Made by a program: the position numbers and the translations under genes
Shown: one piece after another, positions 1 to 64,000 of the stretch
How positions within the stretch are numbered: position 1 is the first letter of the stretch
Layout: every line of letters starts with the position of its first letter
The notes under the pieces: generated by a model
What the model was told of the DNA's origin: nothing
The model's database searches: none
The model's input: only the letters and a program-made list of their open reading frames with translations
DNA from: Alphaproteobacteria bacterium US3C007
Lineage (GTDB): Bacteria; Pseudomonadota; Alphaproteobacteria; Rhodobacterales; Rhodobacteraceae
Assembly: GCA_034423775.1 (NCBI GenBank)
Contig: CP139918.1
Span: 1,488,001-1,552,000 of the forward strand
DNA length: 64,000 bases
Reading direction: 5' to 3'

Positions 1-581
1 GCGTAATCGGTTTGCCCGAGCTTGGTGAAAACCTCTCCAGCCAGATCGCCAGTGTGAAAGCGCTTATACCCTGTCAAGGCGTCTTGCCCGGCGGGGTAAT
101 TGGGGGCCATGATGAAGCTATTTTTATACCCAGCGCTGTTGGCATAGGCGCCAGCCGCCTCGTGTAGATTGTCATTTTGCCATGCCACATTGAAGTAATT
201 TTCATGGCAACCCCGACCTGCCAAAGGTGACGGGCCCGCATTTGGCGAAAGGTAAAACACGTTTTGATTGGTCACGGCAGGCACCACGGCCATTGCAAGG
301 TTTGACCAGATGATCCCGGTCATAATATCAACCCGTTCGGATTGGATCATTTTATCCGACAGTTGGACTGCGATATCAGGTTTGCGCTGATCATCTTCGA
401 TAACAACGTCGATATCGCTGCGGCCAGATTGTGCAACAGCCAACATGAACCCATCGCGAACATCAATTCCAAGGCCGGCGCCACCGCCTGATAAGGTTGT
501 GATCATACCGATTTTTACATCCGCAACTGCGGTGGTTGCACCGAGTGCAAGCGCAGCCGTTGCCATCAGAAATTTATTCAT
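1..581 (-). CDS. ABC transporter substrate-binding protein, branched-chain amino acid (LivJ) type, truncated by the window edge
   Basis: Only the first 193 or so codons are present; the 3' end lies beyond base 1. The protein starts MNKFLMATAALALGA with a Sec signal peptide cut near Ala-Asp (AVA/DVKIG). The periplasmic-binding-fold opening DVKIGMITTLSGGGAGLGIDV is typical of the LivJ/type 1 family, which binds amino acids, amides or aromatic acids for an ABC importer. The ATG is set by a good ribosome-binding site (GGGAGA, about 7 bases upstream). It lies 23 bases downstream of the Lrp-type gene on the same strand, so the two are probably co-transcribed. The matching permeases and ATPases would be left of the window. 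The ligand is not predictable. Confidence 0.85.
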   Translation of the reverse strand, partial: MNKFLMATAALALGATTAVADVKIGMITTLSGGGAGLGIDVRDGFMLAVAQSGRSDIDVVIEDDQRKPDIAVQLSDKMIQSERVDIMTGIIWSNLAMAVVPAVTNQNVFYLSPNAGPSPLAGRGCHENYFNVAWQNDNLHEAAGAYANSAGYKNSFIMAPNYPAGQDALTGYKRFHTGDLAGEVFTKLGQTDY

Positions 582-604
582 TGTTTTCTCCCTTATATGG
601 TCAA

Positions 605-841
605 TTAGAATGCTGAAAAGGTCAGCGTTGTCAGCGTTCGCTGGATACCCTCTATGGGGCCGATTAATTCATTGATATAACGCCCAACATCTTTGCCCTC
701 TGGGACGTAGATTTTCAGCAGCAAGTCAAAATCGCCGCTGGTGGAATACATTTCAGAATGGACTTCCTTGAGGGATAGCGCATCCGCCACTTGATAGGTT
801 TTTCCCGGTGCGCATCTTATTTGTATAAAAACGCATGTCAT
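605..841 (-). CDS. Stand-alone Lrp/AsnC ligand-binding (RAM/SAR) domain protein
   Basis: The 78-residue protein has the alpha-beta RAM fold that forms the effector-binding half of Lrp/AsnC regulators. It opens MTCVFIQIRCAPGK, has a central SGDFDLLLKIYV strand typical of the family, and ends in a TLTTLTFSAF strand. There is no helix-turn-helix, so it cannot bind DNA alone. Such stand-alone domains are known to oligomerise and bind amino acids. It sits directly upstream of an amino-acid-type binding protein gene, so sensing or modulating the same ligand is a reasonable inference. The 3' end of the gene is 23 bases from the next start codon. Confidence 0.8.
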   Translation of the reverse strand: MTCVFIQIRCAPGKTYQVADALSLKEVHSEMYSTSGDFDLLLKIYVPEGKDVGRYINELIGPIEGIQRTLTTLTFSAF

Positions 842-1290
842 TCTTATCTCTCCTACAAGCGTTCAAGGTGATGGGCTTTATAGGCCCCCATTTTGCGGAC
901 GAGCCTTCATGATAGTGCAAGGTTTTAAAGAGGTCCATCGCTATGATCGGCCCCGTGCTGGCCGGCAAAGACCGGAGCAAATTCAGATGGCTTGCGCGAA
1001 AGTAAGCGCCGCGTGTTGCAGTAGCGCGCGGGGCTGAAATGCAGGTTGAAGATTAAAGATCACCCTTTTGGCGGCATGAGGTGGGTGCTGGCTGTCTTAT
1101 TCTGATCAAACCATAGCTTTCTTAGGCCTATTGCAGAGGCATATCTTTATGTTTGTTTCGGTTTTTTTTAAGAGGGTGCGCTGCCGTTCGCGAAAGGTGG
1201 GCCGATCAGGCGGGGCATAAGCAAAAGATTAGGTTTTGTTATGAAGCGAAGCGGCTTATAAAGAGAAGCATTCCAAAAAGAAGGTCTTAC
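842..1290. other. Intergenic region between the Lrp-type gene and the peroxiredoxin-like gene
   Basis: About 450 bases without a supported gene. It must carry the promoter for the leftward Lrp-type/binding-protein pair and the promoter and leader of the rightward peroxiredoxin-like gene. An open frame enters from the left side of 1291 in the peroxiredoxin frame (from 1153), but its predicted residues look like translated non-coding sequence. I see no convincing promoter, operator or RNA structure. Confidence 0.5.
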
Positions 1291-1827
1291 ATGCTTGTTC
1301 CCCGTCAAAAAACACCCAATCTAAGCGTTCCAACGCTTGATCAAGGACCGTTTGATCTTTCATCTGAAACCAGCCAACGTGGAACCGTGCTATGCTTTTA
1401 CCGCGGATTGCATTGTCCGCTTTGCGCAACCTATCTCAAAGAGTTTCAGGCCTTGGTCAAGGCGTTTTCCGAGCGCGGCGTAGGCACCATCGCTATCAGT
1501 TCTGACGGGCAAGAGCGTACCGAGCAAATGGCGCAGAAAATTGGCGTCGATGGTTTGCGCTTTGGCTATGATTTGCCTTTGTCGATCGCCCGTGACTGGG
1601 GGCTTTATATCTCGACATCACGCGGTAAAACTTCGATCGGTATAGAAGAGCCTAAGCTGTTTGCAGAGCCTGGTCTGTTCATGGTTTCACCTGATCAGAC
1701 GCTCTATTATGCGTCGGTTCAAACGATGCCCTTTGTACGGCCGCATTTTTCAGAGCTGATCGGCGCGCTTGATTTTGTGATTGCAAATAATTACCCGGCG
1801 CGCGGTGAATATACCGGGCCTGTTTGA
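1291..1827 (+). CDS. Peroxiredoxin-like AhpC/TSA-family protein
   Basis: A 178-residue thioredoxin-fold protein of the AhpC/TSA superfamily. The thiol site is the FYRGLHCPLCATYLKEF segment (about residues 36-52), with a CxxC pair (HCPLC) where peroxiredoxins usually have TxxC. It is followed by the ISSDGQERTEQMAQKIG strand and helix and a C-terminal ARGEYTGPV tail. Proteins of this type are annotated as redoxin or peroxiredoxin-like, and the substrate is unknown. The start is the ATG at 1291 (MLVPRQKTPN), preceded by AAGAAGG. The frame is open back to 1153, but that part has no family match and is probably untranslated. It is convergent with rhaK. Confidence 0.8.
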   Translation: MLVPRQKTPNLSVPTLDQGPFDLSSETSQRGTVLCFYRGLHCPLCATYLKEFQALVKAFSERGVGTIAISSDGQERTEQMAQKIGVDGLRFGYDLPLSIARDWGLYISTSRGKTSIGIEEPKLFAEPGLFMVSPDQTLYYASVQTMPFVRPHFSELIGALDFVIANNYPARGEYTGPV

Positions 1828-2105
1828 CGCTGCAATAGAGGCCAGCGTTCAAAGGTTTAAACGGATCAATTTGTAGGCATTTATTTAAGTTGGCGTTTGC
1901 GCGACAGGATAATTGCCAAAAGTTTCGCAGGCGGTGGGGCCCTATGTGGGCAGATAAGCAATTGTCCTTATGTTTCCCGTGTTCCGCCGGTTTTGCGGCC
2001 AGAATAGGCTTCACGACACAGGCTGATGCGATAGATTTGCCAAACCTAAAATGCAATTCCGGGCACCGTTTTAAAAGGCGCGGATGCTCCGATTGGCGCG
2101 CGAGG

Positions 2106-3467
2106 CTAGAGGCCGGACTCAACCGCTAGCCGCCAAGCTGCACCATAGGCTTGCAACGCTGGCTCATCCTTGCAAGCATAGGTCTGCGCGGTTGCGGCCT
2201 GTTTGTGCTGCGGCAAACATAACATGGCCGCACCAATACTTGTTCCTGTATGCGAAACGCTGGTCAGCAGGCCATCTGGCGAAAGCGCTGAGAGCATCCG
2301 GAGATATTCATCATTGTTTGAAAATGGGCCCTCTACAATCACCGGCCCGCGCGCGCCAATCAAGTCCAAGCAGGTGCGCGTCATTAAGGCTAGATAGAAA
2401 GATAAGGCCACGCTTTCCTCGCCGGCGCTGCGCTTTGTAACAGACCAAGTTGTCACACGGCCTTGAAATGGCCCAGTAGCAGCCTCAATGGCGGGCAGAA
2501 GGAAAATGCCTTTTTCTAGAACCGATTGCTCATCGGATTTGGTGGGTGCATAGATACGGCCCTTTTGAATAAGATCAAATTCCCGCCCCCCCATAAAACG
2601 GGCGGTTGGCACGGGATGCCCAAGCGCATTCACGTTGATCAAACTGTCGCGATCTGGATCTAGCGCCAGTTTTGAGCCATTAATGGCCATGGCGATGGTC
2701 CAAGTGCCCGAGGACACCACCGAGAAGCTGCCGCTCTGAGATAAAAGATGCGGATATAGCGAGGCATTGCTGTCATGAATGCCAACCATGACGGGTAGAT
2801 GTGCCGGCAGCCCGAGCTTTTGCGCCAAGGCAGGTTTAACCTCGCCCAAAATCTCATCTGGGCGGCGTACCGGGGCAAAGCAGCTTCGAAGGCCAAGCGC
2901 GTCCAAAGTTGTGGCAAAATCGCGCGCATAGGGGTTCCATAAATCGCTGTGGCAGCCCAGGCTTGTAAAATCGCTCGCGCGCTCTCCGGTGAGCAGGTAG
3001 CCCCAATATTGCGGATAGGTGACAATGCTAGCAAGGTGTTTTCGGATCATCGGGTCAGTGGTGAGCATCCAATGCAGCTGCGCCCCGATATTCAAGCCAT
3101 TCGGCAGGTGGGGTGATCCGGTTTGTGAGAAGTCTGCGCGCAGCTGAGCATAGTTGTCAGACAAAGAATTGACGGCGGAATATTCATAATCCAGCATCGG
3201 AAAGGCCTCGCCATTTTGCCCGATCAGCACAATTGAGGCCCCGTGGGTTGTAACACTGATCGCGTCGATGCCGTATTGTTTTTGAAATTGGGCCAATCCG
3301 TTTTGGATGAAAACCCAAATCCCAGCGAGATCGAAATGCGGCCAAGGCGGCGAGTCAACCACATGGTTGGGCTGGGTGATTACCGCTATTTCGTGAAGGC
3401 CGACGCTGTTGACCAGCGCAAGCTTGGCATTGGTTTTCCCGATATCAATAACGGCGATATGGCTCAT
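2106..3467 (-). CDS. rhaK: L-rhamnulokinase-like FGGY-family sugar kinase (RhaK)
   Basis: A 453-residue kinase of the FGGY family. It opens with the phosphate-1 motif [19 protein letters not shown]. Other recognisable parts are the sugar-site region GVHDS-like [16 protein letters not shown] (about residues 225-240), SSGTWTIAM (about 250), and a C-terminal [21 protein letters not shown] nucleotide-binding segment. It should phosphorylate L-rhamnulose to L-rhamnulose 1-phosphate in the cytoplasm. In Rhizobium leguminosarum, RhaK is the last gene of rhaRSTPQUK and is also needed for sugar uptake; the same position here supports the name. Its ATG overlaps the rhaU stop by four bases (ATGA), so translation is coupled. 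Confidence 0.88.
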
Positions 3468-3778
3468 GGCATATGAAATAGGTCGCTTAAGCGCCGCGCG
3501 ACGGGTTCATTAGTTGGGCTGGTTTCCATGATATCCGCCATATAAGCCCACCAGCGCTGCATCAGGGGATGCGCGGGTAGATCATCCATTTTATGATCAA
3601 TTTCACGCCATAAAACGCCAAATAAAACCTCGCTTTCGTCATCCAGAAAGATCGAATAATCGGATATACCAGCCTCTTTGAGAAGAACGAGTAATTCTGG
3701 CCATATTTCATCATGGCGGCGCTTATACTCCTCTTTTTGGCCGGGGTTTAGGCGCATTTTAAAGGCGAATTTCTCCAT
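3464..3778 (-). CDS. rhaU: L-rhamnose mutarotase
   Basis: A 104-residue member of the RhaM/RhaU dimeric alpha-beta-barrel family, which interconverts the alpha and beta anomers of L-rhamnose. The signature start [20 protein letters not shown] and the conserved [14 protein letters not shown] and WWAYMADIM segments are all present; the catalytic His lies in [10 protein letters not shown] place the start at 3778 (MEKFAF), which gives the usual family length and has GGAGG just upstream. The frame runs seven codons further, but those overlap the permease gene. The start overlaps the permease stop by one base (TGATG), and the end overlaps rhaK. This gene is rhaU in rhizobial nomenclature and rhaM in enterics. 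Confidence 0.92.
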
Positions 3779-4761
3779 CACATCCTCCAGATCTGCCACA
3801 AGCGTGGCAAGGCAATCACGCCAATCAGCAAAAGGCCGATGAAAATCGACATAACGATCCCAGGAACGTTCAGCAGACCCAATCCAAACGTAACCAGACC
3901 CATTACGAAAGCGGCGATGATAACCCCGGTAATTGTGCCAGATCCGCCCAATATGCTGACCCCGCCCAAAACCACCATGGTCACCACTTCCAGTTCCATT
4001 CCCATTCCGATTGAGGGCCGCGTAGAGCCCAAGCGCGAGGTGAGACAGACCGCCGCCAAGCCTGACATCGCGCCGGTCATCAGGAATAGGATAAATTTAA
4101 CGCGGTTCACGCGAATGCCCGAAAATAGCGCGCCGGTGGCATTGTTCCCAATCGCATAAACCGCGCGGCCAAAATTCGTCCAATGAAGTAGGATCCCATA
4201 GATCACCGCCAATAGAGCGAAGAGCACAAATTCAAAACTAATCACCCAGAACACATAGCCCTGTCCAAAAAAGGCAAAATCTGAGGGATAGCCCCGATAG
4301 GCTTGATCCCCCAGAACGATGTAGCTGATGCCTCTGAACAGGCTCATGGTTCCGATGGTTACAACGATCGAGGGCAGGCCAAAGCCCGTAACCAAAACCG
4401 CGTTAAATGCGCCGCAGGCCACACCGGTAAGAAGGCCGGTTATCACCAATGTCGTGGTCGACACGTCCAGTTGCGCGATTGCGCCCATCGCCGTTGAGGC
4501 AAGCGCAATAATTGAGGCGACGCTTAGATCAATTTCGCCAGCAATTATCAACAACGCCATTGCAAAAGCGATCATCGCTTTTTCGGTGAAATTGAATGTC
4601 GCATCACTGAGGTTCCAAGCATTTAAAAAATGCGGAGAGGCAAAGGAATTTGCGATGAAAATACCGATAGCAACCGCCAAAAGCAGCGTTTCCCAGCTTT
4701 TAATTTGCGTTAGAAATGGGTTTTGCAACCGGTCTGGAATGTCCCGCGCTTGCGTCATCAT
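3778..4761 (-). CDS. rhaQ: Rhamnose ABC transporter permease (RhaQ)
   Basis: A 327-residue inner-membrane permease of the RbsC/AraH (CUT2) family with about eight to ten hydrophobic segments. It shows the family hallmarks [17 protein letters not shown] (about residues 93-109), [18 protein letters not shown] (about 145-162) and the cytoplasmic ATPase-coupling region near [18 protein letters not shown]. With RhaP it should form the transmembrane channel for L-rhamnose. Its ATG overlaps the rhaP stop by four bases, and its stop overlaps the rhaU start. Calling this one RhaQ rather than RhaP rests on gene order relative to Rhizobium. Confidence 0.88.
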
Positions 4762-5738
4762 CCTTGGGCCTCCGCTGATTTAAGGATCACCCGGCCTTTT
4801 TTGCGCAGTGCGCGCGTGTTTAGGGCAATCGCAACAATGATGGCTGATCCCGATATTGCCATTTGCCAAAATGGGCTGATGCCAATAACCGGCAGGGCAT
4901 TTTTGATCACACCAAGGAACAGCGCGCCCAACACGGCGCCGGCGATTGATCCGATCCCTCCGGATATCGCCACCCCTCCAATCACGCAGGCGGCCACCAC
5001 TTCAAGCTCAAAACCAATCGCAATATCAACATAGGCTACCGAATAGCGCGCCACCCAAAGATAGCCGGCCAATCCAGATAGCGCGCCAGAAAACACAAAG
5101 GCCCAGAATTGCGTTTTGCCGACGCTTATACCTGCGTAAACTGCGGCGTTTGGATTTGATCCCACAGCAAAAAACATACGCCCCAGCGGTGTTCGCGTTA
5201 ATAAGATTGTGAAAACTATAACCGCGAATATGGCAAACCAGCTCAAACCTGGAAGCCCAAAAATAACCTCGCGCGGCACCGCTTTGAAGGCCGGCGTCAT
5301 TTCATGCGCATTGACCCATTTCCCATCTGAAATAACAAATATAATGCCCCTGAAAATGGTCATGGTGCCCAATGTCACCACGATTGATGGAATGCTTAAT
5401 TTCCAAACAAGAAGGCCGTTCAGCGCCCCCAAAAAAGTTCCAATTCCGATTGCAATCAAAATCAAGATGGCAATCGGAAGATCGGGCGCCATGCCATTTG
5501 TCATCGCAACGATCATCCCAGAAAGGGCAAGGTTGGCTGCGACCGAGAGATCGATGCATTTTGTTAAGATCACGATCATTTGGCCGATGGCTAAAATAAT
5601 TAGGGGAGAGGTGTCGTTAAACACCGCCAATAATTTTTTGGGCTCGATAAAGGCGGGAAACCGAGTGGCGATTAAGCCAAGCGCGATTAAAATAGCGGCA
5701 GACAGGATGGCTTCGCGGGATGAAAATATTGATTTCAC
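4758..5738 (-). CDS. rhaP: Rhamnose ABC transporter permease (RhaP)
   Basis: A 326-residue CUT2-type permease, paralogous to RhaQ. Conserved segments include ILTKCIDLSVAANLALSGM (about residues 58-76), SIPSIVVTLGTMTIFRG (about 115-131) and GSNPNAAVYAGISVGK, the EAA-like coupling loop. Hydrophobic helices span most of the chain. It pairs with RhaQ to form a heteromeric channel fed by RhaS and driven by RhaT. It begins one base after the rhaT stop and overlaps rhaQ by four bases, so the transporter genes are translated as a tight unit. Confidence 0.88.
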   Translation of the reverse strand: MKSIFSSREAILSAAILIALGLIATRFPAFIEPKKLLAVFNDTSPLIILAIGQMIVILTKCIDLSVAANLALSGMIVAMTNGMAPDLPIAILILIAIGIGTFLGALNGLLVWKLSIPSIVVTLGTMTIFRGIIFVISDGKWVNAHEMTPAFKAVPREVIFGLPGLSWFAIFAVIVFTILLTRTPLGRMFFAVGSNPNAAVYAGISVGKTQFWAFVFSGALSGLAGYLWVARYSVAYVDIAIGFELEVVAACVIGGVAISGGIGSIAGAVLGALFLGVIKNALPVIGISPFWQMAISGSAIIVAIALNTRALRKKGRVILKSAEAQG

Positions 5739-7253
5739 TTAAGCCTCCTTTAATCCGGCTGCATATCTGACAAGATTTTCTGGCGTTAGCCCATTGCCCG
5801 CCGCTTCCGTTGCAATGCGCCCCTCGCGCATCACAATCACGCGATCCGACATGCCAAGAATTTCGGGAATTTCGGAGCTGACCATGATAACCGCCAAACC
5901 CTGCGCCGCCAGTTCCGCCATAAAAGCGTGTACGGCGGCTTTTGAACCGATATCGATGCCTTTCGTGGGCTCATCAAGAATGATAATTTTCGGGGTGGTC
6001 GCCAGCCATTTTGCGATCACCACTTTTTGCTGATTGCCTCCCGAAAGTGTCGCCAGCGGAACGTCAAGCGAGGCTGCGCGTAGCTCTAAGCGTTTGGTAT
6101 ATTCTCGCGTTAGTGCAAACTCATTTGCAAGTTGCAAAAAACCATTGCGCGAGGTTCGGTTTAAAGAGGGCAACGTAACATTTTGAAAAATCGGCAGCGG
6201 TCTTATGGTGCCCTGTTGTCCCCGGTCCTCGGGCACGTAGACAATTCCGGCCTCTATCGCGTCAGCAGGCGAATGGATCGGGTGGGGTTTCCCATCGATG
6301 GTAATTTCGCCTTGCGAAAGTTTGGTAATCCCAAATAGCGCTTGCATAAACTCGGATCTTCCAGCGCCCACTAGGCCATAAAACCCCAAAATTTCTCCTT
6401 CATGAAGCGTGAAGTTGATATTCTCAAATTCGGTGGGATGGGCGCAGCCAGACACCTCTAAAACAGGCTTACCTTTTTGATGCTGGCGCGGTGGAAAAAT
6501 TTGATCGACAGAGCGGCCCACCATCATTTTGACCAGATCATCTTCGTTCAGATCTGCAATTTTTCCGTCACCCACAAAAGCACCATCGCGAAAAACGGTA
6601 TAACGATCCGCAATATGAAAGATTTCATCAAATTTATGACTGATGAATAAAATGGCTTTTCCTTGCGTTTTTAGCAGCTCTACCAAATCATAAAGTTCGT
6701 TGATTTCCTTATGCGATAGGGCGGCTGTTGGCTCATCCAAAATTACAACTTGCGCTTGGATTGAAAGCGCTCGGGCGATCGCAACAAGATGTTTGGAGGC
6801 GATACCCAGATCTCCGAGCCGTGCCTCAGGATTTAACTCGGCGCCAATGCTGCGCAAAATGTTTTGTGCCTCTTGGGTTTGGGCTTTGCGGTCAATAAGG
6901 CCCAGCTTGCTGCGTGGCGCATGTCCAAGAAATATATTTTCCGCGACCGAGAGATCGTCAAACAAAACAGTTTCTTGGTGGATCGCTGTGATGCCGACCT
7001 GTGAAGCATCCTGTGCGCTGTTAAGCCGAATCGGCGCGCCATTAAATCGGATTTCGCCTTCTTCAGGCTGATAAATCCCAGTAAGAATTTTAACGATTGT
7101 TGATTTGCCCGCGCCGTTTTCGCCGACAAGCGCCATCACTTGGCCCGGATAGAGCTGAAGCTGAACATCTGATAACGCTTTCACACCGGGAAAAGATTTG
7201 GAGACCCCTGAAAGCGTTAAGATGGCTTGATTTGATGTGAGTTCAGGGCGCAT
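5739..7253 (-). CDS. rhaT: Rhamnose ABC transporter ATP-binding protein with two ATPase domains (RhaT)
   Basis: A 504-residue CUT2-class ATPase made of two fused nucleotide-binding domains. Domain 1 has a full Walker A (GENGAGKST, residues 44-52), a Walker B VVILDEPTAAL and an H-loop FISHKF. Domain 2 has the altered Walker A GLVGAGRSE (about residue 295), normal for sugar importers of this class, plus a signature LSGGNQQKV and Walker B IIILDEPTKGID. It powers RhaP/RhaQ. In Rhizobium this gene is rhaT; it is unrelated to the E. coli rhamnose-proton symporter of the same name. There is a 52-base gap to rhaS upstream. Confidence 0.9.
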   Translation of the reverse strand: MRPELTSNQAILTLSGVSKSFPGVKALSDVQLQLYPGQVMALVGENGAGKSTIVKILTGIYQPEEGEIRFNGAPIRLNSAQDASQVGITAIHQETVLFDDLSVAENIFLGHAPRSKLGLIDRKAQTQEAQNILRSIGAELNPEARLGDLGIASKHLVAIARALSIQAQVVILDEPTAALSHKEINELYDLVELLKTQGKAILFISHKFDEIFHIADRYTVFRDGAFVGDGKIADLNEDDLVKMMVGRSVDQIFPPRQHQKGKPVLEVSGCAHPTEFENINFTLHEGEILGFYGLVGAGRSEFMQALFGITKLSQGEITIDGKPHPIHSPADAIEAGIVYVPEDRGQQGTIRPLPIFQNVTLPSLNRTSRNGFLQLANEFALTREYTKRLELRAASLDVPLATLSGGNQQKVVIAKWLATTPKIIILDEPTKGIDIGSKAAVHAFMAELAAQGLAVIMVSSEIPEILGMSDRVIVMREGRIATEAAGNGLTPENLVRYAAGLKEA

Positions 7254-7305
7254 TTTTATATCTTATAGGGCCTGAGGCAGCTGGCGCTGCCCCAAGCAAT
7301 TCGCC

Positions 7306-8295
7306 TTAGAATATCGATTTGAATTGATCGATATTTGAGGCGTCATAGGTGAAGGGATCCGACATCGCGGCTTCATTACTCTCATTCAAAACCGCTTCGC
7401 CTATTCTGCCCATACCAACCGCTGCGCCTGGTTTTGCATCGGCGCCTTTGGCAATATTGTAGGAGAGCATGGTTGCGGCATAACCCAGATCAATCGGGTT
7501 CCAAATCGCGAAGCTTTTGGTTGCGCCTGATGCCACTGCGCCCGCCATTTCGGATGGCAAGCCTAGGCCCGTAACGTTGATTTCCCCGATTTTTCCAGCA
7601 TCGGTCACTGCTTGTGATGCTGCGAGAATACCAACCGTGGTTGGCGCGATAATCGCTTTCAGATTTGGGTATGTGGCCATCAGACCTTCGGCCTCACGAT
7701 AGGATTTATCTGAAAGATCATCGCCATATACTGTGGCAACGAGGTTGACCCCAGCATAATTTGGCAACACCTTCTTGGCTTCTTCGATCCAGATGTTTTG
7801 ATTGGTGGCCGTTGCGCTGGCAGATAGGATGGCAACATCGCCACCGCCGGGCATGTGATCTGAAGCCAATTTGATGATCGTATTGCCGATCAACGCGTTG
7901 CTTGAGGGGTTGAGGTGCATTTGACGCCCCTCTGCGGCAACGCCCGAATCCCAAGAGATCACTGTGATGCCCCGTGACATCGCTTTTTTAAGCGAGGGAA
8001 CCAGCGCGTCTGGATCATTGGCGGAAATTGCAATGGCATCCACGCCTTGGGCAATCAAACTGTTAATGACTTCGATTTGGCCTTCAGCGGTTGTGTCTGT
8101 TGGACCGGTGTAAATAATATCAACGCCGCCCAATTCAGCGGCAGCTTCTTCGGCGCCTTTTGCGGCAGCTTCAAAAAACCCGATACCCAAGGCTTTGACA
8201 ACCAGAGCGATTTTCATATCCCCGGCTTGAACGGTTGACCCGATCATTGTGGCTGCAACAGCCGCAGTTGTTAGTAAACTTTTAAGAACACGCAT
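7306..8295 (-). CDS. rhaS: Rhamnose ABC transporter periplasmic binding protein (RhaS)
   Basis: A 329-residue type I sugar-binding protein. A Sec signal peptide (MRVLKSLLTTAAVAATMIG, cut after VQA) is followed by the mature start GDMKIALVVKALG. The two-lobed periplasmic-binding fold shows GVDAIAISANDPDALVPSLK (about residues 85-104), VISWDSGV and the second-lobe segment YREAEGLMATYPNLKAI. It should deliver L-rhamnose to RhaPQT. It lies between rhaR and rhaT. In rhizobia rhaS is the transporter gene, not the AraC-type activator of E. coli. It is the second gene of the leftward operon. Confidence 0.9.
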   Translation of the reverse strand: MRVLKSLLTTAAVAATMIGSTVQAGDMKIALVVKALGIGFFEAAAKGAEEAAAELGGVDIIYTGPTDTTAEGQIEVINSLIAQGVDAIAISANDPDALVPSLKKAMSRGITVISWDSGVAAEGRQMHLNPSSNALIGNTIIKLASDHMPGGGDVAILSASATATNQNIWIEEAKKVLPNYAGVNLVATVYGDDLSDKSYREAEGLMATYPNLKAIIAPTTVGILAASQAVTDAGKIGEINVTGLGLPSEMAGAVASGATKSFAIWNPIDLGYAATMLSYNIAKGADAKPGAAVGMGRIGEAVLNESNEAAMSDPFTYDASNIDQFKSIF

Positions 8296-8325
8296 GTTTT
8301 CCTCCCTTATGTGTGTTGGCGGTCT

Positions 8326-9129
8326 TTAAGAGGCTTCCCCCTGTGATTTTGCAGCCTCTTTTGAGACCACGTGAAGTGACACGCCTGCGGCCTCAAGCAT
8401 TGAGGCGGCTTTATCAGGGATGCCATCATCTGTAATAACGGTGTGGATTTGCGTCAGCGGGCACAGCACAAGGCTTGAGCGTTTTGCAAATTTGCTGCTA
8501 TCGGCCAATACCACCAATTCATCTGCCTGACCGATCAATTTTTGTTCGGCTTGCACCAAAAGTGGATCCGCCTCCATCAACCCAATCGTACCCAACCCAT
8601 GCGCCCCCATGAACATACGATGCGCGTAAAAATTTCGTGTCACATCATTGTCAAAAGGGGACAAAACGATGTTTTGTTCTCGGTAAAGCGTGCCACCGGA
8701 TATTGTGACCGTGTTTTTCGAATGCTTCAGCAAATGCTCAGCGATTGGAAAAGAATTTGTAAACACCTGCATTCTGCGTGTGGCCAGCGTATGAACCATT
8801 TGGAACGTGGTGGTGCCACCGTTTATGATAATGGATTCGCCATCTGCGCAGAGATTTACAGCAGCGCTGGCAATGGCTTGCTTTTGCGCGACTTGGAACG
8901 TTTTGTTGACATCGAAAGGCCGCCCTGCCAGCCCGACAGATTGTGGCGGAGCCAAAGCTTCTGCCCCGCCCCGGATGCGGCGCAGCTTTTTTTCAATGTG
9001 TAATGTTGCGATATCTCTGCGGATGGTTGCTTCCGAGGCACCGGTCAGGCTGCACATATCAATCACGGTAACCACAGGGCGGTCTTGAACCGCTGACAAT
9101 ATCACGCGATGGCGTTCTCGTTCATGCAT
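8326..9129 (-). CDS. rhaR: DeoR-family transcriptional regulator of rhamnose genes (RhaR)
   Basis: A 267-residue DeoR-family regulator. The N-terminal winged helix contains VVTVIDMCSLTGASEATIRR-type sequence (about residues 17-37), followed by DIATLHIEKKLRRIRGGAEAL. The C-terminal DeoRC sugar-phosphate-sensor domain has the conserved GGTTTFQMV and TISGGTLYRE segments. The family usually represses until a phosphorylated intermediate binds. Here the likely signal is a rhamnose intermediate, which is an inference. The gene is first in the leftward rha operon and divergent from rhaD, the arrangement reported for R. leguminosarum. Inverted repeats in the 180-base gap to rhaD are plausible operators. 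Confidence 0.88.
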   Translation of the reverse strand: MHERERHRVILSAVQDRPVVTVIDMCSLTGASEATIRRDIATLHIEKKLRRIRGGAEALAPPQSVGLAGRPFDVNKTFQVAQKQAIASAAVNLCADGESIIINGGTTTFQMVHTLATRRMQVFTNSFPIAEHLLKHSKNTVTISGGTLYREQNIVLSPFDNDVTRNFYAHRMFMGAHGLGTIGLMEADPLLVQAEQKLIGQADELVVLADSSKFAKRSSLVLCPLTQIHTVITDDGIPDKAASMLEAAGVSLHVVSKEAAKSQGEAS

Positions 9130-9171
9130 TTTGTACCTCTCGCTTAAAATGCTGGCGTATACAGACCCATT

Positions 9172-9246
9172 TTGTCAATCATAAAATTTCATATTCAGTC
9201 ATAAATTATCAAAAATTGCGCATTTTTGATTGTTTAGGATTGACAA
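9172..9246. promoter_or_regulatory. Divergent rhaR/rhaD control region with inverted repeats
   Basis: Seen directly: a perfect 9-base inverted repeat ATCAAAAAT (9208-9216) / ATTTTTGAT (9222-9230) with a 5-base spacer, flanked by a second perfect pair TTGTCAATC (9172-9180) / GATTGACAA (9238-9246). The outer pair places a consensus-like TTGACA facing outward on each strand, as expected for -35 elements of divergent promoters. Matching -10 boxes at standard spacing are not clear. I infer that RhaR binds here. Confidence 0.55.
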
Positions 9247-9310
9247 TCTGCCGCAGTATATGCAGCTTTTTATACAGGATATGGGCTAAATTTTGTTTAA
9301 GGAGGGTCCT

Positions 9311-11413
9311 ATGACCATGAACAATGCGCAATTGCAGCTTGAGCATCTTTGGGATGACAAGGTCGCGCTGGACATGACAGAGCCCGAAAAGCTTCTATAT
9401 CGCTCAAATTTATTGGGGTCTGATAAGCGGATTACCAATTATGGCGGCGGCAATACCAGCGCGAAGGTACTTGAACACGATCCGTTGACCCATGACGCGA
9501 TCGAGGTGCTCTGGGTCAAGGGGTCAGGTGGAGATGTCGGATCTATCAAAATGGACGGGTTTGCCGCGCTCTATATGGATAAGTTGCGAGCGTTGAAAGC
9601 GTTGTATCGTGGCGTTGAGTTCGAAGATGAAATGGTAGCATTCTTGCCTCATTGTACGTTTAACTTGAACGCGCGCGCAGCCTCGATCGATACGCCCTTA
9701 CACGCCTATGTGCCCAAGAAACATGTCGATCACATGCATCCAGATGCGATTATCGCAATTGCGGCCTCCAAAAACTCAAAAGCGTTAACCGCAGAAATAT
9801 TTGGGGATGATATCGGGTGGTTGCCGTGGAAAAGGCCCGGATATGAGTTGGGTCTCTGGCTGGAAAATTTCTGTCTAGAAAATCCAAACGCGCGCGGTGT
9901 CGTTTTGGAAAGCCATGGTTTGTTCACTTGGGATGATGATGCGAAAACCTGCTATAGTCTGACGTTGGAAATCATCCAAAAGGCCATGGATTGGTTTGAA
10001 AGCAAGGCAGATAGCCAGCCTGCCTTTGGGGGCGCCGTGCATGAGAGCTTGCCGCCTATGAAACGGCGCGCTGTGGCCGCCGAGATCATGCCAGCTATCC
10101 GAGGCTTGATTTGCGAAAGCCAGCATATGGTGGGCCATTTCAATGACAGTCCAGAAGTGCTTGAATTTGTAAACGCGCAACAGCTGCAAGAGCTGGCGGC
10201 GCTTGGAACCTCTTGCCCAGATCATTTTTTGCGCACAAAAATCTGTCCCTTGGTGGTTGATTTTAACCCCAATGCGCAGGACGTGCAGCTAGTAATCAAT
10301 CGATTGCCACAAGAGATCGATGATTATCGAAACGCGTACCGAGCCTATTATGCGCGCTGTAAACATGCCGATTCCCCAGCGCTGCGTGACCCCAATCCAA
10401 TCGTGTATTTGCTGCCGGGGGTGGGCATGATCACCTTTGCCAAAGACAAAGCAACTGCGCGCATATCCGGCGAGTTTTATGTGAATGCGATCAACGTCAT
10501 GCGCGGGGCGTCTTCTGTCTCGGAATATACCGGTTTGTTGGAACAAGAGGCGTTTGATATTGAATATTGGGCTTTGGAAGAAGCCAAATTGCAACGCATG
10601 CCAAAGCCAAAAAGCTTGGCGGGGCGGATTGCGTTGATAACAGGGGCAGCCGGTGGCATCGGGTCTGCAACAGCGCAAAAATATCTGTCCGAAGGGGCTT
10701 GCGTGATGTTGGCCGATATTGACGGTGATGGCCTGAGCGCTGCAGCGGACCGATTGAAATCCCAATATGGGCAGGACGTGGTGCGCGCCGTGGTTATGAA
10801 TGTCACCAGCGAGGCTGAAATAGCCGCAGCTTTTCAAACAACGGTTTTAGAATTCGGAGGCTTGGATATTGTTGTCTCAAACGCGGGCATTGCGTCTTCG
10901 GCTCCAATCGAGGAGACAACGCTTGAGTTATGGAATAAAAACTTTGATATTTTATCGACAGGGTATTTTCTTGTCAGTCGGGCAGCCTTTATCACGATGC
11001 GTGCGCAATCCTTGGGCGGCGCGGTGGTTTTTGTGGCCTCCAAAAACGGATTGGCGGCCAGCCCGAATGCAAGCGCTTATTGCACTGCAAAGGCAGCAGA
11101 ACTTCATTTGGCCCGTTGCTTGGCCCTAGAGGGGGCCGATCTTGGTATCCGCGTGAATGTGGTTAACCCTGACGCCGTGTTAAAAGGATCAAAAATATGG
11201 GAGGGAGACTGGCTCGAACAGCGCGCCTTAACTTATAAAACGGATAAGGATGGTCTGGAAGAAATGTACAGAAACAGATCTTTACTGAAGAAATCAGTGC
11301 TGCCTGAAGATATTGCCGAGGCGGCTTATTTTTTCGCGTCTGACCTGTCAGAAAAATCAACAGGTAATATTTTGAACGTTGATGCTGGAAATAAAGAGGC
11401 CTTTACACGTTAG
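9311..11413 (+). CDS. rhaD: Bifunctional rhamnulose-1-phosphate aldolase / short-chain dehydrogenase
   Basis: A 700-residue fusion. Residues 1 to about 400 form a class II aldolase/adducin domain: RITNYGGGNTSAKV, HCTFNLNARAASIDTPLHAY, and the metal-binding HVDHMHPDAI and ESHGL histidines. This half splits L-rhamnulose 1-phosphate into dihydroxyacetone phosphate and L-lactaldehyde. Residues from about 425 on form a Rossmann SDR domain with GAAGGIG, NAG and an AYCTAKAA (YxxxK) active site, presumably acting on lactaldehyde. The start at 9311 follows a strong AAGGAGGG site; the frame begins six codons earlier without support. It is the first gene of the rightward rha unit, 11 bases before rhaI. 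The same fusion is known as rhaD in rhizobia. Confidence 0.92.
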   Translation: MTMNNAQLQLEHLWDDKVALDMTEPEKLLYRSNLLGSDKRITNYGGGNTSAKVLEHDPLTHDAIEVLWVKGSGGDVGSIKMDGFAALYMDKLRALKALYRGVEFEDEMVAFLPHCTFNLNARAASIDTPLHAYVPKKHVDHMHPDAIIAIAASKNSKALTAEIFGDDIGWLPWKRPGYELGLWLENFCLENPNARGVVLESHGLFTWDDDAKTCYSLTLEIIQKAMDWFESKADSQPAFGGAVHESLPPMKRRAVAAEIMPAIRGLICESQHMVGHFNDSPEVLEFVNAQQLQELAALGTSCPDHFLRTKICPLVVDFNPNAQDVQLVINRLPQEIDDYRNAYRAYYARCKHADSPALRDPNPIVYLLPGVGMITFAKDKATARISGEFYVNAINVMRGASSVSEYTGLLEQEAFDIEYWALEEAKLQRMPKPKSLAGRIALITGAAGGIGSATAQKYLSEGACVMLADIDGDGLSAAADRLKSQYGQDVVRAVVMNVTSEAEIAAAFQTTVLEFGGLDIVVSNAGIASSAPIEETTLELWNKNFDILSTGYFLVSRAAFITMRAQSLGGAVVFVASKNGLAASPNASAYCTAKAAELHLARCLALEGADLGIRVNVVNPDAVLKGSKIWEGDWLEQRALTYKTDKDGLEEMYRNRSLLKKSVLPEDIAEAAYFFASDLSEKSTGNILNVDAGNKEAFTR

Positions 11414-11424
11414 GAGAGCATAGA

Positions 11425-12672
11425 ATGACTGCGACATATGAGAGCGCCCGCGCGATATTTGCCAATTGGAACGTTGATGCAGAAGCTGCTCTCGCGCGGC
11501 TGGCGCAGGTGGCGATTTCCATTCATTCTTGGCAAGGCGATGATGTGCGCGGTTTCGAAGGGCTGACCGCCGCGTCGGGCGGTGGCATTCAAGCGACGGG
11601 TAATTTTCCAGGGCGGGCGCGTAATCCTGCGGAATTGCGTGCGGATTTGGATTTTGCGCTCTCGCAGATACCGGGCCGTCATCGTTTAAACTTACATGCG
11701 TTTTACATGGATACGGAAGACACGCCCGATCGCGATGAAATTGAATATAAGCATTTTGTACCTTGGGTCGATTGGGCGAAAGACAGTGATATCAAGCTTG
11801 ATTTTAACCCAACGTTTTTTGCCCATCCGAAGGCAGATGATAATTTAACGCTTTCGCACCCCGACGCAGGGATTCGAGAGTTTTGGATCGAGCATGGGCG
11901 GCGCACGCGCGAGATTGCCGCGCAAATGGGGCAGGCTTTAGGCTCGCCTGTGATCAACAATATTTGGGTGCCCGATGGATCCAAAGATATTCCTGTTGAT
12001 CGTATGGCGGCGCGGCAGCGGCTTGAAAAGGCGCTAGATACGATGCTTAGCGAAAAATTTGACCAAAGCCGCCTGATTGATGCGGTTGAGTCAAAGCTGT
12101 TTGGAATTGGCGTTGAGGCAATGACCGTGGGCAGTCATGAATTTTACCTTGGTTATGCCATCCGGCGCAAGATCGCGCTGTGTTTGGATATGGGGCATTT
12201 TCACCCCACGGAAAATATTGCCGATAAGCTTAGCGCAGTCGCGCTATCGGTTCCGGAGATTTTGCTGCATGTTTCGCGGCCGATGCGCTGGGACAGCGAC
12301 CATGTGATTTTGCTGACTGACGAAATTTTGCAAATGGCACAAGAGTTGGTTTTTACGGATCTTTTGGAACGCACACATATTGGCCTTGATTTCTTTGATG
12401 CCACGATCAGCCGTACTGCGGCTTGGGTTGTGGGTGTACGCAATATGCAAAAAGCGCTTCTTCGGGCGCTGTTATTGCCCCAGAAAAGGCTGAAATCGCT
12501 TGAACATAATTTGGATTTCACGGGCAGGTTGGTCCTGACAGAAGAGCTGAAGGATCTACCTTTTTCTGCAGTTTGGAATGAATTTTGTGCACGGCAGAAC
12601 GTACCAGTGGGCGCGCAGTTGATGGATAGCTTAGCGGCCTATCAAAGTTCTGTTTCAGGGAGGGACGGATGA
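11425..12672 (+). CDS. rhaI: L-rhamnose isomerase
   Basis: A 415-residue TIM-barrel sugar isomerase that converts L-rhamnose to L-rhamnulose with a divalent metal. Supporting segments are HSWQGDDVRGFEG near residue 32, LDFNPTFFAHPKADD (about 130-144), WVPDGSKDIPVDRM (about 185-198), and metal-site residues in ESKLFGIGVEAMTVGSHEFY and LCLDMGHFHPTE. The length matches the rhizobial-type isomerase. It follows rhaD by 11 bases in one transcription unit. With rhaK and rhaD it completes rhamnose -> rhamnulose -> rhamnulose-1-P -> DHAP + lactaldehyde, all encoded in this window. Confidence 0.92.
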   Translation: MTATYESARAIFANWNVDAEAALARLAQVAISIHSWQGDDVRGFEGLTAASGGGIQATGNFPGRARNPAELRADLDFALSQIPGRHRLNLHAFYMDTEDTPDRDEIEYKHFVPWVDWAKDSDIKLDFNPTFFAHPKADDNLTLSHPDAGIREFWIEHGRRTREIAAQMGQALGSPVINNIWVPDGSKDIPVDRMAARQRLEKALDTMLSEKFDQSRLIDAVESKLFGIGVEAMTVGSHEFYLGYAIRRKIALCLDMGHFHPTENIADKLSAVALSVPEILLHVSRPMRWDSDHVILLTDEILQMAQELVFTDLLERTHIGLDFFDATISRTAAWVVGVRNMQKALLRALLLPQKRLKSLEHNLDFTGRLVLTEELKDLPFSAVWNEFCARQNVPVGAQLMDSLAAYQSSVSGRDG

Positions 12673-13026
12673 TAAACTGCTGTTGGTGGCAAAAAACTTA
12701 GGCTTTTAAGGCGCGGTGTCATAGGTGAGGCCGGCAACCGCGTCAGATGCCTGAAACAAGAAGCTTTCAGCGCATATATCGCATAAAAGCCTGCTCCCTA
12801 AAGGCTGAGCTTTTATAGAGCGGCGTGGCCGCTGAAAAATGAAGCAGGCTCGGATGCCCGTGTTTTCAAAGCTATGCGATGCGTTTTTTGCAATCCTGAC
12901 CAATTCTTAGAGAAGATCTTCTATTGTATCTGCGCAGTTCACTCTTGGGACATTAAGAAAGACTGGTCTAATTAAGCAAAGGCAGTGATAGTAACGCGGC
13001 ATATGAAAAGGCAGCAGCGTTTCGCC
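12673..13026. repeat. Intergenic region with nested inverted repeats downstream of rhaI
   Basis: About 350 bases between rhaI and an EamA permease gene. It contains an outer perfect repeat AGCCTGCT (12788-12795) / AGCAGGCT (12843-12850) that encloses a tight hairpin AGCGGC-GTG-GCCGCT (12819-12833). No U-rich tract follows, so it is not a standard intrinsic terminator. It could be a structured RNA, a decayed element or a regulator site. The open frame on the minus strand across this region has no recognisable protein features. Confidence 0.45.
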
Positions 13027-13902
13027 ATGACGGACACTCATAAAGGTTTACTCTACACGTTTCTGGGCGTTTTATGCGTTGTACCGGATTCGCTTTTTGT
13101 ACGATTGATCACAGCCGAGCCACTGGTGACGGCGTTTTGGAGAAGCTTAATCTCTGGTCTTGTTATTTCGGCCGGTTTGCTTGTGTTTAAGGGCGCACCG
13201 AGCTTTCGCAATATCTTATTGATGGGAAAGCTCGGCTGGGCTTATTGTTTTTTGATCGGTTCGACATCTCCGGCTTTTGTAATGGCGGTAAGTCAAACCA
13301 GCGTTGCGAATGTTGTGTTTATCTTTGCCTCTATGCCGGTGTTTTCGGCGATTTTCAGCAGCATGTTTTTGGGCGAACATATTTCAAGGCGCACTGGTCT
13401 GACGATAGTTTTCGTGGGGGTTGGGTTGGCGATCATCGCTTATGGCTCGGGTGAAAACGAATTGGCGAATTGGACGGGGGATCTTTGGGCGGTCTATGTG
13501 TCTGCTGCCTATGCTGGGGCGCTTACAATGCTGCGCCGATTGAAACATGTTTCAATGATTCCAGCGATTCCAATCGCTTATTTGGGGTCTGCGCTCGTGC
13601 TGTTTCCCACGCTTGGCTCTGGGCTTGAGATCGAGACGAATATTATGCTTTATATTTCGCACGGTGTTTTCATCGCTTTGGGCACTTGCTTCCTGACGCT
13701 TGGCCCGCGTTATATCAGTGCTCCGGAAGTGTCGCTCTTGATCTTACTTGAATCTGTATTGGCGCCGCTGCTGGTCTGGGCGGTGATTTCGGAAAATCCG
13801 GGCTTTTGGGCGCTTGCCGGAGGCGGTGTTGTGATTGGTGCTTTGCTGGTTTCGAATGGAAGTTTGTTCCTTAAAACCGCTAAATCGCCTAAAGTCCTTT
13901 GA
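13027..13902 (+). CDS. EamA-family (DMT superfamily) membrane transporter
   Basis: A protein of about 291 residues with ten predicted hydrophobic helices in two repeated EamA halves. The first half carries FWRSLISGLVISAGLLVF (about residues 38-55) and the typical VANVVFIFASMPVFSAIF and FLGEHISRRT segments. The second ends VLAPLLVWAVISENPG and the GGGVVIGALL helix. Family members export or import small metabolites; the substrate is unknown. The frame is open from 12985, and two upstream ATGs (12985, 13003) are possible; no strong ribosome-binding site decides. It overlaps the end of the AcoR-like gene by 14 bases, tail to tail. Confidence 0.82.
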   Translation: MTDTHKGLLYTFLGVLCVVPDSLFVRLITAEPLVTAFWRSLISGLVISAGLLVFKGAPSFRNILLMGKLGWAYCFLIGSTSPAFVMAVSQTSVANVVFIFASMPVFSAIFSSMFLGEHISRRTGLTIVFVGVGLAIIAYGSGENELANWTGDLWAVYVSAAYAGALTMLRRLKHVSMIPAIPIAYLGSALVLFPTLGSGLEIETNIMLYISHGVFIALGTCFLTLGPRYISAPEVSLLILLESVLAPLLVWAVISENPGFWALAGGGVVIGALLVSNGSLFLKTAKSPKVL

Positions 13903-15805
13903 TATGTTTATAAATCGTTGTGCGCGACACACCCAATCTGCGCGCCACAAGACTGATATTACCGCCTGAATCCATCCAGGTTTTCTGGATTAAAACGCAG
14001 CTTTCTTTGCGCATGGGCGATTGCGCGCAAGGGGCGCAAGGGATAATTTCACCACCCGACATATTTTGGTCCCCTTCGATGGCCTCGGGGCGGATGATCG
14101 TGGTGGCGGAATTGGCAACCAGCACTTGCAGCATTTTTTTCAGCTGGCGTATATGGCCAGGCCATTCCCGCGTTTCCAAAAGGTCAAGAGCCGGTTTTGA
14201 TAATATATGCTCGGGCGAAATCTCTTTCAAAAGCTCTGCCGCCAGCTTTCTAAAATCCATTCTTTGCGCTAGACTGGGCAACAATATCTGCGCGCCGAAA
14301 ATGCTGTCTAGAAACTCGGGATCCATATCATGCTCTGTACGCAAGTCTTGCAGGGATAACCTGCTCGACACAAATACCGCCGCAATTTTATGTTCATAAT
14401 CGCCCAACTCACATTCTTGGCGCGCCTCAAAGATTTGAACAAACGTGTTTTGTACGGGCAGCGGCAGATTTTCAATGCCGCTGATAAACAGGCTGCCACC
14501 TTGGGCTTTGCGCAGCTTATTCTGCGCCAAAGTTGACCCGTTTGGCTGAAAGTAAGCCAGCTTGCCTTCGGGGCCAAACAACAGCTCTTCGTGGTTTTCT
14601 GCGGTTAATAAATTACATTTTATTTCGACAAAAGGTCGTTTGGGCAGATATGTTTCATGTAATTCTTGCGCGGTGGCCTTTTTCCCAGAGCCCCTGGGCC
14701 CTTCGATAAAGATCGGCAAATCATGTGTTAATGCCCGCTCTGCCCGCATTAAATGGCGCTTTAAGCCCGAATCTTCGGAGATATAACAACGCGTTTGCGG
14801 TTTATCATCTGGCGTAAGTGTCCGACCGCCTTGATCTAACAGCGCGGCTGAGGATGTCGTTAAGAGCGACGCGCCTTTTGGATTAATTTCAATAATTCGT
14901 TTTGTGGTGGGCTCTTTCATCGCCATAAAAACGGCCGATCCCATCGCATCGTGGATGCGGATGATTTCATTCGAATTTAACCGATTGGCGATGCTCGAAT
15001 AAGGGATCGCGAAAATATCACCAAAATGGCGCTTATGCGACAGGTTAAGCCCATTGAGCATAATTTTAGCATTTATATTTGCACCGTCGATAAAGCCATG
15101 TTCATCCACGGCCAGCAAAGCGGCGCTGGTGGTGGAAAGATATTCATGGCGCGCGTGAAAGCTGATGATCGATGAGTTGCGGAACTCATCAATAAACAAT
15201 CTGTTTTCCACATTCTTACATGCCAGCTTCACCAAAGCCAGCGTATGTTGTTGGCGCGATGAAGCATCCGATGTTGCGTCTATCATGCCCACAATTTCAT
15301 TGTTTTGGCCATATATCGGCGCTGCAAAGCAAGAAAGATCGCCTAATTTTCGAAAAAAATGGTCGCGGCCGGCAACGATTTGCGAGGTGCCCGTATGCAG
15401 GCACAGCCCCAAGGCATTCGTGCCGCGGTAATTTTCTGTCCAAATTGAACCAGGGATGACCGCGCGGCCCGCATCGCTGGTTTTGAACTCTTCATCCAGC
15501 AGCGCATCTAAAACCACTCCGCTGCTATCGGCATAGGCAACCATGAAATTGGTCCCCGCGATTTGATTGTATAAAAGCTCCAATTCCGGCGCGACAAATT
15601 GTTTTATATATTCGTTCTTTTGGGTGATTTCTAAAAACTCTGTTTCTGATTTCACTGCATCAACGGGCTTTCCATTTGGGTCTAATCCAAAAGAAGAACT
15701 GCGCCGCCAACTGGCTGCAAGCGAGGCTTGAGAGATCTTAATCTCTGTTCCAAGCGCGGTTTGCGTCAAGGTCTCATCTTTGAAACGATTGCCCAATTGG
15801 CTCAT
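13889..15805 (-). CDS. AcoR-like transcriptional activator with a degenerate AAA+ domain
   Basis: A 638-residue regulator with the order seen in AcoR-type proteins. An N-terminal sensor region has GAF-like GSIWTENYRGTNALGLCL (about residues 121-138) and then GDLSCFAAPIYGQNNEIVGM. A PAS-like segment lies around 225-300. The central AAA+ domain has Walker A EGPRGSGKK (about 370). A C-terminal Fis-type helix-turn-helix is NISLVARRLGVSRTTIYKHI. The GAFTGA sigma-54 contact motif is absent: the expected place reads LFGPEGKLAYFQPNG. The Walker B aspartate-glutamate is replaced (GGSLFISGIENLP). The start is ATG 15805 with GGAGG five bases upstream; a GTG at 15811 is the alternative. It is divergent from the alcohol dehydrogenase and probably controls it. 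Confidence 0.85.
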   Translation of the reverse strand: MSQLGNRFKDETLTQTALGTEIKISQASLAASWRRSSSFGLDPNGKPVDAVKSETEFLEITQKNEYIKQFVAPELELLYNQIAGTNFMVAYADSSGVVLDALLDEEFKTSDAGRAVIPGSIWTENYRGTNALGLCLHTGTSQIVAGRDHFFRKLGDLSCFAAPIYGQNNEIVGMIDATSDASSRQQHTLALVKLACKNVENRLFIDEFRNSSIISFHARHEYLSTTSAALLAVDEHGFIDGANINAKIMLNGLNLSHKRHFGDIFAIPYSSIANRLNSNEIIRIHDAMGSAVFMAMKEPTTKRIIEINPKGASLLTTSSAALLDQGGRTLTPDDKPQTRCYISEDSGLKRHLMRAERALTHDLPIFIEGPRGSGKKATAQELHETYLPKRPFVEIKCNLLTAENHEELLFGPEGKLAYFQPNGSTLAQNKLRKAQGGSLFISGIENLPLPVQNTFVQIFEARQECELGDYEHKIAAVFVSSRLSLQDLRTEHDMDPEFLDSIFGAQILLPSLAQRMDFRKLAAELLKEISPEHILSKPALDLLETREWPGHIRQLKKMLQVLVANSATTIIRPEAIEGDQNMSGGEIIPCAPCAQSPMRKESCVLIQKTWMDSGGNISLVARRLGVSRTTIYKHIKGL

Positions 15806-15865
15806 ATCCACCTCCCTTCTTCATTTATAATAGCGCCAAATAACGGATGCCTCAAATTGGCCATT

Positions 15866-15882
15866 TGTTCACAAACTGAACA
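15866..15882. promoter_or_regulatory. Inverted repeat TGTTCA-N5-TGAACA between the activator and alcohol dehydrogenase genes
   Basis: A perfect 6-base dyad TGTTCA (15866-15871) / TGAACA (15877-15882), with a third half-site-like TTTGAACAA near 15905-15913. It lies midway in the 163-base divergent gap. By position it is the best candidate binding site for the AcoR-like activator; the assignment is inferred. Confidence 0.45.
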
Positions 15883-15968
15883 CAAATTAGGCGGGCCTGC
15901 ACATATTTGAACAATTATATGGATTGTTTAGCTGAAAAACCAAGCAATATTCAGCAGGAGTTCTGAGA

Positions 15969-15986
15969 ATGAAAGGCATATTATGA
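15969..15986 (+). CDS. Five-codon minicistron (MKGIL) overlapping the alcohol dehydrogenase start
   Basis: ATG-AAA-GGC-ATA-TTA-TGA. The start has the best ribosome-binding site of the region (AGGAG at 15956-15960, 8 bases upstream). Its stop codon overlaps the alcohol dehydrogenase ATG at 15983 (ATGA). The dehydrogenase start itself is 22 bases from that AGGAG and has only a weak site inside the minicistron, so coupled or reinitiated translation is plausible. A real product is not claimed. Confidence 0.35.
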   Translation: MKGIL

Positions 15987-17035
15987 AAGCGCAGGTGCTG
16001 AAGCAATACGACGATGATCTAACAGCATCGTCTTGGGTGGATCTGGAAAATGTTCCCGATCCGAAAATCGAAAAAGCCAGCGATGTCATCGTGCGCATCG
16101 GCGGCGCAGGGGTCTGCAGAACAGATCTTCACATTATTGAGGGCGTTTGGCGCGAGGCAACCGATGCTGACCGTAAATTACTGCCATTGATTATGGGTCA
16201 TGAGAATGCGGGCTGGATCGAAGATGTGGGCAGTGAAGTCGAGGGGCTTAAAAAAGGCGACCCCGTCATCGTGCACCCTAAAATCACCGGTGGCACTTGT
16301 CTGGCGTGCCGCCGTGGTCATGACATGCACGGAGAGAACGGATCTTTCCCGGGCGTTGACTGCGATGGAGGATACGCAGAGGCGCTGAAAACATCTGTGC
16401 GCAACATCGTGAAACTGCCGCAGACTTTGATTCCAAAGGAAGTGGCGGCCTATGCAGATGCGGGCCTCACAGCCTATCGCGCAGCGAAGAAAGCATCGCG
16501 TCACCTGTTGCCGGGTGAGAAATGCGTTGTGATCGGATCTGGTGGTTTGGGCCATATCGGCATTCAGGTTTTGCGGGCCATGTGCGCGGCAGATATTATC
16601 GTTGTTGACCCCTCTGATATGGCGTTGAAGCTTGCGGAAAGCTGCGGAGCGGATGCGCTCGTCAAGGCGGATGGCAATGAGGTTGAAAAGGTGTTGGAGC
16701 TGACCAAAGGGTTGGGCGCCGAAGCAGTTTTGGACTTTGTGGCCGAGCGCGGCACAACCGCCAAAGGCCTTGCGATGACGCGGGCGATGGGCAGCTATTA
16801 TGTTGTTGGATATGGCGAAGATATCAATGTTAGCGCGTTTGAGATGATCACGACCGAGAAGAATATCATCGGTAATTTGGTCGGAACATGGGCTGAGCTG
16901 ACCGAATTGATGTCTTTGGCAGATAAGGGTCAGGTTCATTTGGCAACGCAGGAATACAGCTTGGAAGATGCAAATCTGGCTTTGCAAGATTTGAATAACG
17001 GCAAGGTAAAAGGGCGGGGCGTCCTTGTACCTTAA
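15983..17035 (+). CDS. Zinc-dependent, NAD(P)-linked alcohol dehydrogenase
   Basis: A 350-residue medium-chain dehydrogenase. Catalytic-zinc elements are GAGVCRTDLHI (about residues 40-50), GHENAGWIEDVG (about 72-83) and the DAGLTAYRA segment. The Rossmann motif GSGGLGHIGIQVL is near 178-190. The structural-zinc lobe reads GGTCLACRRGHDMHGEN, so only two of the usual four cysteines remain and that zinc site is probably lost. It should oxidise an alcohol or reduce an aldehyde; the substrate is unknown. It heads a run of five ABC transporter genes and lies 31 bases before the first, divergent from the AcoR-like activator. The operon suggests uptake and oxidation of an alcohol or polyol. Confidence 0.88.
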   Translation: MKAQVLKQYDDDLTASSWVDLENVPDPKIEKASDVIVRIGGAGVCRTDLHIIEGVWREATDADRKLLPLIMGHENAGWIEDVGSEVEGLKKGDPVIVHPKITGGTCLACRRGHDMHGENGSFPGVDCDGGYAEALKTSVRNIVKLPQTLIPKEVAAYADAGLTAYRAAKKASRHLLPGEKCVVIGSGGLGHIGIQVLRAMCAADIIVVDPSDMALKLAESCGADALVKADGNEVEKVLELTKGLGAEAVLDFVAERGTTAKGLAMTRAMGSYYVVGYGEDINVSAFEMITTEKNIIGNLVGTWAELTELMSLADKGQVHLATQEYSLEDANLALQDLNNGKVKGRGVLVP

Positions 17036-17066
17036 TTAAAAACGAAACCTACTGGGAGGAAGTAAA

Positions 17067-18602
17067 ATGAAGACAAAAATGAGCATAAGCCTATTGGCGG
17101 CGGGCGCAGCCCTGCTGGCTGGTACGGCGCAAGCGGATAAGTGGAGCGATCAGTTTCCGCATATCAAAAACACGGGTGATATCGCGGGCGAATGCTCTTA
17201 TGAGTCGATGTCGCAGAAAGATTACAGCGGTCAAAAGCTGACGATCAACACCCATGCCGTGCCTGTTATGGGCGAGCCAACAGCGCTTCACGCTGAGCAG
17301 TTTAGCGCATTGACAGGCGCTGAGGTGAACGTCATTCACACGCCGGCAGGGGATCTTTATTCAAAGGCGATGGTTCCGTTTCAAGCCGGTCAGTCGCCGT
17401 ATGATATCGTGTTTGGCTTTTCCAACTTTATCCGCGACTGGAAGCAATATTTGCAGCCCGTGCCGGCGAAATATGTCAACATGGCGCAAATGCAAGACGT
17501 TACGCAGAGTCATATTGATGTGAACTCTTGGGGCGGTGAAATGATCCAATTTCCAATCGATGGGGATCGTCATTATCTAAAATACCGCAAAGACGTGATA
17601 GACAACCCTGAATATCAGGCAAAATATAAAGCCGAAACGGGCAATGAATTACGCATTCCGCAAACGTGGAAAGAATATGGCGAGATGGCTGCATTCTTCA
17701 ATGGTTGGGATTGGGATAATGACGGCGAACTGGAATATGGTTCAGCCGAAGTTATGAAGAAAGACGATCTGATGTTCGCGGCGTTTTTCAGCCGGTCAGT
17801 GGCCTATTCAAAGAACCCGCGGGTTAAGGGTGGTTTCTTCTTTGATCTGGAAACCATGGAACCATTGGTCAATGGACCGGGTTTTGTGGAAGCACTGACA
17901 GATTGGGTGGAAGCAACCAAATATGTGCCACCAGGTGGCATTAACTTTGGCCTTGGCGATGAAATCAACTCATTTGGCGGTGGACAGACATTGTTCAGCT
18001 TCTCATGGGATGATGCGTTTGTGGCAGCGATGCAAGATGATAGCCCGATCAAGAACAAAGTGGGCGCAGCACCATTGCCGGGGTCAAACCGGGTGTGGAA
18101 CCGCAATAGCGCAGCTTGGGAAGATACGTATAACCAAGCGCCCTACATTGTTTGGGGTTGGACAGCTGCGGTTGCCAAGAAAAGCAAAAACCACGAGATG
18201 GCGTTTGACTATCTGTGCTTCTTTGCCAATGACGCCAACCACCAAGCCGATATTGCGATTGGTCGCTTCGGTGTGAACCCGTTCAAGAAATCTGATTTTG
18301 TGCCTGAGATTTATGTTGAGCGTCAAGGTTGGGATCCTGAAATTGCCAAGCAATATGCGGATACTCTGATGGAAATGGAAGAAGGCAGCACTAACCGTGT
18401 GTTCCCATTGCGGGTGCCAGGTGTCTTCCAATTCAACAGCGCCATCGCAACGGGCACATCGAAAGCTTTGGCGGGGCAATTGTCACCGCAAGAAGCTTTG
18501 GATGAAGTGGCCGCTGAGTGGACAAAAATTGTGAAACGTATCGGAGCCGATACAATTCGCGAAGCTTATGCTATTGGTGTTGCGCTGGAAGACGCAGAGT
18601 AA
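17067..18602 (+). CDS. ABC transporter substrate-binding protein, carbohydrate/polyol type
   Basis: A 511-residue extracellular solute-binding protein. A Sec signal peptide (MKTKMSISLLAAGAALLAG, cut after AQA) is followed by DKWSDQFPHIK. The type 1 binding fold is seen in LTGAEVNVIHTPAGDLYSK (about residues 82-100), QSPYDIVFGFSNFIRDW and the C-terminal ATGTSKALAGQLSPQEALD (about 466-484). A good GGGAGGA site precedes the ATG. It follows the alcohol dehydrogenase by 31 bases and is separated from the first permease by a hairpin, the usual way to make binding protein in excess. The ligand is unknown. The ATPase pair recalls rhizobial glycerol importers, so a polyol is a fair guess. Confidence 0.88.
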   Translation: MKTKMSISLLAAGAALLAGTAQADKWSDQFPHIKNTGDIAGECSYESMSQKDYSGQKLTINTHAVPVMGEPTALHAEQFSALTGAEVNVIHTPAGDLYSKAMVPFQAGQSPYDIVFGFSNFIRDWKQYLQPVPAKYVNMAQMQDVTQSHIDVNSWGGEMIQFPIDGDRHYLKYRKDVIDNPEYQAKYKAETGNELRIPQTWKEYGEMAAFFNGWDWDNDGELEYGSAEVMKKDDLMFAAFFSRSVAYSKNPRVKGGFFFDLETMEPLVNGPGFVEALTDWVEATKYVPPGGINFGLGDEINSFGGGQTLFSFSWDDAFVAAMQDDSPIKNKVGAAPLPGSNRVWNRNSAAWEDTYNQAPYIVWGWTAAVAKKSKNHEMAFDYLCFFANDANHQADIAIGRFGVNPFKKSDFVPEIYVERQGWDPEIAKQYADTLMEMEEGSTNRVFPLRVPGVFQFNSAIATGTSKALAGQLSPQEALDEVAAEWTKIVKRIGADTIREAYAIGVALEDAE

Positions 18603-18628
18603 GCTTTATAGTAACTTAAGAGTATTGG

Positions 18629-18656
18629 AGCGTCCCTTTTCTGGGGCGCTTCTTAT
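18629..18656 (+). terminator. Intercistronic hairpin after the binding-protein gene
   Basis: AGCGTCCC (18629-18636) pairs with GGGGCGCT (18643-18650), eight pairs with one G-T, around a TTTTCT loop, followed by TTCTTAT. This is a weak intrinsic terminator or an mRNA-stabilising hairpin placed between the binding-protein and permease genes. It would favour high expression of the binding protein over the permeases. Confidence 0.65.
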
Positions 18657-18674
18657 AAAACAGGGCGATGATCA

Positions 18675-19541
18675 ATGAACTTCAAACATAAATATATGTT
18701 TTTGCTTCCGGGGCTTTTGGTCCTTCTGGGCATTTTGATATTTCCAATTGGGTTTACAGTACGCTTAAGCCTTTCAAGTTGGGACAGTTTCTACCCTGGT
18801 TTAGATTTTATTGGCATAGAGAATTATATCCGCTTGTTCACCGATGATACGCGGTTTTGGGAGGCGTTTGGCCGCTTGAGCTTGCTGTCACTCACCACCG
18901 TATTTCTGCAATATGTGATCGGGTTTGCATTGGCGCTCATGGTTTGGAAAGACATTGTATTTCAGAGATTTTTCCGGGTTTTGTTCTTAATCCCGATGAT
19001 GACGACACCGGTGATTATGACCGTTATCTGGCGTACTTTTTTCCATGAATCGCTTGGACCGGTGAATGATTTCTTTAGTTTGTTCGGGATGACGCCACTT
19101 TGGCTCAGTAGCGAGCTGCTTGCTAAATTCACAGTGGTTTTGGTTGAGGTTTGGCAATGGACGCCGTTTATGTTCCTGCTGTTATTGGCGGGTCTTTTAT
19201 CGCTGCCGAAAGAGCCGTTTTTGGCCGCCTCAATCGATGGCGCAGGGCCCATCCGAACCTTTGTTTACGTGACCTTTCCATTGATGGCGCCAATTTCGAT
19301 CGGAGCGATTATTATCCGGCTGATTGAAGCCTCGAAAATTATGGATACGGTCTATGTGTTAACCTCGGGCGGGCCGGGCACGGCAACCGAGACATCTAGT
19401 TTTTATATTTTCATCAAAGGCTTGCGCGAATTCCAATTTGGCTATTCTGCAGCGCTGTCTTTGACCTATCTGATCATCATGATCATCAGTTTTACGATCA
19501 TTGCAAAGATTTTGGTGAAACTGATGGTACGGGGTAATTAA
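18675..19541 (+). CDS. ABC transporter permease, MalF/UgpA type
   Basis: A 288-residue CUT1-type permease with about six membrane helices. The N-terminal helix YMFLLPGLLVLLGILIF is the usual UgpA/MalF opening. The EAA coupling loop is at about residues 184-204 (EPFLAASIDGAGPIRTFVYVT). The MTTPVIMTVIWRTFF and VEVWQWTPFMFLLLLAGL segments fit the family. It starts 24 bases after the intercistronic hairpin and ends two bases before the second permease. It forms the transmembrane channel with that partner. Confidence 0.88.
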   Translation: MNFKHKYMFLLPGLLVLLGILIFPIGFTVRLSLSSWDSFYPGLDFIGIENYIRLFTDDTRFWEAFGRLSLLSLTTVFLQYVIGFALALMVWKDIVFQRFFRVLFLIPMMTTPVIMTVIWRTFFHESLGPVNDFFSLFGMTPLWLSSELLAKFTVVLVEVWQWTPFMFLLLLAGLLSLPKEPFLAASIDGAGPIRTFVYVTFPLMAPISIGAIIIRLIEASKIMDTVYVLTSGGPGTATETSSFYIFIKGLREFQFGYSAALSLTYLIIMIISFTIIAKILVKLMVRGN

Positions 19542-19543
19542 TC

Positions 19544-20392
19544 ATGGGTTTCTTTTACACCACTCTTAAATATCTTGCTGTTACCCTGTGGTCCGTCTTT
19601 GTGATTGCGCCGTTCCTATGGGCCATTTCGACCTCATTTAAAGATTTCCAATCGGTCACCAATGGGGCCACCTACATTCCTTGGGTGGATTTTGAGCCCA
19701 CATTGGAAGGTTGGCGGGCGCTTTGGAAATCACCGGCACAGGGCGGCGTGGATATTGTTGAGCCTTTCTTTAACAGCGTGTTTGTGACCTGCGCGGGCAG
19801 CTTGATCAGCATTATTTTGGGCACTTTGGCGGCCTATGCTTTATCACGGTTTACCTTTAAAGCGGGCCCTATTCGCAACGGCGATATAACCTTCTTCTTT
19901 ATCTCGCAGCGTATTATGCCCCCTGTTGTTTTGGCGATCCCGTTCTTTATTATGTTGGGCAAATTCTCGTTGCTCGATACGTTGCTGGGCCTCATTTTGG
20001 TTTATATCGTGCTGCTGATGCCGATCGCGGTGTGGATCATGGTTGATTTTTTCAACAAAGTGCCGCGCGAAATCGATGAAACCGCGCTGATTGATGGATG
20101 CAATCCCTACCAGGCGTTTTACAAAGTGGTGCTTCCAAACTCGATCCCCGGGATCATCGTCGCGGGCATGTTTTGCATGATCTTCGGTTGGACTGATTTC
20201 TTCTTTTCCTTCATTTTGACATTCACAGAAGTGCAGCTTCTACCCGTTGCGATCGTGGCGCTGAATTCATCGATCACCCCATGGTGGAGCTTGTCGGCGG
20301 CCGCTTTGGTCAGCGTTGCCCCATTGATCGTGGTGGCCTTTATCGTTGAGCGGTTTTTGTCAAAAGGTAACCTGTCAGGAGCATTGAAATAA
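19544..20392 (+). CDS. ABC transporter permease, MalG/UgpE type
   Basis: A 282-residue CUT1-type permease and partner of the preceding gene. It has about six helices, an N-terminal ISTSFKDFQSVTNGATYIP segment characteristic of MalG-like proteins, and the EAA loop VPREIDETALIDGCNPYQAF (about residues 173-192), followed by KVVLPNSIPGI. The last helices are near AALVSVAPLIVVAFIVERF. The stop TAA abuts the ATG of the first ATPase gene, so the operon continues without a gap. Confidence 0.88.
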   Translation: MGFFYTTLKYLAVTLWSVFVIAPFLWAISTSFKDFQSVTNGATYIPWVDFEPTLEGWRALWKSPAQGGVDIVEPFFNSVFVTCAGSLISIILGTLAAYALSRFTFKAGPIRNGDITFFFISQRIMPPVVLAIPFFIMLGKFSLLDTLLGLILVYIVLLMPIAVWIMVDFFNKVPREIDETALIDGCNPYQAFYKVVLPNSIPGIIVAGMFCMIFGWTDFFFSFILTFTEVQLLPVAIVALNSSITPWWSLSAAALVSVAPLIVVAFIVERFLSKGNLSGALK

Positions 20393-21472
20393 ATGTCACT
20401 CATTGCCTCAAACCTGTGTCTAAAGCCGGATACGGAACATCATTTGAATGACGTTTGTTTTGAAATGTCTAAGGGTGAAATCTACACGATCATCGGCCGG
20501 ACTTTGGCCGGTAAAACCACCTTGCTCAAAACCATTGCGGGATTGATCGCGCCTGAAAGCGGCAGTTTAACTCTGGATGGCCGGGACTTCGGCCGCATTC
20601 CAGTGTGGAAGCGCGAAGTGGCAATGGTGTATCAGCAATTCATCAATTACCCACATCTGAGCGTGTATGAGAACGTGGCCTTCCCTTTGAAGCAGCGCGG
20701 CATGCAACCCGGTGAAATCAACAACCGGGTGATGAAAGCGCTGTCGCAAGTGGGGTTAGACGGGTTCGAAAACCGCAAAATCCAAGCTTTGTCGGGCGGC
20801 CAACAACAGCGGGTGGCGCTGGCGCGCTCTTTGGTGAAAGAGGCCAATATTGTGTTGCTGGATGAGCCCTTGGTGAATTTGGACTATAAATTGCGCGAAC
20901 AATTGCGCGAAGAGTTCCGGAACATCTTTAGCGCGAAAGCTTCCGAAAATTCTATTTTGATTTATTCTTCGACAGATCCGGTTGAGGCGATGCAACTTGG
21001 CGGGCAGATATTGGTCATGGATGAAGGGCGCATCCTGCAGCAGGACAGCGCCAAAGAAGTGTTTGAGAACCCCAACTCGACCAAAGTGTCGCAAATCACC
21101 AATGATCCGGCGATGAACCTGTTTGAAGGCACCGTGGCCGATGGCAAGATTATCTTAAGCTCGGAAATTCAATTCGACTTGCCTCAGCATTGCCAGGCGC
21201 TGCCGCAGGGCCCCTATACCTTCGGTTTGAGGGCCGCGGCGATCAGCTTGGCAGAGGGTGGATTTCCCTTCACTGTTGAGCTGTCTGAGATCAGTGGCTC
21301 GGAAACCTTCCTACATCTCAAGCATGAGCATGTGCAGGTGGTGGGTCTGTTGGATTCGGTTCAAAATTTCAATATTGGCGAGACCGTGACAGCGCAATTT
21401 GATACCGCCCATCTTTATGCATTTGCAACGGATGGAAGATTAAAATCCTCACCCTATGGCGGACTGAAGTAA
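20393..21472 (+). CDS. ABC transporter ATPase 1, degenerate Walker A and H-loop
   Basis: A 359-residue MalK/UgpC-like ATPase with a C-terminal regulatory (TOBE-like) region from about 235. The Walker A is altered (GRTLAGKTT, residues 36-44; the usual glycine before the last xGK is Leu-Ala). The signature motif LSGGQQQRVALARS is perfect, and Walker B is IVLLDEPLVNLD. The H-loop reads YSSTDPVEAM, so the catalytic histidine is missing. The adjacent ATPase 2 has the opposite defects. The sequence style resembles GlpS of the rhizobial glycerol importer. It overlaps the next gene by one base (TAATG). Confidence 0.87.
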   Translation: MSLIASNLCLKPDTEHHLNDVCFEMSKGEIYTIIGRTLAGKTTLLKTIAGLIAPESGSLTLDGRDFGRIPVWKREVAMVYQQFINYPHLSVYENVAFPLKQRGMQPGEINNRVMKALSQVGLDGFENRKIQALSGGQQQRVALARSLVKEANIVLLDEPLVNLDYKLREQLREEFRNIFSAKASENSILIYSSTDPVEAMQLGGQILVMDEGRILQQDSAKEVFENPNSTKVSQITNDPAMNLFEGTVADGKIILSSEIQFDLPQHCQALPQGPYTFGLRAAAISLAEGGFPFTVELSEISGSETFLHLKHEHVQVVGLLDSVQNFNIGETVTAQFDTAHLYAFATDGRLKSSPYGGLK

Positions 21473-22545
21473 TGGCTAAAATTGAACTGCAAAATATTGC
21501 GCATTCTTACAACCCTCAGGCGGTGGATAAGACCTATGCGTTGAACCCGTTTAATATGACGTGGGTTGATGGCGGCCGTTATGCAATTTTAGGGCCCTCA
21601 GGCTGTGGTAAAACCACCATGCTGAACATCATGTCGGGTATCGTGCAACCCTCAGAGGGAAAACTGCTTTTTGATGGTGTGGATGTGACCACACTATCCA
21701 CGTCTGAGCGTAATATTGCGCAAGTGTTTCAGTTTCCGGTGATTTACGGCACGATGACGGTTGAACAAAACTTGGCCTTCCCTTTGGTCTGCCGGAATTA
21801 TGAACGCCCCGCGATTGACGCCAAAGTTCAGGAAGTGGCCGAGGCGTTAAGCCTGCAGGGTTTGCTGAAAAAATCGGCCAGCCGATTGACCGCGGATCAA
21901 AAGCAGCTGATCTCATTGGGGCGTGGACTGGTGCGCGATGATGTTGCAGCGGTGTTGATGGATGAACCGCTTACGGTTATTGATCCGGACCTGAAATTCC
22001 GCCTGCGCCGGCAACTCAAAGAAATCAATCAGAAATACCGTTCAACGCTGATCTATGTGACGCATGATCAGAATGAAGCCATGACATTTGCCGAAAACAT
22101 CATCGTGATGGATGCCGGTAGTATCGTTCAAGTTGGATCGCCTGCTGAGTTGTTTGAGCGCCCCAAAACAACCTTTGTGGGTTATTTTATCGGCGCGCCA
22201 GCGATGAACTTTTTTGCGTGCAAAGCAGATGGCAGTACATCGGTTGCCTTTGGCGGCGCAACGATTGCAACCCAAACGGACCTTTCAAAAACTGGCTCTG
22301 CGGATTTGAAATTGGGTATTCGATCCGAATATATCCAGATCGCTCAGGCAAAGGGGCCCAATACGATCACCGCGCAGGTGCAGCGGGTGGAAGATTTGGG
22401 CAATCATAAATTGGTTACCGCGGCCTTTGACGAGTTTGTGATTAAGGTCAAGGTTGAGCGCGATATCGAAGTGCCCGCAGAGCATGTTGAGCTGCTGCTT
22501 CCGGCTGAAAATTGCTGCGTTTATGCTGATGATATCTTGATCTAG
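21472..22545 (+). CDS. ABC transporter ATPase 2, degenerate signature motif
   Basis: A 357-residue MalK/UgpC-like ATPase. Walker A is canonical (GPSGCGKTT, about residues 42-50), as are Walker B (AVLMDEPLTVIDPD) and the H-loop (YVTHDQNEAM). The signature LSGGQ is replaced by LTADQKQLISLGRGLV. A C-terminal TOBE-like domain follows (GIRSEYIQIAQAKG). Paired with ATPase 1, one composite site (this Walker A/B/H plus the partner's LSGGQ) is complete and the other is doubly defective. The style resembles GlpT of rhizobial glycerol importers. It is the last gene of the operon. Confidence 0.87.
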   Translation: MAKIELQNIAHSYNPQAVDKTYALNPFNMTWVDGGRYAILGPSGCGKTTMLNIMSGIVQPSEGKLLFDGVDVTTLSTSERNIAQVFQFPVIYGTMTVEQNLAFPLVCRNYERPAIDAKVQEVAEALSLQGLLKKSASRLTADQKQLISLGRGLVRDDVAAVLMDEPLTVIDPDLKFRLRRQLKEINQKYRSTLIYVTHDQNEAMTFAENIIVMDAGSIVQVGSPAELFERPKTTFVGYFIGAPAMNFFACKADGSTSVAFGGATIATQTDLSKTGSADLKLGIRSEYIQIAQAKGPNTITAQVQRVEDLGNHKLVTAAFDEFVIKVKVERDIEVPAEHVELLLPAENCCVYADDILI

Positions 22546-22890
22546 GGTCCAAAACGCGCGCCAAAAGCTTTCAAACGCCAAAAACTGGTTCTCGTGTTGG
22601 AAACTGCTTTGTAGGTTTGAGGCGCTTTTAAACGGCGCTGGGATACGACATGACGCGCCTGTTTTAGCGCAAGCCTTGAGCGCGTGCGCGGCAGAGCAAG
22701 GCTATCGGTTTGCCGGACAGTTTGAAAGCAGGCCTGACGGGAAATGTGGGCGTTTGTAGGGATATTTTTTTGCTCTGCGTGGCTTGCCCTTTCAATGCGT
22801 AAACTGAGATAAAGTTTATTGATTGCATCTGAAAACCCGCGGTTTGATTTTGTTCCTTTTCATTTAAGATTTAGTTTGTATATTTGGGGC
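22546..22890. other. Intergenic region between the ABC operon and the leuA leader
   Basis: About 345 bases without a supported gene. A 7-base inverted repeat AGCCTTG (22672-22678) / CAAGGCT (22697-22703) encloses GC-rich sequence and may be a weak end signal for the ABC operon, but no T-run follows. TTGATT (22844) and TAAGAT (22865) near the right end are a possible but poorly spaced promoter for the leader of leuA. Confidence 0.4.
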
Positions 22891-22974
22891 ATGAACGTTT
22901 TGGGCCAAAATATCAATTTACGCAATGCGCGGTTAAAAGGGCTGCTTGGTCTAAATCTACTAAGCTGCCTCTGA
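22891..22974 (+). CDS. Leucine-rich leader peptide of leuA (LeuL-like)
   Basis: A 27-codon open frame beginning MNVLGQNINLRNAR and ending in a leucine cluster (LLGLNLLSCL), then TGA. Nine of the 27 codons are leucine, seven of them in the last twelve positions. Three of these are CTA codons (22951-22953, 22957-22962), likely rare here. The leucine codons overlap the 5' arm of a perfect 11-base stem (22956-22966), and the stop codon lies inside a second perfect 10-base stem. leuA starts 83 bases downstream. This is the classic arrangement of a leucine-responsive leader peptide, in which ribosome stalling at Leu codons changes downstream RNA folding. The ribosome-binding site is weak (GGGG close to the ATG). 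Confidence 0.75.
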   Translation: MNVLGQNINLRNARLKGLLGLNLLSCL

Positions 22975-23039
22975 GCGTGCCGGTATTTGGTGCGTCCGCT
23001 CAGAGGAGGCAGTTCATATCGCACCCCGAGCTTAGTAGA
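22956..23039 (+). promoter_or_regulatory. leuA leader RNA with nested stems (candidate attenuator)
   Basis: Outer stem: TCTACTAAGCT (22956-22966) with AGCTTAGTAGA (23029-23039), perfect over 11 bases. Inner stem: CCTCTGAGCG (22968-22977) with CGCTCAGAGG (22997-23006), perfect over 10, extended by CTG/CAG across an AGG bulge. The stems overlap the Leu codons and stop of the leader peptide. An AGGAGG (23004-23009) is folded into the inner stem. No U-run follows, so a rho-independent terminator is not visible; rho-dependent or translational control remains possible. Confidence 0.7.
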
Positions 23040-23057
23040 CAATAAAGAGACCCAGAT

Positions 23058-24626
23058 ATGACAGATATTCCCCCAAAAGACCGCGTTGTTATTTTCGATA
23101 CGACCCTGCGCGATGGCGAACAAAGCCCCGGCGCAACAATGACCCATGATGAAAAGCTAGAAATCGCTGAACTGCTTGATGAGATGGGTGTTGATATCAT
23201 CGAAGCGGGATTTCCAATCGCATCTGAAGGTGATTTTCGCGCGGTCAGCGAAATCGCGCGCCGCAGCGCCAATTCGGTGATCTGCGGGCTGGCCCGCGCC
23301 AATATTGGCGATATTGATCGCTGCTGGGATGCGGTGAAAAATGCAGAAAAGCCGCGGATCCACACGTTCATTGGAACCTCTCCATTGCATCGGGCGATCC
23401 CGCAATTGGATATGGACCAAATGGCGGATCGGATCCATGAAACGGTGACGCATGCGCGCAACCTGTGCGATAATATCCAATGGTCGCCCATGGACGCAAC
23501 CCGCACCGAGCCGGATTATCTTTGCCGCGTGGTGGAAATTGCCATTAAGGCTGGCGCCACAACGATCAACATTCCCGATACGGTTGGGTATACGGCGCCC
23601 GTGGAATCTGCCGAGTTGATTCAAATGCTCTTGGCGCGCGTGCCCGGCGCAGAGCAGGTGGTATTTGCGACCCATTGCCATAATGATCTGGGTATGGCGA
23701 CAGCCAACGCCTTGGCCGCGGTGGCGGGTGGCGCGCGCCAAATCGAATGTACGATCAACGGTTTGGGTGAGCGGGCCGGTAATACGGCGCTGGAAGAAGT
23801 GGTGATGGCGTTAAAAGTGCGCCGCGATATCATGCCCTATTTTACCAATATCGACAGTACGAAATTGATGAATATTTCGCGCCGCGTGGCCACGGTTTCT
23901 GGGTTTCCCGTACAGTTCAACAAAGCCATTGTGGGCAAGAATGCCTTTGCCCATGAAAGCGGCATCCATCAGGATGGAATGCTGAAAAATGCCGAAACGT
24001 TCGAAATTATGCGCCCCGAAGATGTTGGGCTTGCGGCGACAAACTTGGTGATGGGCAAGCATTCAGGGCGCGCGGCATTGCGCTCAAAATTAGAAGAGCT
24101 GGGATATAAGCTGGGCGATAACCAGTTGAAAGACGTGTTTGTGCGCTTCAAGGAACTCGCTGATCGGAAAAAAGAAATTTATGATGATGATCTCATCGCG
24201 TTGATGCGCGCGGGGGAAGATGCCGAAAATGACCGCTTAGTATTGAAATCTTTGCGCGTTACCTGCGGAACGGATGGCCCACAAGAAGCGGTGATGACGT
24301 TGTCAATTGAGGGTCAAGAGGTTTCGACCACCGCCACCGGGGATGGACCGGTTGATGCAACCTTCAATGCCGTCAAAGCGCTATACGCGCATACTGCGCG
24401 GCTTCAATTATATCAGGTACACGCGGTGACCGAAGGCACCGATGCACAAGCCACTGTCAGCGTGCGGATGGAAGAAGATGGTAATATTTCCACCGGAGAA
24501 TCCGCCGATACCGATACTGTGGTTGCCAGTGCCAGGGCCTATCTGAACGCTTTGAATCGGTTATTGGTGCGCAGAGATCGTATTGGCGAGGATCATAAAG
24601 AGATCAATTATAAAGATTATAGCTAA
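23058..24626 (+). CDS. leuA: 2-isopropylmalate synthase
   Basis: A 522-residue enzyme that condenses acetyl-CoA with 2-oxoisovalerate, the first committed step of leucine synthesis. The HMGL-like TIM barrel starts VVIFDTTLRDGEQSPGATM (about residues 9-27). It contains the metal-binding THCHNDLG (about 211-218) and the NGLGERAGNTALEEVVMAL signature (about 235-253). Residues from about 390 form the LeuA dimer regulatory domain that binds leucine for feedback inhibition. An in-frame stop (TAA at 23043) fixes ATG 23058 as the start. It is a single gene with its own terminator and a leucine-rich leader peptide upstream. Confidence 0.95.
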   Translation: MTDIPPKDRVVIFDTTLRDGEQSPGATMTHDEKLEIAELLDEMGVDIIEAGFPIASEGDFRAVSEIARRSANSVICGLARANIGDIDRCWDAVKNAEKPRIHTFIGTSPLHRAIPQLDMDQMADRIHETVTHARNLCDNIQWSPMDATRTEPDYLCRVVEIAIKAGATTINIPDTVGYTAPVESAELIQMLLARVPGAEQVVFATHCHNDLGMATANALAAVAGGARQIECTINGLGERAGNTALEEVVMALKVRRDIMPYFTNIDSTKLMNISRRVATVSGFPVQFNKAIVGKNAFAHESGIHQDGMLKNAETFEIMRPEDVGLAATNLVMGKHSGRAALRSKLEELGYKLGDNQLKDVFVRFKELADRKKEIYDDDLIALMRAGEDAENDRLVLKSLRVTCGTDGPQEAVMTLSIEGQEVSTTATGDGPVDATFNAVKALYAHTARLQLYQVHAVTEGTDAQATVSVRMEEDGNISTGESADTDTVVASARAYLNALNRLLVRRDRIGEDHKEINYKDYS

Positions 24627-24630
24627 AAGA

Positions 24631-24656
24631 AAACGGGCCCAAAGGCCCGTTTTTTA
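24631..24656 (+). terminator. Intrinsic terminator of leuA
   Basis: An AACGGGCC / GGCCCGTT stem with a short CAAA loop, followed by a run of T residues (24650-24655). It begins five bases after the leuA stop. Confidence 0.9.
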
Positions 24657-24670
24657 AATGCGATATCTGC

Positions 24671-24916
24671 CTATAAGACATATTTTATGAATAAGATATT
24701 CGGGAGCACGAACGCAAAGCAGATGCAAAATACCTTGGCCAGGCGCGAGATTTTTCCAAAAGTGCCTTGCCCCAATGCACCCTGCCCATAGGCAATTGCC
24801 CCGCCAACCACGGCATAGCCGTTGGCCAAACGCCGATTTTGTGATGCCTCAATTGAGCGCATCGCCGCCTCATAAATGGCGTTTTGTTCGGCTGCGTGTG
24901 AACTCTTCGTATTCAT
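24671..24916 (-). CDS. Small uncharacterised protein with a C-terminal membrane helix
   Basis: An 81-residue protein (MNTKSSHAAEQNAIYEAAMR at the start). A soluble N-terminal part rich in Ala, Glu and Gly is followed by a Gly-rich stretch and one strongly hydrophobic helix near the end (VFCICFAFVLPNILFI). The start at 24916 is preceded by AAAGGA at good distance; the frame extends seven codons further without support. I do not recognise the family. It is a single gene, convergent with leuA and separated from it by the leuA terminator. Confidence 0.6.
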   Translation of the reverse strand: MNTKSSHAAEQNAIYEAAMRSIEASQNRRLANGYAVVGGAIAYGQGALGQGTFGKISRLAKVFCICFAFVLPNILFIKYVL

Positions 24917-25268
24917 ATTATATTCCTTTATTCCCATATGGTTGAGATGATGCAGCGCCGCTATAGGTCAAGCTTTTTGGTGAAAAGTTACGGGGTTTCT
25001 GTCTAAAAATTTGAACCAGTTTTCGCTGCGGTAGGCCGCCGTGAAGCCGGTTATCTTCCTGAGCGAATATCAGCTGGCAAGTCGTGGTTAGGTAGGGTGT
25101 TATTGCGGTGCACTGAACGGGTCTAGAGCCCTAAAACATATCTGGGCGTGATCGGATCTGTGCTTTCTGGGGCAAAAATCTTGCGCCAGCAGGCAGATCA
25201 AGGGTATCAAGGGCGAAATTTAAAGAAACCGCCTAGGAAAAAATGATGCTGTATCGTGAGCAAATTCA
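24917..25268. other. Intergenic region upstream of the ion-channel gene
   Basis: About 350 bases between two divergent genes. I see no additional gene, strong repeat or recognisable RNA element. Promoters for both neighbours must lie here. Confidence 0.45.
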
Positions 25269-26186
25269 ATGACCTATAACCGTATTCAACAGCGGGCGCT
25301 TGAGGTCTTAGAACCGGGGCGTTTGGGCGATTTATACAGTAAAATTACCGACTATTTGATCGCAGCTTTGGTGATTTTGAACATAATGGCCGTAACGCTG
25401 GAATCGGTCAGTGATTTTTCAGTCACCTATGCGTCTCAATTTTACTTTTTCGAAGTGTTTAGCGTGGCGATTTTTTCGGTGGAATATTTACTGCGCGTTT
25501 GGGCTTGCGCAGCACGCTCTGATCCCGGCTCAAAGCTATTTGGCAGTTACCGGCTGGGTTATATTTTCAGCTTTAGCGGATTGATCGATATGGTTTCAAT
25601 CATTCCATTTTATTTGCAGGCTTTGTTTCCGGGGCTGGATTTACGCGTTTTGCGAACTTTGCGTTTGCTGCGCATTTTTAAATTGTCAAATTACAATACG
25701 GCAATCGAAGATTTGTTCAGCGCCATTTATGAAGAGCGTAAATCGTTTATTGCCGCTCTTTATCTTTTGGTGATTGCTTTCGTTCTGACCTCTTCTTTGA
25801 TTTATTTCGCCGAAACCAAAGCCCAGCCCGACAAGTTCGGCTCTATTCCGGATTCAATGTATTGGTCACTGATCACGCTGACCACCGTGGGCTATGGCGA
25901 TGTCAGCCCCGTGACATGGATTGGAAAAGTGATTTCGATCATTACCGCTTTGATGGGCGTATCCGTTGTGGCGCTTTTAACGGGTATTTTAGCCAACGCG
26001 TTTAGCAATCAAATCGCCCGTCGGAAGATGATTTTCGAAGATCAAATCCGTGAAGCGCTGCAAGATGGCGTGGTGGACGCTGTAGAAAGCCGATCCTTAG
26101 AGGCTTTGCGCAAAGAATTCGGCCTCTCATCGCAACAAGCAGATGCGTTAATGCGCCATGTTCAACGCGAAAAACGTATGGAATAA
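25269..26186 (+). CDS. Voltage-gated-type potassium channel (6TM, Kv-like)
   Basis: A 305-residue membrane protein with six helices. The S4-like helix has regularly spaced arginines (LRVLRTLRLLRIFKL, about residues 122-136). The pore helix and filter are YWSLITLTTVGYGDVSPVT (about 197-215), with the canonical TVGYG potassium filter. S6 is GKVISIITALMGVSVVALL. A short cytoplasmic tail after S6 ends in a helical segment (SLEALRKEFGLSSQQADALM). It should conduct K+ across the inner membrane. No regulator or partner gene is adjacent. A perfect 8-base hairpin (26185-26206) overlaps its stop codon, but no T-run follows. Confidence 0.9.
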   Translation: MTYNRIQQRALEVLEPGRLGDLYSKITDYLIAALVILNIMAVTLESVSDFSVTYASQFYFFEVFSVAIFSVEYLLRVWACAARSDPGSKLFGSYRLGYIFSFSGLIDMVSIIPFYLQALFPGLDLRVLRTLRLLRIFKLSNYNTAIEDLFSAIYEERKSFIAALYLLVIAFVLTSSLIYFAETKAQPDKFGSIPDSMYWSLITLTTVGYGDVSPVTWIGKVISIITALMGVSVVALLTGILANAFSNQIARRKMIFEDQIREALQDGVVDAVESRSLEALRKEFGLSSQQADALMRHVQREKRME

Positions 26187-26342
26187 CGCGCAGTCTTTTG
26201 CGCGTTAAAAAGCGCGGGCGCTGTGTCAATCTGTATCGCTTTATGCGATGGAAAACGACTTTAATGTCGGTAATGCGAGCGCATAATCGAGCATAATTTT
26301 TATACAGGTTTGTATATCCACCCATTTTGAGTGATCTGATTT

Positions 26343-27260
26343 ATGCGCTTAGCGTCTTCCGTTTCAACCCCCGTATCGCGCGCTAAACTTTTGCGCGGAA
26401 ACGGGATTTGTGTAGGCTCTATTTTTCTGTTTTCTTTGGCCTTTCCCGCCGCCGATCTGCTGTTGCAGGATTGGGGTGTTTTGGGGTTGATTTTGATCCG
26501 GAACATGCTGGCATTTGGCCTAATCCTATTATTGTTTATTGCGCTATTAGGCGCGCAGGGGCTGCGCGATTTACCATGGGCGAAAGGCTTCTGGATTGGC
26601 TTTACAGGCTTTGGAATTGGTTCAACCTTATTGATTTATGCGCAGGCAATAAGCGATCCGATCACCGCCGCTTTGGCGGCTGCAGCGATGCCGATTTCTG
26701 CTGTTTCTATTGAGATAATTTTAGATAAACGGCGGCTTACTCTTCCGTTTTCTATGGGGTTGGTGTTGGTTTTGATGGGGGGGTGTGTTGCCACTGGGGC
26801 GGGGCTTACTGGTTTTAATTTGGGTTGGGGCCTGATGGTCGGGTTGGTTTCCGTGTCGTTTTTTGCCTGGGGATCGAGGGCGAGTGTTGTAAACCTGCCC
26901 GACACCTCGCCGCTTGCGCGCACTGTCGTCACCACGTTTGGCATGTGGGGTTTTACGCTGTTCTTATGGGGGTTTGGGCGGATATTTGGATGGGCAGGGG
27001 CGCATATTCCCCTGCCAAGCGCTGAGCATCTCATTCCAATGTGTATTTACGCGCTTTTAGGAGTGGGAATTTCGCAATTGCTTTGGGTGAAAGGTGTTGG
27101 CGAAATTGGGATCGCAATTGCTTCTTTCCATCTGAACGCTGCGCCATTTTACGTTATGATCGTGATGGTGGCTTTTGGCCAGAGTTTGCAAATCACGCAG
27201 GTGATTGGCGCTGCTATTCTGGCATTTGGGGTGATCTTATCGCAAACTAAAAAGGCTTAA
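26343..27260 (+). CDS. EamA-family (DMT superfamily) membrane transporter
   Basis: A 305-residue protein with about ten hydrophobic helices in two EamA repeats. Helix 1 is GSIFLFSLAFPAADLLLQ. The LIRNMLAFGLILLLFIALLG segment follows (about residues 50-69), and AQAISDPITAALAAAAMPI marks the end of the first repeat. The second repeat ends QITQVIGAAILAFGVILSQ. The substrate is unknown. It is one of three EamA genes in this window; they are divergent in sequence and not clustered. It is convergent with the 27299 gene. Confidence 0.82.
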   Translation: MRLASSVSTPVSRAKLLRGNGICVGSIFLFSLAFPAADLLLQDWGVLGLILIRNMLAFGLILLLFIALLGAQGLRDLPWAKGFWIGFTGFGIGSTLLIYAQAISDPITAALAAAAMPISAVSIEIILDKRRLTLPFSMGLVLVLMGGCVATGAGLTGFNLGWGLMVGLVSVSFFAWGSRASVVNLPDTSPLARTVVTTFGMWGFTLFLWGFGRIFGWAGAHIPLPSAEHLIPMCIYALLGVGISQLLWVKGVGEIGIAIASFHLNAAPFYVMIVMVAFGQSLQITQVIGAAILAFGVILSQTKKA

Positions 27261-27298
27261 GGCCAAAATCTTTTATCGCGCCCCAGCTGCGATGTAGA

Positions 27299-28141
27299 TC
27301 AAATATTAGGCTCGCCCTGCAGCCCTAACAGCTTGCGAAACCCTGTCCAATAGCCGGGCAGGCGGGGAGGCTTGGTGAGACCATCATGAATTTCATTTGA
27401 CCATTGCGCCATTTCATCCGCGGCAAATGCGCGGCCCCAATCTAAAAATGCCGCGGCTTCGGCAGGGCGTAAGCGGCAGGCGCTTCCCACCAGCCCGATT
27501 AATGTTTCGGCCGGCGAATACCATTCATCTTGGATGCCGGTGACTTTGCGTTGCAAAATTGGCCCCATCAAGCGCATCAGGCGGTTTTCAGAAAATTGTA
27601 AGAGTAGCTTGCCCATGTCATCGCGCGTGTAGTGAATAAGGGGGGGGAACGTATCAAAAAAAACCGCTTTGCCCTGAACGATTGCAAAATTTCGGATTGA
27701 GGGGTGAAACCCGACGCGCCCATCTTCCGGGCTTAAATTATTCCAAAACCTGGCGATCACTTGGCCGGCCGCGTTCAGCATCTGCAACGCTTGTGCATGT
27801 GAGGCATTGATCATCAGCGGCCGCATCAATGCGTTGCTGTCAAGCGCTTCTTGAACAATCACTGGAAAGCGGCGCCCATCCATCTCTAACAATAAAAATT
27901 CTGTCTCTGGCAGGCCAACCCCGGTTTTATGCAGAATGGCGACATAATCGGTATGGTTTTTTGCAAGCTGATCCAGCGCGCCATGGTCGGACAGGCTTTG
28001 GTATATTTTGATGACTTTGCTGCGGAAAGGCCCCGTACGGGGTTGGAATGGCGCGCAAAAATAGCCCAGTTTTGAGATGGTGGTGCCACGCGCGGCGCTA
28101 TCGGCGCGGATCAGTTGTTTTAGCGCGTCTTGATCAACCAT
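27299..28141 (-). CDS. Uncharacterised DUF6206-like protein, possible kinase-like fold
   Basis: A 280-residue soluble protein. Around residues 145-175 it has GFHPSIRNFAIVQGKAVFFD, then TFPPLI. This spacing of a His/Pro-Asn motif and an Asp resembles the catalytic and metal-binding region of aminoglycoside-phosphotransferase-like kinases (HxDxxxxN...D), with the first Asp missing. I associate it with DUF6206 from memory. The start at 28141 has AAAGGGG upstream; the frame extends six codons further. It lies 75 bases after the beta-helix gene on the same strand and may be co-transcribed with it. Function unknown. Confidence 0.6.
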   Translation of the reverse strand: MVDQDALKQLIRADSAARGTTISKLGYFCAPFQPRTGPFRSKVIKIYQSLSDHGALDQLAKNHTDYVAILHKTGVGLPETEFLLLEMDGRRFPVIVQEALDSNALMRPLMINASHAQALQMLNAAGQVIARFWNNLSPEDGRVGFHPSIRNFAIVQGKAVFFDTFPPLIHYTRDDMGKLLLQFSENRLMRLMGPILQRKVTGIQDEWYSPAETLIGLVGSACRLRPAEAAAFLDWGRAFAADEMAQWSNEIHDGLTKPPRLPGYWTGFRKLLGLQGEPNI

Positions 28142-28216
28142 CCTGTGCCCCTTTACCATCTTGTTTTCGTAAGGGCGCTATACGCGTTCGCGGGCGGGAT
28201 GGCCAGAGCTGCAGGG

Positions 28217-30502
28217 TTAACGATCACAGCGCAGTTGGAGCCCCAGTTTGCCTTTCACCGCCTCGGGCCAAACGATGGCTGCCTGATCTTTATCGGATCC
28301 GTATTGCAGCTCGATATAAGGCAAAGCGTGTCGGCGCGCTCCAGACGGCGTCAGGATAGGACTTTTTGCGATCAGCGTATCCGCATCCAGGCACTGGGCT
28401 TGAAAAGGCAGGCGCTGCGCCGTGTCGATGGCCCAAAGGGTGGCGGCGCTGTTCTGATGATGCGTTAAGCGCAAGGGGTTGGCGCTTTGGGTGGTAATGT
28501 TGTTGAAATTATTACCATGAAATTGAATTTGAAAAAACCGCTCCCGGTCAAGATCAGATAGGCTGGTATCGACCGCCTCGATCCGGTCAATAGAGCCATT
28601 GATGGCACGGAAGTTATTGCCATTCACGCTCAGGTCCGACAGGCCGTGGCGCTGGCCATAGGGTTTAAGAACCAGAAAGGAAAAGGATGGCGCGACATTG
28701 CTGCATAAGAAAATATTATCGCTTATAGTGAGCGCCGAAAAGCCAAATCCGGTTGTATAATCAGGCTTGGCGTCATGTTCATTGGTCCATTCAATAAAAC
28801 AATTATCGACATAATTGCCCGTGATGGTGCTGGTCGTGTTGGTTTGCGTCAGGGCAATTCCAGCCAGCCGAATGCCGTTTGATCTTTCGTCGCCCTGATA
28901 AAAATGATTGCCGCTGATGATATTATTTGAACCGCTTAAAATGGCGAAATGACGAAATCGGGACGCGCGGTTATCGCGCAGTTTGATATCATTTGCATTG
29001 GCATTCAACGCGATGCTCACCCGATCTTGTGCAGCAAGCAAGGATTCTGCGGTGATAAAATGGCAGTGGTCAATCAACATGCCTTGGCAGCCCCAGCCGG
29101 TTGAGGTGAGACCGCGATGGCGGGGTTTGGTAATCACGCAATCAGCGATATGAAACGTATCACCTGCCCGTGCCAGCATGATACCGTTGGCGATACTATT
29201 GCATTTGAGGTTGACGTTTTGCAGCATAAATTTCTGCAATTGATCAAAGCCGCTGAAATCCAGCATGTATTTAAAGCGTGTGAAGGTAAAATCTTGCGTT
29301 CCTTCGGCATCATAAAGCGCTTCTGAAAGCGTTGCTTCGCTGGTATTGATATCCACAGAGGTCACATAGATTTCACGGCCAACGCCATTGCCTTCAACCA
29401 GTGAGCCGGCTTGGATATTCGCACTATTGTTGAGATTGCGCAGCTTTTTGGGATCGGATGGCGAGTAGGTGCCGCGTGAGATGACAATATCGTTTTCCCA
29501 TGCTGTATTGCGCCGGGCATATAACTCTCCGTTTCGAATAACCCGCCGCACCGCATATCCCTGCCGCGTAGAAACGGCTTCTTGAAGATCGATCGGGGCA
29601 TTCACGCCGATGGTGCGCCCCCCCAGATCCAAGGCGTCATGATCGCCGCTGTTCAAAAGGGCTTGAAAGGCTTTTTTGAAGGCAAGCTCTTCTTCACCGA
29701 ACGCATCAATATAGGTGGTGAAGTCGAAATTATTCTGCAGCACAAACGGTGCTGATACGGGCAATTTAACCGTACCGCGAAACAACAATTTCGAACGCAG
29801 GGTCAGACCCTTTTCAATATAAAATTGTCCTTCTGGCACCAATAATCTACGCCCTGCTGCGGCGTCATCCGCGGCAGTGAATGCATCATAATTTGGGGTT
29901 TCGCCATCGCCTATGGCGCCGTAATCGCGGATATCCAAGATATTTGTGCTGTGAAGCATGAATAAGGCGCTGACATCTTCGATCTGCAAGCTTTCAATGC
30001 GGATAATCCCACCATTCTGACCCGTCAGGTCAAGCCCGAAATGGCCATAATCGGGATCAGTGCCCCAAACCATATCCACCCCGTCGCGCAGACCAGGGCC
30101 AATAATAGCGCTGACGTTCAACAATTGGCTATAGTCTGTGGGCACCACCGAGGGGCCTATTTGGGTGACTTGGGCAATATGCGCGCCCGAAGCGGCACCA
30201 GCCCAGCCCGCGATGCGGACCCCCGGAAAATGCCCGCTGACCACCTTAACCCTACATCTTATCCTGAGATAGGTTTCTTTGAGTATTGGGGTTTGTGTGA
30301 AGCTGCGCAATTTTTGCACTTCGATCGATTTTCGCAGCTCGAGGCAGACGCCAAAATCGCTATCGCCCGTCACCAAGCTGGCATCCGAGCTTAGATCGTA
30401 TCTGTGATCGCCGGCTACCCCATCGCCGCTTGACCAATTCTTTAGCCCTTCCGCAAAGGTAGGTGGCGTAAATCTGGCAGCCTCGATCATGCCCAAACCC
30501 AT
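28217..30502 (-). CDS. Right-handed parallel beta-helix (pectate-lyase-like) protein
   Basis: A 761-residue protein. An N-terminal region of about 190 residues looks like a carbohydrate-binding or jelly-roll module. It is followed by ILDIRDYGAIGDGETPNYDA (about 191-210), the signature opening of pectate-lyase-3/GH28-related beta-helices. Repeating Asn-rich rungs follow (TITGNYVDN, ISDNIFLC, VNGNNFRAI). No signal peptide is visible at the N-terminus (MGLGMIEAARFTPPTF), which is unusual for a polysaccharide enzyme; it may be exported by a non-classical route or be structural. A good GGGAAG site precedes the ATG. Catalytic residues cannot be assigned. It probably shares a transcript with the 27299-28141 gene. 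Confidence 0.75.
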   Translation of the reverse strand: MGLGMIEAARFTPPTFAEGLKNWSSGDGVAGDHRYDLSSDASLVTGDSDFGVCLELRKSIEVQKLRSFTQTPILKETYLRIRCRVKVVSGHFPGVRIAGWAGAASGAHIAQVTQIGPSVVPTDYSQLLNVSAIIGPGLRDGVDMVWGTDPDYGHFGLDLTGQNGGIIRIESLQIEDVSALFMLHSTNILDIRDYGAIGDGETPNYDAFTAADDAAAGRRLLVPEGQFYIEKGLTLRSKLLFRGTVKLPVSAPFVLQNNFDFTTYIDAFGEEELAFKKAFQALLNSGDHDALDLGGRTIGVNAPIDLQEAVSTRQGYAVRRVIRNGELYARRNTAWENDIVISRGTYSPSDPKKLRNLNNSANIQAGSLVEGNGVGREIYVTSVDINTSEATLSEALYDAEGTQDFTFTRFKYMLDFSGFDQLQKFMLQNVNLKCNSIANGIMLARAGDTFHIADCVITKPRHRGLTSTGWGCQGMLIDHCHFITAESLLAAQDRVSIALNANANDIKLRDNRASRFRHFAILSGSNNIISGNHFYQGDERSNGIRLAGIALTQTNTTSTITGNYVDNCFIEWTNEHDAKPDYTTGFGFSALTISDNIFLCSNVAPSFSFLVLKPYGQRHGLSDLSVNGNNFRAINGSIDRIEAVDTSLSDLDRERFFQIQFHGNNFNNITTQSANPLRLTHHQNSAATLWAIDTAQRLPFQAQCLDADTLIAKSPILTPSGARRHALPYIELQYGSDKDQAAIVWPEAVKGKLGLQLRCDR

Positions 30503-30589
30503 ATTCTTCCCTTTTCACATGGTTGCGTGCAGCCGTGTTAGGGTTTTTGGGTTAAGATGGTCCGCGCGCAACGCGCGCTGGGCTGCCGG

Positions 30590-30991
30590 TTACACGCTGA
30601 AATCTGAGCTTGGTAAGATTTCCACCCCGGAAATTTTCCAGTTTTCTCCCAGCTTGACCATGTAATAACGCAGATAATGCGCCTTTTTGTTTCGATCAAA
30701 AATTTGGATATTCTGGGCCATACCATGGTGATAAGGGTCAACGCTTAAAAAGGTTACCTTCCCAGGTTTCCAGACCATAGGATAGCCGCGTTTGACCATC
30801 GATTCAAAATTAGCAGGCCCCCCAAAGATGGATTGGATAGACGGGCTTGCATAGCTGAAGGCTTCTGCAAAATCATCGAGCTGAAATGCCTCTAATTGCC
30901 GAGAGATCGTGGCTTGGATATCTTCCTTATCACCGGCGAAGATTGGCGCTGCCAAAAAGAACAGGGCGCATATAAATGAAATTAGTCGCAT
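30590..30991 (-). CDS. Secreted DUF4864-family protein
   Basis: A 133-residue protein with a Sec signal peptide (MRLISFICALFFLAAPIFA, cut before GDKED). The mature part is a small alpha-beta domain: DIQATISRQLEAFQLDDFAE at the start, then SPSIQSIFGGPANFESMV and a C-terminal strand WKISGVEIL. This matches the DUF4864 family, common in alphaproteobacteria and resembling NTF2-like folds; its role is unknown. It lies downstream of lysK on the same strand (46 bases after it) and 87 bases before the beta-helix gene. Confidence 0.8.
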   Translation of the reverse strand: MRLISFICALFFLAAPIFAGDKEDIQATISRQLEAFQLDDFAEAFSYASPSIQSIFGGPANFESMVKRGYPMVWKPGKVTFLSVDPYHHGMAQNIQIFDRNKKAHYLRYYMVKLGENWKISGVEILPSSDFSV

Positions 30992-31037
30992 ATATTTCTC
31001 CTCTCTTGCGCAAAAGTTAGATCAGAGATTTATAAAA

Positions 31038-32618
31038 TCAATCTTTCACAAATCCGCCGCTTAAAGCGTGGTCGATCAAAGCCACGGTTTCTGTAAGGCC
31101 GTAAAGGGCAATAAACCCTCCAAACCGTGGGCCTTGGCTGGCGCCCAATAGCACCTCGTAAATGGCTTTGAACCAAGCGCGCAGCGGTTCAAAACGCTCG
31201 CGGCCACAGGCAAAGACGATGCTTTGCAGCTGTTCGGGGTCAAGCGGCCCCTGATAAGCTGCCAATTGATCGCGTAAATCCTGAAGCGCGCTGCGCTCAA
31301 GATCAGAAGGCGCACGGTAGGTTTTGGTGGGTTTGACGAAATCATTATAATACCGCACCGCAAACCCCGCGGCTTGATCTAGACCGGGATGACTGGCGGC
31401 TGAGGTATCCGGGGCGTAGCGCTGAATAAAGCCCCATAATTGGTCTTTTTCATCTGCATTGGCAACCGCAGCCAGATTGAGCAACATACTAAAAGACACG
31501 GCCATATCGGGCTTTGGCGCATTCTGCCCATGAATATGGAAAATGGGGTTGTTCAATTGCGCCGCCGGCTCTTGTGTGTGGAAGGCTTTCAGCTGCTGCT
31601 GGTATTCATCCATGGCCTTCGGAATCACGTCAAAATGCATCCGTTTTGCGGTTTTTGGTTTGAGATACATAAAATAAGACAGGCTTTCGGTGGTGGCATA
31701 GCGCAGCCATTCGTCAATAGAGACTCCATTGCCTGAGGTTTTAGAAATTTTCTGCCCCTGCTCGTCTAAGAAAAGCTCATAGGTGAAATGTTCGGGGGCG
31801 GGCGCGCCCAAGAGCCGGCAAATTTTGTCATAAATGGGTGTGTTGGTCGAATGGTCTTTGCCATACATTTCAAAGTCAACGCCCAGCGCTGCCCAGCGGG
31901 CGCCGAAATCAGGTTTCCATTGAAGTTTCACATTGCCACCGGTCACCGGAAGGGTGAATTCACGCCCGTCCTCATCATCGAATGTCACAGTGCCTGCTTG
32001 TGCGTCAACCGCCTTCATCGGCACGTAGAGCACCCGACCCGTTTCTGGGTGTATTGGTAGAAATATTGAATAGCTCTGGCGCCGCTCTTCGCGCAATGAG
32101 GCGAGCATTACCTCCATAATCGCGTCGTATTTTTCCGCCGCGCGCAAAAGGATTTTGTCAAATTGCCCTGATCTGTAAAAGTCTGTGGCTGAGTAAAATT
32201 CATAGTCAAATCCGAACGTGTCTAAAAACCGGCGCAGCATGGCATTGTTATGGTGCCCAAAGCTTTCATAATCTCCAAACGGGTCGGGCACAGAGGTCAG
32301 CGGCTTTTGCATATGAGCATGCAAACGCTCTGGGTTTGGCACATTTCCCGGAACTTTGCGCATACCGTCCAAATCATCCGAAAAACAGATTAACTTGGTT
32401 GGTATGTCACTGATTTGTTGAAATGCATGCATCACCATTGTGGTGCGCGACACTTCGCCAAACGTACCAATATGGGGAAGACCAGAAGGCCCATAGCCCG
32501 TTTCAAAGAGCACATAGCCTTTTTCCGGTGGCGCTGCGGAATAGCGTTTGAGCAGCCTGCGTGCCTCTTCAAAAGGCCAAGCTTTCGCACTTAGGGCGAG
32601 GTCACGCATATTTGACAT
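31038..32618 (-). CDS. lysK: Lysyl-tRNA synthetase, class I
   Basis: A 526-residue class I LysRS that charges tRNA-Lys. The HIGH-like motif is [15 protein letters not shown] (about residues 40-54) and the KMSKS-like motif is [16 protein letters not shown] (about 290-305). The C-terminal helical anticodon-binding region is typical. Class I LysRS is characteristic of archaea and many alphaproteobacteria, which supports the assigned host lineage. I place the start at 32618 (MSNMRDLAL), with GGAGAA 8 bases upstream; the frame begins 13 codons earlier. It is divergent from the TerB-like gene. Confidence 0.94.
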
Positions 32619-32745
32619 TGGTTCATTCTCCGAGATTGCCAGCAGGTCTGGTCCCAAATTCCTGCTGAGGGTTGCGGCTTCCTATTGCGACTGGACCAAT
32701 AGGTCAATATTCTCTAAAAAAGACCTGTTGCTGTAGGATCAGATA

Positions 32746-33171
32746 ATGGCTGAAAATATCCCAAAAGTTTTAACCTCACAGGATTGTCTAGTGACATTGA
32801 TGATGGCTATCTCGGCTTCGGATGGTCGCATTTTAACCGCCGAGCTGGTCAAAATTCAATCGGCTGTGAATCATTTGCCGATTTTTGCCGATTATGACGT
32901 GGATCGGTTCACGCTGATGTCGCAGGTGGTATTTAATCTTTTTGAAAAAGAAGAGGGGCTGGATATGCTTTTTGGCCTCATTCGCGAAAACCTACCGGAT
33001 CGACTATTTGAAACCGCCTATGCTTTATGTTGCGATGTAGCGGCGGCGGATGGCATTATTCGTGAACCTGAATTACGGCTTTTGGAAGAAATGCGATATG
33101 AGCTGAATATCGATCGCTTGCACGCCGCCGCGATCGAGCGCGGCGCGCGCGCGCGCCACGTCACTGCCTAG
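32746..33171 (+). CDS. TerB-like (tellurite resistance/DjlA-type) domain protein
   Basis: A 141-residue all-helical protein. It carries the TerB pattern of a central pair of acidic metal-binding clusters: MAISASDGRILTAELVKI (about residues 22-39) and DVAAADGIIREPELRLLEEM (about 98-117), in which acidic residues follow an A-D-G turn. Such domains occur in tellurite-resistance and DnaJ-related proteins; the exact role is unknown. It is a single gene between lysK (divergent) and dacB (convergent, 6 bases away). Confidence 0.82.
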   Translation: MAENIPKVLTSQDCLVTLMMAISASDGRILTAELVKIQSAVNHLPIFADYDVDRFTLMSQVVFNLFEKEEGLDMLFGLIRENLPDRLFETAYALCCDVAAADGIIREPELRLLEEMRYELNIDRLHAAAIERGARARHVTA

Positions 33172-33177
33172 CGCAAT

Positions 33178-34659
33178 TTAAAGTTTTTGTGACCATTTGC
33201 GCAGCACGTTTTGCTGCAATTGCTTGGCCCGTCTGTTCCAGTAACGCGCATTTCGCGAGGTTTCTCGCGCTGAGGCCAATAATTTTTGCCGCTGCTCAAG
33301 ATCCTGACAGAAAATGGCAAAGGCATAGGGTCGCACAACCCCTTCCGTGACATAGCCCGCCAAGGCGCTGACATAATGCAACGTACCGGTTTTCGCCAGG
33401 ATCAGCGCCCCGGATGCGCGATCAAGATTGCCACGGGCATCTCGCGGTTTGATTTTCTTCATCAATTTTGGAAACTCTGGCCATATTAGCAGCGCTTTTT
33501 GCAGCGCGCCTACCATATCATTGGGGGTCACCCGCGACGCAGCTCCGAGCCCCGAATGGTCAATGAATAGGCTATTTTGCATGCCTAATCTGGCTTTTGC
33601 CCACCGGGTCATGTGGCGCGCTGAGGCCTCTAATTGCCCAATATTGCCACCTCTGGCGCGGGTGGCGGCCAAGCCCAGCATTTCGGCGGTGATATTGGTA
33701 GAATATTTCATCATATCTTTGATGATTTCTGCTAAGGGATCGCTTTGATAATTTGCCAGTACGGTCTGAGCAGATGGCATATCGGCCGCTTCGGCTTTGG
33801 GCAGCGCGACGCCTTGTGTCTTTAAAAGACTGCGCAGGACCTCAGCCGTATGGGCCGCGGGGCGCCTAACCGGCAACCAACGCCCACCAGTTTTGCCAAG
33901 GGCGCTGCGGGCAACATTCCATTCTTCATAATCAGATCTCGTAGAATATTTGAACACTGGCGCGCCGCGCTTTTCAATCACCAGCTTGACACCGCTCACT
34001 GCGGGGCGGTGGTTCAAGCCGCGCGCTTCAAGCCATGTTTGATAGCGCCCATTCTTTAACTTCCATTCAAAGAATATCCGATTGTTATTCAGGTTCAGGC
34101 CGGAAAGGGCTGGGTTATAACCCACATGTGCCGGTTGCTGGGGATCGATCTGATATATCTCTTTATAAGCGCCAGTGGCATAAAGAAAACGGCCCGTTAT
34201 TGTTTTTAAGCCCGTCTTAGCCAGCGCTTTGGCCAATTTTCCCAAAGCATCAGTGGTAAGCGTTGGATCCCCATCACCTTGCAAAATAAGATCGCCGGTC
34301 AAAACGCCATCTTTCACGCGGCCGGCCGTGGCAAGTGTGGTGTTAAAGCGAAAATCCTTGCTCAGCGTATCGAGCGCATAAAGCGCGGTGATCGCTTTTG
34401 TAACGCTGGCCGGTGCAAACGTATCCTCTCCGCGGTGGTTCTCGATCAACCCGCCTTGCGCCAGATCACATACTGCGCAGCCGCGCTTGCCACTGATGCT
34501 GGGTGTGGACAAAGCGCTGCGCAAGGCCGCAAAAGGTTGCGGAGCAGGGCGCGGTTTGGGCCGTAAGCTGCGCAGAGGCGCCGTTGCGGCGGCTGGTGAG
34601 GCCAAAAGTGAAGCTGCCAGCCATACTGCGAATTTTCGCCTTGTTATTTTATCGCTCAT
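33178..34659 (-). CDS. dacB: D-alanyl-D-alanine carboxypeptidase/endopeptidase (PBP4, S13 family)
   Basis: A 493-residue periplasmic penicillin-binding protein that trims or cuts peptidoglycan peptides. The catalytic motifs of the S13 family are present: SVTK (APASVTKAITALYALDTL, about residues 82-99), SxN (MMKYSTNITAEMLG, about 322-335) and KTG (LILAKTGTLHYVSALAGYV, about 422-440). The N-terminus (ITRRKFAVWLAASLLASPA) combines a twin-arginine-like motif with a hydrophobic stretch, so export may be by Tat. It is divergent from the EamA gene at 34713. Confidence 0.9.
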   Translation of the reverse strand: MSDKITRRKFAVWLAASLLASPAAATAPLRSLRPKPRPAPQPFAALRSALSTPSISGKRGCAVCDLAQGGLIENHRGEDTFAPASVTKAITALYALDTLSKDFRFNTTLATAGRVKDGVLTGDLILQGDGDPTLTTDALGKLAKALAKTGLKTITGRFLYATGAYKEIYQIDPQQPAHVGYNPALSGLNLNNNRIFFEWKLKNGRYQTWLEARGLNHRPAVSGVKLVIEKRGAPVFKYSTRSDYEEWNVARSALGKTGGRWLPVRRPAAHTAEVLRSLLKTQGVALPKAEAADMPSAQTVLANYQSDPLAEIIKDMMKYSTNITAEMLGLAATRARGGNIGQLEASARHMTRWAKARLGMQNSLFIDHSGLGAASRVTPNDMVGALQKALLIWPEFPKLMKKIKPRDARGNLDRASGALILAKTGTLHYVSALAGYVTEGVVRPYAFAIFCQDLEQRQKLLASARETSRNARYWNRRAKQLQQNVLRKWSQKL

Positions 34660-34712
34660 ATCTACACATATTCTTTGCTTGGGGCGTTTTAAATCCGAAA
34701 TAAGGTTGTGTA

Positions 34713-35561
34713 ATGCATAGGGCGATTTTGATTATGCTGGTCGCGATGTCGTTGATCCCTTTGGGGGATACGGCGGGTAAATTGATGACAGACCAAAGCG
34801 CTCTTTCACCGTTTTTCGCCGCTTGGAGCAGGTTTGCGGTTGGCGCCCTCATATTAGCTTTTTTTGTACGCCGCGCCGCATATAAACTGTTGTTGGATTG
34901 GCGTATTATCGCGCGGGCCAGCATATTGGTCTGCGGTATTACGTCCATTCTAACAGCCCTTTCCACTGTTCCAATTGCCACCGTGTATGCGGTGTTTTTC
35001 ATCGGCCCTTTGATCAGCTATATCCTAGCTGTTCTTTTTCTGAAAGAGCCCATTGGCGGGCTACGTTTGGCTTTGGTTGCAGGCGGCTTTATAGGGGTTG
35101 TGATCGTATCGCAGCCGCAGGGACAATTTGATCCAAACCTTCTTTTTGCCGTGTTGGCGGGGCTGTGTTATGGGGTTTTTTTGGCTTTGTCTCGCGCGCT
35201 GTCCGAGATTGCGCCACCCGTGGAGATTGCAGCCACTCAATTGGCCTATGGGGCATTTGTTCTTTTGCCTTTTGCGGTTTGGAACTGGCCGGGCATAACC
35301 CTTGAGCTGGGTTTTTTGGGGGCGGCATCCGGGATTGCCTCAATGGCTGGCAATTTGCTTTTAATAATGGCTTATGCTTTGGCGCCGGCCACGCGTTTGG
35401 CGCCTTTTGTTTATTTCCAGATCGTTATCGCTACGATCAGCGGCGCAGTGGTTTTTGACGATTGGCCGAATATGCTCAGCTGGACCGGCATTGCGGTTAT
35501 TTTACTCTGCGGCGGCCTCTCGGCCAGTCGAGTGAGCCGCCCGAAGGCGCAGCCGGGTTGA
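34713..35561 (+). CDS. EamA-family (DMT superfamily) membrane transporter
   Basis: A 282-residue protein with about ten hydrophobic helices in two EamA repeats. Helix 1 is AILIMLVAMSLIPLGDTAGKL. The TVPIATVYAVFFIGPLISYI and FLKEPIGGLRLALVAGGFIG segments mark the first repeat. The second has APATRLAPFVYFQIVIATIS and a final VILLCGGLSASR helix. The substrate is unknown. Its last 60 bases overlap the nadD 3' end on the opposite strand, so the two genes are convergent and share coding sequence. Confidence 0.82.
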   Translation: MHRAILIMLVAMSLIPLGDTAGKLMTDQSALSPFFAAWSRFAVGALILAFFVRRAAYKLLLDWRIIARASILVCGITSILTALSTVPIATVYAVFFIGPLISYILAVLFLKEPIGGLRLALVAGGFIGVVIVSQPQGQFDPNLLFAVLAGLCYGVFLALSRALSEIAPPVEIAATQLAYGAFVLLPFAVWNWPGITLELGFLGAASGIASMAGNLLLIMAYALAPATRLAPFVYFQIVIATISGAVVFDDWPNMLSWTGIAVILLCGGLSASRVSRPKAQPG

Positions 35562-36104
35562 GGAGATATCTGTCATTGGAATGGGAAGATAGCACCAACA
35601 AGGCGCGCTTTGGCGGCCTAAAAGTTGGCTTTGATACCCTGGCAGGCGGGCCGCACGATAAATTCTGCTGGCGCGGGCGTTGAGCGGCGCCATCTGATCG
35701 CCGGGCCGCGCCAATATGCCGATGGGCACCGAATTCATAATGGTTTCCCATGCGTGCCATTTGTGAAACTGGTTCAGGTTATCGGCGCCCATCAGCCAAA
35801 CAAAACGATATTGTGCAAAGCGTTGTTTTAAGGCGGCAATCGTGTCGGATGTAAAACGGGTGCCGAGGTCGCTTTCAATGCCGGTGACATCAACCTTTGG
35901 GTGCTCCATCACTCGTTTTGCTGCGCGTATTCTGGATAAAAGCGGGTCTGGCCCCGTTGTTTTGAGCGGATTGGCAGGGCTGACCATCCACCAAACCCGA
36001 TCAAGCCCGAAGCGGCGCAGCGCATGCCGCGTTATTTCAACATGCCCCGCATGCGCAGGGTCAAAAGAGCCACCCAAAAGGCCAATGATGCGTTGTGCTG
36101 CCAT
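35502..36104 (-). CDS. nadD: Nicotinate-nucleotide adenylyltransferase
   Basis: A 200-residue enzyme that adenylates nicotinate mononucleotide in NAD synthesis. The nucleotidyltransferase motif GGSFDPAHAGHVEITRHAL contains the HxGH signature (about residues 9-27). The VWWMVSPANPLK segment is next, and the C-terminal ISSTRLR motif (ISSTxxR) is present. The start at 36104 (MAAQRIIGLLGG) gives the normal length; a GTG at 36140 would add 12 residues without family support. The 3' end overlaps the convergent EamA gene by 60 bases. Confidence 0.9.
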   Translation of the reverse strand: MAAQRIIGLLGGSFDPAHAGHVEITRHALRRFGLDRVWWMVSPANPLKTTGPDPLLSRIRAAKRVMEHPKVDVTGIESDLGTRFTSDTIAALKQRFAQYRFVWLMGADNLNQFHKWHAWETIMNSVPIGILARPGDQMAPLNARASRIYRAARLPGYQSQLLGRQSAPCWCYLPIPMTDISSTRLRLRAAHSTGREAAAE

Positions 36105-36297
36105 ATTCTGCTCGCGTCTTTCTGGTTCGTGCGGGGGCACGGATCATATTCTTCTTCAATAGCCACCCTAAGCGCAGAAGTCATCCCCGCCGATCCGGCG
36201 GTGTCTGCAGAGTTTAAAATTTAACCTGAGGCGTTGCCCCCGCGCCCCCATTTGGGTATCTAACCATTCTGAATTATCGCCCTAAGGAGCAATCGAG

Positions 36298-37953
36298 ATG
36301 GCCGCGTATCAATATGTTTATCACATGGATGGTGTTTCAAAGACCTATCCGGGGGGCAAGAAATGCTTTGAGAATATTCGGCTGTCATTTTTGCCCGGTG
36401 TAAAAATTGGTGTGGTTGGAGTGAACGGCGCGGGTAAATCAACGCTGATGAAAATTATGGCGGGGCTTGATAAAGATTTCACAGGCGAAGCCTGGTCGGC
36501 CGAAGGCGCGAAAGTCGGCTATTTGTCGCAAGAGCCTAAATTGAACGAAGAGATGAACGTTCGCGATAACGTCATGCTGGGCGTCGCCGAGAAAAAAGCC
36601 ATTTTGGAACGCTATAATGAGCTGGCAATGAATTATTCCGATGAAACCGCGGATGAAATGGCCAATCTTCAAGATAAGATCGATGCAGAAAATCTGTGGG
36701 ATTTGGATAGCCAAATCGATGTGGCAATGGAGGCGCTGAGATGTCCAGATGATGAGGCTGATGTGGCGACGTTGTCGGGGGGGGAGCGGCGTCGGGTGGC
36801 CCTGTGCCGGTTGCTACTCGAGGCGCCCGATATGCTGCTACTCGATGAACCTACCAACCATTTAGACGCAGAAACCATCGCGTGGCTGCAGCAGCATTTG
36901 ATCGATTATAAGGGTACAATTTTGATTGTGACGCATGATCGTTATTTCTTGGATGATATCACCGGTTGGATTCTCGAGCTGGATCGCGGCAGCGGCATTC
37001 CTTATGAGGGAAATTACTCAAGCTGGCTGGAACAAAAAGCCAAACGCCTTTCGCAAGAGGCACGCGAGGATAAGAGCCGGCAAAAAACGCTTGAGCGCGA
37101 ATTGGAATGGATGCGCCAGGGTCAAAAAGCCCGGCAAGCCAAACAAAAAGCCCGGATCAACGCCTATAATGATCTGGCAAATCAATCCGAGCGCGAGAAA
37201 ATTAGCCGCGCGCAAATCGTTATTCCAAACGGGCCGCGGCTAGGTGGTAAAGTGATCGAAGTGGATGGTTTGCACAAAGCCATGGGTGATAAACTGCTTA
37301 TCGAAAATCTTGAGTTTTCGTTGCCACCGGGGGGTATTGTGGGCGTGATTGGTCCGAACGGGGCCGGCAAATCAACGCTTTTCAAAATGCTCACGCAGCA
37401 TGAAGCGCCGGATGCGGGTGCTATTACCTATGGGGATACGGTTGAGTTATCTTATGTTGATCAGTCGCGCGATGATTTGAAAGCCGATGCTACCGTGTGG
37501 GAGGCGATCGCTGATGGCCAAGATATCATCCATCTTGGCGATGCCGAAGTGAATTCACGCGCCTATTGTTCGGCGTTTAATTTTAAAGGGGGAGATCAAC
37601 AAAAAAAGGTCGGGTTGCTGTCTGGAGGAGAACGCAATCGTGTTCATATGGCCCGGCTGCTAAAATCAGGCGGCAATGTATTGCTGCTCGATGAACCGAC
37701 CAATGATCTTGATGTCGAAACCTTGCGCGCGCTAGAAGACGCTCTGGTCGATTTTGCAGGCTGCGCGGTTGTAATCTCGCATGATCGCTTTTTCTTAGAC
37801 CGGATTTGCACGCATATTTTGGCGTTTGAAGGCGAGGCGCATGTGGAATGGTTTGAAGGAAACTTTGCCGATTATGAAGAGGATAAGAAGCGGCGTTTGG
37901 GCGCGGACGCTTTAAAGCCGAAGCGGATAAAGCATAAAAAGTTTTCTCGATAA
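36298..37953 (+). CDS. ettA: Energy-dependent translational throttle protein (ABC-F ATPase)
   Basis: A 551-residue soluble ABC-F protein with two ATPase domains and no membrane part. Domain 1 has Walker A GVNGAGKSTLMKIMAGL (about residues 41-57), signature LSGGERRRVALCRLLLEAP and Walker B MLLLDEPTNHLD. A charged linker (about 245-300, rich in Arg, Lys and Glu) is the tRNA-interacting region. Domain 2 has GPNGAGKSTLFKML, LSGGERNRVHMARLL and LLLDEPTNDLD. The EttA-specific start YQYVYHMDGVSKTYPGGKK is clear. It binds the ribosomal E site and gates elongation by energy state. AAGGAG precedes the ATG. Confidence 0.95.
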   Translation: MAAYQYVYHMDGVSKTYPGGKKCFENIRLSFLPGVKIGVVGVNGAGKSTLMKIMAGLDKDFTGEAWSAEGAKVGYLSQEPKLNEEMNVRDNVMLGVAEKKAILERYNELAMNYSDETADEMANLQDKIDAENLWDLDSQIDVAMEALRCPDDEADVATLSGGERRRVALCRLLLEAPDMLLLDEPTNHLDAETIAWLQQHLIDYKGTILIVTHDRYFLDDITGWILELDRGSGIPYEGNYSSWLEQKAKRLSQEAREDKSRQKTLERELEWMRQGQKARQAKQKARINAYNDLANQSEREKISRAQIVIPNGPRLGGKVIEVDGLHKAMGDKLLIENLEFSLPPGGIVGVIGPNGAGKSTLFKMLTQHEAPDAGAITYGDTVELSYVDQSRDDLKADATVWEAIADGQDIIHLGDAEVNSRAYCSAFNFKGGDQQKKVGLLSGGERNRVHMARLLKSGGNVLLLDEPTNDLDVETLRALEDALVDFAGCAVVISHDRFFLDRICTHILAFEGEAHVEWFEGNFADYEEDKKRRLGADALKPKRIKHKKFSR

Positions 37954-38093
37954 TAGCGAATAATTTTACATTGATCAGTAAAGTCTGAAATTGAGAGAAT
38001 AACTTTTAAATTTTAGGCTGTTTCTCTGACAAATATATTGAACATGACGGCTGACCTTGTTTTACTATGAGAGGTAAAATGGAGAAAGAGCTG

Positions 38094-38204
38094 ATGAAAA
38101 AATTTGTAATTATGGCCGCTGTAATCTGTGGTCTGGGTGGGTGTAACACGATGTCTGATTATAATGTGAACCCTGCAGACTGGTTTTCAGGCGCAAGCGA
38201 GTAA
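38094..38204 (+). CDS. Small lipoprotein, 36 residues
   Basis: The frame MKKFVIMAAVICGLGGC starts a lipoprotein signal peptide with a lipobox-like Leu-Gly-Gly-Cys. It is followed by a short mature tail (NTMSDYNVNPADWFSGASE). The ATG at 38094 has GGAG 9 bases upstream (38081-38084); an in-frame ATG at 38079 is less likely. It resembles the entericidin-type and other tiny lipoproteins of alphaproteobacteria in size and plan, but I cannot assign it to a family. A weak GC-rich hairpin follows near 38211-38233. Confidence 0.6.
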   Translation: MKKFVIMAAVICGLGGCNTMSDYNVNPADWFSGASE

Positions 38205-38269
38205 ACCGTTCAGGGGCGCCTGTTAAGACGCCTCTGGGTGTCGCCCGATTATATTGCGCCAGATAGGCG

Positions 38270-38827
38270 CTAGCCTGCAACATCTCTTTGAGAATCGGCA
38301 GCCGTTCTTTGCCGGCGCATTATGAGCATCAAGAACAGGCAGACTACAAACAAGCCTCCGATATCCCCAATCACGAAGATCAGCGTGGCGAAGCTTTGTC
38401 CTCCCGTGAACCCGTTAAAAATTGCGGCGTTGAATATGCTGGCAAAGGATCCAACAAGGAAAACGGGTATGAATTTCGGAACGTGCATCGCTGTTGCAAA
38501 AAAATCAAAGCCGCAGCGTTTGAAACATTCGAATGTGAGAGGAACGATTACAAGACCCGCAATGATTCCGATCGCGGCGCCGCTGGTAAAGCCCGGCAAC
38601 CCCAATATCATATAATGGCCCAGAACAACGCCGGGCATCAGTAAGAAAATCGATTTCCAGCCATAAAGCCACGCTGTAAGAACGCGCACAGCATGCGGAA
38701 AAAACAATAGACTGCCGAAAACCTCTACACCCAGCGCCCAATCTTGCACGGGCTGTACGATGTGGGTTGTCAATAAAAATCCAAATATATATGCCAGCGA
38801 CGGTATGCAAAACTCAATTGCGCGCAT
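38270..38827 (-). CDS. Uncharacterised integral membrane protein (about 6 helices)
   Basis: A 185-residue hydrophobic protein with about five or six membrane helices: IPSLAYIFGFLLTTHIV, SLLFFPHAVRVLTAW, SIFLLMPGVVLGHYM, AAIGIIAGLVIVPLTF, FIPVFLVGSFASIFNAA and GDIGGLFVVCLFLMLIM. A basic cytoplasmic tail follows. The start at 38827 is preceded by GGAGGG at 8 bases. I do not recognise the family; the opening helices resemble integral-membrane sensor (MASE-like) domains, but no signalling domain follows. It lies 105 bases after the winged-helix gene on the same strand. Confidence 0.6.
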   Translation of the reverse strand: MRAIEFCIPSLAYIFGFLLTTHIVQPVQDWALGVEVFGSLLFFPHAVRVLTAWLYGWKSIFLLMPGVVLGHYMILGLPGFTSGAAIGIIAGLVIVPLTFECFKRCGFDFFATAMHVPKFIPVFLVGSFASIFNAAIFNGFTGGQSFATLIFVIGDIGGLFVVCLFLMLIMRRQRTAADSQRDVAG

Positions 38828-38932
38828 AGAGATATCCCTCCGATGCGGTGAGTATATGCTGTTCACCATTGAGTTAAAAGTAAGGACATCCTTACCTTTT
38901 AACTTTGTTTAAGGCATTGTAATTATGGCTTT

Positions 38933-39217
38933 TTATTGCGACTGTATTATATATCCACCGCGACCCTTGCCATTATAAGCCAGGTGATCTTGATCAATAA
39001 GAGACTTCAACGCGCGGAAAATAGACGGGCGAGATGAGGATTCTAAAAACCGATGTGCAAGGATATCTTTGGTTTTCACAATCGGTGCTGCGTCTTTTAA
39101 TTCGACGCATGCGAGCATCACATCACGCTCAAGGTGAGACACATCTGTGAGCCCAACTTCGCTTTCCATATCCAGCATTAAGCCTCTCAGTTTCGCTAAA
39201 TGGGTTAACGATGACAT
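38933..39217 (-). CDS. Small winged-helix DNA-binding protein
   Basis: A 94-residue protein that fits a stand-alone winged helix. Helices span about residues 25-40 (HLERDVMLACVELKDAA). The helix-turn-helix lies at KTKDILAHRFLESSSRPSIF and ALKSLIDQDHLAYNGKGRGG, ending in the beta-wing YNGKGRGGYIIQ. The pattern resembles MarR- or ArsR-like regulators without an effector domain. It is first in a leftward pair with the membrane protein at 38270-38827 and could regulate it or itself; this is inferred from position. Confidence 0.65.
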   Translation of the reverse strand: MSSLTHLAKLRGLMLDMESEVGLTDVSHLERDVMLACVELKDAAPIVKTKDILAHRFLESSSRPSIFRALKSLIDQDHLAYNGKGRGGYIIQSQ

Positions 39218-39628
39218 GATAGGTTCCTTTGACCAGTTACGCTGCCTTATTATAACAAAAAAACGATTAATAAAATAGAAATTATCAAAACGAGCTATAA
39301 AATACGCATATTTTGTGAAAATCTATAAATGATTGCGCTATCAGATCCGGCTCCGTCCCCCGATAGCGGTGCGTTATGTTATAGTCTTAAAGTGAGGGCG
39401 GTGGCGTGCGTTTGCGATCCTTATCAGCCGCCGCGGTTAACGCGGGTGCGCTGTTTATAAGGCCGCCGGCGGCGAAGATGTTTTAAACAATAAATAAACG
39501 CCAAGGCTTGCCTTGACAAATATGCATTTAAACTGAACTTTTGATACAAGGCACGGGGCTTGTTTCATGCCAATGTGAGCAATGCCTGCGATGAAATTTG
39601 CCCCAGCGGAAGAATGCCATTGGATAGG
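39218..39628. other. Intergenic region with a hairpin
   Basis: About 410 bases with no supported gene. The left part, just upstream of the winged-helix gene, is AT-rich. CGCTATC (39336-39342) and GATAGCG (39362-39368) form a perfect 7-base stem. GC-rich sequence follows (39425-39476). A TTGACA at about 39514 could be a -35 element for rightward transcription, but no gene starts after it. Confidence 0.4.
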
Positions 39629-40381
39629 TTAGCGGACGCTGATTCGGCATTGTACGGCTGTCTTTCCGCCAATTTTTACGACAATCTGGTCTCCAGATTG
39701 TACCAAATGCATGCCAAGGGCGGTTCCTCCCAGAACTATATTTCCGGATGCCATCTTCAAATCATACTCTGCCAAATGAGAGGTGAGCCACTCCAATGAA
39801 GATCTGGGTCCCCCGTCCATCGGCCACATGTTACCAGCATCGATTTCGGCGCCATTCACTTCTAGCGATAGAACCGATTTCTCGCCATATATGTTGGGCA
39901 GGCCTTTCCAATTTTGATCGGGCAGAATTATTCCTTTATTCAGACCATTATTCGCAATCAGTTCTGACAGAGATTTTTTGGGAGCGCGAAAAACGAAATT
40001 ATGCAATTCAATCACTGGGAAGACGGAGGTGATTACGCCGCCTGCTCCGGTCTGAAAAGCCATTTCAGCTTCAATAGCTAAATTATCAAATTGATTTAGG
40101 TTTAGCGTGGCGCCGCTTTGATGAATTTCTTGGTTGAACAAAGTCCCGCGAATTGGCCCCTGCATGCCAAAAAGTTTTGTTATGCCAGGTCCGGTACATC
40201 CCACCTTGTAACCGGCTATTGTCTCACCTTTTTGTAGCCTCAATTTGACCATGGTGTCTTGGATGGCATAGGCCTCATTGATGGTTATGTGAAAGCCTTC
40301 ATCCTTGAATATAGTGCCTGGTTTGTTGCTTTGGTAATCTGCCAGCTGTCGACGTGCCCAGGCATCGATTTTATGTGTCAT
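39629..40381 (-). CDS. 2-keto-4-pentenoate hydratase / fumarylacetoacetate hydrolase family protein
   Basis: A 250-residue protein related to MhpD/XylJ hydratases and 4-oxalocrotonate decarboxylases. Family features are GYKVGCTGPGITKLFGMQGP (about residues 57-76), the metal-binding acid IEAEMAFQTG (about 103-112) and PVIELHNFVF (about 121-130). A C-terminal GTALGMHLVQSGDQIVVKIG completes the fold. It would hydrate or cleave a 2-oxo-acid of the type produced by aromatic meta-cleavage. No other meta-cleavage gene is adjacent, so its pathway is unclear. It is a single gene by spacing. Confidence 0.85.
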   Translation of the reverse strand: MTHKIDAWARRQLADYQSNKPGTIFKDEGFHITINEAYAIQDTMVKLRLQKGETIAGYKVGCTGPGITKLFGMQGPIRGTLFNQEIHQSGATLNLNQFDNLAIEAEMAFQTGAGGVITSVFPVIELHNFVFRAPKKSLSELIANNGLNKGIILPDQNWKGLPNIYGEKSVLSLEVNGAEIDAGNMWPMDGGPRSSLEWLTSHLAEYDLKMASGNIVLGGTALGMHLVQSGDQIVVKIGGKTAVQCRISVR

Positions 40382-40700
40382 TTAAAGTTATCTACCGCGC
40401 TCGTAATCTACAGTTCATTCACCTTGAAGCCTATCTTCGCAAAGAGCACTTGATCAAGGCAGCGCCCGACTTTCTTTTGCCTATGTGATGAAAGCTCGTT
40501 GAAGATATAACCACATTGTTGCGGTACAATAATGGGTGATCAGGTTAGGGTTGGCGCCTGTTTATCAAGGGCCACGCATCGAGCGTTTAAAATACCTTCC
40601 GACCAAATCACCATTGCCATGATTTTTAGAGCCTGCCATTGTCATGGGCGAAAATAACGAAACGAGCGATCGCAAATACTCACACTGGGAGGTTTTAATA
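40382..40700. other. Intergenic region upstream of the GFA-family gene
   Basis: About 320 bases between divergent genes. The GFA frame is open back to 40644, but that part has no family match. I see no other gene or clear element. Confidence 0.4.
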
Positions 40701-41159
40701 ATGCCTAGCGATATACAAGAAGCAAAATGCTTTTGTGGAGAGACAGCAATAAGTTTCAAAAATGATCCTATGATGCATTTCATGTGTCATTGCACCGATT
40801 GCAAGGTTCTTTTTGACGGTTCGTCCAAAATGTTTGTTTACACTGAGCTTGATGTTGAGCTGTCGGGAGCCTTTCAAACCTTTAGCTATAAAGGCGGCAG
40901 TGGAAATTTACTGAACCTGACTTTTTGTAGCTCATGCGGCATGAATGTGTGCACTAAGCCAGATTTACTTGAAGGGATGGTGTATGTGTTTTCGGGTATG
41001 TTACGCGCATTTTATGAATTCAAACCGAATGTAGAATTGTTTACAGATCATAGATTTCCATGGGAAAAACAGCCAGACACTGCGATTCAATCCTATGCCC
41101 ATAATGGTACGGTTGAGCGGATAGGAGAGCTTTTGGAAAATTTGGATCAACGAGGATAA
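40701..41159 (+). CDS. GFA-family (glutathione-dependent formaldehyde-activating enzyme-like) zinc protein
   Basis: A 152-residue protein with the GFA/CENP-V-like fold. Zinc-binding cysteines appear as KCFCGET (about residues 9-15), CHCTDC (about 30-35) and FCSSCGMNVCTK (about 76-87). These match the family pattern CxCG...CHCxxC...CxxC. Family members bind zinc and some act on glutathione adducts, but most, including this one, have no proven reaction. The start at 40701 follows a GGGAGG site at good distance. It is a single gene. Confidence 0.85.
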   Translation: MPSDIQEAKCFCGETAISFKNDPMMHFMCHCTDCKVLFDGSSKMFVYTELDVELSGAFQTFSYKGGSGNLLNLTFCSSCGMNVCTKPDLLEGMVYVFSGMLRAFYEFKPNVELFTDHRFPWEKQPDTAIQSYAHNGTVERIGELLENLDQRG

Positions 41160-41350
41160 ACAATCCATCTTGCTCGGGGTAATGATTGCAAACCCCCTTG
41201 CTATTTGCTGCGTGTCGTCGACTTGGGCTAAAGGCAATAAAAGCCATCTTTCTTGGGCGAAACAAAAACACATCTCATGATCAAAGGACGGTGGCTTTTT
41301 GGGCTTAACAGTTGGTCGACAGCGCTTTTTATTTAGCGTAACGTTCTTTT

Positions 41351-41827
41351 ATGAAGATAGATGGAAATATAGCTGCGCAAGTCGCCCTACAAGCCAGAAA
41401 CACCGCGCCTAAAGCGCCGGTGGTTGCGCATGAAACCACCGGGACTAAAGGTGAAAAATCTGCTGATGTGGTTCTATCTCAAGAGCTCATCGCGAAAAAC
41501 TACCTTAAAGTGACGGCGTCCATGGAAGCGGGAAAATCCAGAGGAGCATCGCTGTCCAAAATTTCAGATAGCTACGATAATATTCCAGAGGTTGGCCTGT
41601 TAAATGCCAATTCAGGGCCAAAATCTGGACCGGCGTCGGTATCGCTAGAACTCTCTGGCATTCGCAGAGATACGATCACTATGATGAACGAATTGCCTGC
41701 CGAGGTGAATATCCAAGTGGCAGATGAGATTCGTGTGTTAATTGCCAAGAATGAATGGCCTACAGACACTAAGTCAATCAACGAAAAAATCAAACAGATT
41801 ACAAACGCCATTCAATCTCAGCGTTGA
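41351..41827 (+). CDS. Uncharacterised 158-residue soluble protein
   Basis: It starts MKIDGNIAAQVALQARNTAP, is low in cysteine and aromatic residues, and has no signal peptide or membrane helix. The N-terminal half (residues 1-100) is Ala/Ser/Lys-rich and probably disordered. The C-terminal 60 residues look helical (ELSGIRRDTITMMNELPAEV, then IRVLIAKNEWPTD). The plan, a disordered N-terminus and a compact helical C-terminus, is like small regulatory or anti-sigma-type proteins, but no family is recognised. A good terminator immediately after the stop supports a real gene. Confidence 0.6.
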   Translation: MKIDGNIAAQVALQARNTAPKAPVVAHETTGTKGEKSADVVLSQELIAKNYLKVTASMEAGKSRGASLSKISDSYDNIPEVGLLNANSGPKSGPASVSLELSGIRRDTITMMNELPAEVNIQVADEIRVLIAKNEWPTDTKSINEKIKQITNAIQSQR

Positions 41828-41860
41828 AGCGGGATTATGCTTTTTAATTCCCGCTTTATT
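41828..41860 (+). terminator. Intrinsic terminator after the 41351-41827 gene
   Basis: The 7-base stem AGCGGGA (41828-41834) pairs with TCCCGCT (41849-41855) around a T-rich loop, followed by TTATT. It directly abuts the stop codon of the preceding gene. Confidence 0.75.
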
Positions 41861-42382
41861 GTTGGGGACCTGATAAAAGGTTGGTCATTCGGTGATGTGC
41901 TGTCCGCTTCTCATTTAGCGTCATATCTGCCCGCCAGATGATCAACGACAACCCTCCTTGTTTTTGGCATTTTTTGAACTTCTTATATTTACGATTATTC
42001 AAGGGAACCACAGCATGGGCCCTGCTAACAGCTGTAAAAAAGCCTTTATAAGGTCACTGGAAACCCCAAATATTCCTATGCCTGCTGATAAGTTCTTGCA
42101 CCTGATAGAGGGTTTTTACCTCTAGCTCAGGCGTTTTGGGGGATGTCGAAAACGCATTGGGCGTTCTAGCCATCTGGGTTGCGGTCAATTTTATCAGCGG
42201 CACGTTTGCCAGCTGACCTTTGAAGGTTATGCAGGGCGTTGAGAGCAGCACAAAGCGCGCAACTGACGGTATGGATATTTTCCAAGTGATATGGGCCTGA
42301 TCACGCTGCAAACCCATTTTCTAAGAAGCTTTGACCGGCGCAAATACAGCTTCGATCGAATCTCACAGGAGCGCTAATGCTG
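41861..42382. other. Gene-poor interval, possible decayed sequence
   Basis: About 520 bases with no convincing gene. An 87-codon minus-strand frame (42054-42317) has no ribosome-binding site or recognisable domain, and other frames are broken by stops. The stretch may be a decayed gene, but I cannot identify its ancestor. Confidence 0.35.
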
Positions 42383-42589
42383 TTAGTCTTTTTTATCCGG
42401 GTTTTTATGAAACATAAAATCTAAATCAACGTCAGTTTTCATGGCTGCACTTACTCCACTGGCTATAAAAACGATAGCCAAAAGAAATCCGATTGGCACC
42501 AATATCGCCGGTGCTGCAATCAACTGAAGGTGAATTAAGAGCGTAAGCCCCATAATGAAAATTGAAATATAGTACGCCCAGTAATGCAT
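42383..42589 (-). CDS. Small membrane protein with two helices
   Basis: A 68-residue protein. Helix 1 is AYYISIFIMGLTLLIHLQLI (about residues 5-24) and helix 2 is ILVPIGFLLAIVFIASGVSA (about 29-48), followed by a charged, lysine-rich C-terminal tail (DFMFHKNPDKKD). The clean two-helix plan and acid/base tail argue for a real gene. The family is not recognised. It is downstream of the 42711-42959 gene on the same strand (121 bases). Confidence 0.5.
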   Translation of the reverse strand: MHYWAYYISIFIMGLTLLIHLQLIAAPAILVPIGFLLAIVFIASGVSAAMKTDVDLDFMFHKNPDKKD

Positions 42590-42710
42590 TTTTGATCTTT
42601 ACCTCCGTCGTTTGGAAAATAGGTCGGCCCGAAAACCGGTCAAATACGACCTTTCAAATTTAAACGATATTACGATACTGGCTGAGTCAGCGGTGAGAGA
42701 AAAGGTATTG

Positions 42711-42959
42711 TTAAGGGCAACAGCCACATGAACTTGCGGGCGCGGTTATCTTTTTTATCGGCTTTGATTTAATCCGCTTTTTGGTCGGCGTTACCTGCAG
42801 CGGTTTTTCCAATGCTTCAGCTTCCTTAGTCAGTTTGTCTCTGACGTAATCGTGAAGTGTGAAAAAGCCGAGCTTGGCGGCCTTTTTTGTCTCATAATTG
42901 AGCCGGCCGCGTAGGTTAGAAACATAAATTTCTACGGTTTCTTCAGAAACTTGTATCAA
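42711..42959 (-). CDS. Small basic protein with a C-terminal CGCC motif
   Basis: An 82-residue protein starting at TTG 42959, with AAAGG 8 bases upstream. The N-terminal half (SEETVEIYVSNLRGRLNYET) is a probable helix. The C-terminal half is lysine/threonine-rich, and the last residues are SSCGCCP. Three closely spaced cysteines at the end suggest metal binding or disulfide chemistry. I recognise no family. The TTG start lowers confidence. Confidence 0.42.
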   Translation of the reverse strand: MIQVSEETVEIYVSNLRGRLNYETKKAAKLGFFTLHDYVRDKLTKEAEALEKPLQVTPTKKRIKSKPIKKITAPASSCGCCP

Positions 42960-43038
42960 GACATACCTTTCAAATCAGGCTTTTTTATACCGGTTTTGGC
43001 GAAAACAACAAGTTCTAAAATAAAAGGATAAGGCGAAA

Positions 43039-43251
43039 TTGTCTGAACGGGCATTGCTGAAAGCTGATGATATAACAATTTTTAAGCTATTGGAAAATGG
43101 CAAGGAAATTTCTGATGCTCTGGCCCTGTATAAAAACTTGGTGGGCGCAGAAGAAGACTGGAAGGCGCGGGAGAACTGCACAAGGCGGGCCAGTGCGGTT
43201 GAACTAGAATCCTGGCGCAATGGCGCGCGAAAAGTCAATAGCGCTGGATAA
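43039..43251 (+). CDS. Small helical protein, possible gene
   Basis: A 70-residue protein starting at TTG 43039, preceded by AAAAGGATAAGG. The composition is typical of real coding sequence: alternating charged and hydrophobic residues (LLKADDITIFKLLENGKEIS) and a helical C-terminal half with WKARENCTRRA. No family is recognised. It overlaps the end of the lipoprotein gene (43235) by 17 bases, tail to tail. Confidence 0.4.
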   Translation: MSERALLKADDITIFKLLENGKEISDALALYKNLVGAEEDWKARENCTRRASAVELESWRNGARKVNSAG

Positions 43252-43819
43252 CGCTGTAAACTATTCCATCAAAGGTGATACCGGCCAGATATCCTGTCTG
43301 GTTGAATATATGCGTGTGTATTTCACTTAACCGAGCTTGTGTGGTGACAACCTGCGTTTTTGAAACGCCTTGTGCGGCATAACTTACCGTGCCTAGAATT
43401 TCAAAATTCGTACCATTCAAAATTGATTTTAGCCGGTTCTGCGTCATTACATACGAAACTTGGCTATATTGTTGCCCCCCTATCTGCGGCCCAATATTTC
43501 CACCCGTCATTCGGACACGTGCAATCGCTTTTCGATCCTTTACAACAAATCCCTCTGAATAATTTGCTCCGAATAGAAAGCCACCTTTCAAAGCTTTTGG
43601 AAACACGATTTGGGCAACCGATGCTTGCTCTAATGCACCGAGTGATGCGCTGTTTGCCTTAGCGGCGGCCAATGTTTCTATCGCAGTACGTTCCGAAACA
43701 GCGAAGCGTTGCTTTATATCTGATCTTGTTTGCTGCACGGTTTTTTCTATGTTGGTGCAGCCTGCCAAGATCAAAAGACAAGCCGCCGCAATACATGTTC
43801 GCAAAGTTATGTAAGGCAT
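43235..43819 (-). CDS. YSC84/SYLF-domain lipoprotein
   Basis: A 194-residue predicted lipoprotein. The signal peptide MPYITLRTCIAAACLLILAG ends in a lipobox Leu-Ala-Gly-Cys. The mature part contains the SYLF/YSC84-like pattern: VAQIVFPKALKGGFLFGANY (about residues 71-90), then SEGFVVKDRKAIARVRMTGG and IGPQIGGQQYSQVSYVMTQ. SYLF domains bind lipids in eukaryotes; the bacterial homologues are envelope proteins of unknown role. The frame extends eight codons upstream of 43819 (from 43843), and either start is possible. Confidence 0.8.
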   Translation of the reverse strand: MPYITLRTCIAAACLLILAGCTNIEKTVQQTRSDIKQRFAVSERTAIETLAAAKANSASLGALEQASVAQIVFPKALKGGFLFGANYSEGFVVKDRKAIARVRMTGGNIGPQIGGQQYSQVSYVMTQNRLKSILNGTNFEILGTVSYAAQGVSKTQVVTTQARLSEIHTHIFNQTGYLAGITFDGIVYSVIQRY

Positions 43820-43843
43820 GAGTATGTTTCTTTCTTCACTCAA

Positions 43844-44270
43844 CAGATCCTATGGCTTACCCATGATAAAATGCTTGCCGCGATTGTCGTGGCTGCGATG
43901 ACGGGTGCCTTTGTCGCTCAGCAGCGTTAATATTTTGGCTCAGAAAAAACAACCTCTCCCGTAAGATTGAAGCTTTCTCAGGTTTGAACTGTTTTTACTG
44001 TAGCAGACCATTTTGAAAGCCTGCCAAAAATAATGTCTGCGCCCGCTTCATTGCGATAAATATTTCATGTCACCTATGAAGTTTCATCTGCCTTAATAAG
44101 CTGACGCTGGATCGCCTCTTTTGAAAGCGCGCTGGATTAAGTTTCATGTTTCACAACCCAAAAACCTTAATCTTCTGCAGTTTGAAAATTAAATTGCAAA
44201 ATGCGGGCAATGGATGAACGCATCCTCATTTTCCTTTTTTAGTTTTGCTGGAAATAGAAGATATAGAAAG
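43844..44270. other. Gene-poor interval
   Basis: About 430 bases without a supported gene. A short plus-strand frame ending at 43930 finishes with a hydrophobic run (MLAAIVVAAMTGAFVAQQR) but has no supported start. AT-rich sequence lies next to the 44271 gene. No structure or family is evident. Confidence 0.35.
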
Positions 44271-44609
44271 CTATCGATAAATGTGTGGATTGGGGGTGTC
44301 GCTTATAGGTATTCTGCTTATGATTGATCTCCAGAGTTTACCATTTTTTTTAAGACCAACATTAGTAACGATTTCATCTCTATCTCTCCAACGCCATTCA
44401 ATACAAAAAGCATTTTCGTGAACGACCTCAGCTTTTAAATGCCAATCCCAATCTGGTTTGACGGCTAGCTCGTTGATGATTTCACAATGTTCATCGCGGG
44501 TGGAAAGCTCAAGCTCTCGAACCATCATAAAATTTTCATGGTGAAGGTCCTGAAAAACTTGCGGATCATAGCTTTGAAAGCAAGCGCAAAGCTCGTCATG
44601 AATGCTCAT
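44271..44609 (-). CDS. NTF2-like (SnoaL/DUF4440-type) small protein
   Basis: A 112-residue protein with the cone-shaped alpha+beta NTF2-like pattern: an N-terminal helix (IHDELCACFQSYDPQVFQDL), a short strand region (NFMMVRELELS) and C-terminal strands (AFCIEWRWRDRDEIVTNVGL and GKLWRSIISRIPIS). Members are enzymes or ligand-binding subunits. It is a lone gene in a gene-poor stretch. Family assignment is from pattern only. Confidence 0.55.
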   Translation of the reverse strand: MSIHDELCACFQSYDPQVFQDLHHENFMMVRELELSTRDEHCEIINELAVKPDWDWHLKAEVVHENAFCIEWRWRDRDEIVTNVGLKKNGKLWRSIISRIPISDTPNPHIYR

Positions 44610-45256
44610 AGTGGTCTCCTATTCGATGAATGCTTTAAACCCTAACCCAATGTATCCAAAATAAAAGGATTACTCAGCAGGCTATACGCGAGTGACTGAT
44701 CTCACCGATTGGTTGATGCCAGATAAAGCCGATGCTGCGCGCTTAGTGCATAAAATATCCAACATAGGCCAGCGCATGCCTGCCAGCGGCGCTGCGCTTT
44801 TTGGTTGAGATAAAGCGCGCAGCTTTTGCAGTTTGGTCCAGCGCTTCATATCAGTCATCGGTGCGTCAAACCTAACAGAAACGTGTTTTCATGAATACGG
44901 TTTCGTGCCAGTTGCTACCTCTGTTTCAGGGATAAGCGATTTGCGTGTTAGAACGCGATAGCTGCGTGCTTTACATCTGAGCTATCATTCGGGCGGGCGT
45001 TTGTTTCAAAATTGCATGCTGCGGCCTTTGCAATAAGAAGACGCCAAAAGATTTTTTCGCGGCGTTCCAGCTCCGTCTTGTTTTCCTTGATGGTTTGGTG
45101 TTGCCGTAAAATACGTCCGAACGAAAATTCATAACGCCATGCAGAGCACTCTCTCTATTTCAACGGCTGCCAACGTAATGCCTGATCAGAGCTGTTCAAC
45201 TGTATGCTCTTCCATCGCTTAAGATACTAAACGCAAAAGCCAGATTGATGCCTGTT
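44610..45256. other. Gene-poor interval with a probable gene remnant
   Basis: About 650 bases. On the minus strand, from about 45155 down to a stop at 44948-44950, one frame stays open for about 68 codons and has a coding-like composition (RILRQHQTIKENKTELERRE). It has no start codon and is preceded by a stop, so it looks like a decayed fragment. A second minus-strand frame (from ATG 44858) of 58 codons is basic and unsupported. No identifiable family. Confidence 0.35.
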
Positions 45257-46594
45257 TCAAAGGGTGAATGTTTCTTTCAGGTCCAAGGCATGCTCCAAAT
45301 TTAGAATGCGAGTATAAAGAGCGTTACGTTTTGCAGGGCTCCAACGGCGGGCGGTTAAGCTATTATATTTTTCTTTTAAAGCGGCCTCAGAATAGGGATC
45401 TCGCCAATCCCCACGGTTGGTTTTTACACTGGCGCGATAGGTGCTTCCATCTTGCATCGTAATGCAAATACTGGCTGGGCGATAATCGGGTAATTGCGCT
45501 GACATATCGGAATTTTCTTTAATTGATATTTTTGCAGCCAGATCCAATATTTTAGTCTTTTCAAGCATGTCTTGGGTAAAGCTCTGAACTTTTGAAGATC
45601 TATTGATTAAACTTGTGGCTACAGCAAAGGGAACAGAAAACCGTGCCGCCAGCATATTGCGCGGTTTAGGATCGGTCAGTTCGGCAGCCAGAAAATAGCT
45701 TTCAACATCGATATGTGCGATATTTTCGGGATTTTGAAGCTCTGAATATTGTTCCATCAAGAGCCAGAGCGCGTCTAAAGCTGCATGATTATAACGACAG
45801 CATGCGTGAAGCTTGAAATAGTTGCGGGTTACCTCAAATCGCGTTCCTAGCGCATCCAAAGCTGCGGCGGTATCAAGGCTGGAAGAAACAATATTGCCAA
45901 AAACAGAGCCGATTCCATCTTTTTCCCCACTGAAACCGGCTTGTAAAATTTGATACGCCAAATGCGCCATTTGATTTGAAATACCAGTGTAAGAATTGCG
46001 AACCGTGCCACCTTCCAGCATGGTTTTTCGGCTGGTCGCCAAGCTGAAGCTTGAGGAAATATTGATCAATTCGATAATTTTTTGTCTATCTAAGCGATTT
46101 AAGACGCCAATCGCGGAAGCAGCGCCGATAACGCCCCAGGTGCCATGCGGGTGCATATGGGGGTTCAGGTTCGTTGCAAGACCGATCCGCGCGGCAATGT
46201 CATATCCAAGGATAAACGACTGAAGAAATTCTTGCCCTGTGACCGGCGCGTCCGCGGTGTCGGAGGCGGCAAGCAATGCTGGGAAAACATGCATACCAGG
46301 ATGCCCTCGTGCAAATTGATGACCTTCATCCATCTCAAGCGCGGTGCCCGCTGTTCCGTTCATCAAGCTTGCCGATTGTGCATCGCTGAAGTTTGAGCCG
46401 CCTAAGATACGCGCGCATCCGTGGCGCATGATTGAGGTTTCCAGGGCTTGATTTTCGGCCTCAGCACTGCCGCCTACAATGGCCGCAATGCAATCGGCTA
46501 TAATCAGTTTTGCCCGTTTTACAGCCGGTTCAGGAATATCATCGAATTTTGTTTGCGTAAGGAAATCAGCAAAAGCGTGCAGGTGATTTGGCAT
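45257..46594 (-). CDS. MmgE/PrpD-family protein
   Basis: A 445-residue member of the MmgE/PrpD superfamily, which includes 2-methylcitrate dehydratase, cis-aconitate decarboxylase and iminodisuccinate epimerase. It has the two-domain plan: an all-helical domain (AKLIIADCIAAIVGG, about residues 29-43; MNGTAGTALEMDEGHQFARG; GYDIAARIG, about 131-139) and a lid domain with HACCRYNHAALDALW (about 265-279). It also has the conserved LEGGTVRNSYTGISNQMAHL region. The precise reaction cannot be assigned. It is divergent from the Liv-type transporter operon with 143 bases between, and probably acts on what that transporter brings in or on a tricarboxylate-like intermediate of the neighbouring operon. 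Confidence 0.85.
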   Translation of the reverse strand: MPNHLHAFADFLTQTKFDDIPEPAVKRAKLIIADCIAAIVGGSAEAENQALETSIMRHGCARILGGSNFSDAQSASLMNGTAGTALEMDEGHQFARGHPGMHVFPALLAASDTADAPVTGQEFLQSFILGYDIAARIGLATNLNPHMHPHGTWGVIGAASAIGVLNRLDRQKIIELINISSSFSLATSRKTMLEGGTVRNSYTGISNQMAHLAYQILQAGFSGEKDGIGSVFGNIVSSSLDTAAALDALGTRFEVTRNYFKLHACCRYNHAALDALWLLMEQYSELQNPENIAHIDVESYFLAAELTDPKPRNMLAARFSVPFAVATSLINRSSKVQSFTQDMLEKTKILDLAAKISIKENSDMSAQLPDYRPASICITMQDGSTYRASVKTNRGDWRDPYSEAALKEKYNSLTARRWSPAKRNALYTRILNLEHALDLKETFTL

Positions 46595-46737
46595 AAGTTT
46601 GTTCCAACTTTACAAATTTGATTATCTGCGTTGCGTGCTATTTTATCATTATTGTTTGGACACAAGAAGAGTTTTACGTGTTTAATCAAAGTATAAGGGC
46701 CAAGTAATGGCTCATGTAAAACCGACAGGAGGGTTTA

Positions 46738-47967
46738 ATGACTAAATCAAAGGATTTATTTACAGGCTCGCGCCGTAAATTTATGAAAGGGGCCTCGGCA
46801 ACATTTGCACTTGCCGCAGCAGGTTTATCAGCTCCACAAATCGCGCGTGCCGCTGGTGCCGTTAAAATTGGCTTGATCCATCCCGCAACGGGCTGGGCTG
46901 CCTATCCGGCCGCACAATTGCGCTATGGTGCGCAAATGGCAATTGCCGATCTCAACGCCGCGGGCGGTATAAAATCTATGGGCGGTGCGGCATTAGAAGT
47001 GGTTTTGGGAGATTCGCAGACAAAACCAGAGATCGGCGCCGCCGAAGTTGAAAAAATGAACGAGGCAGGCGTGCACGCCATTCAAGGCTGTTATCAATCA
47101 GCCGTTGGACTTGCGGCCTCTGCAGCGGCGGCCAAATATAATATACCGTTCTCGGTTGATGTTGGTGTGTCGGATAAATTGGTGCAGCGCGGTCTGAGCA
47201 ATGTCTTTAGAATGGCGGATGGATATGGCCGGATTGCGGCAGATGCATCCGTTAATCTTGCCGAGATTAACAAAGCCGCAGGCTCACCTGCCAAAACGGT
47301 TGCAATCGTGCATGAGGAATCAGAATTTGGTACAGGAACAGCCAAACTGGTGACCAAAGCCCTTGCCAGTCATGGTTTGGAGGTGATTGAAACGATCAAA
47401 CATGCCAATCCAACGCGAAATTTTGATAATATCGCATTGCGGTTAAAATCGGCCAAGCCGGATATCATCATGCCGATCAATTATCCTGGTGAATATATCC
47501 TACTTGCGAAAACCTTGCGTCAACAGCGGGTTGATTTTATGGCCAGCTATTCTGTGCTTGGAGGCGGTTTTAACTTCAAGTTTGTGGATGAAATGCCTCA
47601 AATTGCAGAAAATATGATCGATGTGAACCATTGGTACGATCCGAGCTCGGCATCGGGGCAACAGATGCGTGCGCGCACCGAGGCAGATGGTAAGTATTTC
47701 ACCTTCGAGGTGTATTGCGCTTACATGTCAATCATGTTCCTTGCCGATGGGTTTGAGCGTGCAGGCTCCACCGATAAAGAGGCTGTGAATGCAGCTTTGG
47801 CAAGCTCAACGCTGGATATTGATTTTATGCCCTATGGATCGACCAAAATGGTTGATGGTCAAAATATGGGTTCGCGCGCGGTGGCCATTCAGGCGCAGAA
47901 GGGCGATGTGCAAATCATCGCGCCCTCTGAATACGCGTCCGCCTCTGCGGTTTTCCCGCGTAGTTAA
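46738..47967 (+). CDS. ABC transporter substrate-binding protein, branched-chain amino acid type, Tat-exported
   Basis: A 409-residue LivJ-like binding protein. The N-terminus SRRKFMKGASATFALAAAGL is a twin-arginine signal, cut after ARA. The mature start is AGAVKIGLIHPATGWAAYPA. Two lobes of the type 1 binding fold follow, with SVDVGVSDKLVQRGLSNVFR (about residues 140-159) and PDIIMPINYPGEYILLAKTL. Tat export suggests folding in the cytoplasm, perhaps with a bound cofactor or metal. A GGAGGG site precedes the ATG. It starts the rightward livHMGF-like operon. The ligand is unknown; the genes around suggest a carboxylate, amide or cyclic imide rather than leucine. Confidence 0.88.
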   Translation: MTKSKDLFTGSRRKFMKGASATFALAAAGLSAPQIARAAGAVKIGLIHPATGWAAYPAAQLRYGAQMAIADLNAAGGIKSMGGAALEVVLGDSQTKPEIGAAEVEKMNEAGVHAIQGCYQSAVGLAASAAAAKYNIPFSVDVGVSDKLVQRGLSNVFRMADGYGRIAADASVNLAEINKAAGSPAKTVAIVHEESEFGTGTAKLVTKALASHGLEVIETIKHANPTRNFDNIALRLKSAKPDIIMPINYPGEYILLAKTLRQQRVDFMASYSVLGGGFNFKFVDEMPQIAENMIDVNHWYDPSSASGQQMRARTEADGKYFTFEVYCAYMSIMFLADGFERAGSTDKEAVNAALASSTLDIDFMPYGSTKMVDGQNMGSRAVAIQAQKGDVQIIAPSEYASASAVFPRS

Positions 47968-48050
47968 AAGAGTGGTATGAAATGGGGGCAGCCTTTTGTG
48001 AATTAAAGGCTGCCCCCCCACAACAAACCGTCATCGAGCAAAGAAATTAG

Positions 48051-48929
48051 ATGTTATCAACCAGTCTTTCACTGCTTCCAGCAGGCATCATCAATGGGTT
48101 TATGTTTGGCGCTATTTACGCGCTGGTCGCTTTGGGCTTAACGCTGATTTACGGTGTGCTGCACATTATTAACTTCGCCCATGGTGCGATGTTGATGCTG
48201 GCGCTGTATTCCGCTTATTTTCTGTTTAAAATCTTGAATATCGATCCTTACGTGGCGATCCTTATTGTGACGCCGGCGAGCTTTATTTTTGGCTATGTCA
48301 TTTATCGATGGGGAATCGGGAAGCTTTCCGGCGGCAAAGATCAAAATATCCTGCTGATCACGCTGGGTTTATCGATTATACTTGAAAACGCAGCGTTGTT
48401 TTTCTTCACGGGTGATCAACAAACGATAAGCCTTTCTTACAGTTATGACTCGCTCGATTTAGGGTTCTTGTACTTGTCATATCCCAAGCTGATTTCTTTC
48501 ATTGCCTCGCTTGTGATCTGTGGATTGCTTTGGATGTTGATGACCCTCACAGATTTGGGAAAGGCAATACGCGCTGTTGCGAAACAGCGCGAGGGCGCCC
48601 GATTGGTTGGGATAGATGTCGAGCATGTTTTTGCCGTTACATTCGGCATTGGTATTGCCTGTTTGGGCGCTGCCGGTTGCATGTTGCTGCCAATTTTCTA
48701 CGTAGACCCCTATACCGGAAACGTCTTTGTCATTATCGCTTTTACCATCGTTGTTTTGGGGGGTATGGGCAGTATCGTTGGGGCTTTGCTCGGCGGTTTT
48801 ATTATTGGAATAACCGAATCTGTAGGGGGGCTGCTTCTGGGTGAAAGCCTTGGGCAGATTGGAATTTCTCTTATCTTTATTTTGATCCTAATTTTTAGAC
48901 CGACAGGTATTTTTGGGAGCAAGGCATGA
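48051..48929 (+). CDS. Branched-chain amino acid-type ABC permease, LivH family
   Basis: A 292-residue inner-membrane permease with about eight helices. Family hallmarks are GLTLIYGVLHIINFAHGAML (about residues 29-48), the coupling segment TDLGKAIRAVAKQREGARLV (about 165-184) and GGMGSIVGALLGGFIIGITE near the C-terminus. It begins 83 bases after the binding-protein gene and overlaps the LivM-type gene by four bases (ATGA). It forms half of the heteromeric channel. Confidence 0.88.
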   Translation: MLSTSLSLLPAGIINGFMFGAIYALVALGLTLIYGVLHIINFAHGAMLMLALYSAYFLFKILNIDPYVAILIVTPASFIFGYVIYRWGIGKLSGGKDQNILLITLGLSIILENAALFFFTGDQQTISLSYSYDSLDLGFLYLSYPKLISFIASLVICGLLWMLMTLTDLGKAIRAVAKQREGARLVGIDVEHVFAVTFGIGIACLGAAGCMLLPIFYVDPYTGNVFVIIAFTIVVLGGMGSIVGALLGGFIIGITESVGGLLLGESLGQIGISLIFILILIFRPTGIFGSKA

Positions 48930-49894
48930 GTTTTAACGCCAAAAATACGTTGCTGTTCGGGTTGCTTCTGCTGGCAGCGGCGCTTGCGCCAGTTGGCATC
49001 TCGAGCAAATTTTACCTCGATGTTCTGACGCTGATTTTCTTTACCGCCTATATCGGGCAGTCTTGGAATATTTTAGGGGGGTATGCAGGTCAGTTTTCTT
49101 TTGGTGGTGTCATGTTCTTTGGAACCGGGGCGTATACATCTTCCATTCTTCTGGTCACGTTTGGTATTCCGCCGCTTATTGGTATTTTTGTGGCGGTTTT
49201 AATGGGGGCATTTTTAGGGTTTCTGGTCGGATATTTAAGTTTCCGATCAGGCCTGCGCGGCTCGTATTTTGCGTTGATCACGCTGGCTTTCGCCGAGCTT
49301 TTGCGCGTTTTGGCAAATTCGGTTGAATTTACGGGCGGAGGTGTTGGGCTTTTCCTCACCTATGCGCCCGGGTTGATGAATTTGCAATTTGTGTCTCCCA
49401 CGGGGTTTTACTATTTCTCGCTTTTCTTATTGGTGATTTCTTTGGCAATTGCCCTGTGGTTGGAACGGTCACGTTTTGGCGCGCAGCTTATTGCGATCCG
49501 GGAGAATGAAGAGGCCGCGGAAGCTTTGGGCATTGATACGCTTAAATGCAAGCTCTATGCGATTATGATTATGGGGGGTATGGGCGGCGCCGCGGGAACA
49601 TTTTATGCCCAGAAATATTTATATCTTGACCCGCCAATTTCCTATTCTATCGCCTTATCGGTTGAAATGTTACTTGTAAGCATCGTGGGGGGGCTGGGCA
49701 CGGTGTTTGGCCCGCTTATCGGATCAGTTGTGTTGCATGTTGTGAACGAAGTTGCCCGGCATTTTATTGACACCCCGGGTTTGAGTCTGATCGTTTACGG
49801 TGTGATTTTGATTTTTATCATCTCGTATCTTCCAAACGGCTTGGTAGGGCTTTTTCGCAGAAGCCGCGGCAAAAAGGAGGATGGTGGTGCTTGA
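48926..49894 (+). CDS. Branched-chain amino acid-type ABC permease, LivM family
   Basis: A 322-residue inner-membrane permease. Typical LivM sequence includes SWNILGGYAGQFSFGGVMFF (about residues 45-64), RGSYFALITLAFAELLRVLA and ENEEAAEALGIDTLKCKLYA (about 193-212), the coupling region. It ends with a basic tail. It overlaps LivH by four bases and the first ATPase gene by up to 14 bases, so the whole operon is translationally packed. Confidence 0.88.
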   Translation: MSFNAKNTLLFGLLLLAAALAPVGISSKFYLDVLTLIFFTAYIGQSWNILGGYAGQFSFGGVMFFGTGAYTSSILLVTFGIPPLIGIFVAVLMGAFLGFLVGYLSFRSGLRGSYFALITLAFAELLRVLANSVEFTGGGVGLFLTYAPGLMNLQFVSPTGFYYFSLFLLVISLAIALWLERSRFGAQLIAIRENEEAAEALGIDTLKCKLYAIMIMGGMGGAAGTFYAQKYLYLDPPISYSIALSVEMLLVSIVGGLGTVFGPLIGSVVLHVVNEVARHFIDTPGLSLIVYGVILIFIISYLPNGLVGLFRRSRGKKEDGGA

Positions 49895-50627
49895 GGTAAA
49901 GCAACTTACAAAACGCTTCGGTGGTTTGATCGCCGTTTCCGAGGTAGATTTATCGGTGGTTGAAGGTGAGATCGTATCTTTGATTGGGCCCAATGGTGCA
50001 GGCAAAACCACATTATTCGCCAGTATTGCAGGTTTCTTGAAGCCCGATGGCGGTGACGTGCAGCTGAATGGGCGGTCGATTTTAAATCTGAAACCGCATA
50101 AAATCTGCCAGAGAGGCATGGTGCGAACGTTTCAAATTACCCAGCCATTCGCGGCGTTGAATACGCTTGAGAATATTATGGTTGGGGCCTATTCTCGAAC
50201 CGGTGATAAAGCCTTAGCGCAACGTGAGGCGGAACGCGTGGCTGACATTGTTGGCATGGCCTCGCAACTGCATCAAAAAGCAGATGGTTTGACCGTTGCG
50301 GCCCGCAAACGCCTGGAACTGGCGCGGGCTTTAGCCACCAAACCAAAGCTGCTTCTGCTTGATGAGGTTATGGCGGGCCTTAATCCGACGGAGATAGACG
50401 AAATTGTCGACGTCATTAAGGGTATTCGCGATACAGGCGTGACGATTTTTTTAATCGAGCATGTGATGAAAGCGGTCGTGAACTTATCGGATAGAACATA
50501 TGTTTTGAATGATGGAAAACTGATTGCGCAGGGCACGCCAGAATCGGTGGCATCGAACCCAACCGTTATTGAGGCCTATCTGGGCCATGGGGCGGCCGCG
50601 GCGATGGCTGGCGAGGGTGCAGCATGA
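49881..50627 (+). CDS. Branched-chain amino acid-type ABC ATPase, LivG family
   Basis: A 248-residue ATPase. Walker A is GPNGAGKTTLF (about residues 35-45), the Q-loop region is VRTFQITQPFAALNTLENIM, and Walker B is LLLLDEVMAGLNPTE. The signature is weak (DGLTVAARKRLELARALA), a known feature of LivG-type proteins. The H-loop is LIEHVM. The annotated ATG (49881) abuts the AGGAGG, so the better-spaced GTG at 49887 (MLEVKQL) may be the true start. It overlaps the LivM end and the LivF start by four bases. Confidence 0.87.
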   Translation: MVVLEVKQLTKRFGGLIAVSEVDLSVVEGEIVSLIGPNGAGKTTLFASIAGFLKPDGGDVQLNGRSILNLKPHKICQRGMVRTFQITQPFAALNTLENIMVGAYSRTGDKALAQREAERVADIVGMASQLHQKADGLTVAARKRLELARALATKPKLLLLDEVMAGLNPTEIDEIVDVIKGIRDTGVTIFLIEHVMKAVVNLSDRTYVLNDGKLIAQGTPESVASNPTVIEAYLGHGAAAAMAGEGAA

Positions 50628-51325
50628 TCAGGATTGAAGGTTTAAACGCAGGCTACGGCCCGCTGCAGGTGTTGCGCGATATCACGCTTGATGTGGGTGA
50701 GGGGGAAATTGTCGCGGTTCTAGGCAGCAATGGTGTTGGAAAAACCACTCTGAACAACACACTTTCGGGCTTGATCAAACCAAGCTCTGGTTCGATCTAT
50801 TTCGATGATGTTTTAATCTCGGGGCGCGACCCGGTTGAGATCGTTGATATGGGCCTGATACATGTCCCCGAGGGGCGCAAGTTATTTCCCAACCTATCCG
50901 TAAAAGAAAACCTCGAATTAGGCAGTTATCGCCGGGGCAAGCCCAATCGGGCCAGCAATCTTGAGCGGGTTCTGGGTGTTTTCCCTAAACTCAAAGAGCG
51001 CCTATTCCAAACCGCGGGTACGCTTTCGGGGGGCGAACAGCAGATGGTTGCCATAGCGCGCGGTCTGATGGGAGAGCCGCGCGTGCTGCTATTGGATGAG
51101 CCATCTTTGGGCCTTTCTCCTTTATTGGTGGAGCAGATGTTCACATTGATAAAACAGATCAATGAAAGCGGTCTCGCCGTGATATTGGTGGAGCAGAATG
51201 TCATTCAATCGCTTGCGATTGCAAATCGGGCTTATGTGATTGCAGAGGGTACGGTCGCTATGTCCGGCCCTGCTGCTGACTTACGCGAAAACAGTGATTT
51301 GAAAAGGTCATATTTGGGCTTGTAA
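50624..51325 (+). CDS. Branched-chain amino acid-type ABC ATPase, LivF family
   Basis: A 233-residue ATPase. Walker A is GSNGVGKTTLNN (about residues 36-47), the signature is LSGGEQQMVAIARGLM (about 134-149), Walker B is VLLLDEPSLGLSPL, and the H-loop is LVEQNV (His replaced by Gln, normal for LivF). With the LivG-type protein it powers the importer. It is the last gene of this operon, one base from the convergent SDR gene. Confidence 0.88.
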   Translation: MIRIEGLNAGYGPLQVLRDITLDVGEGEIVAVLGSNGVGKTTLNNTLSGLIKPSSGSIYFDDVLISGRDPVEIVDMGLIHVPEGRKLFPNLSVKENLELGSYRRGKPNRASNLERVLGVFPKLKERLFQTAGTLSGGEQQMVAIARGLMGEPRVLLLDEPSLGLSPLLVEQMFTLIKQINESGLAVILVEQNVIQSLAIANRAYVIAEGTVAMSGPAADLRENSDLKRSYLGL

Positions 51326-51326
51326 G

Positions 51327-52067
51327 TCATTGCGCGGTGAACCCGCCATCTGCCACAATCACCTGACCGGTTATGAAAGAGGCCGCGTCGGAAAGTAAAA
51401 ATGCCGCCAGGTTGGCGATTTCTTCGGCGCGTCCAAAACGGCCCAAAGGTATTGCTTGCGTCAAGGCTTCGAAGCGGGATTTGTTGGCGCGCGTCGCGGC
51501 TGTCATATCGGTTGCGATTGGGCCCGGTGCAATGGCATTTACGCGTATGTTATCTGGCGCAAGCTCAAGCGCCATCGCTCGGGCCAAACCATTAATTGCA
51601 GATTTTGAGGCGGCATATGCCGCTGCATTTTTATGCCCGACGAGGCCAATTTGACTTGAGATCATAACAATAGCGCTTGCTTTATTTTGGCGCAAATAGG
51701 GAATAGCGCATTTGGCAAGCTGAAAGCTCGCATTCAAATTCACATCCAGAATGCGGGCCCAATCTGGCGGGCTGGTCTCTTCGCTGCGCAGCAGTTTAAT
51801 CATACCAGCTGAAGATAAAATCCCGTCTAGGCCCTGGGATGCCTCTGCGGCTTGCCGTATCGCGCTGTGCAATGCGTTTTGATCGGTGACGTCCAGCTCA
51901 AAGCAGTGATCAGCAGAGACTATCGGCGCAACTGCGTCACGTTGTGCCTTGTTGAAAACAGTCCCTGAAACATGCGCGCCAAGGCTTTTGGCAAGGCGCG
52001 CGCTGGCAAGGCCGATGCCACTTCCCATCCCGGTTATAAACAGACGTCTATTGACAAGCGATATCAT
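51327..52067 (-). CDS. Short-chain dehydrogenase/reductase
   Basis: A 246-residue classical SDR. The cofactor motif is FITGMGSGIGLASARLAKSLG (TGxxxGIG, about residues 11-31). The LDVTDQNALHSAI and DGILSSAGMI segments follow. The catalytic triad is SSQIGLVGHKNAAAYAASKS, with the Tyr-x3-Lys motif. The C-terminal IAPGPIATDM and ADGG segments are standard. It oxidises a secondary alcohol or reduces a ketone; the substrate is unknown. I place the start at 52067 (MISLVNRRL); the frame runs further up. It is divergent from the racemase-family gene with a 57-base gap. Confidence 0.86.
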   Translation of the reverse strand: MISLVNRRLFITGMGSGIGLASARLAKSLGAHVSGTVFNKAQRDAVAPIVSADHCFELDVTDQNALHSAIRQAAEASQGLDGILSSAGMIKLLRSEETSPPDWARILDVNLNASFQLAKCAIPYLRQNKASAIVMISSQIGLVGHKNAAAYAASKSAINGLARAMALELAPDNIRVNAIAPGPIATDMTAATRANKSRFEALTQAIPLGRFGRAEEIANLAAFLLSDAASFITGQVIVADGGFTAQ

Positions 52068-52124
52068 TGGTGGCGTCCTAGATCGAGTAAAGCCTGTAGA
52101 AGAGTTGCACAGTGGTATGAATAT

Positions 52125-52889
52125 ATGAAGCAAATTTTGGTGATTGTTCCGTTTCCAATGTCAAAAGACAATTTGGCCCTGCGTAAACAACAGCTCGAAG
52201 CGGTTCAAATGTCTGAGCAAATGGCATTTACATTCAAAGCGGTGAAAGCTGCGCCTAAAAACTATATTTCAGAGGCTGATATGGTGCTTGCGGATGTGGC
52301 AATTCTGGAAGCTGGTCAAAGCGCTGTAGAGGATGGGTTTGATGCCGTTTGCGTGGATACGATGAGCGATTCCGGAGTGGCTGCGTTACGCTCGATTTTA
52401 TCGATCCCGGTTGTCGGGCCCGGACGGGCTTCCATGTTAACCGCCCTGATGTTGGGGCGGCGGTTTTCAATTCTGACAATGTGGAAAAAATGGGATCATC
52501 TTTACCAAAAAACGGCAAAAGACTTGGGTCTTCAGACGCAAATGGCCTCGATAAGATCGATCGACGTGGCTCCGGACAATCAAGCCTTATTAGAAGGTAA
52601 AGAAGAAGAGATTTTTTCAAAATTATTGTCTGCTGCGCAGCAAGCGATCGATCAAGACGGCGCTGATGTTATTTTGCTGGGGTCAACCACAATGCATCAA
52701 GCCCATGCGTATCTTGCTGATGCGTTAGATATCCCGGTGATCAATCCCGGCCCATTGACTTATAAACTGGTGGAAACCTTGCTGGGTTTGGGGCTTATGC
52801 AAAGCGCGCGCGCCTATCCAACATCGCCAGCACCGCGCGATGCTATGGTGCAGGCAATGATGGACGCTGCCGGTGAATTTAATCACTAA
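52125..52889 (+). CDS. Asp/Glu racemase-superfamily protein (hydantoin racemase / maleate isomerase-like), single-cysteine
   Basis: A 254-residue Asp/Glu/hydantoin racemase-fold protein. The first catalytic-cysteine region is DAVCVDTMSDSGV (about residues 74-86), so the first Cys is present. The second region reads ILLGSTTMHQ, with Ser where two-base racemases have Cys (LGCxGM). Family members include racemases, maleate isomerase and arylmalonate decarboxylase; the last also works with one Cys, although it keeps the second. The start at 52125 (MKQILVIVP) matches the family; the frame is open further upstream. It overlaps the end of the convergent NTF2-like gene by four bases. Confidence 0.82.
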   Translation: MKQILVIVPFPMSKDNLALRKQQLEAVQMSEQMAFTFKAVKAAPKNYISEADMVLADVAILEAGQSAVEDGFDAVCVDTMSDSGVAALRSILSIPVVGPGRASMLTALMLGRRFSILTMWKKWDHLYQKTAKDLGLQTQMASIRSIDVAPDNQALLEGKEEEIFSKLLSAAQQAIDQDGADVILLGSTTMHQAHAYLADALDIPVINPGPLTYKLVETLLGLGLMQSARAYPTSPAPRDAMVQAMMDAAGEFNH

Positions 52890-53278
52890 TCCGCATCAGC
52901 ATGGTTCAGCGTGTTTTCGCCGGCCATATAAACGCGCACAGTGTGAAACTTTTCATCCTTAAGCGTGAAAAAGTTGCAGTTGGATTTATAGACCAGCTGA
53001 CCCGTTTTTAGCATATTGGTGACTCTGAACCGGGTGGCAATTTCGGCATTCGTTGCATTTTCTACAAATGAAAACTGGTCATGGCGCACCCATTCATGCT
53101 TGGACCATAGCCGCTGGAACATTCCGCTAATCTCTTGATGCCCTTTTAGCACGATTCCATGCGTTTCGACCGAAAATAGACAGTCTTGGCATAATGTTGT
53201 TAATATAAGGGCCAAATCTTCTTGGTCGACACCACGAAAATAGTCCAACACGCGTTTCTGAAGAATTGTCTCGGCCAT
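52886..53278 (-). CDS. NTF2-like (SnoaL-type) protein
   Basis: A 130-residue protein with the NTF2-like pattern: an N-terminal helix (ETILQKRVLDYFRGVDQEDL), strand LCQDCLFSVETHGIVLKG, helix HQEISGMFQRLWSKH and then long strands (WVRHDQFSFVENATNAEIAT, FFTLKDEKFHTVRVYM). Members cyclise or isomerise ketones or bind small acids. It sits 13 bases downstream of the tautomerase-NTF2 fusion gene, probably in one transcript, so the two may act on the same molecule. Confidence 0.75.
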   Translation of the reverse strand: MAETILQKRVLDYFRGVDQEDLALILTTLCQDCLFSVETHGIVLKGHQEISGMFQRLWSKHEWVRHDQFSFVENATNAEIATRFRVTNMLKTGQLVYKSNCNFFTLKDEKFHTVRVYMAGENTLNHADAD

Positions 53279-53291
53279 TGCGTTAGCGCCC

Positions 53292-53855
53292 CTAATGTTG
53301 ATGCTTGTTCTCTGCTAAGTCATTCCAGACCTGCTGCTCTGTAATTTTGCCACCGCGTAAGGCGAACCGGTCGATGAAACGAATGCCCGCAAAGCTTTCG
53401 CCATTCAGCCAAGTGCCTTGAAGCGTTCCAAAGCAAAATACGGATGCGCTTTCACCTTCAAAAGCCGTTTCCATGCTTTCTATTGTTTTGGAAACGGATT
53501 GATATCGCGTTTTTGCCCAAGCCACCACTTGGTCAGGATGGCTGAAACTTACCCCGCCTGGGAATATCAGTTTGACGTCATCCGCCAGCCAGCCAACTGC
53601 CTCATCCAGCGCGCGCTTTTCCATTGCCGCAAGAAACGCCCTTACAATTTGATCGGGCTGTCTTGGCGCGGCGGCGGGCTTTTTGGGGCTGCGCCCGCGC
53701 ATATAATTTTCGGGCGCAACTTCTTTTACCGTTACGATTACAAATTCAGGTGATGCCCCAATGGCAGAACAGGCCGCATCGGTTATTCGTTCGCAAACCA
53801 AACGGCGCGTCGGCGCATCATAGCCTTCGATCAACGTACATTCTATAAGCGGCAT
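53292..53855 (-). CDS. Fusion of a 4-oxalocrotonate-tautomerase-like domain to an NTF2-like domain
   Basis: A 187-residue protein. Residues 1-60 form a tautomerase-like unit with the catalytic Pro directly after Met (MPLIECTLIEGYDAPTRRLV) and the ASPEFVIVTVKEVAPENYMR strand. A short Pro/Ala/Lys linker (about 58-67) leads to an NTF2/SnoaL domain (about 68-187): DQIVRAFLAAMEKRALDEAV, FPGGVSFSHPD, FCFGTLQGTW and GIRFIDRFALRGG. Both families handle keto-enol chemistry. It is upstream of a second NTF2-like gene, and divergent from the aconitase-family operon with 121 bases between. Confidence 0.8.
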   Translation of the reverse strand: MPLIECTLIEGYDAPTRRLVCERITDAACSAIGASPEFVIVTVKEVAPENYMRGRSPKKPAAAPRQPDQIVRAFLAAMEKRALDEAVGWLADDVKLIFPGGVSFSHPDQVVAWAKTRYQSVSKTIESMETAFEGESASVFCFGTLQGTWLNGESFAGIRFIDRFALRGGKITEQQVWNDLAENKHQH

Positions 53856-53976
53856 TCCATCTTCCTTTGTATTTTTGCCCGTTGAAATCCGAGCAATCGC
53901 CGTATCTTAATAGTAAGCAGCCGAGAAGGCCAAAGAAGATTATAGCAATGTGACAATTTTGTGATAGGCAGTTTGA

Positions 53977-55248
53977 ATGGATACTTTAGCAAAAGCGCTT
54001 ATTTCTAGGGCCTCTGGCCAGTCAAAGCTGCGCGTTGATGATGTTGTGATCTGCGAGGTTGATCTGGCTATGATCCACGATTCCGGCGGTCCGCGGCGGG
54101 TCAAACCGATTTTAGATCGATTGCAGCGGCAGGTTTGGGATAAAGATAAGATCGTTGTGGTGACGGATCATTATGTGCCGGCGGATAATGCGGAAACGCA
54201 AGCCATTCAAGCTTTGACAAAACAATGGGTCCAAGACCAATCTATAGATAAATTTTATGATGAGCAGGGCATTTGCCATGTTGTTCTGCCCGAGCGAGGG
54301 CATTTGGCTCCAGGGCTTTTCTGCGTTGGGGGGGATAGCCATTCACCCACCGGTGGCGCCTTTGGCGCCTATATGTTTGGCATCGGTGCGACTGAAATGG
54401 CCGGGGTGCTTGCAACGGGCGAAATTTGGATCAAGGTTCCAGAGACGATCCTTATGTCATGGCGCAATCAGTTAAGCGCTTATGTAACGGCGAAAGACAT
54501 GATGCTGGCAATGTGTCGTAAAATCGGTATGGGGGGCGGGCGGTATCAGGCCATCCAATATGCTGGGCAAACCATTCAAGCGCTTTCTATGCAAGAGCGG
54601 ATGACCTTATCTAACATGGCGGCAGAGCTGGGTGCGCAAGCCGGTTTAATTGCGCCAGATGAAGCTACCGTCGCTTTTGTACAGGCCGCGGGTGGCACGG
54701 TGCCTGCAAATTGGCGCGATTTTCAGATAGAGGCGGCGGAAAGCGCTGAAAATGTAATGCAATTTGATGCTGCCAGTTTAGAGCCGCAAATTGCGGCTCC
54801 GCATTCCCCTGAAAACGCTGATGCGGCAGATGCTTTTCGTAATATTTCCTTTGATGTGGCCTATATTGGGGCCTGTACGGGTGCCAAATATGTAGATCTG
54901 GCTGCAGCCGCAGAGGTTTTAAAGGGGCGGCGTATTGCAAAAAATGTGACGTTGAAAGTTGCGCCGGCCAGTTTGCGCGATCAAAATCGCGCCGCGCAGG
55001 ATGGAATAATGCAAATTTTGCAGGATGCTGGCGCCGAGTTTTTAGCCAATTCCTGCGGTATCTGCGCTGGCTATGGAGAAGATCGTTTGGCAGAGAACCA
55101 AGTTTGTCTATCTTCGACGGCGCGTAATTTTAAAGGCCGCATGGGCGCGCCGAGTTCACAAGTTTATTTGGCCTCTCCTTACACGGTCGCCGCTTCGGCC
55201 GTCACGGGCAGATTGAGTGACCCCAGACAGGTTATGGGGGGCGGATAG
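53977..55248 (+). CDS. Aconitase-superfamily hydratase, large subunit (LeuC/dimethylmaleate-hydratase-like)
   Basis: A 423-residue 4Fe-4S hydro-lyase subunit. The usual LeuC-type start (LAKALISRASGQSKLRVDDVV) is present, with CVGGDSHSPTGGAFGAYMFG (about residues 117-136). Cluster cysteines lie in YIGACTGAKYVD (about 307) and NSCGICAGYGED (about 357 and 360), so all three ligands are present. The first motif differs from the LeuC GSCTNGR, indicating a different substrate. The true leucine-pathway role is unlikely because the gene is in a catabolic operon. It joins the small subunit without a gap. By the next gene I infer hydration of a substituted maleate. Confidence 0.87.
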   Translation: MDTLAKALISRASGQSKLRVDDVVICEVDLAMIHDSGGPRRVKPILDRLQRQVWDKDKIVVVTDHYVPADNAETQAIQALTKQWVQDQSIDKFYDEQGICHVVLPERGHLAPGLFCVGGDSHSPTGGAFGAYMFGIGATEMAGVLATGEIWIKVPETILMSWRNQLSAYVTAKDMMLAMCRKIGMGGGRYQAIQYAGQTIQALSMQERMTLSNMAAELGAQAGLIAPDEATVAFVQAAGGTVPANWRDFQIEAAESAENVMQFDAASLEPQIAAPHSPENADAADAFRNISFDVAYIGACTGAKYVDLAAAAEVLKGRRIAKNVTLKVAPASLRDQNRAAQDGIMQILQDAGAEFLANSCGICAGYGEDRLAENQVCLSSTARNFKGRMGAPSSQVYLASPYTVAASAVTGRLSDPRQVMGGG

Positions 55249-55755
55249 ATGGCGCGCTTGTGGCGGTTTGACACAACGATTGATACGGATGTTTTGGCGC
55301 CGGGCTTTTATATGAAAAAGCCCTTGGAAGAGCTGGCGCGCCATTGCCTTGAGGCGGTGCGGCCTGAATTTGCCGCTTCTGTACGGCCTGGCGATGTGAT
55401 GTTGGCCAATGCCAATATGGGGGTTGGATCTTCGCGTGAACAAGCCGCTGAAGTTTTGAAATATTTGGGGATAGCTGCGGTTATTGCCCCCAGTTTTGCG
55501 GGTATTTTTTATCGAAATGCGATTAATTTGGGATTGCCTGTCTTGGTAATAGATGCAGCGCTTATGGGTTTGCCAGAATTGGTTGATGGAGCAGATGTGG
55601 ATTTTGACTTTCACGCGGCTACATTGAGCCTAGAAGGGCGAGGCGCGAATATTCCGCTGAACCCTTTACCAGACTTTTTGAAACGCCTCATTTTGGATGG
55701 TGGTCTGGTGCCACATCTGGAGAAGCGGTTTCAACGTGAGGAGAGCGGCCAATGA
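55249..55755 (+). CDS. Aconitase-superfamily hydratase, small subunit (LeuD-like)
   Basis: A 168-residue swivel-domain subunit. It contains the family motif NMGVGSSREQAAEVLKYLGI (about residues 58-77), where LeuD-type proteins have GSSREHA and this one has Gln for His. The IAPSFAGIFYRNAINLGLPV segment (about 81-100) is also conserved. It follows the large subunit directly (one base after its stop) and overlaps the lyase gene by four bases (ATGA). The heterodimer forms the complete hydratase. Confidence 0.87.
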   Translation: MARLWRFDTTIDTDVLAPGFYMKKPLEELARHCLEAVRPEFAASVRPGDVMLANANMGVGSSREQAAEVLKYLGIAAVIAPSFAGIFYRNAINLGLPVLVIDAALMGLPELVDGADVDFDFHAATLSLEGRGANIPLNPLPDFLKRLILDGGLVPHLEKRFQREESGQ

Positions 55756-56621
55756 GTTTGCGCGACGCGCTTGAAAAAGACGGTCTGATCATTGCGCCAG
55801 GTGTGTATGATGCTTTGTCGGGTTTGATCGCAAGCCAGTCGGGCGCTCAGGCTCTTTATTTATCGGGGGCCAGCCTAGCATATACGCGATTTGGAACCTC
55901 TGATATTGGCCTGATCAGCGTTTCTGAAGTGAATGACACGATCGCCGCAATCACCGATCGCATAAATATTCCGATAATTGTCGACGCAGATACAGGTTTT
56001 GGCAATGCGTTGAACGTTCAGCGCACGGTGCGTAGTTTTGAGCGTTCAGGCGCGCATGCGATTCAACTTGAAGATCAGTCTTTTCCAAAGAAATGTGGCC
56101 ATTTGGATGGGAAAAAACTGGTCTCAACGCAAGAGATGGTTGGGAAAATTCAGGCTGCGCTTGACGCCCGTGCCAGTGAGGAGACGTTGATCATTGCACG
56201 CACGGATGCGCGCGCGGTTGAGGGGTTTGCCCAAGCGATTGAGCGCGCCTGGGCCTATAAAGAGGCGGGGGCCGATATCTTATTTGTCGAAGCCCCCCAA
56301 TCGCTTCAAGAAATGCAGCATATATGCGCAGAATTTTCAGCTCAGATCCCCCTTTTGGCCAATATGGTCGAAGGTGGTAAAACACCGATTTCTTCCGCCA
56401 GTGAACTGGCAAAGCTCGGTTATAAAATAGCCATATTTCCTGGCGGGGCTGTGCGCGCGATTGCGCATCATTTGCAGGCCTATTACACTGGCTTGCTGAC
56501 CCATGGAAATAATCAGAAATTTTCAGATAAAATGCACGACTTTAACGGTCTGAACGATTTACTCGGCACCAAAGACCTGATTGAGCTCGGGCGCAAATAC
56601 GAAGATCAAGGGAATATTTGA
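55752..56621 (+). CDS. Isocitrate lyase/PEP mutase-family C-C lyase (2-methylisocitrate or dimethylmalate lyase-like)
   Basis: A 289-residue TIM-barrel lyase. Metal-binding DADTGFGNALNVQRTV is at about residues 77-92. The catalytic loop QSFPKKCGHLDGKKLV (about 110-125) has the KKCGH motif found in the true lyases (isocitrate, 2-methylisocitrate, 2,3-dimethylmalate) but not in mutases or oxaloacetate decarboxylases. IARTDARAVEGFAQAI and AGADILFVEAP are conserved. It should split a 2-hydroxy-diacid or -triacid into pyruvate or glyoxylate plus a carboxylate. It follows the hydratase subunits in one operon, so it probably uses their product. Confidence 0.88.
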   Translation: MSLRDALEKDGLIIAPGVYDALSGLIASQSGAQALYLSGASLAYTRFGTSDIGLISVSEVNDTIAAITDRINIPIIVDADTGFGNALNVQRTVRSFERSGAHAIQLEDQSFPKKCGHLDGKKLVSTQEMVGKIQAALDARASEETLIIARTDARAVEGFAQAIERAWAYKEAGADILFVEAPQSLQEMQHICAEFSAQIPLLANMVEGGKTPISSASELAKLGYKIAIFPGGAVRAIAHHLQAYYTGLLTHGNNQKFSDKMHDFNGLNDLLGTKDLIELGRKYEDQGNI

Positions 56622-56628
56622 ACATATT

Positions 56629-58302
56629 ATGACGGATATGAGTTTAGACCCGGTCACCCTTGCGATTTTGAAGGGCAGGCTTGAGCAAATCGCCGATGAG
56701 ATGGATGCCACTTTGTTTCGATCTGCGTTTAACCCGATTATCGCTGAAGCGCATGATGCCAGCCATGGCATCTACGATGCGATCACCGGTGAAACCTTGG
56801 TACAAGGCAAGTCTGGGCTACCGATTTTTGTTGGAGTGATGGCTTTTGCGGTCAAGGCGGTGATCGAAAAAGTTGCGCGCGATGGTAATTTAAGCGATGG
56901 GGATGTGTTCATCTTCAACGATCCTTATGAGGGGGGGACGCATCTGTCTGATTTTCGACTGGTCAAGCCGATCTATCGAAATGGAACCGTCTTTTGTTAT
57001 TTGGCTTCGGTTGGGCATTGGCATGATGTGGGCGGCAATGTTCCTGGAAATTACAATCCAGAAGCCACGGAATCTTTTCAAGAAGGCATGTTGATTCCCC
57101 CAGTAAAACTTTTTTCAGCCGGAGTTTTGAACACAGATATTGTGGATATTCTTTCCTCCAATTCGCGCTTGCCAAATTCACTTTATGGAGATCTTAACGG
57201 CCAAATCAATGCGCTTGATTTAGGCCATCAACGGTTGAACGACCTGCTTGATCAATATGGCGAAACCGATATACAAACCGCGCTGGGCCTTCTTAAATCG
57301 CGTGCAAATCGTATGATGCGCGACCATTTGCAGGCTTTGCCAAATGGTACGATCTCTGTCGAAGACTTTCTTGACAATGATGGCGTGCATGATGTGGCGC
57401 TTAAACTGGCGGTTGATCTGAGCATTGATGGCGAACGCCTCACGGTGGATTTCAGCCGTTCGAGCCAGGCCTGTGCAGGGCCAGTGAATATTTCCCGATC
57501 AACAACGATTGCCGCAACCTATGTAGCATTGAAACACATCTTTACCGATGTGCCGGCGAATGCGGGCGTTTTACAGCCCGTCGAGTTTATCATACCCGAA
57601 GATAGTTTTTTAAGCGTGAAAGCGCCAAAGCCTGTTGGGGGCTACACGGAAACCATCCTACGCCTCATTGATGTGTTGTTTTGTGCTTTCGAGCATATTG
57701 CGCCCGAGCGGGTGAATGGCTGCGCCTATGGAACCATCAATGCCTTGTCTATGGCGGGGCATCGCTCAAACGGCGCGCGTTGGGTGATGTTTTCGTTTTT
57801 TGGCGGTGGCCATGGTGGGCACCCAGAAGGAGATGGGCTGAACCATGGTAATGCGCCCATTTCAACCGCAACGATCCCGCCATTGGAAATCCTTGAAGCG
57901 GCCTATCCCGTGGCCTTCACGCAATGGGCGCTTCGTCCGGATTCGGGCGGCGTTGGGAAGCATCGTGGCGGGTTGGGAGCCATCTATGAAATTGAGTTGC
58001 TGGAAGAAAGTGCCACGGTGTTTTTGTTTGGCGAGCGTGGTAAATTCCCGCCTCCTGGAGTCGTTGGAGGAGGCGCTGGGGCGATGAATAAATTTGCTTA
58101 CCAAAGCGCTGATGAAGAGACTGCTTTTCCCGATAAAACGCCGCCTTTGGCCTCAAAAATCACGGGCGTGAAACTGCGCAGAGGTCAACGGGTTCGTTTG
58201 GAAACTCCGGGTGGAGGTGGCTATGGTAACGCGCAAGAGCGCCCTGAAGAGCTGATACGCAATGATCTTGCGCAAGGTTACGTTTCTGGAAAAAAATCAT
58301 GA
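56629..58302 (+). CDS. Hydantoinase B / oxoprolinase-family subunit
   Basis: A 557-residue HyuB-type subunit of ATP-dependent hydantoinase/5-oxoprolinase. It starts SLDPVTLAILKGRLEQIADE and contains FNDPYEGGTHLSDFRLVKPI (about residues 91-110), the GHWHDVGG metal-site segment, ACAGPVNISRSTTIAATY and the C-terminal KLRRGQRVRLETPGGGGYGN. With HyuA it opens a five-membered cyclic amide or imide using ATP. ATG 56629 is chosen by homology; the next ATG (56638) and an upstream TTG are possible. It lies 7 bases after the lyase gene and overlaps HyuA by four bases. Confidence 0.87.
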   Translation: MTDMSLDPVTLAILKGRLEQIADEMDATLFRSAFNPIIAEAHDASHGIYDAITGETLVQGKSGLPIFVGVMAFAVKAVIEKVARDGNLSDGDVFIFNDPYEGGTHLSDFRLVKPIYRNGTVFCYLASVGHWHDVGGNVPGNYNPEATESFQEGMLIPPVKLFSAGVLNTDIVDILSSNSRLPNSLYGDLNGQINALDLGHQRLNDLLDQYGETDIQTALGLLKSRANRMMRDHLQALPNGTISVEDFLDNDGVHDVALKLAVDLSIDGERLTVDFSRSSQACAGPVNISRSTTIAATYVALKHIFTDVPANAGVLQPVEFIIPEDSFLSVKAPKPVGGYTETILRLIDVLFCAFEHIAPERVNGCAYGTINALSMAGHRSNGARWVMFSFFGGGHGGHPEGDGLNHGNAPISTATIPPLEILEAAYPVAFTQWALRPDSGGVGKHRGGLGAIYEIELLEESATVFLFGERGKFPPPGVVGGGAGAMNKFAYQSADEETAFPDKTPPLASKITGVKLRRGQRVRLETPGGGGYGNAQERPEELIRNDLAQGYVSGKKS

Positions 58303-60353
58303 GTAAATCAATCGTTATTGGTGTCGATGTTGGCGGCACATTCACCGACACGTTGGCGCTTGATGAGGCGACTGGCGCCGTCAGAGTTGAAAAGGTTCCC
58401 TCTACCAAGGGCGATCAATCCAACGGATTTCTAAGCGGTATTCTGGCGGCAACCGATCATGATCTCAGTTCTGTATCCACGATCATTCACGGAACCACGG
58501 TTGCAACCAACGCTTTGTTAGAGCGCAAGGGGGCAAAGGCCGGCATCATAACCACCGAAGGGTTTCGCGACGTTCTGGAAATGCGGCGGCGCGATCGCCC
58601 TTCAACCTGGGGGCTTTGGGGGCAATTTACGCCGGTCATTGAACGCAAATGCCGTCTGGAAGTGCCCGAACGTACCTTGGCGAATGGTACGGTTGTGAAA
58701 GATGTGGATGAAGCTTCAATTAAAGCGGCGGCGCAGGATTTGATTGCTCAAGGTTGTGACTCTGTCTGTCTGTTTTTTATCAATGGCTATGCAAATACGG
58801 ATAATGAAACCAAAGCTGCACGGATTTTGCGGCAGGTTTGGCCCAATGATTATGTCAGTGTGGCGACAGAAATCCTTCCTGAAATTCGCGAATTTGAACG
58901 TTGCTCTACGGCGAGTTTGAACGCCTATCTGCAGCCGGTTGTTGCCAATTATCTGGCGCGTTTGGAAACCCGCATTGCAGAGGATGACGCTGGCTCTGAA
59001 ATATTAATCGTTCAGTCTAATGGCGGGATTATGTCGGTTGATACAGCCAAAGCGCTTCCGGTGCGCACGGCGCTGTCGGGCCCTGCTGCAGGTGTTGTGG
59101 CGGCGCGACAAATTGCCAAGGCTGCTGGTTTTGAAAATGTGATTACCTGCGATATGGGGGGTACGTCATTTGATGTATCGCTGGTGGCCGATGGCCAAAA
59201 CATGCTGACATCTCAAGCCAGTATTGATTTTGGAATGGTTATCCGAACCCCGATGATTGAAATGTCAACGATTGGGGCAGGGGGCGGCTCAATCGCGCAT
59301 ATCGATGAAACAGGCCTGCTTGAAATAGGAACCGATAGCGCGGGCTCTGATCCCGGTCCGGCGTGCTATGGCTTGGGAAATGAACGACCCACCGTTACAG
59401 ATGCAAATTTGGTTTTGGGCCGCATTGATGCGCGCAAACCGATCGGCAACAAGCTCGAGGCTTTGGATCGTGACGCCGCCGTGGCCGCGATAAAAACGCA
59501 TATCGCTGACCCATTGGGGATGGATGTCGAAGAAACCGCAGAAGCGCTTATTAAAGTGGCCAATTCCAAAATGGCGGGCGCGATACGGCTGATTTCGATT
59601 GAGCGCGGTCATGATCCGAAAATATTTGCTGCCATGCCTTTCGGGGGCGGCGGGGCGCTTCATGCAGGGGCCCTTATGCAAGATATCGGTTTAGCAGCGG
59701 CGGTTATTCCCCGCTACCCGGGCGTAAACTCGGCCTTGGGTTGCGTGATGTCTGACCTGCGCCATGATGAAGTGCGCACGTTAAATACGATGCTGGATGG
59801 CCTTAATTGCAAGGAGATAAGTGGGCTGATCCAGGCGATGACGCAGATGGGGCATTCGATCATCAAAAAATCAAAAGCGCAGTTGGTGGCAACAGAAAGC
59901 GTGATCGAATTGGATATGCTCTATATGGGGCAAACCCACGCTGTTGCGGTGCCAATCCCCAGCGATAAACCCATAAGCCCGGACCTTATCCGAGCCGCGT
60001 TTGAGGCAACCTATCTCAAAACCTATAGCCGATTGTTGGATCAAATCCCAATTCGAATTTTAAACCTGCGCCTGTCGGTGATTGGGAAGCGTCCGCAGAT
60101 TGATATTAAAATGCTGGCACGCGGAAAACGTGCTGAAAGCGTTGCAGCCTGTTACTTGGCAGATCAAAAGATATTTGCAAATGGTGCCTGGCATGACGCG
60201 GGTATTTACGACCGCCTTTTATTGCCTCAGGGCAGCAAAATTTTAGGCCCCGCGCTGTTGGTGCAGCCAGATGCAACGATTTACGTCGACCCTGGTCTGA
60301 GTGCAGAGGTTGATGATTTTGGTAATATTATTATGAAATCAGAGGAGGATTAA
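58299..60353 (+). CDS. Hydantoinase A / oxoprolinase-family subunit
   Basis: A 684-residue HyuA-type subunit with an ASKHA-like ATPase fold. The N-terminal phosphate motif is GVDVGGTFTDTLALDEATG (about residues 8-26). IHGTTVATNALLERKGAKAG, ALSGPAAGVVAARQIAKAAG and ITCDMGGTSFDVSLV (the second phosphate motif, about 278-292) follow, then FGGGGALHAGALMQDIG. It is the ATP-using partner of HyuB. The pair also resembles acetone carboxylase and N-methylhydantoinase subunits, so the substrate could be any related lactam, imide or ketone. The overlap with HyuB and direct adjacency to the next gene show one operon. Confidence 0.88.
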   Translation: MSKSIVIGVDVGGTFTDTLALDEATGAVRVEKVPSTKGDQSNGFLSGILAATDHDLSSVSTIIHGTTVATNALLERKGAKAGIITTEGFRDVLEMRRRDRPSTWGLWGQFTPVIERKCRLEVPERTLANGTVVKDVDEASIKAAAQDLIAQGCDSVCLFFINGYANTDNETKAARILRQVWPNDYVSVATEILPEIREFERCSTASLNAYLQPVVANYLARLETRIAEDDAGSEILIVQSNGGIMSVDTAKALPVRTALSGPAAGVVAARQIAKAAGFENVITCDMGGTSFDVSLVADGQNMLTSQASIDFGMVIRTPMIEMSTIGAGGGSIAHIDETGLLEIGTDSAGSDPGPACYGLGNERPTVTDANLVLGRIDARKPIGNKLEALDRDAAVAAIKTHIADPLGMDVEETAEALIKVANSKMAGAIRLISIERGHDPKIFAAMPFGGGGALHAGALMQDIGLAAAVIPRYPGVNSALGCVMSDLRHDEVRTLNTMLDGLNCKEISGLIQAMTQMGHSIIKKSKAQLVATESVIELDMLYMGQTHAVAVPIPSDKPISPDLIRAAFEATYLKTYSRLLDQIPIRILNLRLSVIGKRPQIDIKMLARGKRAESVAACYLADQKIFANGAWHDAGIYDRLLLPQGSKILGPALLVQPDATIYVDPGLSAEVDDFGNIIMKSEED

Positions 60354-60965
60354 ATGTCTCAACATGAATTTATTCCCTCGCAAACGGCAGTGCTTATCGT
60401 CGATTTGCAGAACGATTTTTTGCACCCTGAAGGGGCTTATGGGCGCTCTGGAACCTCTAGTTCGGCGATTGCAGCTTTGCCCGAAAAGATTGGCCCTTTG
60501 CTCGATGTTGTACGAAGCGCTGGCGGTTGGATCGTTTCCACGCAGTTTACTTTGGTGCCCGGAAAACAAGGCGCGCCTTTTATCTCGACGCATCTGAAAA
60601 AATTAAGGCCGTTTCTCACGCGGGGTGATTTCAAGCCCGGTGGGTGGGGGCATAGTTTGGTCGATGAGCTTCAGCCTGCGGATATCACGATCGAAAAGGT
60701 AGCCTATTCGGCGTTTTATCAATCGCGCTTGGAGTTTGCGCTTAATCGCGCGGGGATCACAACCTTAATGGTTTGTGGAATTGTTACCAATGGCGGCGTC
60801 GCATCAACAGTGCGAGAGGCGCATGTGCGTGATTTCCACACCATCACATTAGAGGATGGGTGTGCCGCCTTTAGTGCCGAAACCCATGATATCTCGATCG
60901 CATCACTCGCCACGGTTGGGGATGTGATCTCTATACGGGATGCCATAAATTTATTTGAAGGATGA
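60354..60965 (+). CDS. Isochorismatase-fold hydrolase lacking the nucleophilic cysteine
   Basis: A 203-residue protein of the isochorismatase/cysteine-hydrolase superfamily. The catalytic Asp (LIVDLQNDFLHPEG, about residues 15-28) and Lys (IEKVAYSAFYQSRLEFAL, about 104-121) are present. The Cys motif (usually TNxCVxxTxxxA) reads VTNGGVASTVREA, with Gly at the nucleophile position. Nicotinamidase and N-carbamoylsarcosine amidase need that Cys; true isochorismatases (EntB, PhzD) lack it. So it may not be an amidase. It is separated from HyuA only by the start codon (GAGGAGGATTAAATG), and from the FAD enzyme by 6 bases. Confidence 0.85.
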   Translation: MSQHEFIPSQTAVLIVDLQNDFLHPEGAYGRSGTSSSAIAALPEKIGPLLDVVRSAGGWIVSTQFTLVPGKQGAPFISTHLKKLRPFLTRGDFKPGGWGHSLVDELQPADITIEKVAYSAFYQSRLEFALNRAGITTLMVCGIVTNGGVASTVREAHVRDFHTITLEDGCAAFSAETHDISIASLATVGDVISIRDAINLFEG

Positions 60966-60971
60966 AAACCA

Positions 60972-62366
60972 GTGTCCGGCATTATCAGAAGAAACGCGTT
61001 TCCATCTGATATAGATGTTGATTGCCTTGTCATTGGCGGCGGCGCCGCGGGCCTGACGGCGGCTCTTGCCGCGCAGGAGGCGGGCGCGACGGTTCTGATC
61101 GCCGAGCGTGAAACGCGCCTGTCGGGTTCAACCGCGCTGTCATCTGGGCTAATTCCCGCAGCCGGGACCCGTGCCCAGCAGGCGCAACAGATCGATGACA
61201 GCGAAGATATTTTCTGTAGTGATATTTTGAACAAAAACCATCACAGCGCGGATCCAATTTATGTCCAACAAATCGTTCAGCAAATTTCTAAAACGATTGA
61301 TTGGCTCTCTGGCAGCTATAATATACCTTTCCATGTTTTGGATAACTTTCTTTATCCGGGGCATAGCAATCATCGGATGCATGCGGTGCCTGAAACCACT
61401 GGGATTGGGCTTGTAAACCGGCTTGAAGCTGCCGTTACCGCTAAAGATATTTTGGTTGTAACTGATGCTCTCATCACGGATCTTATTGTGGATCAAAATG
61501 ATATGGCGTTGGGCGCTATATGCCAACGGCCCAATAAGGATGTTGAACATATCGCGGCGTCATCTGTGATTTTGGCCTGTAACGGGTATGGCGGCAATCC
61601 AGATTTGATTGCAGAGCATATTCCTGAGATGAAAGATGCATTGTATTTTGGCCATCCCGGAAATCAGGGGGAAGCGATCATTTGGGGTGCAGCTTTGGGG
61701 GCTGAGCTTGCGCATCTGTCAGGGTATCAGGGCCATGGATCGGTTGCACATCCGCATGGCATTTTGGTGACATGGGCTTTGATGATGGAAGGTGGAATTC
61801 AAATCAATAAGAATGGCCTGCGCTTTTCAAATGAACATCAAGGCTATTCCGAGCAAGCAGTATCGGTAATTGGGCAACCTGATCAAGTTGCATTTAACAT
61901 ATTTGACCAGCGGCTTTTGGAGTTGGGGCGGGGCTTTGATGATTTTGTAAAGGCTGAAGAAAATGGCGCGGTTTTGCGCGCCGAGAGCTGCGATGCGCTT
62001 GCAAAAATGCTGGCAATAGACCGCGTGGCGTTGGAGCATACATTGAAAGAATGCCAAAGCTATGCGTCACAAGAAATTCCTGATCCCTTCGGGCGTCGTT
62101 TTAAACCCGAAAAAATGCTTAAGCCGCCCTATTACGCGGTTAAAGTGACTGGAGCGCTTTTTCACACGCAAGGCGGGTTGAAGGTGAATGCGCGCGCTCA
62201 GATTCAAAAGCCAAATGGTATAGCGTTTGAAAATATCTTTGCCTGCGGCGGAGCTGCCTGTGGCGTGTCAGGCCCGGATGTATCGGGCTATTTGTCGGGC
62301 AATGGATTGTTAACCGCGTTGAGCCTTGGTGAGATTGCAGGGCGCTTTGCAGGAGGGCGTGTTTAA
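60972..62366 (+). CDS. FAD-dependent dehydrogenase, fumarate reductase/ketosteroid dehydrogenase family
   Basis: A 464-residue flavoprotein. The FAD motif is DCLVIGGGAAGLTAALAAQE (about residues 18-37), with AERETRLSGSTALSSGLIPA next. The C-terminal FAD-contact segment is ENIFACGGAACGVSGPDVSG (about 415-434), followed by GYLSGNGLLTALSLGEIAG. The family oxidises or reduces alpha,beta carbon-carbon bonds next to carbonyls (fumarate/succinate, 3-ketosteroids). Here it may introduce or remove a C=C in the ring or in the diacid. It starts at GTG 60972 with AAGGATG upstream. It is the last gene of the operon by spacing. Confidence 0.85.
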   Translation: MSGIIRRNAFPSDIDVDCLVIGGGAAGLTAALAAQEAGATVLIAERETRLSGSTALSSGLIPAAGTRAQQAQQIDDSEDIFCSDILNKNHHSADPIYVQQIVQQISKTIDWLSGSYNIPFHVLDNFLYPGHSNHRMHAVPETTGIGLVNRLEAAVTAKDILVVTDALITDLIVDQNDMALGAICQRPNKDVEHIAASSVILACNGYGGNPDLIAEHIPEMKDALYFGHPGNQGEAIIWGAALGAELAHLSGYQGHGSVAHPHGILVTWALMMEGGIQINKNGLRFSNEHQGYSEQAVSVIGQPDQVAFNIFDQRLLELGRGFDDFVKAEENGAVLRAESCDALAKMLAIDRVALEHTLKECQSYASQEIPDPFGRRFKPEKMLKPPYYAVKVTGALFHTQGGLKVNARAQIQKPNGIAFENIFACGGAACGVSGPDVSGYLSGNGLLTALSLGEIAGRFAGGRV

Positions 62367-62558
62367 AAACTTAGCCGTTACCATCGAAACGGGTCTCCGA
62401 TTAGCATAGTGTATTCGCGGATCTCGAAGAGAGTACGCATTTGAGCATCATTTATTATCTTTGAGTTTGAACGTCGATTTTTACCCTTAAAAACAATTGC
62501 AAAAAAAATAAAAACCAGTCAGCCTTACATCTTAAACTTTCATGCAAGGGGCGCAAAA

Positions 62559-63251
62559 ATGAAGATTATTTGGTTGGGCCATGCATCTTTTAAAATAGAG
62601 ATCGCGCAGCAGGTTTTATTGATTGATCCGTGGCTCACTGGAAACCCCATTTTGCCGGAAGAAAAGCATGCAGAGGCGATACAGGGCGCCACCCATATTT
62701 TGCTAACGCATGCACATTTCGATCATATCTGCGATACGCTGCCGATCGCGAAGGCTAAAAATATACCTATTGTCGGGCAAGTTGATCTGATCAGTCATTG
62801 GGTGAAAACCGAAGCAATCGAAGGTATCGGGTTTAATAAGGGTGGAACAGTGATGTTGGGAGATGTTGCTGTAACGATGGTGCATGCGGTGCACAGCTCA
62901 ACAATTTCTGGGCAAGGTGGGCCTCACTGTGTTGGAAGCGAATGTGGATTTATGATCTCTGCTGAAGGGCACACGATTTATATTTCTGGTGATACGGATG
63001 TGATGGCTGATATGCAGATTTTTAATGATCTTCACGCCCCCGATATCGGCATCTTATCGGCGGGCGGGTATTTCACCATGGATATGAAGCGCGCAGGCTA
63101 TGCAGCTGCAAAATTTTTTGATTTTCAAACTATTATTCCCTGCCATTACAAAACGTTCCCAGTTCTTGAGCAATCTGCGGATAATTTGATTAAGGCGGTT
63201 CCAAATGCGCGGGTGATTGAGCCCGAGCTATTGGTTCCTATTCATATTTAA
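62559..63251 (+). CDS. Metal-dependent hydrolase of the UPF0173 (YtkL-like) metallo-beta-lactamase fold
   Basis: A 230-residue protein. It starts MKIIWLGHASFKIEIAQQVL, which is characteristic of UPF0173. The metal motif is THAHFDHICD (HxHxDH, about residues 49-58); other metal ligands are in SGDTDVMADM and IPCHYKTFPV. The exact substrate of this family is unknown. It starts 192 bases after the FAD dehydrogenase gene with an AAGGGGC site, so it probably has its own promoter and its link to the island is uncertain. Confidence 0.88.
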   Translation: MKIIWLGHASFKIEIAQQVLLIDPWLTGNPILPEEKHAEAIQGATHILLTHAHFDHICDTLPIAKAKNIPIVGQVDLISHWVKTEAIEGIGFNKGGTVMLGDVAVTMVHAVHSSTISGQGGPHCVGSECGFMISAEGHTIYISGDTDVMADMQIFNDLHAPDIGILSAGGYFTMDMKRAGYAAAKFFDFQTIIPCHYKTFPVLEQSADNLIKAVPNARVIEPELLVPIHI

Positions 63252-63791
63252 ACTTCCCGCAGTGCGCGCTTTATGTGCAATTACTGGTCGCTTAGATAGC
63301 TATTATAACGTGTTAAATAAGACGGCTGGGTCATGCTGAAAATGCGGATACTCTTAAACTGCAAGACATGCGGATCGTCTTTGCTCAGTTCATTTTCTCA
63401 CCATCCAAGCTTTTGCAATTGCGGAGGTGATTAAAATGCTTTGCGCTGGGCAGAGGCCCTGCGTTTATGTCGGCGAAAGGTATTTTTGGCTGGATTGTGG
63501 GTGATGATCTTTTCACCTGCCAGATCGTCAAAAAACGTGAAACCGCTTGCATGCTTTGGCTGGCAGCTGATGGCTGGGCTTTGATTTTTGGTGACTATGG
63601 GGGGACGTAAATTTACCTATCGCGCGCCCTGTGATTTGTGATGGGAAGAGGGTTTTTTGAATGCCCAACTCGCGTAACATCTTCTTCGAATGCATATGTT
63701 CTTCGTGTTTATGCTTTGAGGCATGGCTCAAGATCTTCTATTTAGCTTTACCAAGCTTCAGTCTCAGCGGCATTTGTTGAAACCCTTAATG
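63252..63791. other. Gene-poor interval with two micro-ORFs
   Basis: About 540 bases with no full-size gene. Two short plus-strand frames stand out, a 33-codon cysteine-rich one (63333-63434) and a 47-codon one (63467-63610, MSAKGIFGWIVGDDLFTCQI at the start, rich in Trp). The second has no ribosome-binding site and no family match. Longer open frames on both strands here have no coding signs. Confidence 0.35.
63333..63434 (+). CDS. Possible micro-protein with a zinc-ribbon-like cysteine pattern
   Basis: A 33-residue frame (MLKMRILLNCKTCGSSLLSS at the start) with Cys-x2-Cys and, 13 residues later, Cys-x-Cys-Gly-Gly near the end (FCNCGGD). The four cysteines are spaced as in a small zinc ribbon, similar to the front of DUF7695-type proteins, which normally run on for about ten more residues. 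No ribosome-binding site is obvious. It may be a real micro-protein or a truncated copy. Confidence 0.3.
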   Translation: MLKMRILLNCKTCGSSLLSSFSHHPSFCNCGGD

Positions 63792-63962
63792 TCAGGTTTC
63801 AACAGTTTTGCGCGGCAGAGTTGCTGCTGGATCTTCACCATTGCTGACTTTAGCCTTGAGCTGCGCAACGCGCAGGCGGGCTTCGTGAGGCGAGAGCAGG
63901 GGAGGATTGCGCAAATGAGAGGTACCCACTGACATAGAAATACACAACGCGGTTTCGCTCAT
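63792..63962 (-). pseudogene. Remnant of a tyrosine-recombinase (phage/island integrase) gene
   Basis: Read leftward from 63962, the frame contains PLLSPHEARLRVAQLKAKVS, then NGEDPAA. This is the arm-binding domain pattern of P4/DUF4102-type integrases (P-xLS-xx-EAR-xxA-xxL, ending GxDPaa). The frame stops at 63794, about ten codons later, with no catalytic domain downstream, so it is a fragment. The same frame stays open to base 64000, so the 5' part may extend past the window. It indicates that an integrative element once touched this site. Confidence 0.55.
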
Positions 63963-64000
63963 TATAATTACACGCAGGTTTTCGGGCGGGGTTTTGGCCC

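Follow-up and report, generated by a model that had tools for sequence, protein, structure and literature searches.

A gene island at positions 45257–62366 of the window (the whole stretch of 64,000 nucleotides analysed) appears, on balance, to be a catabolic module for a small cyclic amide, in which the ring would be opened by the ATP-dependent amidase HyuAB and the product then hydrated and cleaved at a C-C bond. We observed the gene families concerned, intact motifs in their products and linkage of the genes; from cluster to cluster both the ring opener and the hydratase are exchanged, while the lyase stays nearly constant. The gene set recurs in bacteria and is apparently undescribed, as no description of the cluster was found in the literature searched, which consisted of open-licence papers. 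The pathway variant is new, and its enzyme families are known.

Layout of the island

Seven forward-strand genes at 53977–62366 form a single tight operon. They encode the large (HydL, 53977–55248) and small (HydS, 55249–55755) subunits of an aconitase-superfamily hydratase, an isocitrate-lyase-superfamily C-C lyase (55752–56621; Pfam PEP_mutase), the metal subunit HyuB (56629–58302; PF02538) and the ATP subunit HyuA (58299–60353; PF01968, PF05378 and PF19278) of an ATP-dependent cyclic amidase, an isochorismatase-fold protein (60354–60965; PF00857), and an FAD dehydrogenase of the flavocytochrome c/fumarate reductase/TcuA superfamily (60972–62366; Pfam FAD_binding_2, with NCBIfam flavo_cyto_c and TcuA below their cut-offs). 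HydL/HydS and HyuA/isochorismatase junctions abut, HydS/lyase and HyuB/HyuA overlap by 4 bases each, and the remaining gaps are 6 bases (isochorismatase/FAD) and 7 bases (lyase/HyuB, if HyuB starts at the ATG at 56629). An initial annotation made from the letters had described such an operon, and Pfam and NCBIfam place each named family where it was put, with junctions that overlap, abut or leave at most 7 bases.

The neighbours it had listed are also present by Pfam. A Liv-type importer on the forward strand comprises a solute-binding protein (46738–47967; Peripla_BP_6), LivH-like (48051–48929) and LivM-like (48926–49894) permeases (both BPD_transp_2), and LivG-like (49881–50627; ABC_tran and BCA_ABC_TP_C) and LivF-like (50624–51325; ABC_tran) ATPases. 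An MmgE/PrpD protein (45257–46594; PF03972 and PF19305 above cut-off) and an SDR oxidoreductase (51327–52067; adh_short_C2) lie on the reverse strand, and a hydantoin/allantoin-racemase-fold gene (52125–52889) on the forward strand. Three starts were revised: HyuB to about 56629, the racemase-fold gene to 52125, and the SDR, from the sequence, to an ATG at 52067 on the reverse strand. Two NTF2-fold proteins had been proposed. One, on the reverse strand at 53292–53855, is a fusion of a 4-oxalocrotonate-tautomerase-like and a SnoaL-like domain (Pfam Tautomerase and SnoaL_2 above cut-off), and the gene for this fusion stands immediately before HyuB in loci L026, L027, L028, L030 and L031; the other (52886–53278, reverse strand) matches SnoaL_2 only below cut-off (22 against 27 bits).

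Motifs and affinities of the enzymes

The ATP-site motifs of HyuA and the metal tetrad of HyuB are as described in PMC8453981. The phosphate-2 DxGGTSFD and adenosine GxxPGP residues are intact in 69/69 HyuA rows, phosphate-1 is kept wherever a row extends over it (64 to 67 of 69), and the Asp-His-Asp-His site of HyuB (D52, H114, D117, H139) is present in all 69 rows. The nearest PDB entries to HyuA are N-methylhydantoinase 7hk5 and 5-oxoprolinase 6yra. Acetone and acetophenone carboxylases belong to the same families as HyuA and HyuB, so that HyuAB might be an ATP-dependent carboxylase and the cluster might build rather than open its substrate; we regard this as very improbable, since scores are higher on the lactam/hydantoin side both in the PDB (390 bits for N-methylhydantoinase versus at most 268 for carboxylases) and in NCBIfam (CapA 501 versus ApcC 273 bits; CapB 296 versus ApcD 106), and hydrolytic openers take the HyuAB slot in sister loci. 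These scores and the linkage counts led us to reject the carboxylase reading. Caprolactam use was also rejected, on CapAB equivalog scores that both fall below their cut-offs of 1000 each and on the linkage counts.

The isochorismatase-fold protein had been described as lacking its nucleophilic Cys, and alignment bears this out: D17 and K115 are present in 73/73 rows, and the Cys site is Gly in 72 and Ala in one. A D-K-G triad thus replaces D-K-C, and the protein is probably not an amidase, to judge from these residues; HyuAB versions of the cluster are therefore left with no obvious amidase for a half-amide. PMC5353710 gives the triad D38-K122-G155 for PhzD and reports a lack of lactamase activity for YecD (D26-K112-G145). 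The scaffold of our protein is nearer to BiuH/RutB, and the shared triad implies no claimed kinship to PhzD. The conserved triad, together with the occurrence of this protein always and only with HyuAB in the 61 loci described below, would suit a lactam ring containing an enamide bond, such as a pyrrolinone, opened by HyuAB, with the D-K-G protein protonating and hydrolysing the released enamine on the model of PhzD and EntB action on vinyl ethers. We consider this enamide substrate distinctly unlikely. In the racemase-fold protein the fold matches, and the catalytic Cys is absent at both aligned positions in 15/15 rows; a Cys three residues ahead of the first position is kept in 14/15.

HydL scores above cut-off for NCBIfam hacA_fam and HydS for the TIGR02087 LeuD/DmdB family, and both are far below the leucine equivalogs (LEU2 354 < 611, leuC 249 < 560, leuD 47 < 116 bits). 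In trees with E. coli LeuC as the hydratase outgroup and E. coli PrpB as the lyase outgroup, the lyase forms its own clade (support 100/97) and the window hydratase falls outside the LeuC side. Clustering of these enzymes with families of known role had been named as grounds against the initial interpretation; the two placements speak for it, but the hydratases of the clusters come from either of two clades and many sister clusters use the LeuC-side type. Two plasmid records annotate the cluster hydratase as leuC/leuD. The host genome has separate LeuC-type genes and, as had been claimed, no leucine or nicotinate gene stands alongside among the window genes scanned. Leucine biosynthesis was rejected on the sub-cut-off LeuC/LeuD scores and the linkage counts. 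The HydS specificity loop is mostly Y-M-K, with a variable last position (H, S, A or Q), so the loop does not tell di- from tricarboxylate substrates.

The lyase carries both the PKxCGH and the NMxEGGxTP loops of petal death protein 1zlp. Its NMVEGGKTP loop is as in that protein, whereas PrpB entries have NITEFGATP; the pattern N[MIV][VI]EGG is found in 96/100 sister lyases, with four lacking a match. The KKCGH loop first ascribed to the lyase holds for the window and two congeners; among the 100 sister lyases excluding these, PKRCGH occurs in 99 and PKKCGH in one. Overall PDB scores place the lyase as near to the PrpB entries 1o5q (248 bits) and 1mum (242 bits) as to petal death protein (242 bits); entry 3fa3, named 2,3-dimethylmalate lyase, scores 220 bits. 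No named dimethylmalate lyase is among the best 120 protein matches listed, which are near copies of at least 72% identity. A role in the methylisocitrate cycle was rejected on the PrpB equivalog score (300 bits, cut-off 354), the absence of the PrpB loop motif, and the linkage counts.

Recurrence and exchange of the ring opener

The island block is wholly syntenic in both same-genus genomes searched (L023 and L024), and its core recurs beyond the genus in alpha- and betaproteobacterial loci, with copies on one plasmid each from Sulfitobacter and Azospirillum. Linkage is thus beyond chance. A fortuitous neighbourhood, in which a LeuCD out of place, a methylisocitrate lyase and an unrelated hydantoinase happen to adjoin, would draw on families that are each common alone and on the splitting of parts in some genomes, but we give it almost no weight given this recurrence and a class survey in which the Cys-less subfamily protein was found in 26/385 genomes, 24 of which also carry a lyase with 54% identity or more.

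For our main counts we took 61 public loci in which the lyase has 5 kb or more on each side; they were collected using a lyase alignment built from clusters already seen. The initial annotation had asked whether the set recurs as a unit. The hydratase is present in 53/61 of these loci, and HyuAB and the Cys-less isochorismatase-fold protein occur together in 47/61, with neither alone in any. Liv genes are found in 37/61 and MmgE/PrpD in 10/61. A ring opener is present in 54 loci, and the hydratase accompanies it in 52/54 versus 1/7 opener-free loci (Fisher p 3.4e-6, for 61 loci that are not independent). Around lyases of 35–46% identity, 6/7 fetched control loci (L036, L037, L038, L040, L041 and L042) have no HyuAB, PuuE or allantoinase-like gene, and an aconitase-type gene is present in 2/6. 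The seventh, L039, has PuuE-like genes and was counted as a member, not a control.

Unlinking of the genes in relatives had been named as a further ground for doubt; they are mostly linked in the 61 loci, but parts are split in some genomes. Genome G198 has the lyase on a different contig from its HyuAB-isochorismatase-HydL2 genes, G069 and G296 (of the same genus) have isochorismatase and hydratase apart from the lyase, and G323 is likewise split. Seven of the 61 loci have a lyase and no scored opener, one of which (L085) has a 27% hydantoinase-like gene; in L082, L091, L140 and L142 HyuAB is present and no hydratase lies in the stretch covered. L135 and L136 have the Cys-less protein with no HyuAB within 20 and 15 kb, respectively, L134 has HyuAB and the isochorismatase-fold protein with only a 37% lyase, and L039 has the remainder of the cluster, but its lyase lies outside the clade. 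The opener slot of L083, L094 and L110 holds another gene that fits none of the steps proposed below.

Three non-homologous types fill the opener slot: HyuAB, PuuE-like proteins (5/61 loci, plus L034, L035 and L039), and an allantoinase/dihydropyrimidinase-like protein (3/61; L072, L073 and L114). On the lyase tree the PuuE label needs 5 changes and the allantoinase-like label 3, at least 2 of each across well-supported branches. That opener and hydratase are replaced while the lyase comes almost always from one clade (L039 is the exception) is the strongest new evidence. Since non-homologous openers swap with HyuAB, opening of a cyclic amide or imide is the best reading, and the chain first proposed, from ring opening through maleate hydration to malate cleavage, gains partial support from it.

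The same openers might instead, though we think it unlikely, act on a hydantoin or another cyclic ureide. Ring opening would then give an N-carbamoyl acid, from which, in PuuE versions, a Cys-type isochorismatase would free an amino diacid, and deamination would yield a substituted fumarate or maleate for HydLS and the lyase. Hydantoin- and allantoin-type kin are numerous (N-methylhydantoinase 7hk5, PuuE allantoinase, an AllB-like protein, the allantoin racemase fold), and the Cys-type isochorismatase of L039 resembles N-carbamoylsarcosine amidohydrolase (26st, 117 bits), with maleamate amidase 4l07 at 113 bits; these two matches also speak for the cyclic amide module favoured below. However, an ammonia-lyase is absent from the window genes scanned, a hydantoin gives an amino acid and would lead to a C4 diacid only with the second carboxylate on its side chain, and the Cys-less protein could not hydrolyse a carbamoyl group by the usual mechanism.

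Proposed route and related pathways

For the cyclic amide module that we favour, the most likely substrate class, judged from the genes, is a five-membered imide, either a substituted succinimide or maleimide. The Liv importer would bring in the small cyclic amide, HyuAB would open it at the expense of ATP, and loss of nitrogen would leave a substituted succinate or maleate, the succinate form being desaturated where needed by the TcuA-like FAD protein. Hydration of the maleate-type acid by HydLS would give a 2-alkylmalate-type acid, which the lyase would split into a 2-oxo acid and a carboxylate, both passing to central metabolism. We infer this order, the substrate class, and any roles of the FAD, isochorismatase-fold, racemase-fold, MmgE and tautomerase proteins. 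A PDB search with the Liv receptor returned no informative ligand, and the TRAP receptor of L031 is nearest to 4mnc/4mni, whose ligand, benzoylformate, plays no part in the substrate class given above. Among families shared by at least six fetched loci, TctC/Bug-type receptors, named by eye, occur in 22 loci. Six smaller families are also shared by at least six fetched loci, one of them CaiB-like by eye.

The nicotinate fermentation of Eubacterium barkeri ends with dimethylmaleate hydratase and 2,3-dimethylmalate lyase. The island resembles this tail in having a two-subunit aconitase-type hydratase followed by an isocitrate-lyase-superfamily lyase, for a putative sequence from maleate to malate to 2-oxo acid and carboxylate; it differs in its HyuAB, PuuE- or allantoinase-like opener, Liv or TRAP importer and TcuA-like FAD protein, and no enamidase, cobalamin mutase or other upstream nicotinate gene is among the window genes scanned. 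Hydration followed by isocitrate-lyase-type cleavage, with an MmgE/PrpD gene nearby, also recalls the lower half of the methylcitrate cycle (PrpD/AcnD, PrpB), from which the PrpB score and loop motif set the island apart; no citrate-synthase-type gene is among the island genes scanned. In tricarballylate use, TcuA feeds aconitase and isocitrate lyase. The logic is the same, in that an FAD enzyme turns a substituted succinate into a cis-alkene before aconitase-type hydration and isocitrate-lyase-type cleavage, but here a nitrogen ring opener is added and the TcuA score is 161 bits, below the cut-off of 369.

HyuAB shares with CapAB, N-methylhydantoinase and 5-oxoprolinase a two-subunit ATP-dependent design with intact motifs; it differs from CapAB in its neighbours and in equivalog scores of about half the cut-offs or less. 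Microbial degradation of cyclic imides proceeds by imidase and half-amidase to unsubstituted succinate or fumarate. The classical route likewise opens an imide to reach a diacid but, unlike the cluster, needs no hydratase and C-C lyase. An imide-hydrolysing D-hydantoinase and a dihydropyrimidinase-like imidase are among the titles cited in PMC9863593.

Alkylmaleimides from tetrapyrrole breakdown had been one speculative substrate class in the initial annotation. We think it unlikely that the cluster supplies the bacterial route still missing for the maleimide and pyrrolinone fragments that derive from chlorophyll, haem and bilins. In that case methylethylmaleimide or hematinic acid would be imported and opened by an enzyme of the HyuAB, PuuE-like or allantoinase-like type, the D-K-G isochorismatase and Cys-less racemase proteins would perform new, non-amidase ring chemistry, and the dialkylmaleate would be hydrated and cleaved to a 2-oxo acid and propionate or a homologue. 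None of the genes identified in the loci is specific to tetrapyrroles.

The cluster joins cyclic amide ring opening, aconitase-type hydration and isocitrate-lyase-type cleavage in one unit, which is also plasmid-borne, and proteobacteria from the sea, soil and fresh water have the combination. Two conserved protein groups are defined by it as well, each of which has lost its family's catalytic cysteines. Should the substrate prove to be a natural imide, the cluster would be a genetic marker for the turnover of a nitrogen pool that has been neglected and may include tetrapyrrole fragments.

Operon and genome context

The observation in the initial annotation is correct. Each enzyme family named there was borne out by domain scans, and the operon (53977-62366) is as tight as described, neighbouring genes either sharing 4 bases, adjoining directly or being separated by at most 7 bases. 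Gene starts were corrected to 56629 for HyuB, 52125 for the racemase-fold gene and 52067 for the SDR gene (minus strand). A metal-dependent hydrolase gene after the operon (62559-63251; NCBIfam PRK00685 over cut-off) keeps the same place in both same-genus genomes.

The window corresponds to G000:C1:1488001-1552000 of a genome consisting of a single 3.62 Mb contig. Further aconitase-superfamily genes in this genome, one within a 914-aa open frame and two of LeuC type, mean that the island hydratase is not the sole candidate for leucine synthesis. The large subunit of a second LeuC/LeuD-type pair, near G000:C1:1885220, shares about 50% identity with the second hydratase type (HydL2) described below. 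One further HyuB is encoded, at 32% identity to that of the island, and its 17 kb stretch contains no lyase or hydratase of the island kinds.

Linkage of the gene set

Gene linkage is strong. The lyase is present at E ≤ 0.001 in 40 of 61 genomes (own plus relatives), and 20 stretches from relatives, each up to 20 kb, were compared for gene content. Two loci from same-genus genomes (L023, L024) retain the whole block in the same order. Seven further loci (L025-L031) retain HyuB, HyuA, the lyase and the Cys-less isochorismatase-fold protein, together with a window-type hydratase (HydL) in L025 and L029 and with HydL2 in L026, L027, L028, L030 and L031. Hydratase and lyase occur without HyuAB in L033, L034 and L035, and the lyase alone in L032.

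An alignment of 12 lyases, run against the genome collection, matched at least 593 stretches, at least 553 of them confirmed. The best 80 loci, mostly from alpha- and betaproteobacteria as judged by title, were analysed; HyuA or HyuB was found in 56, the Cys-less protein in 53 and a hydratase in 64, many loci being clipped by contig ends. The contig of one locus, L110, is filed under Singulisphaera (Planctomycetota) and its lyase nests among those of Comamonadaceae; this assignment is probably a binning error. Presence counts were restricted to the 61 of these 80 in which the lyase is flanked by 5 kb or more on either side (sister loci). The proposed search for a conserved set was answered positively: hydratase, lyase, HyuAB and Cys-less protein recur together. 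HyuAB was present in 47 of the 61 sister loci, and the Cys-less protein in the identical 47. A hydratase large subunit was present in 53 sister loci, the FAD protein in 50, Liv genes in 37, a GntR regulator in 28, MmgE in 10, the racemase fold in 7 and TRAP genes in 6. The fusion protein at window 53292-53855, in which a tautomerase domain carrying an N-terminal Pro is joined to a SnoaL-like domain, recurs in 16. The hydratase accompanies a ring-opening enzyme (opener) in 52 of 54 loci, versus 1 of 7 lacking an opener (Fisher p 3.4e-6, for loci related by descent); loci were picked by lyase similarity, and this association formed no part of the selection.

A class-wide survey starting from the Cys-less protein found it in 26 of 385 genomes at 27 places, always at 54% identity or more; 14 of these places were fetched and included in a 73-row alignment. 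A lyase was found at E ≤ 1e-40 in every one of the 26 genomes, and at 54% identity or more in 24. By hand count, such a lyase is no more than about 7 kb away on the same contig at 20 of the 27 places, and a hydratase large subunit no more than about 13 kb away at 19. Parts are split in four genomes: lyase and Cys-less protein lie on different contigs in G198, G069 and G296 (one genus), and G323 is also split. In G198, HyuAB and HydL2 share a contig with the Cys-less protein, and the Liv genes, MmgE, lyase, FAD protein and racemase-fold protein share a second one (L130, L131). No such lyase lies near the Cys-less protein of G351 or the second copy in G267, and G390 has one of 37% identity only. 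In two loci, L135 and L136, the Cys-less protein (52-53% identity) was not accompanied by HyuAB within the 20 kb and 15 kb covered.

Exchange of opener and hydratase

Seven HyuAB-free loci (L034, L035, L039, L065, L084, L097, L122) carry two PuuE-like polysaccharide-deacetylase-fold proteins in the same neighbourhood, and six of them also encode an isochorismatase-fold protein whose Cys is intact; L084 starts within the PuuE gene, its far side lying outside view. In L072, L073 and L114 an allantoinase/dihydropyrimidinase-like amidohydrolase takes this place; its top NCBIfam match, AllB, scores 224 bits against a cut-off of 358. L091 combines HyuAB with two PuuE-like genes. At the expected opener position of L083, L094 and L110 we found no recognisable opener; the position is taken by an SDR and by a gene that looks AtuA-like on inspection but gave no match in NCBIfam.

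In a tree of 116 lyases, a branch supported at 100/97 separates the 103 at 50% identity or more from 13 others, E. coli PrpB included. Five labels (HyuAB, PuuE, allantoinase-like, other, low identity), with loci clipped by contig ends entered as other, required 23 changes on this tree versus 41 in shuffles. The PuuE label needs 5 changes and the allantoinase-like label 3, at least two each by well-supported branches. The lyase is nearly, not wholly, constant, since the PuuE cluster of L039, which also has Liv genes, hydratase, FAD protein, two racemase-fold proteins and MmgE, encodes a lyase of 46% identity outside the common clade. A hydratase tree of 52 rows, built by a quicker method (16 of the 48 HydL rows, the full set of 33 HydL2 hits and three LeuC-type), has two sides: one contains the window HydL, and the second adjoins E. 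coli LeuC together with the LeuC-type proteins of the own genome. When selection acts on a chemical step rather than a protein, swaps for unrelated or distant proteins are expected, and the exchange of opener and hydratase fits such selection.

Separately, L085, a lyase locus without hydratase, contains a hydantoinase-like gene (5306-6613; 27% identity) and, by eye, a maleate-isomerase-type protein (10806-11582). In L116 a NamA-like OYE-family gene (1902-2945) lies between hydratase and regulator; it also matches models for bilirubin reductase and N-ethylmaleimide reductase, and none of the matches, NamA included, reaches its cut-off.

Altered proteins and the pathway

The nucleophilic Cys of the isochorismatase-fold protein (60354-60965) is absent from 73 of 73 rows. 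Both catalytic Cys residues are replaced in the hydantoin-racemase-fold protein (52125-52889), with DTxSDxG and GSTTMH motifs common to 13 of 15 rows. Lyase matches occur in 90 plasmid records, including Azospirillum and Sulfitobacter, and the cluster was confirmed on two plasmids (L128, Sulfitobacter sp. SK012; L129, Azospirillum oryzae). Their records annotate the hydratase as leuC/leuD (leucine biosynthesis) and name the Cys-less (D-K-G) protein a cysteine hydrolase or isochorismatase family cysteine hydrolase. Among 8,000 candidates scored, 7,983 matched this protein at E ≤ 1e-30 by overall similarity, the Cys site aside; some originate from Tara ocean data.

Combining a cyclic-amide opener, a maleate-type hydratase and a C-C lyase of malate type, the unit most simply suggests a route in which a ring would be opened to a diacid, hydrated to a hydroxy-diacid and cleaved to a 2-oxo acid and a carboxylate. 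A five-membered imide is preferred over a hydantoin or lactam because it gives a C4 diacid directly, and the FAD protein would admit succinimides to the same route. No classical amidase for the half-amide was found in HyuAB-type clusters; dialkylmaleamic acids hydrolyse unaided, which may make one unnecessary. No feature of the sequences examined points specifically to maleimides or hematinic acid. One report cites both from senescent leaves and lake sediments, its own study having found hematinic acid, with maleimides undetectable (PMC7318184). The kinds of enzyme are already known; their combination and both altered protein groups seem to lack a description in the literature searchable here, and conversion of a ring to a 2-oxo acid is, on balance, the likelier general reading of the cluster.
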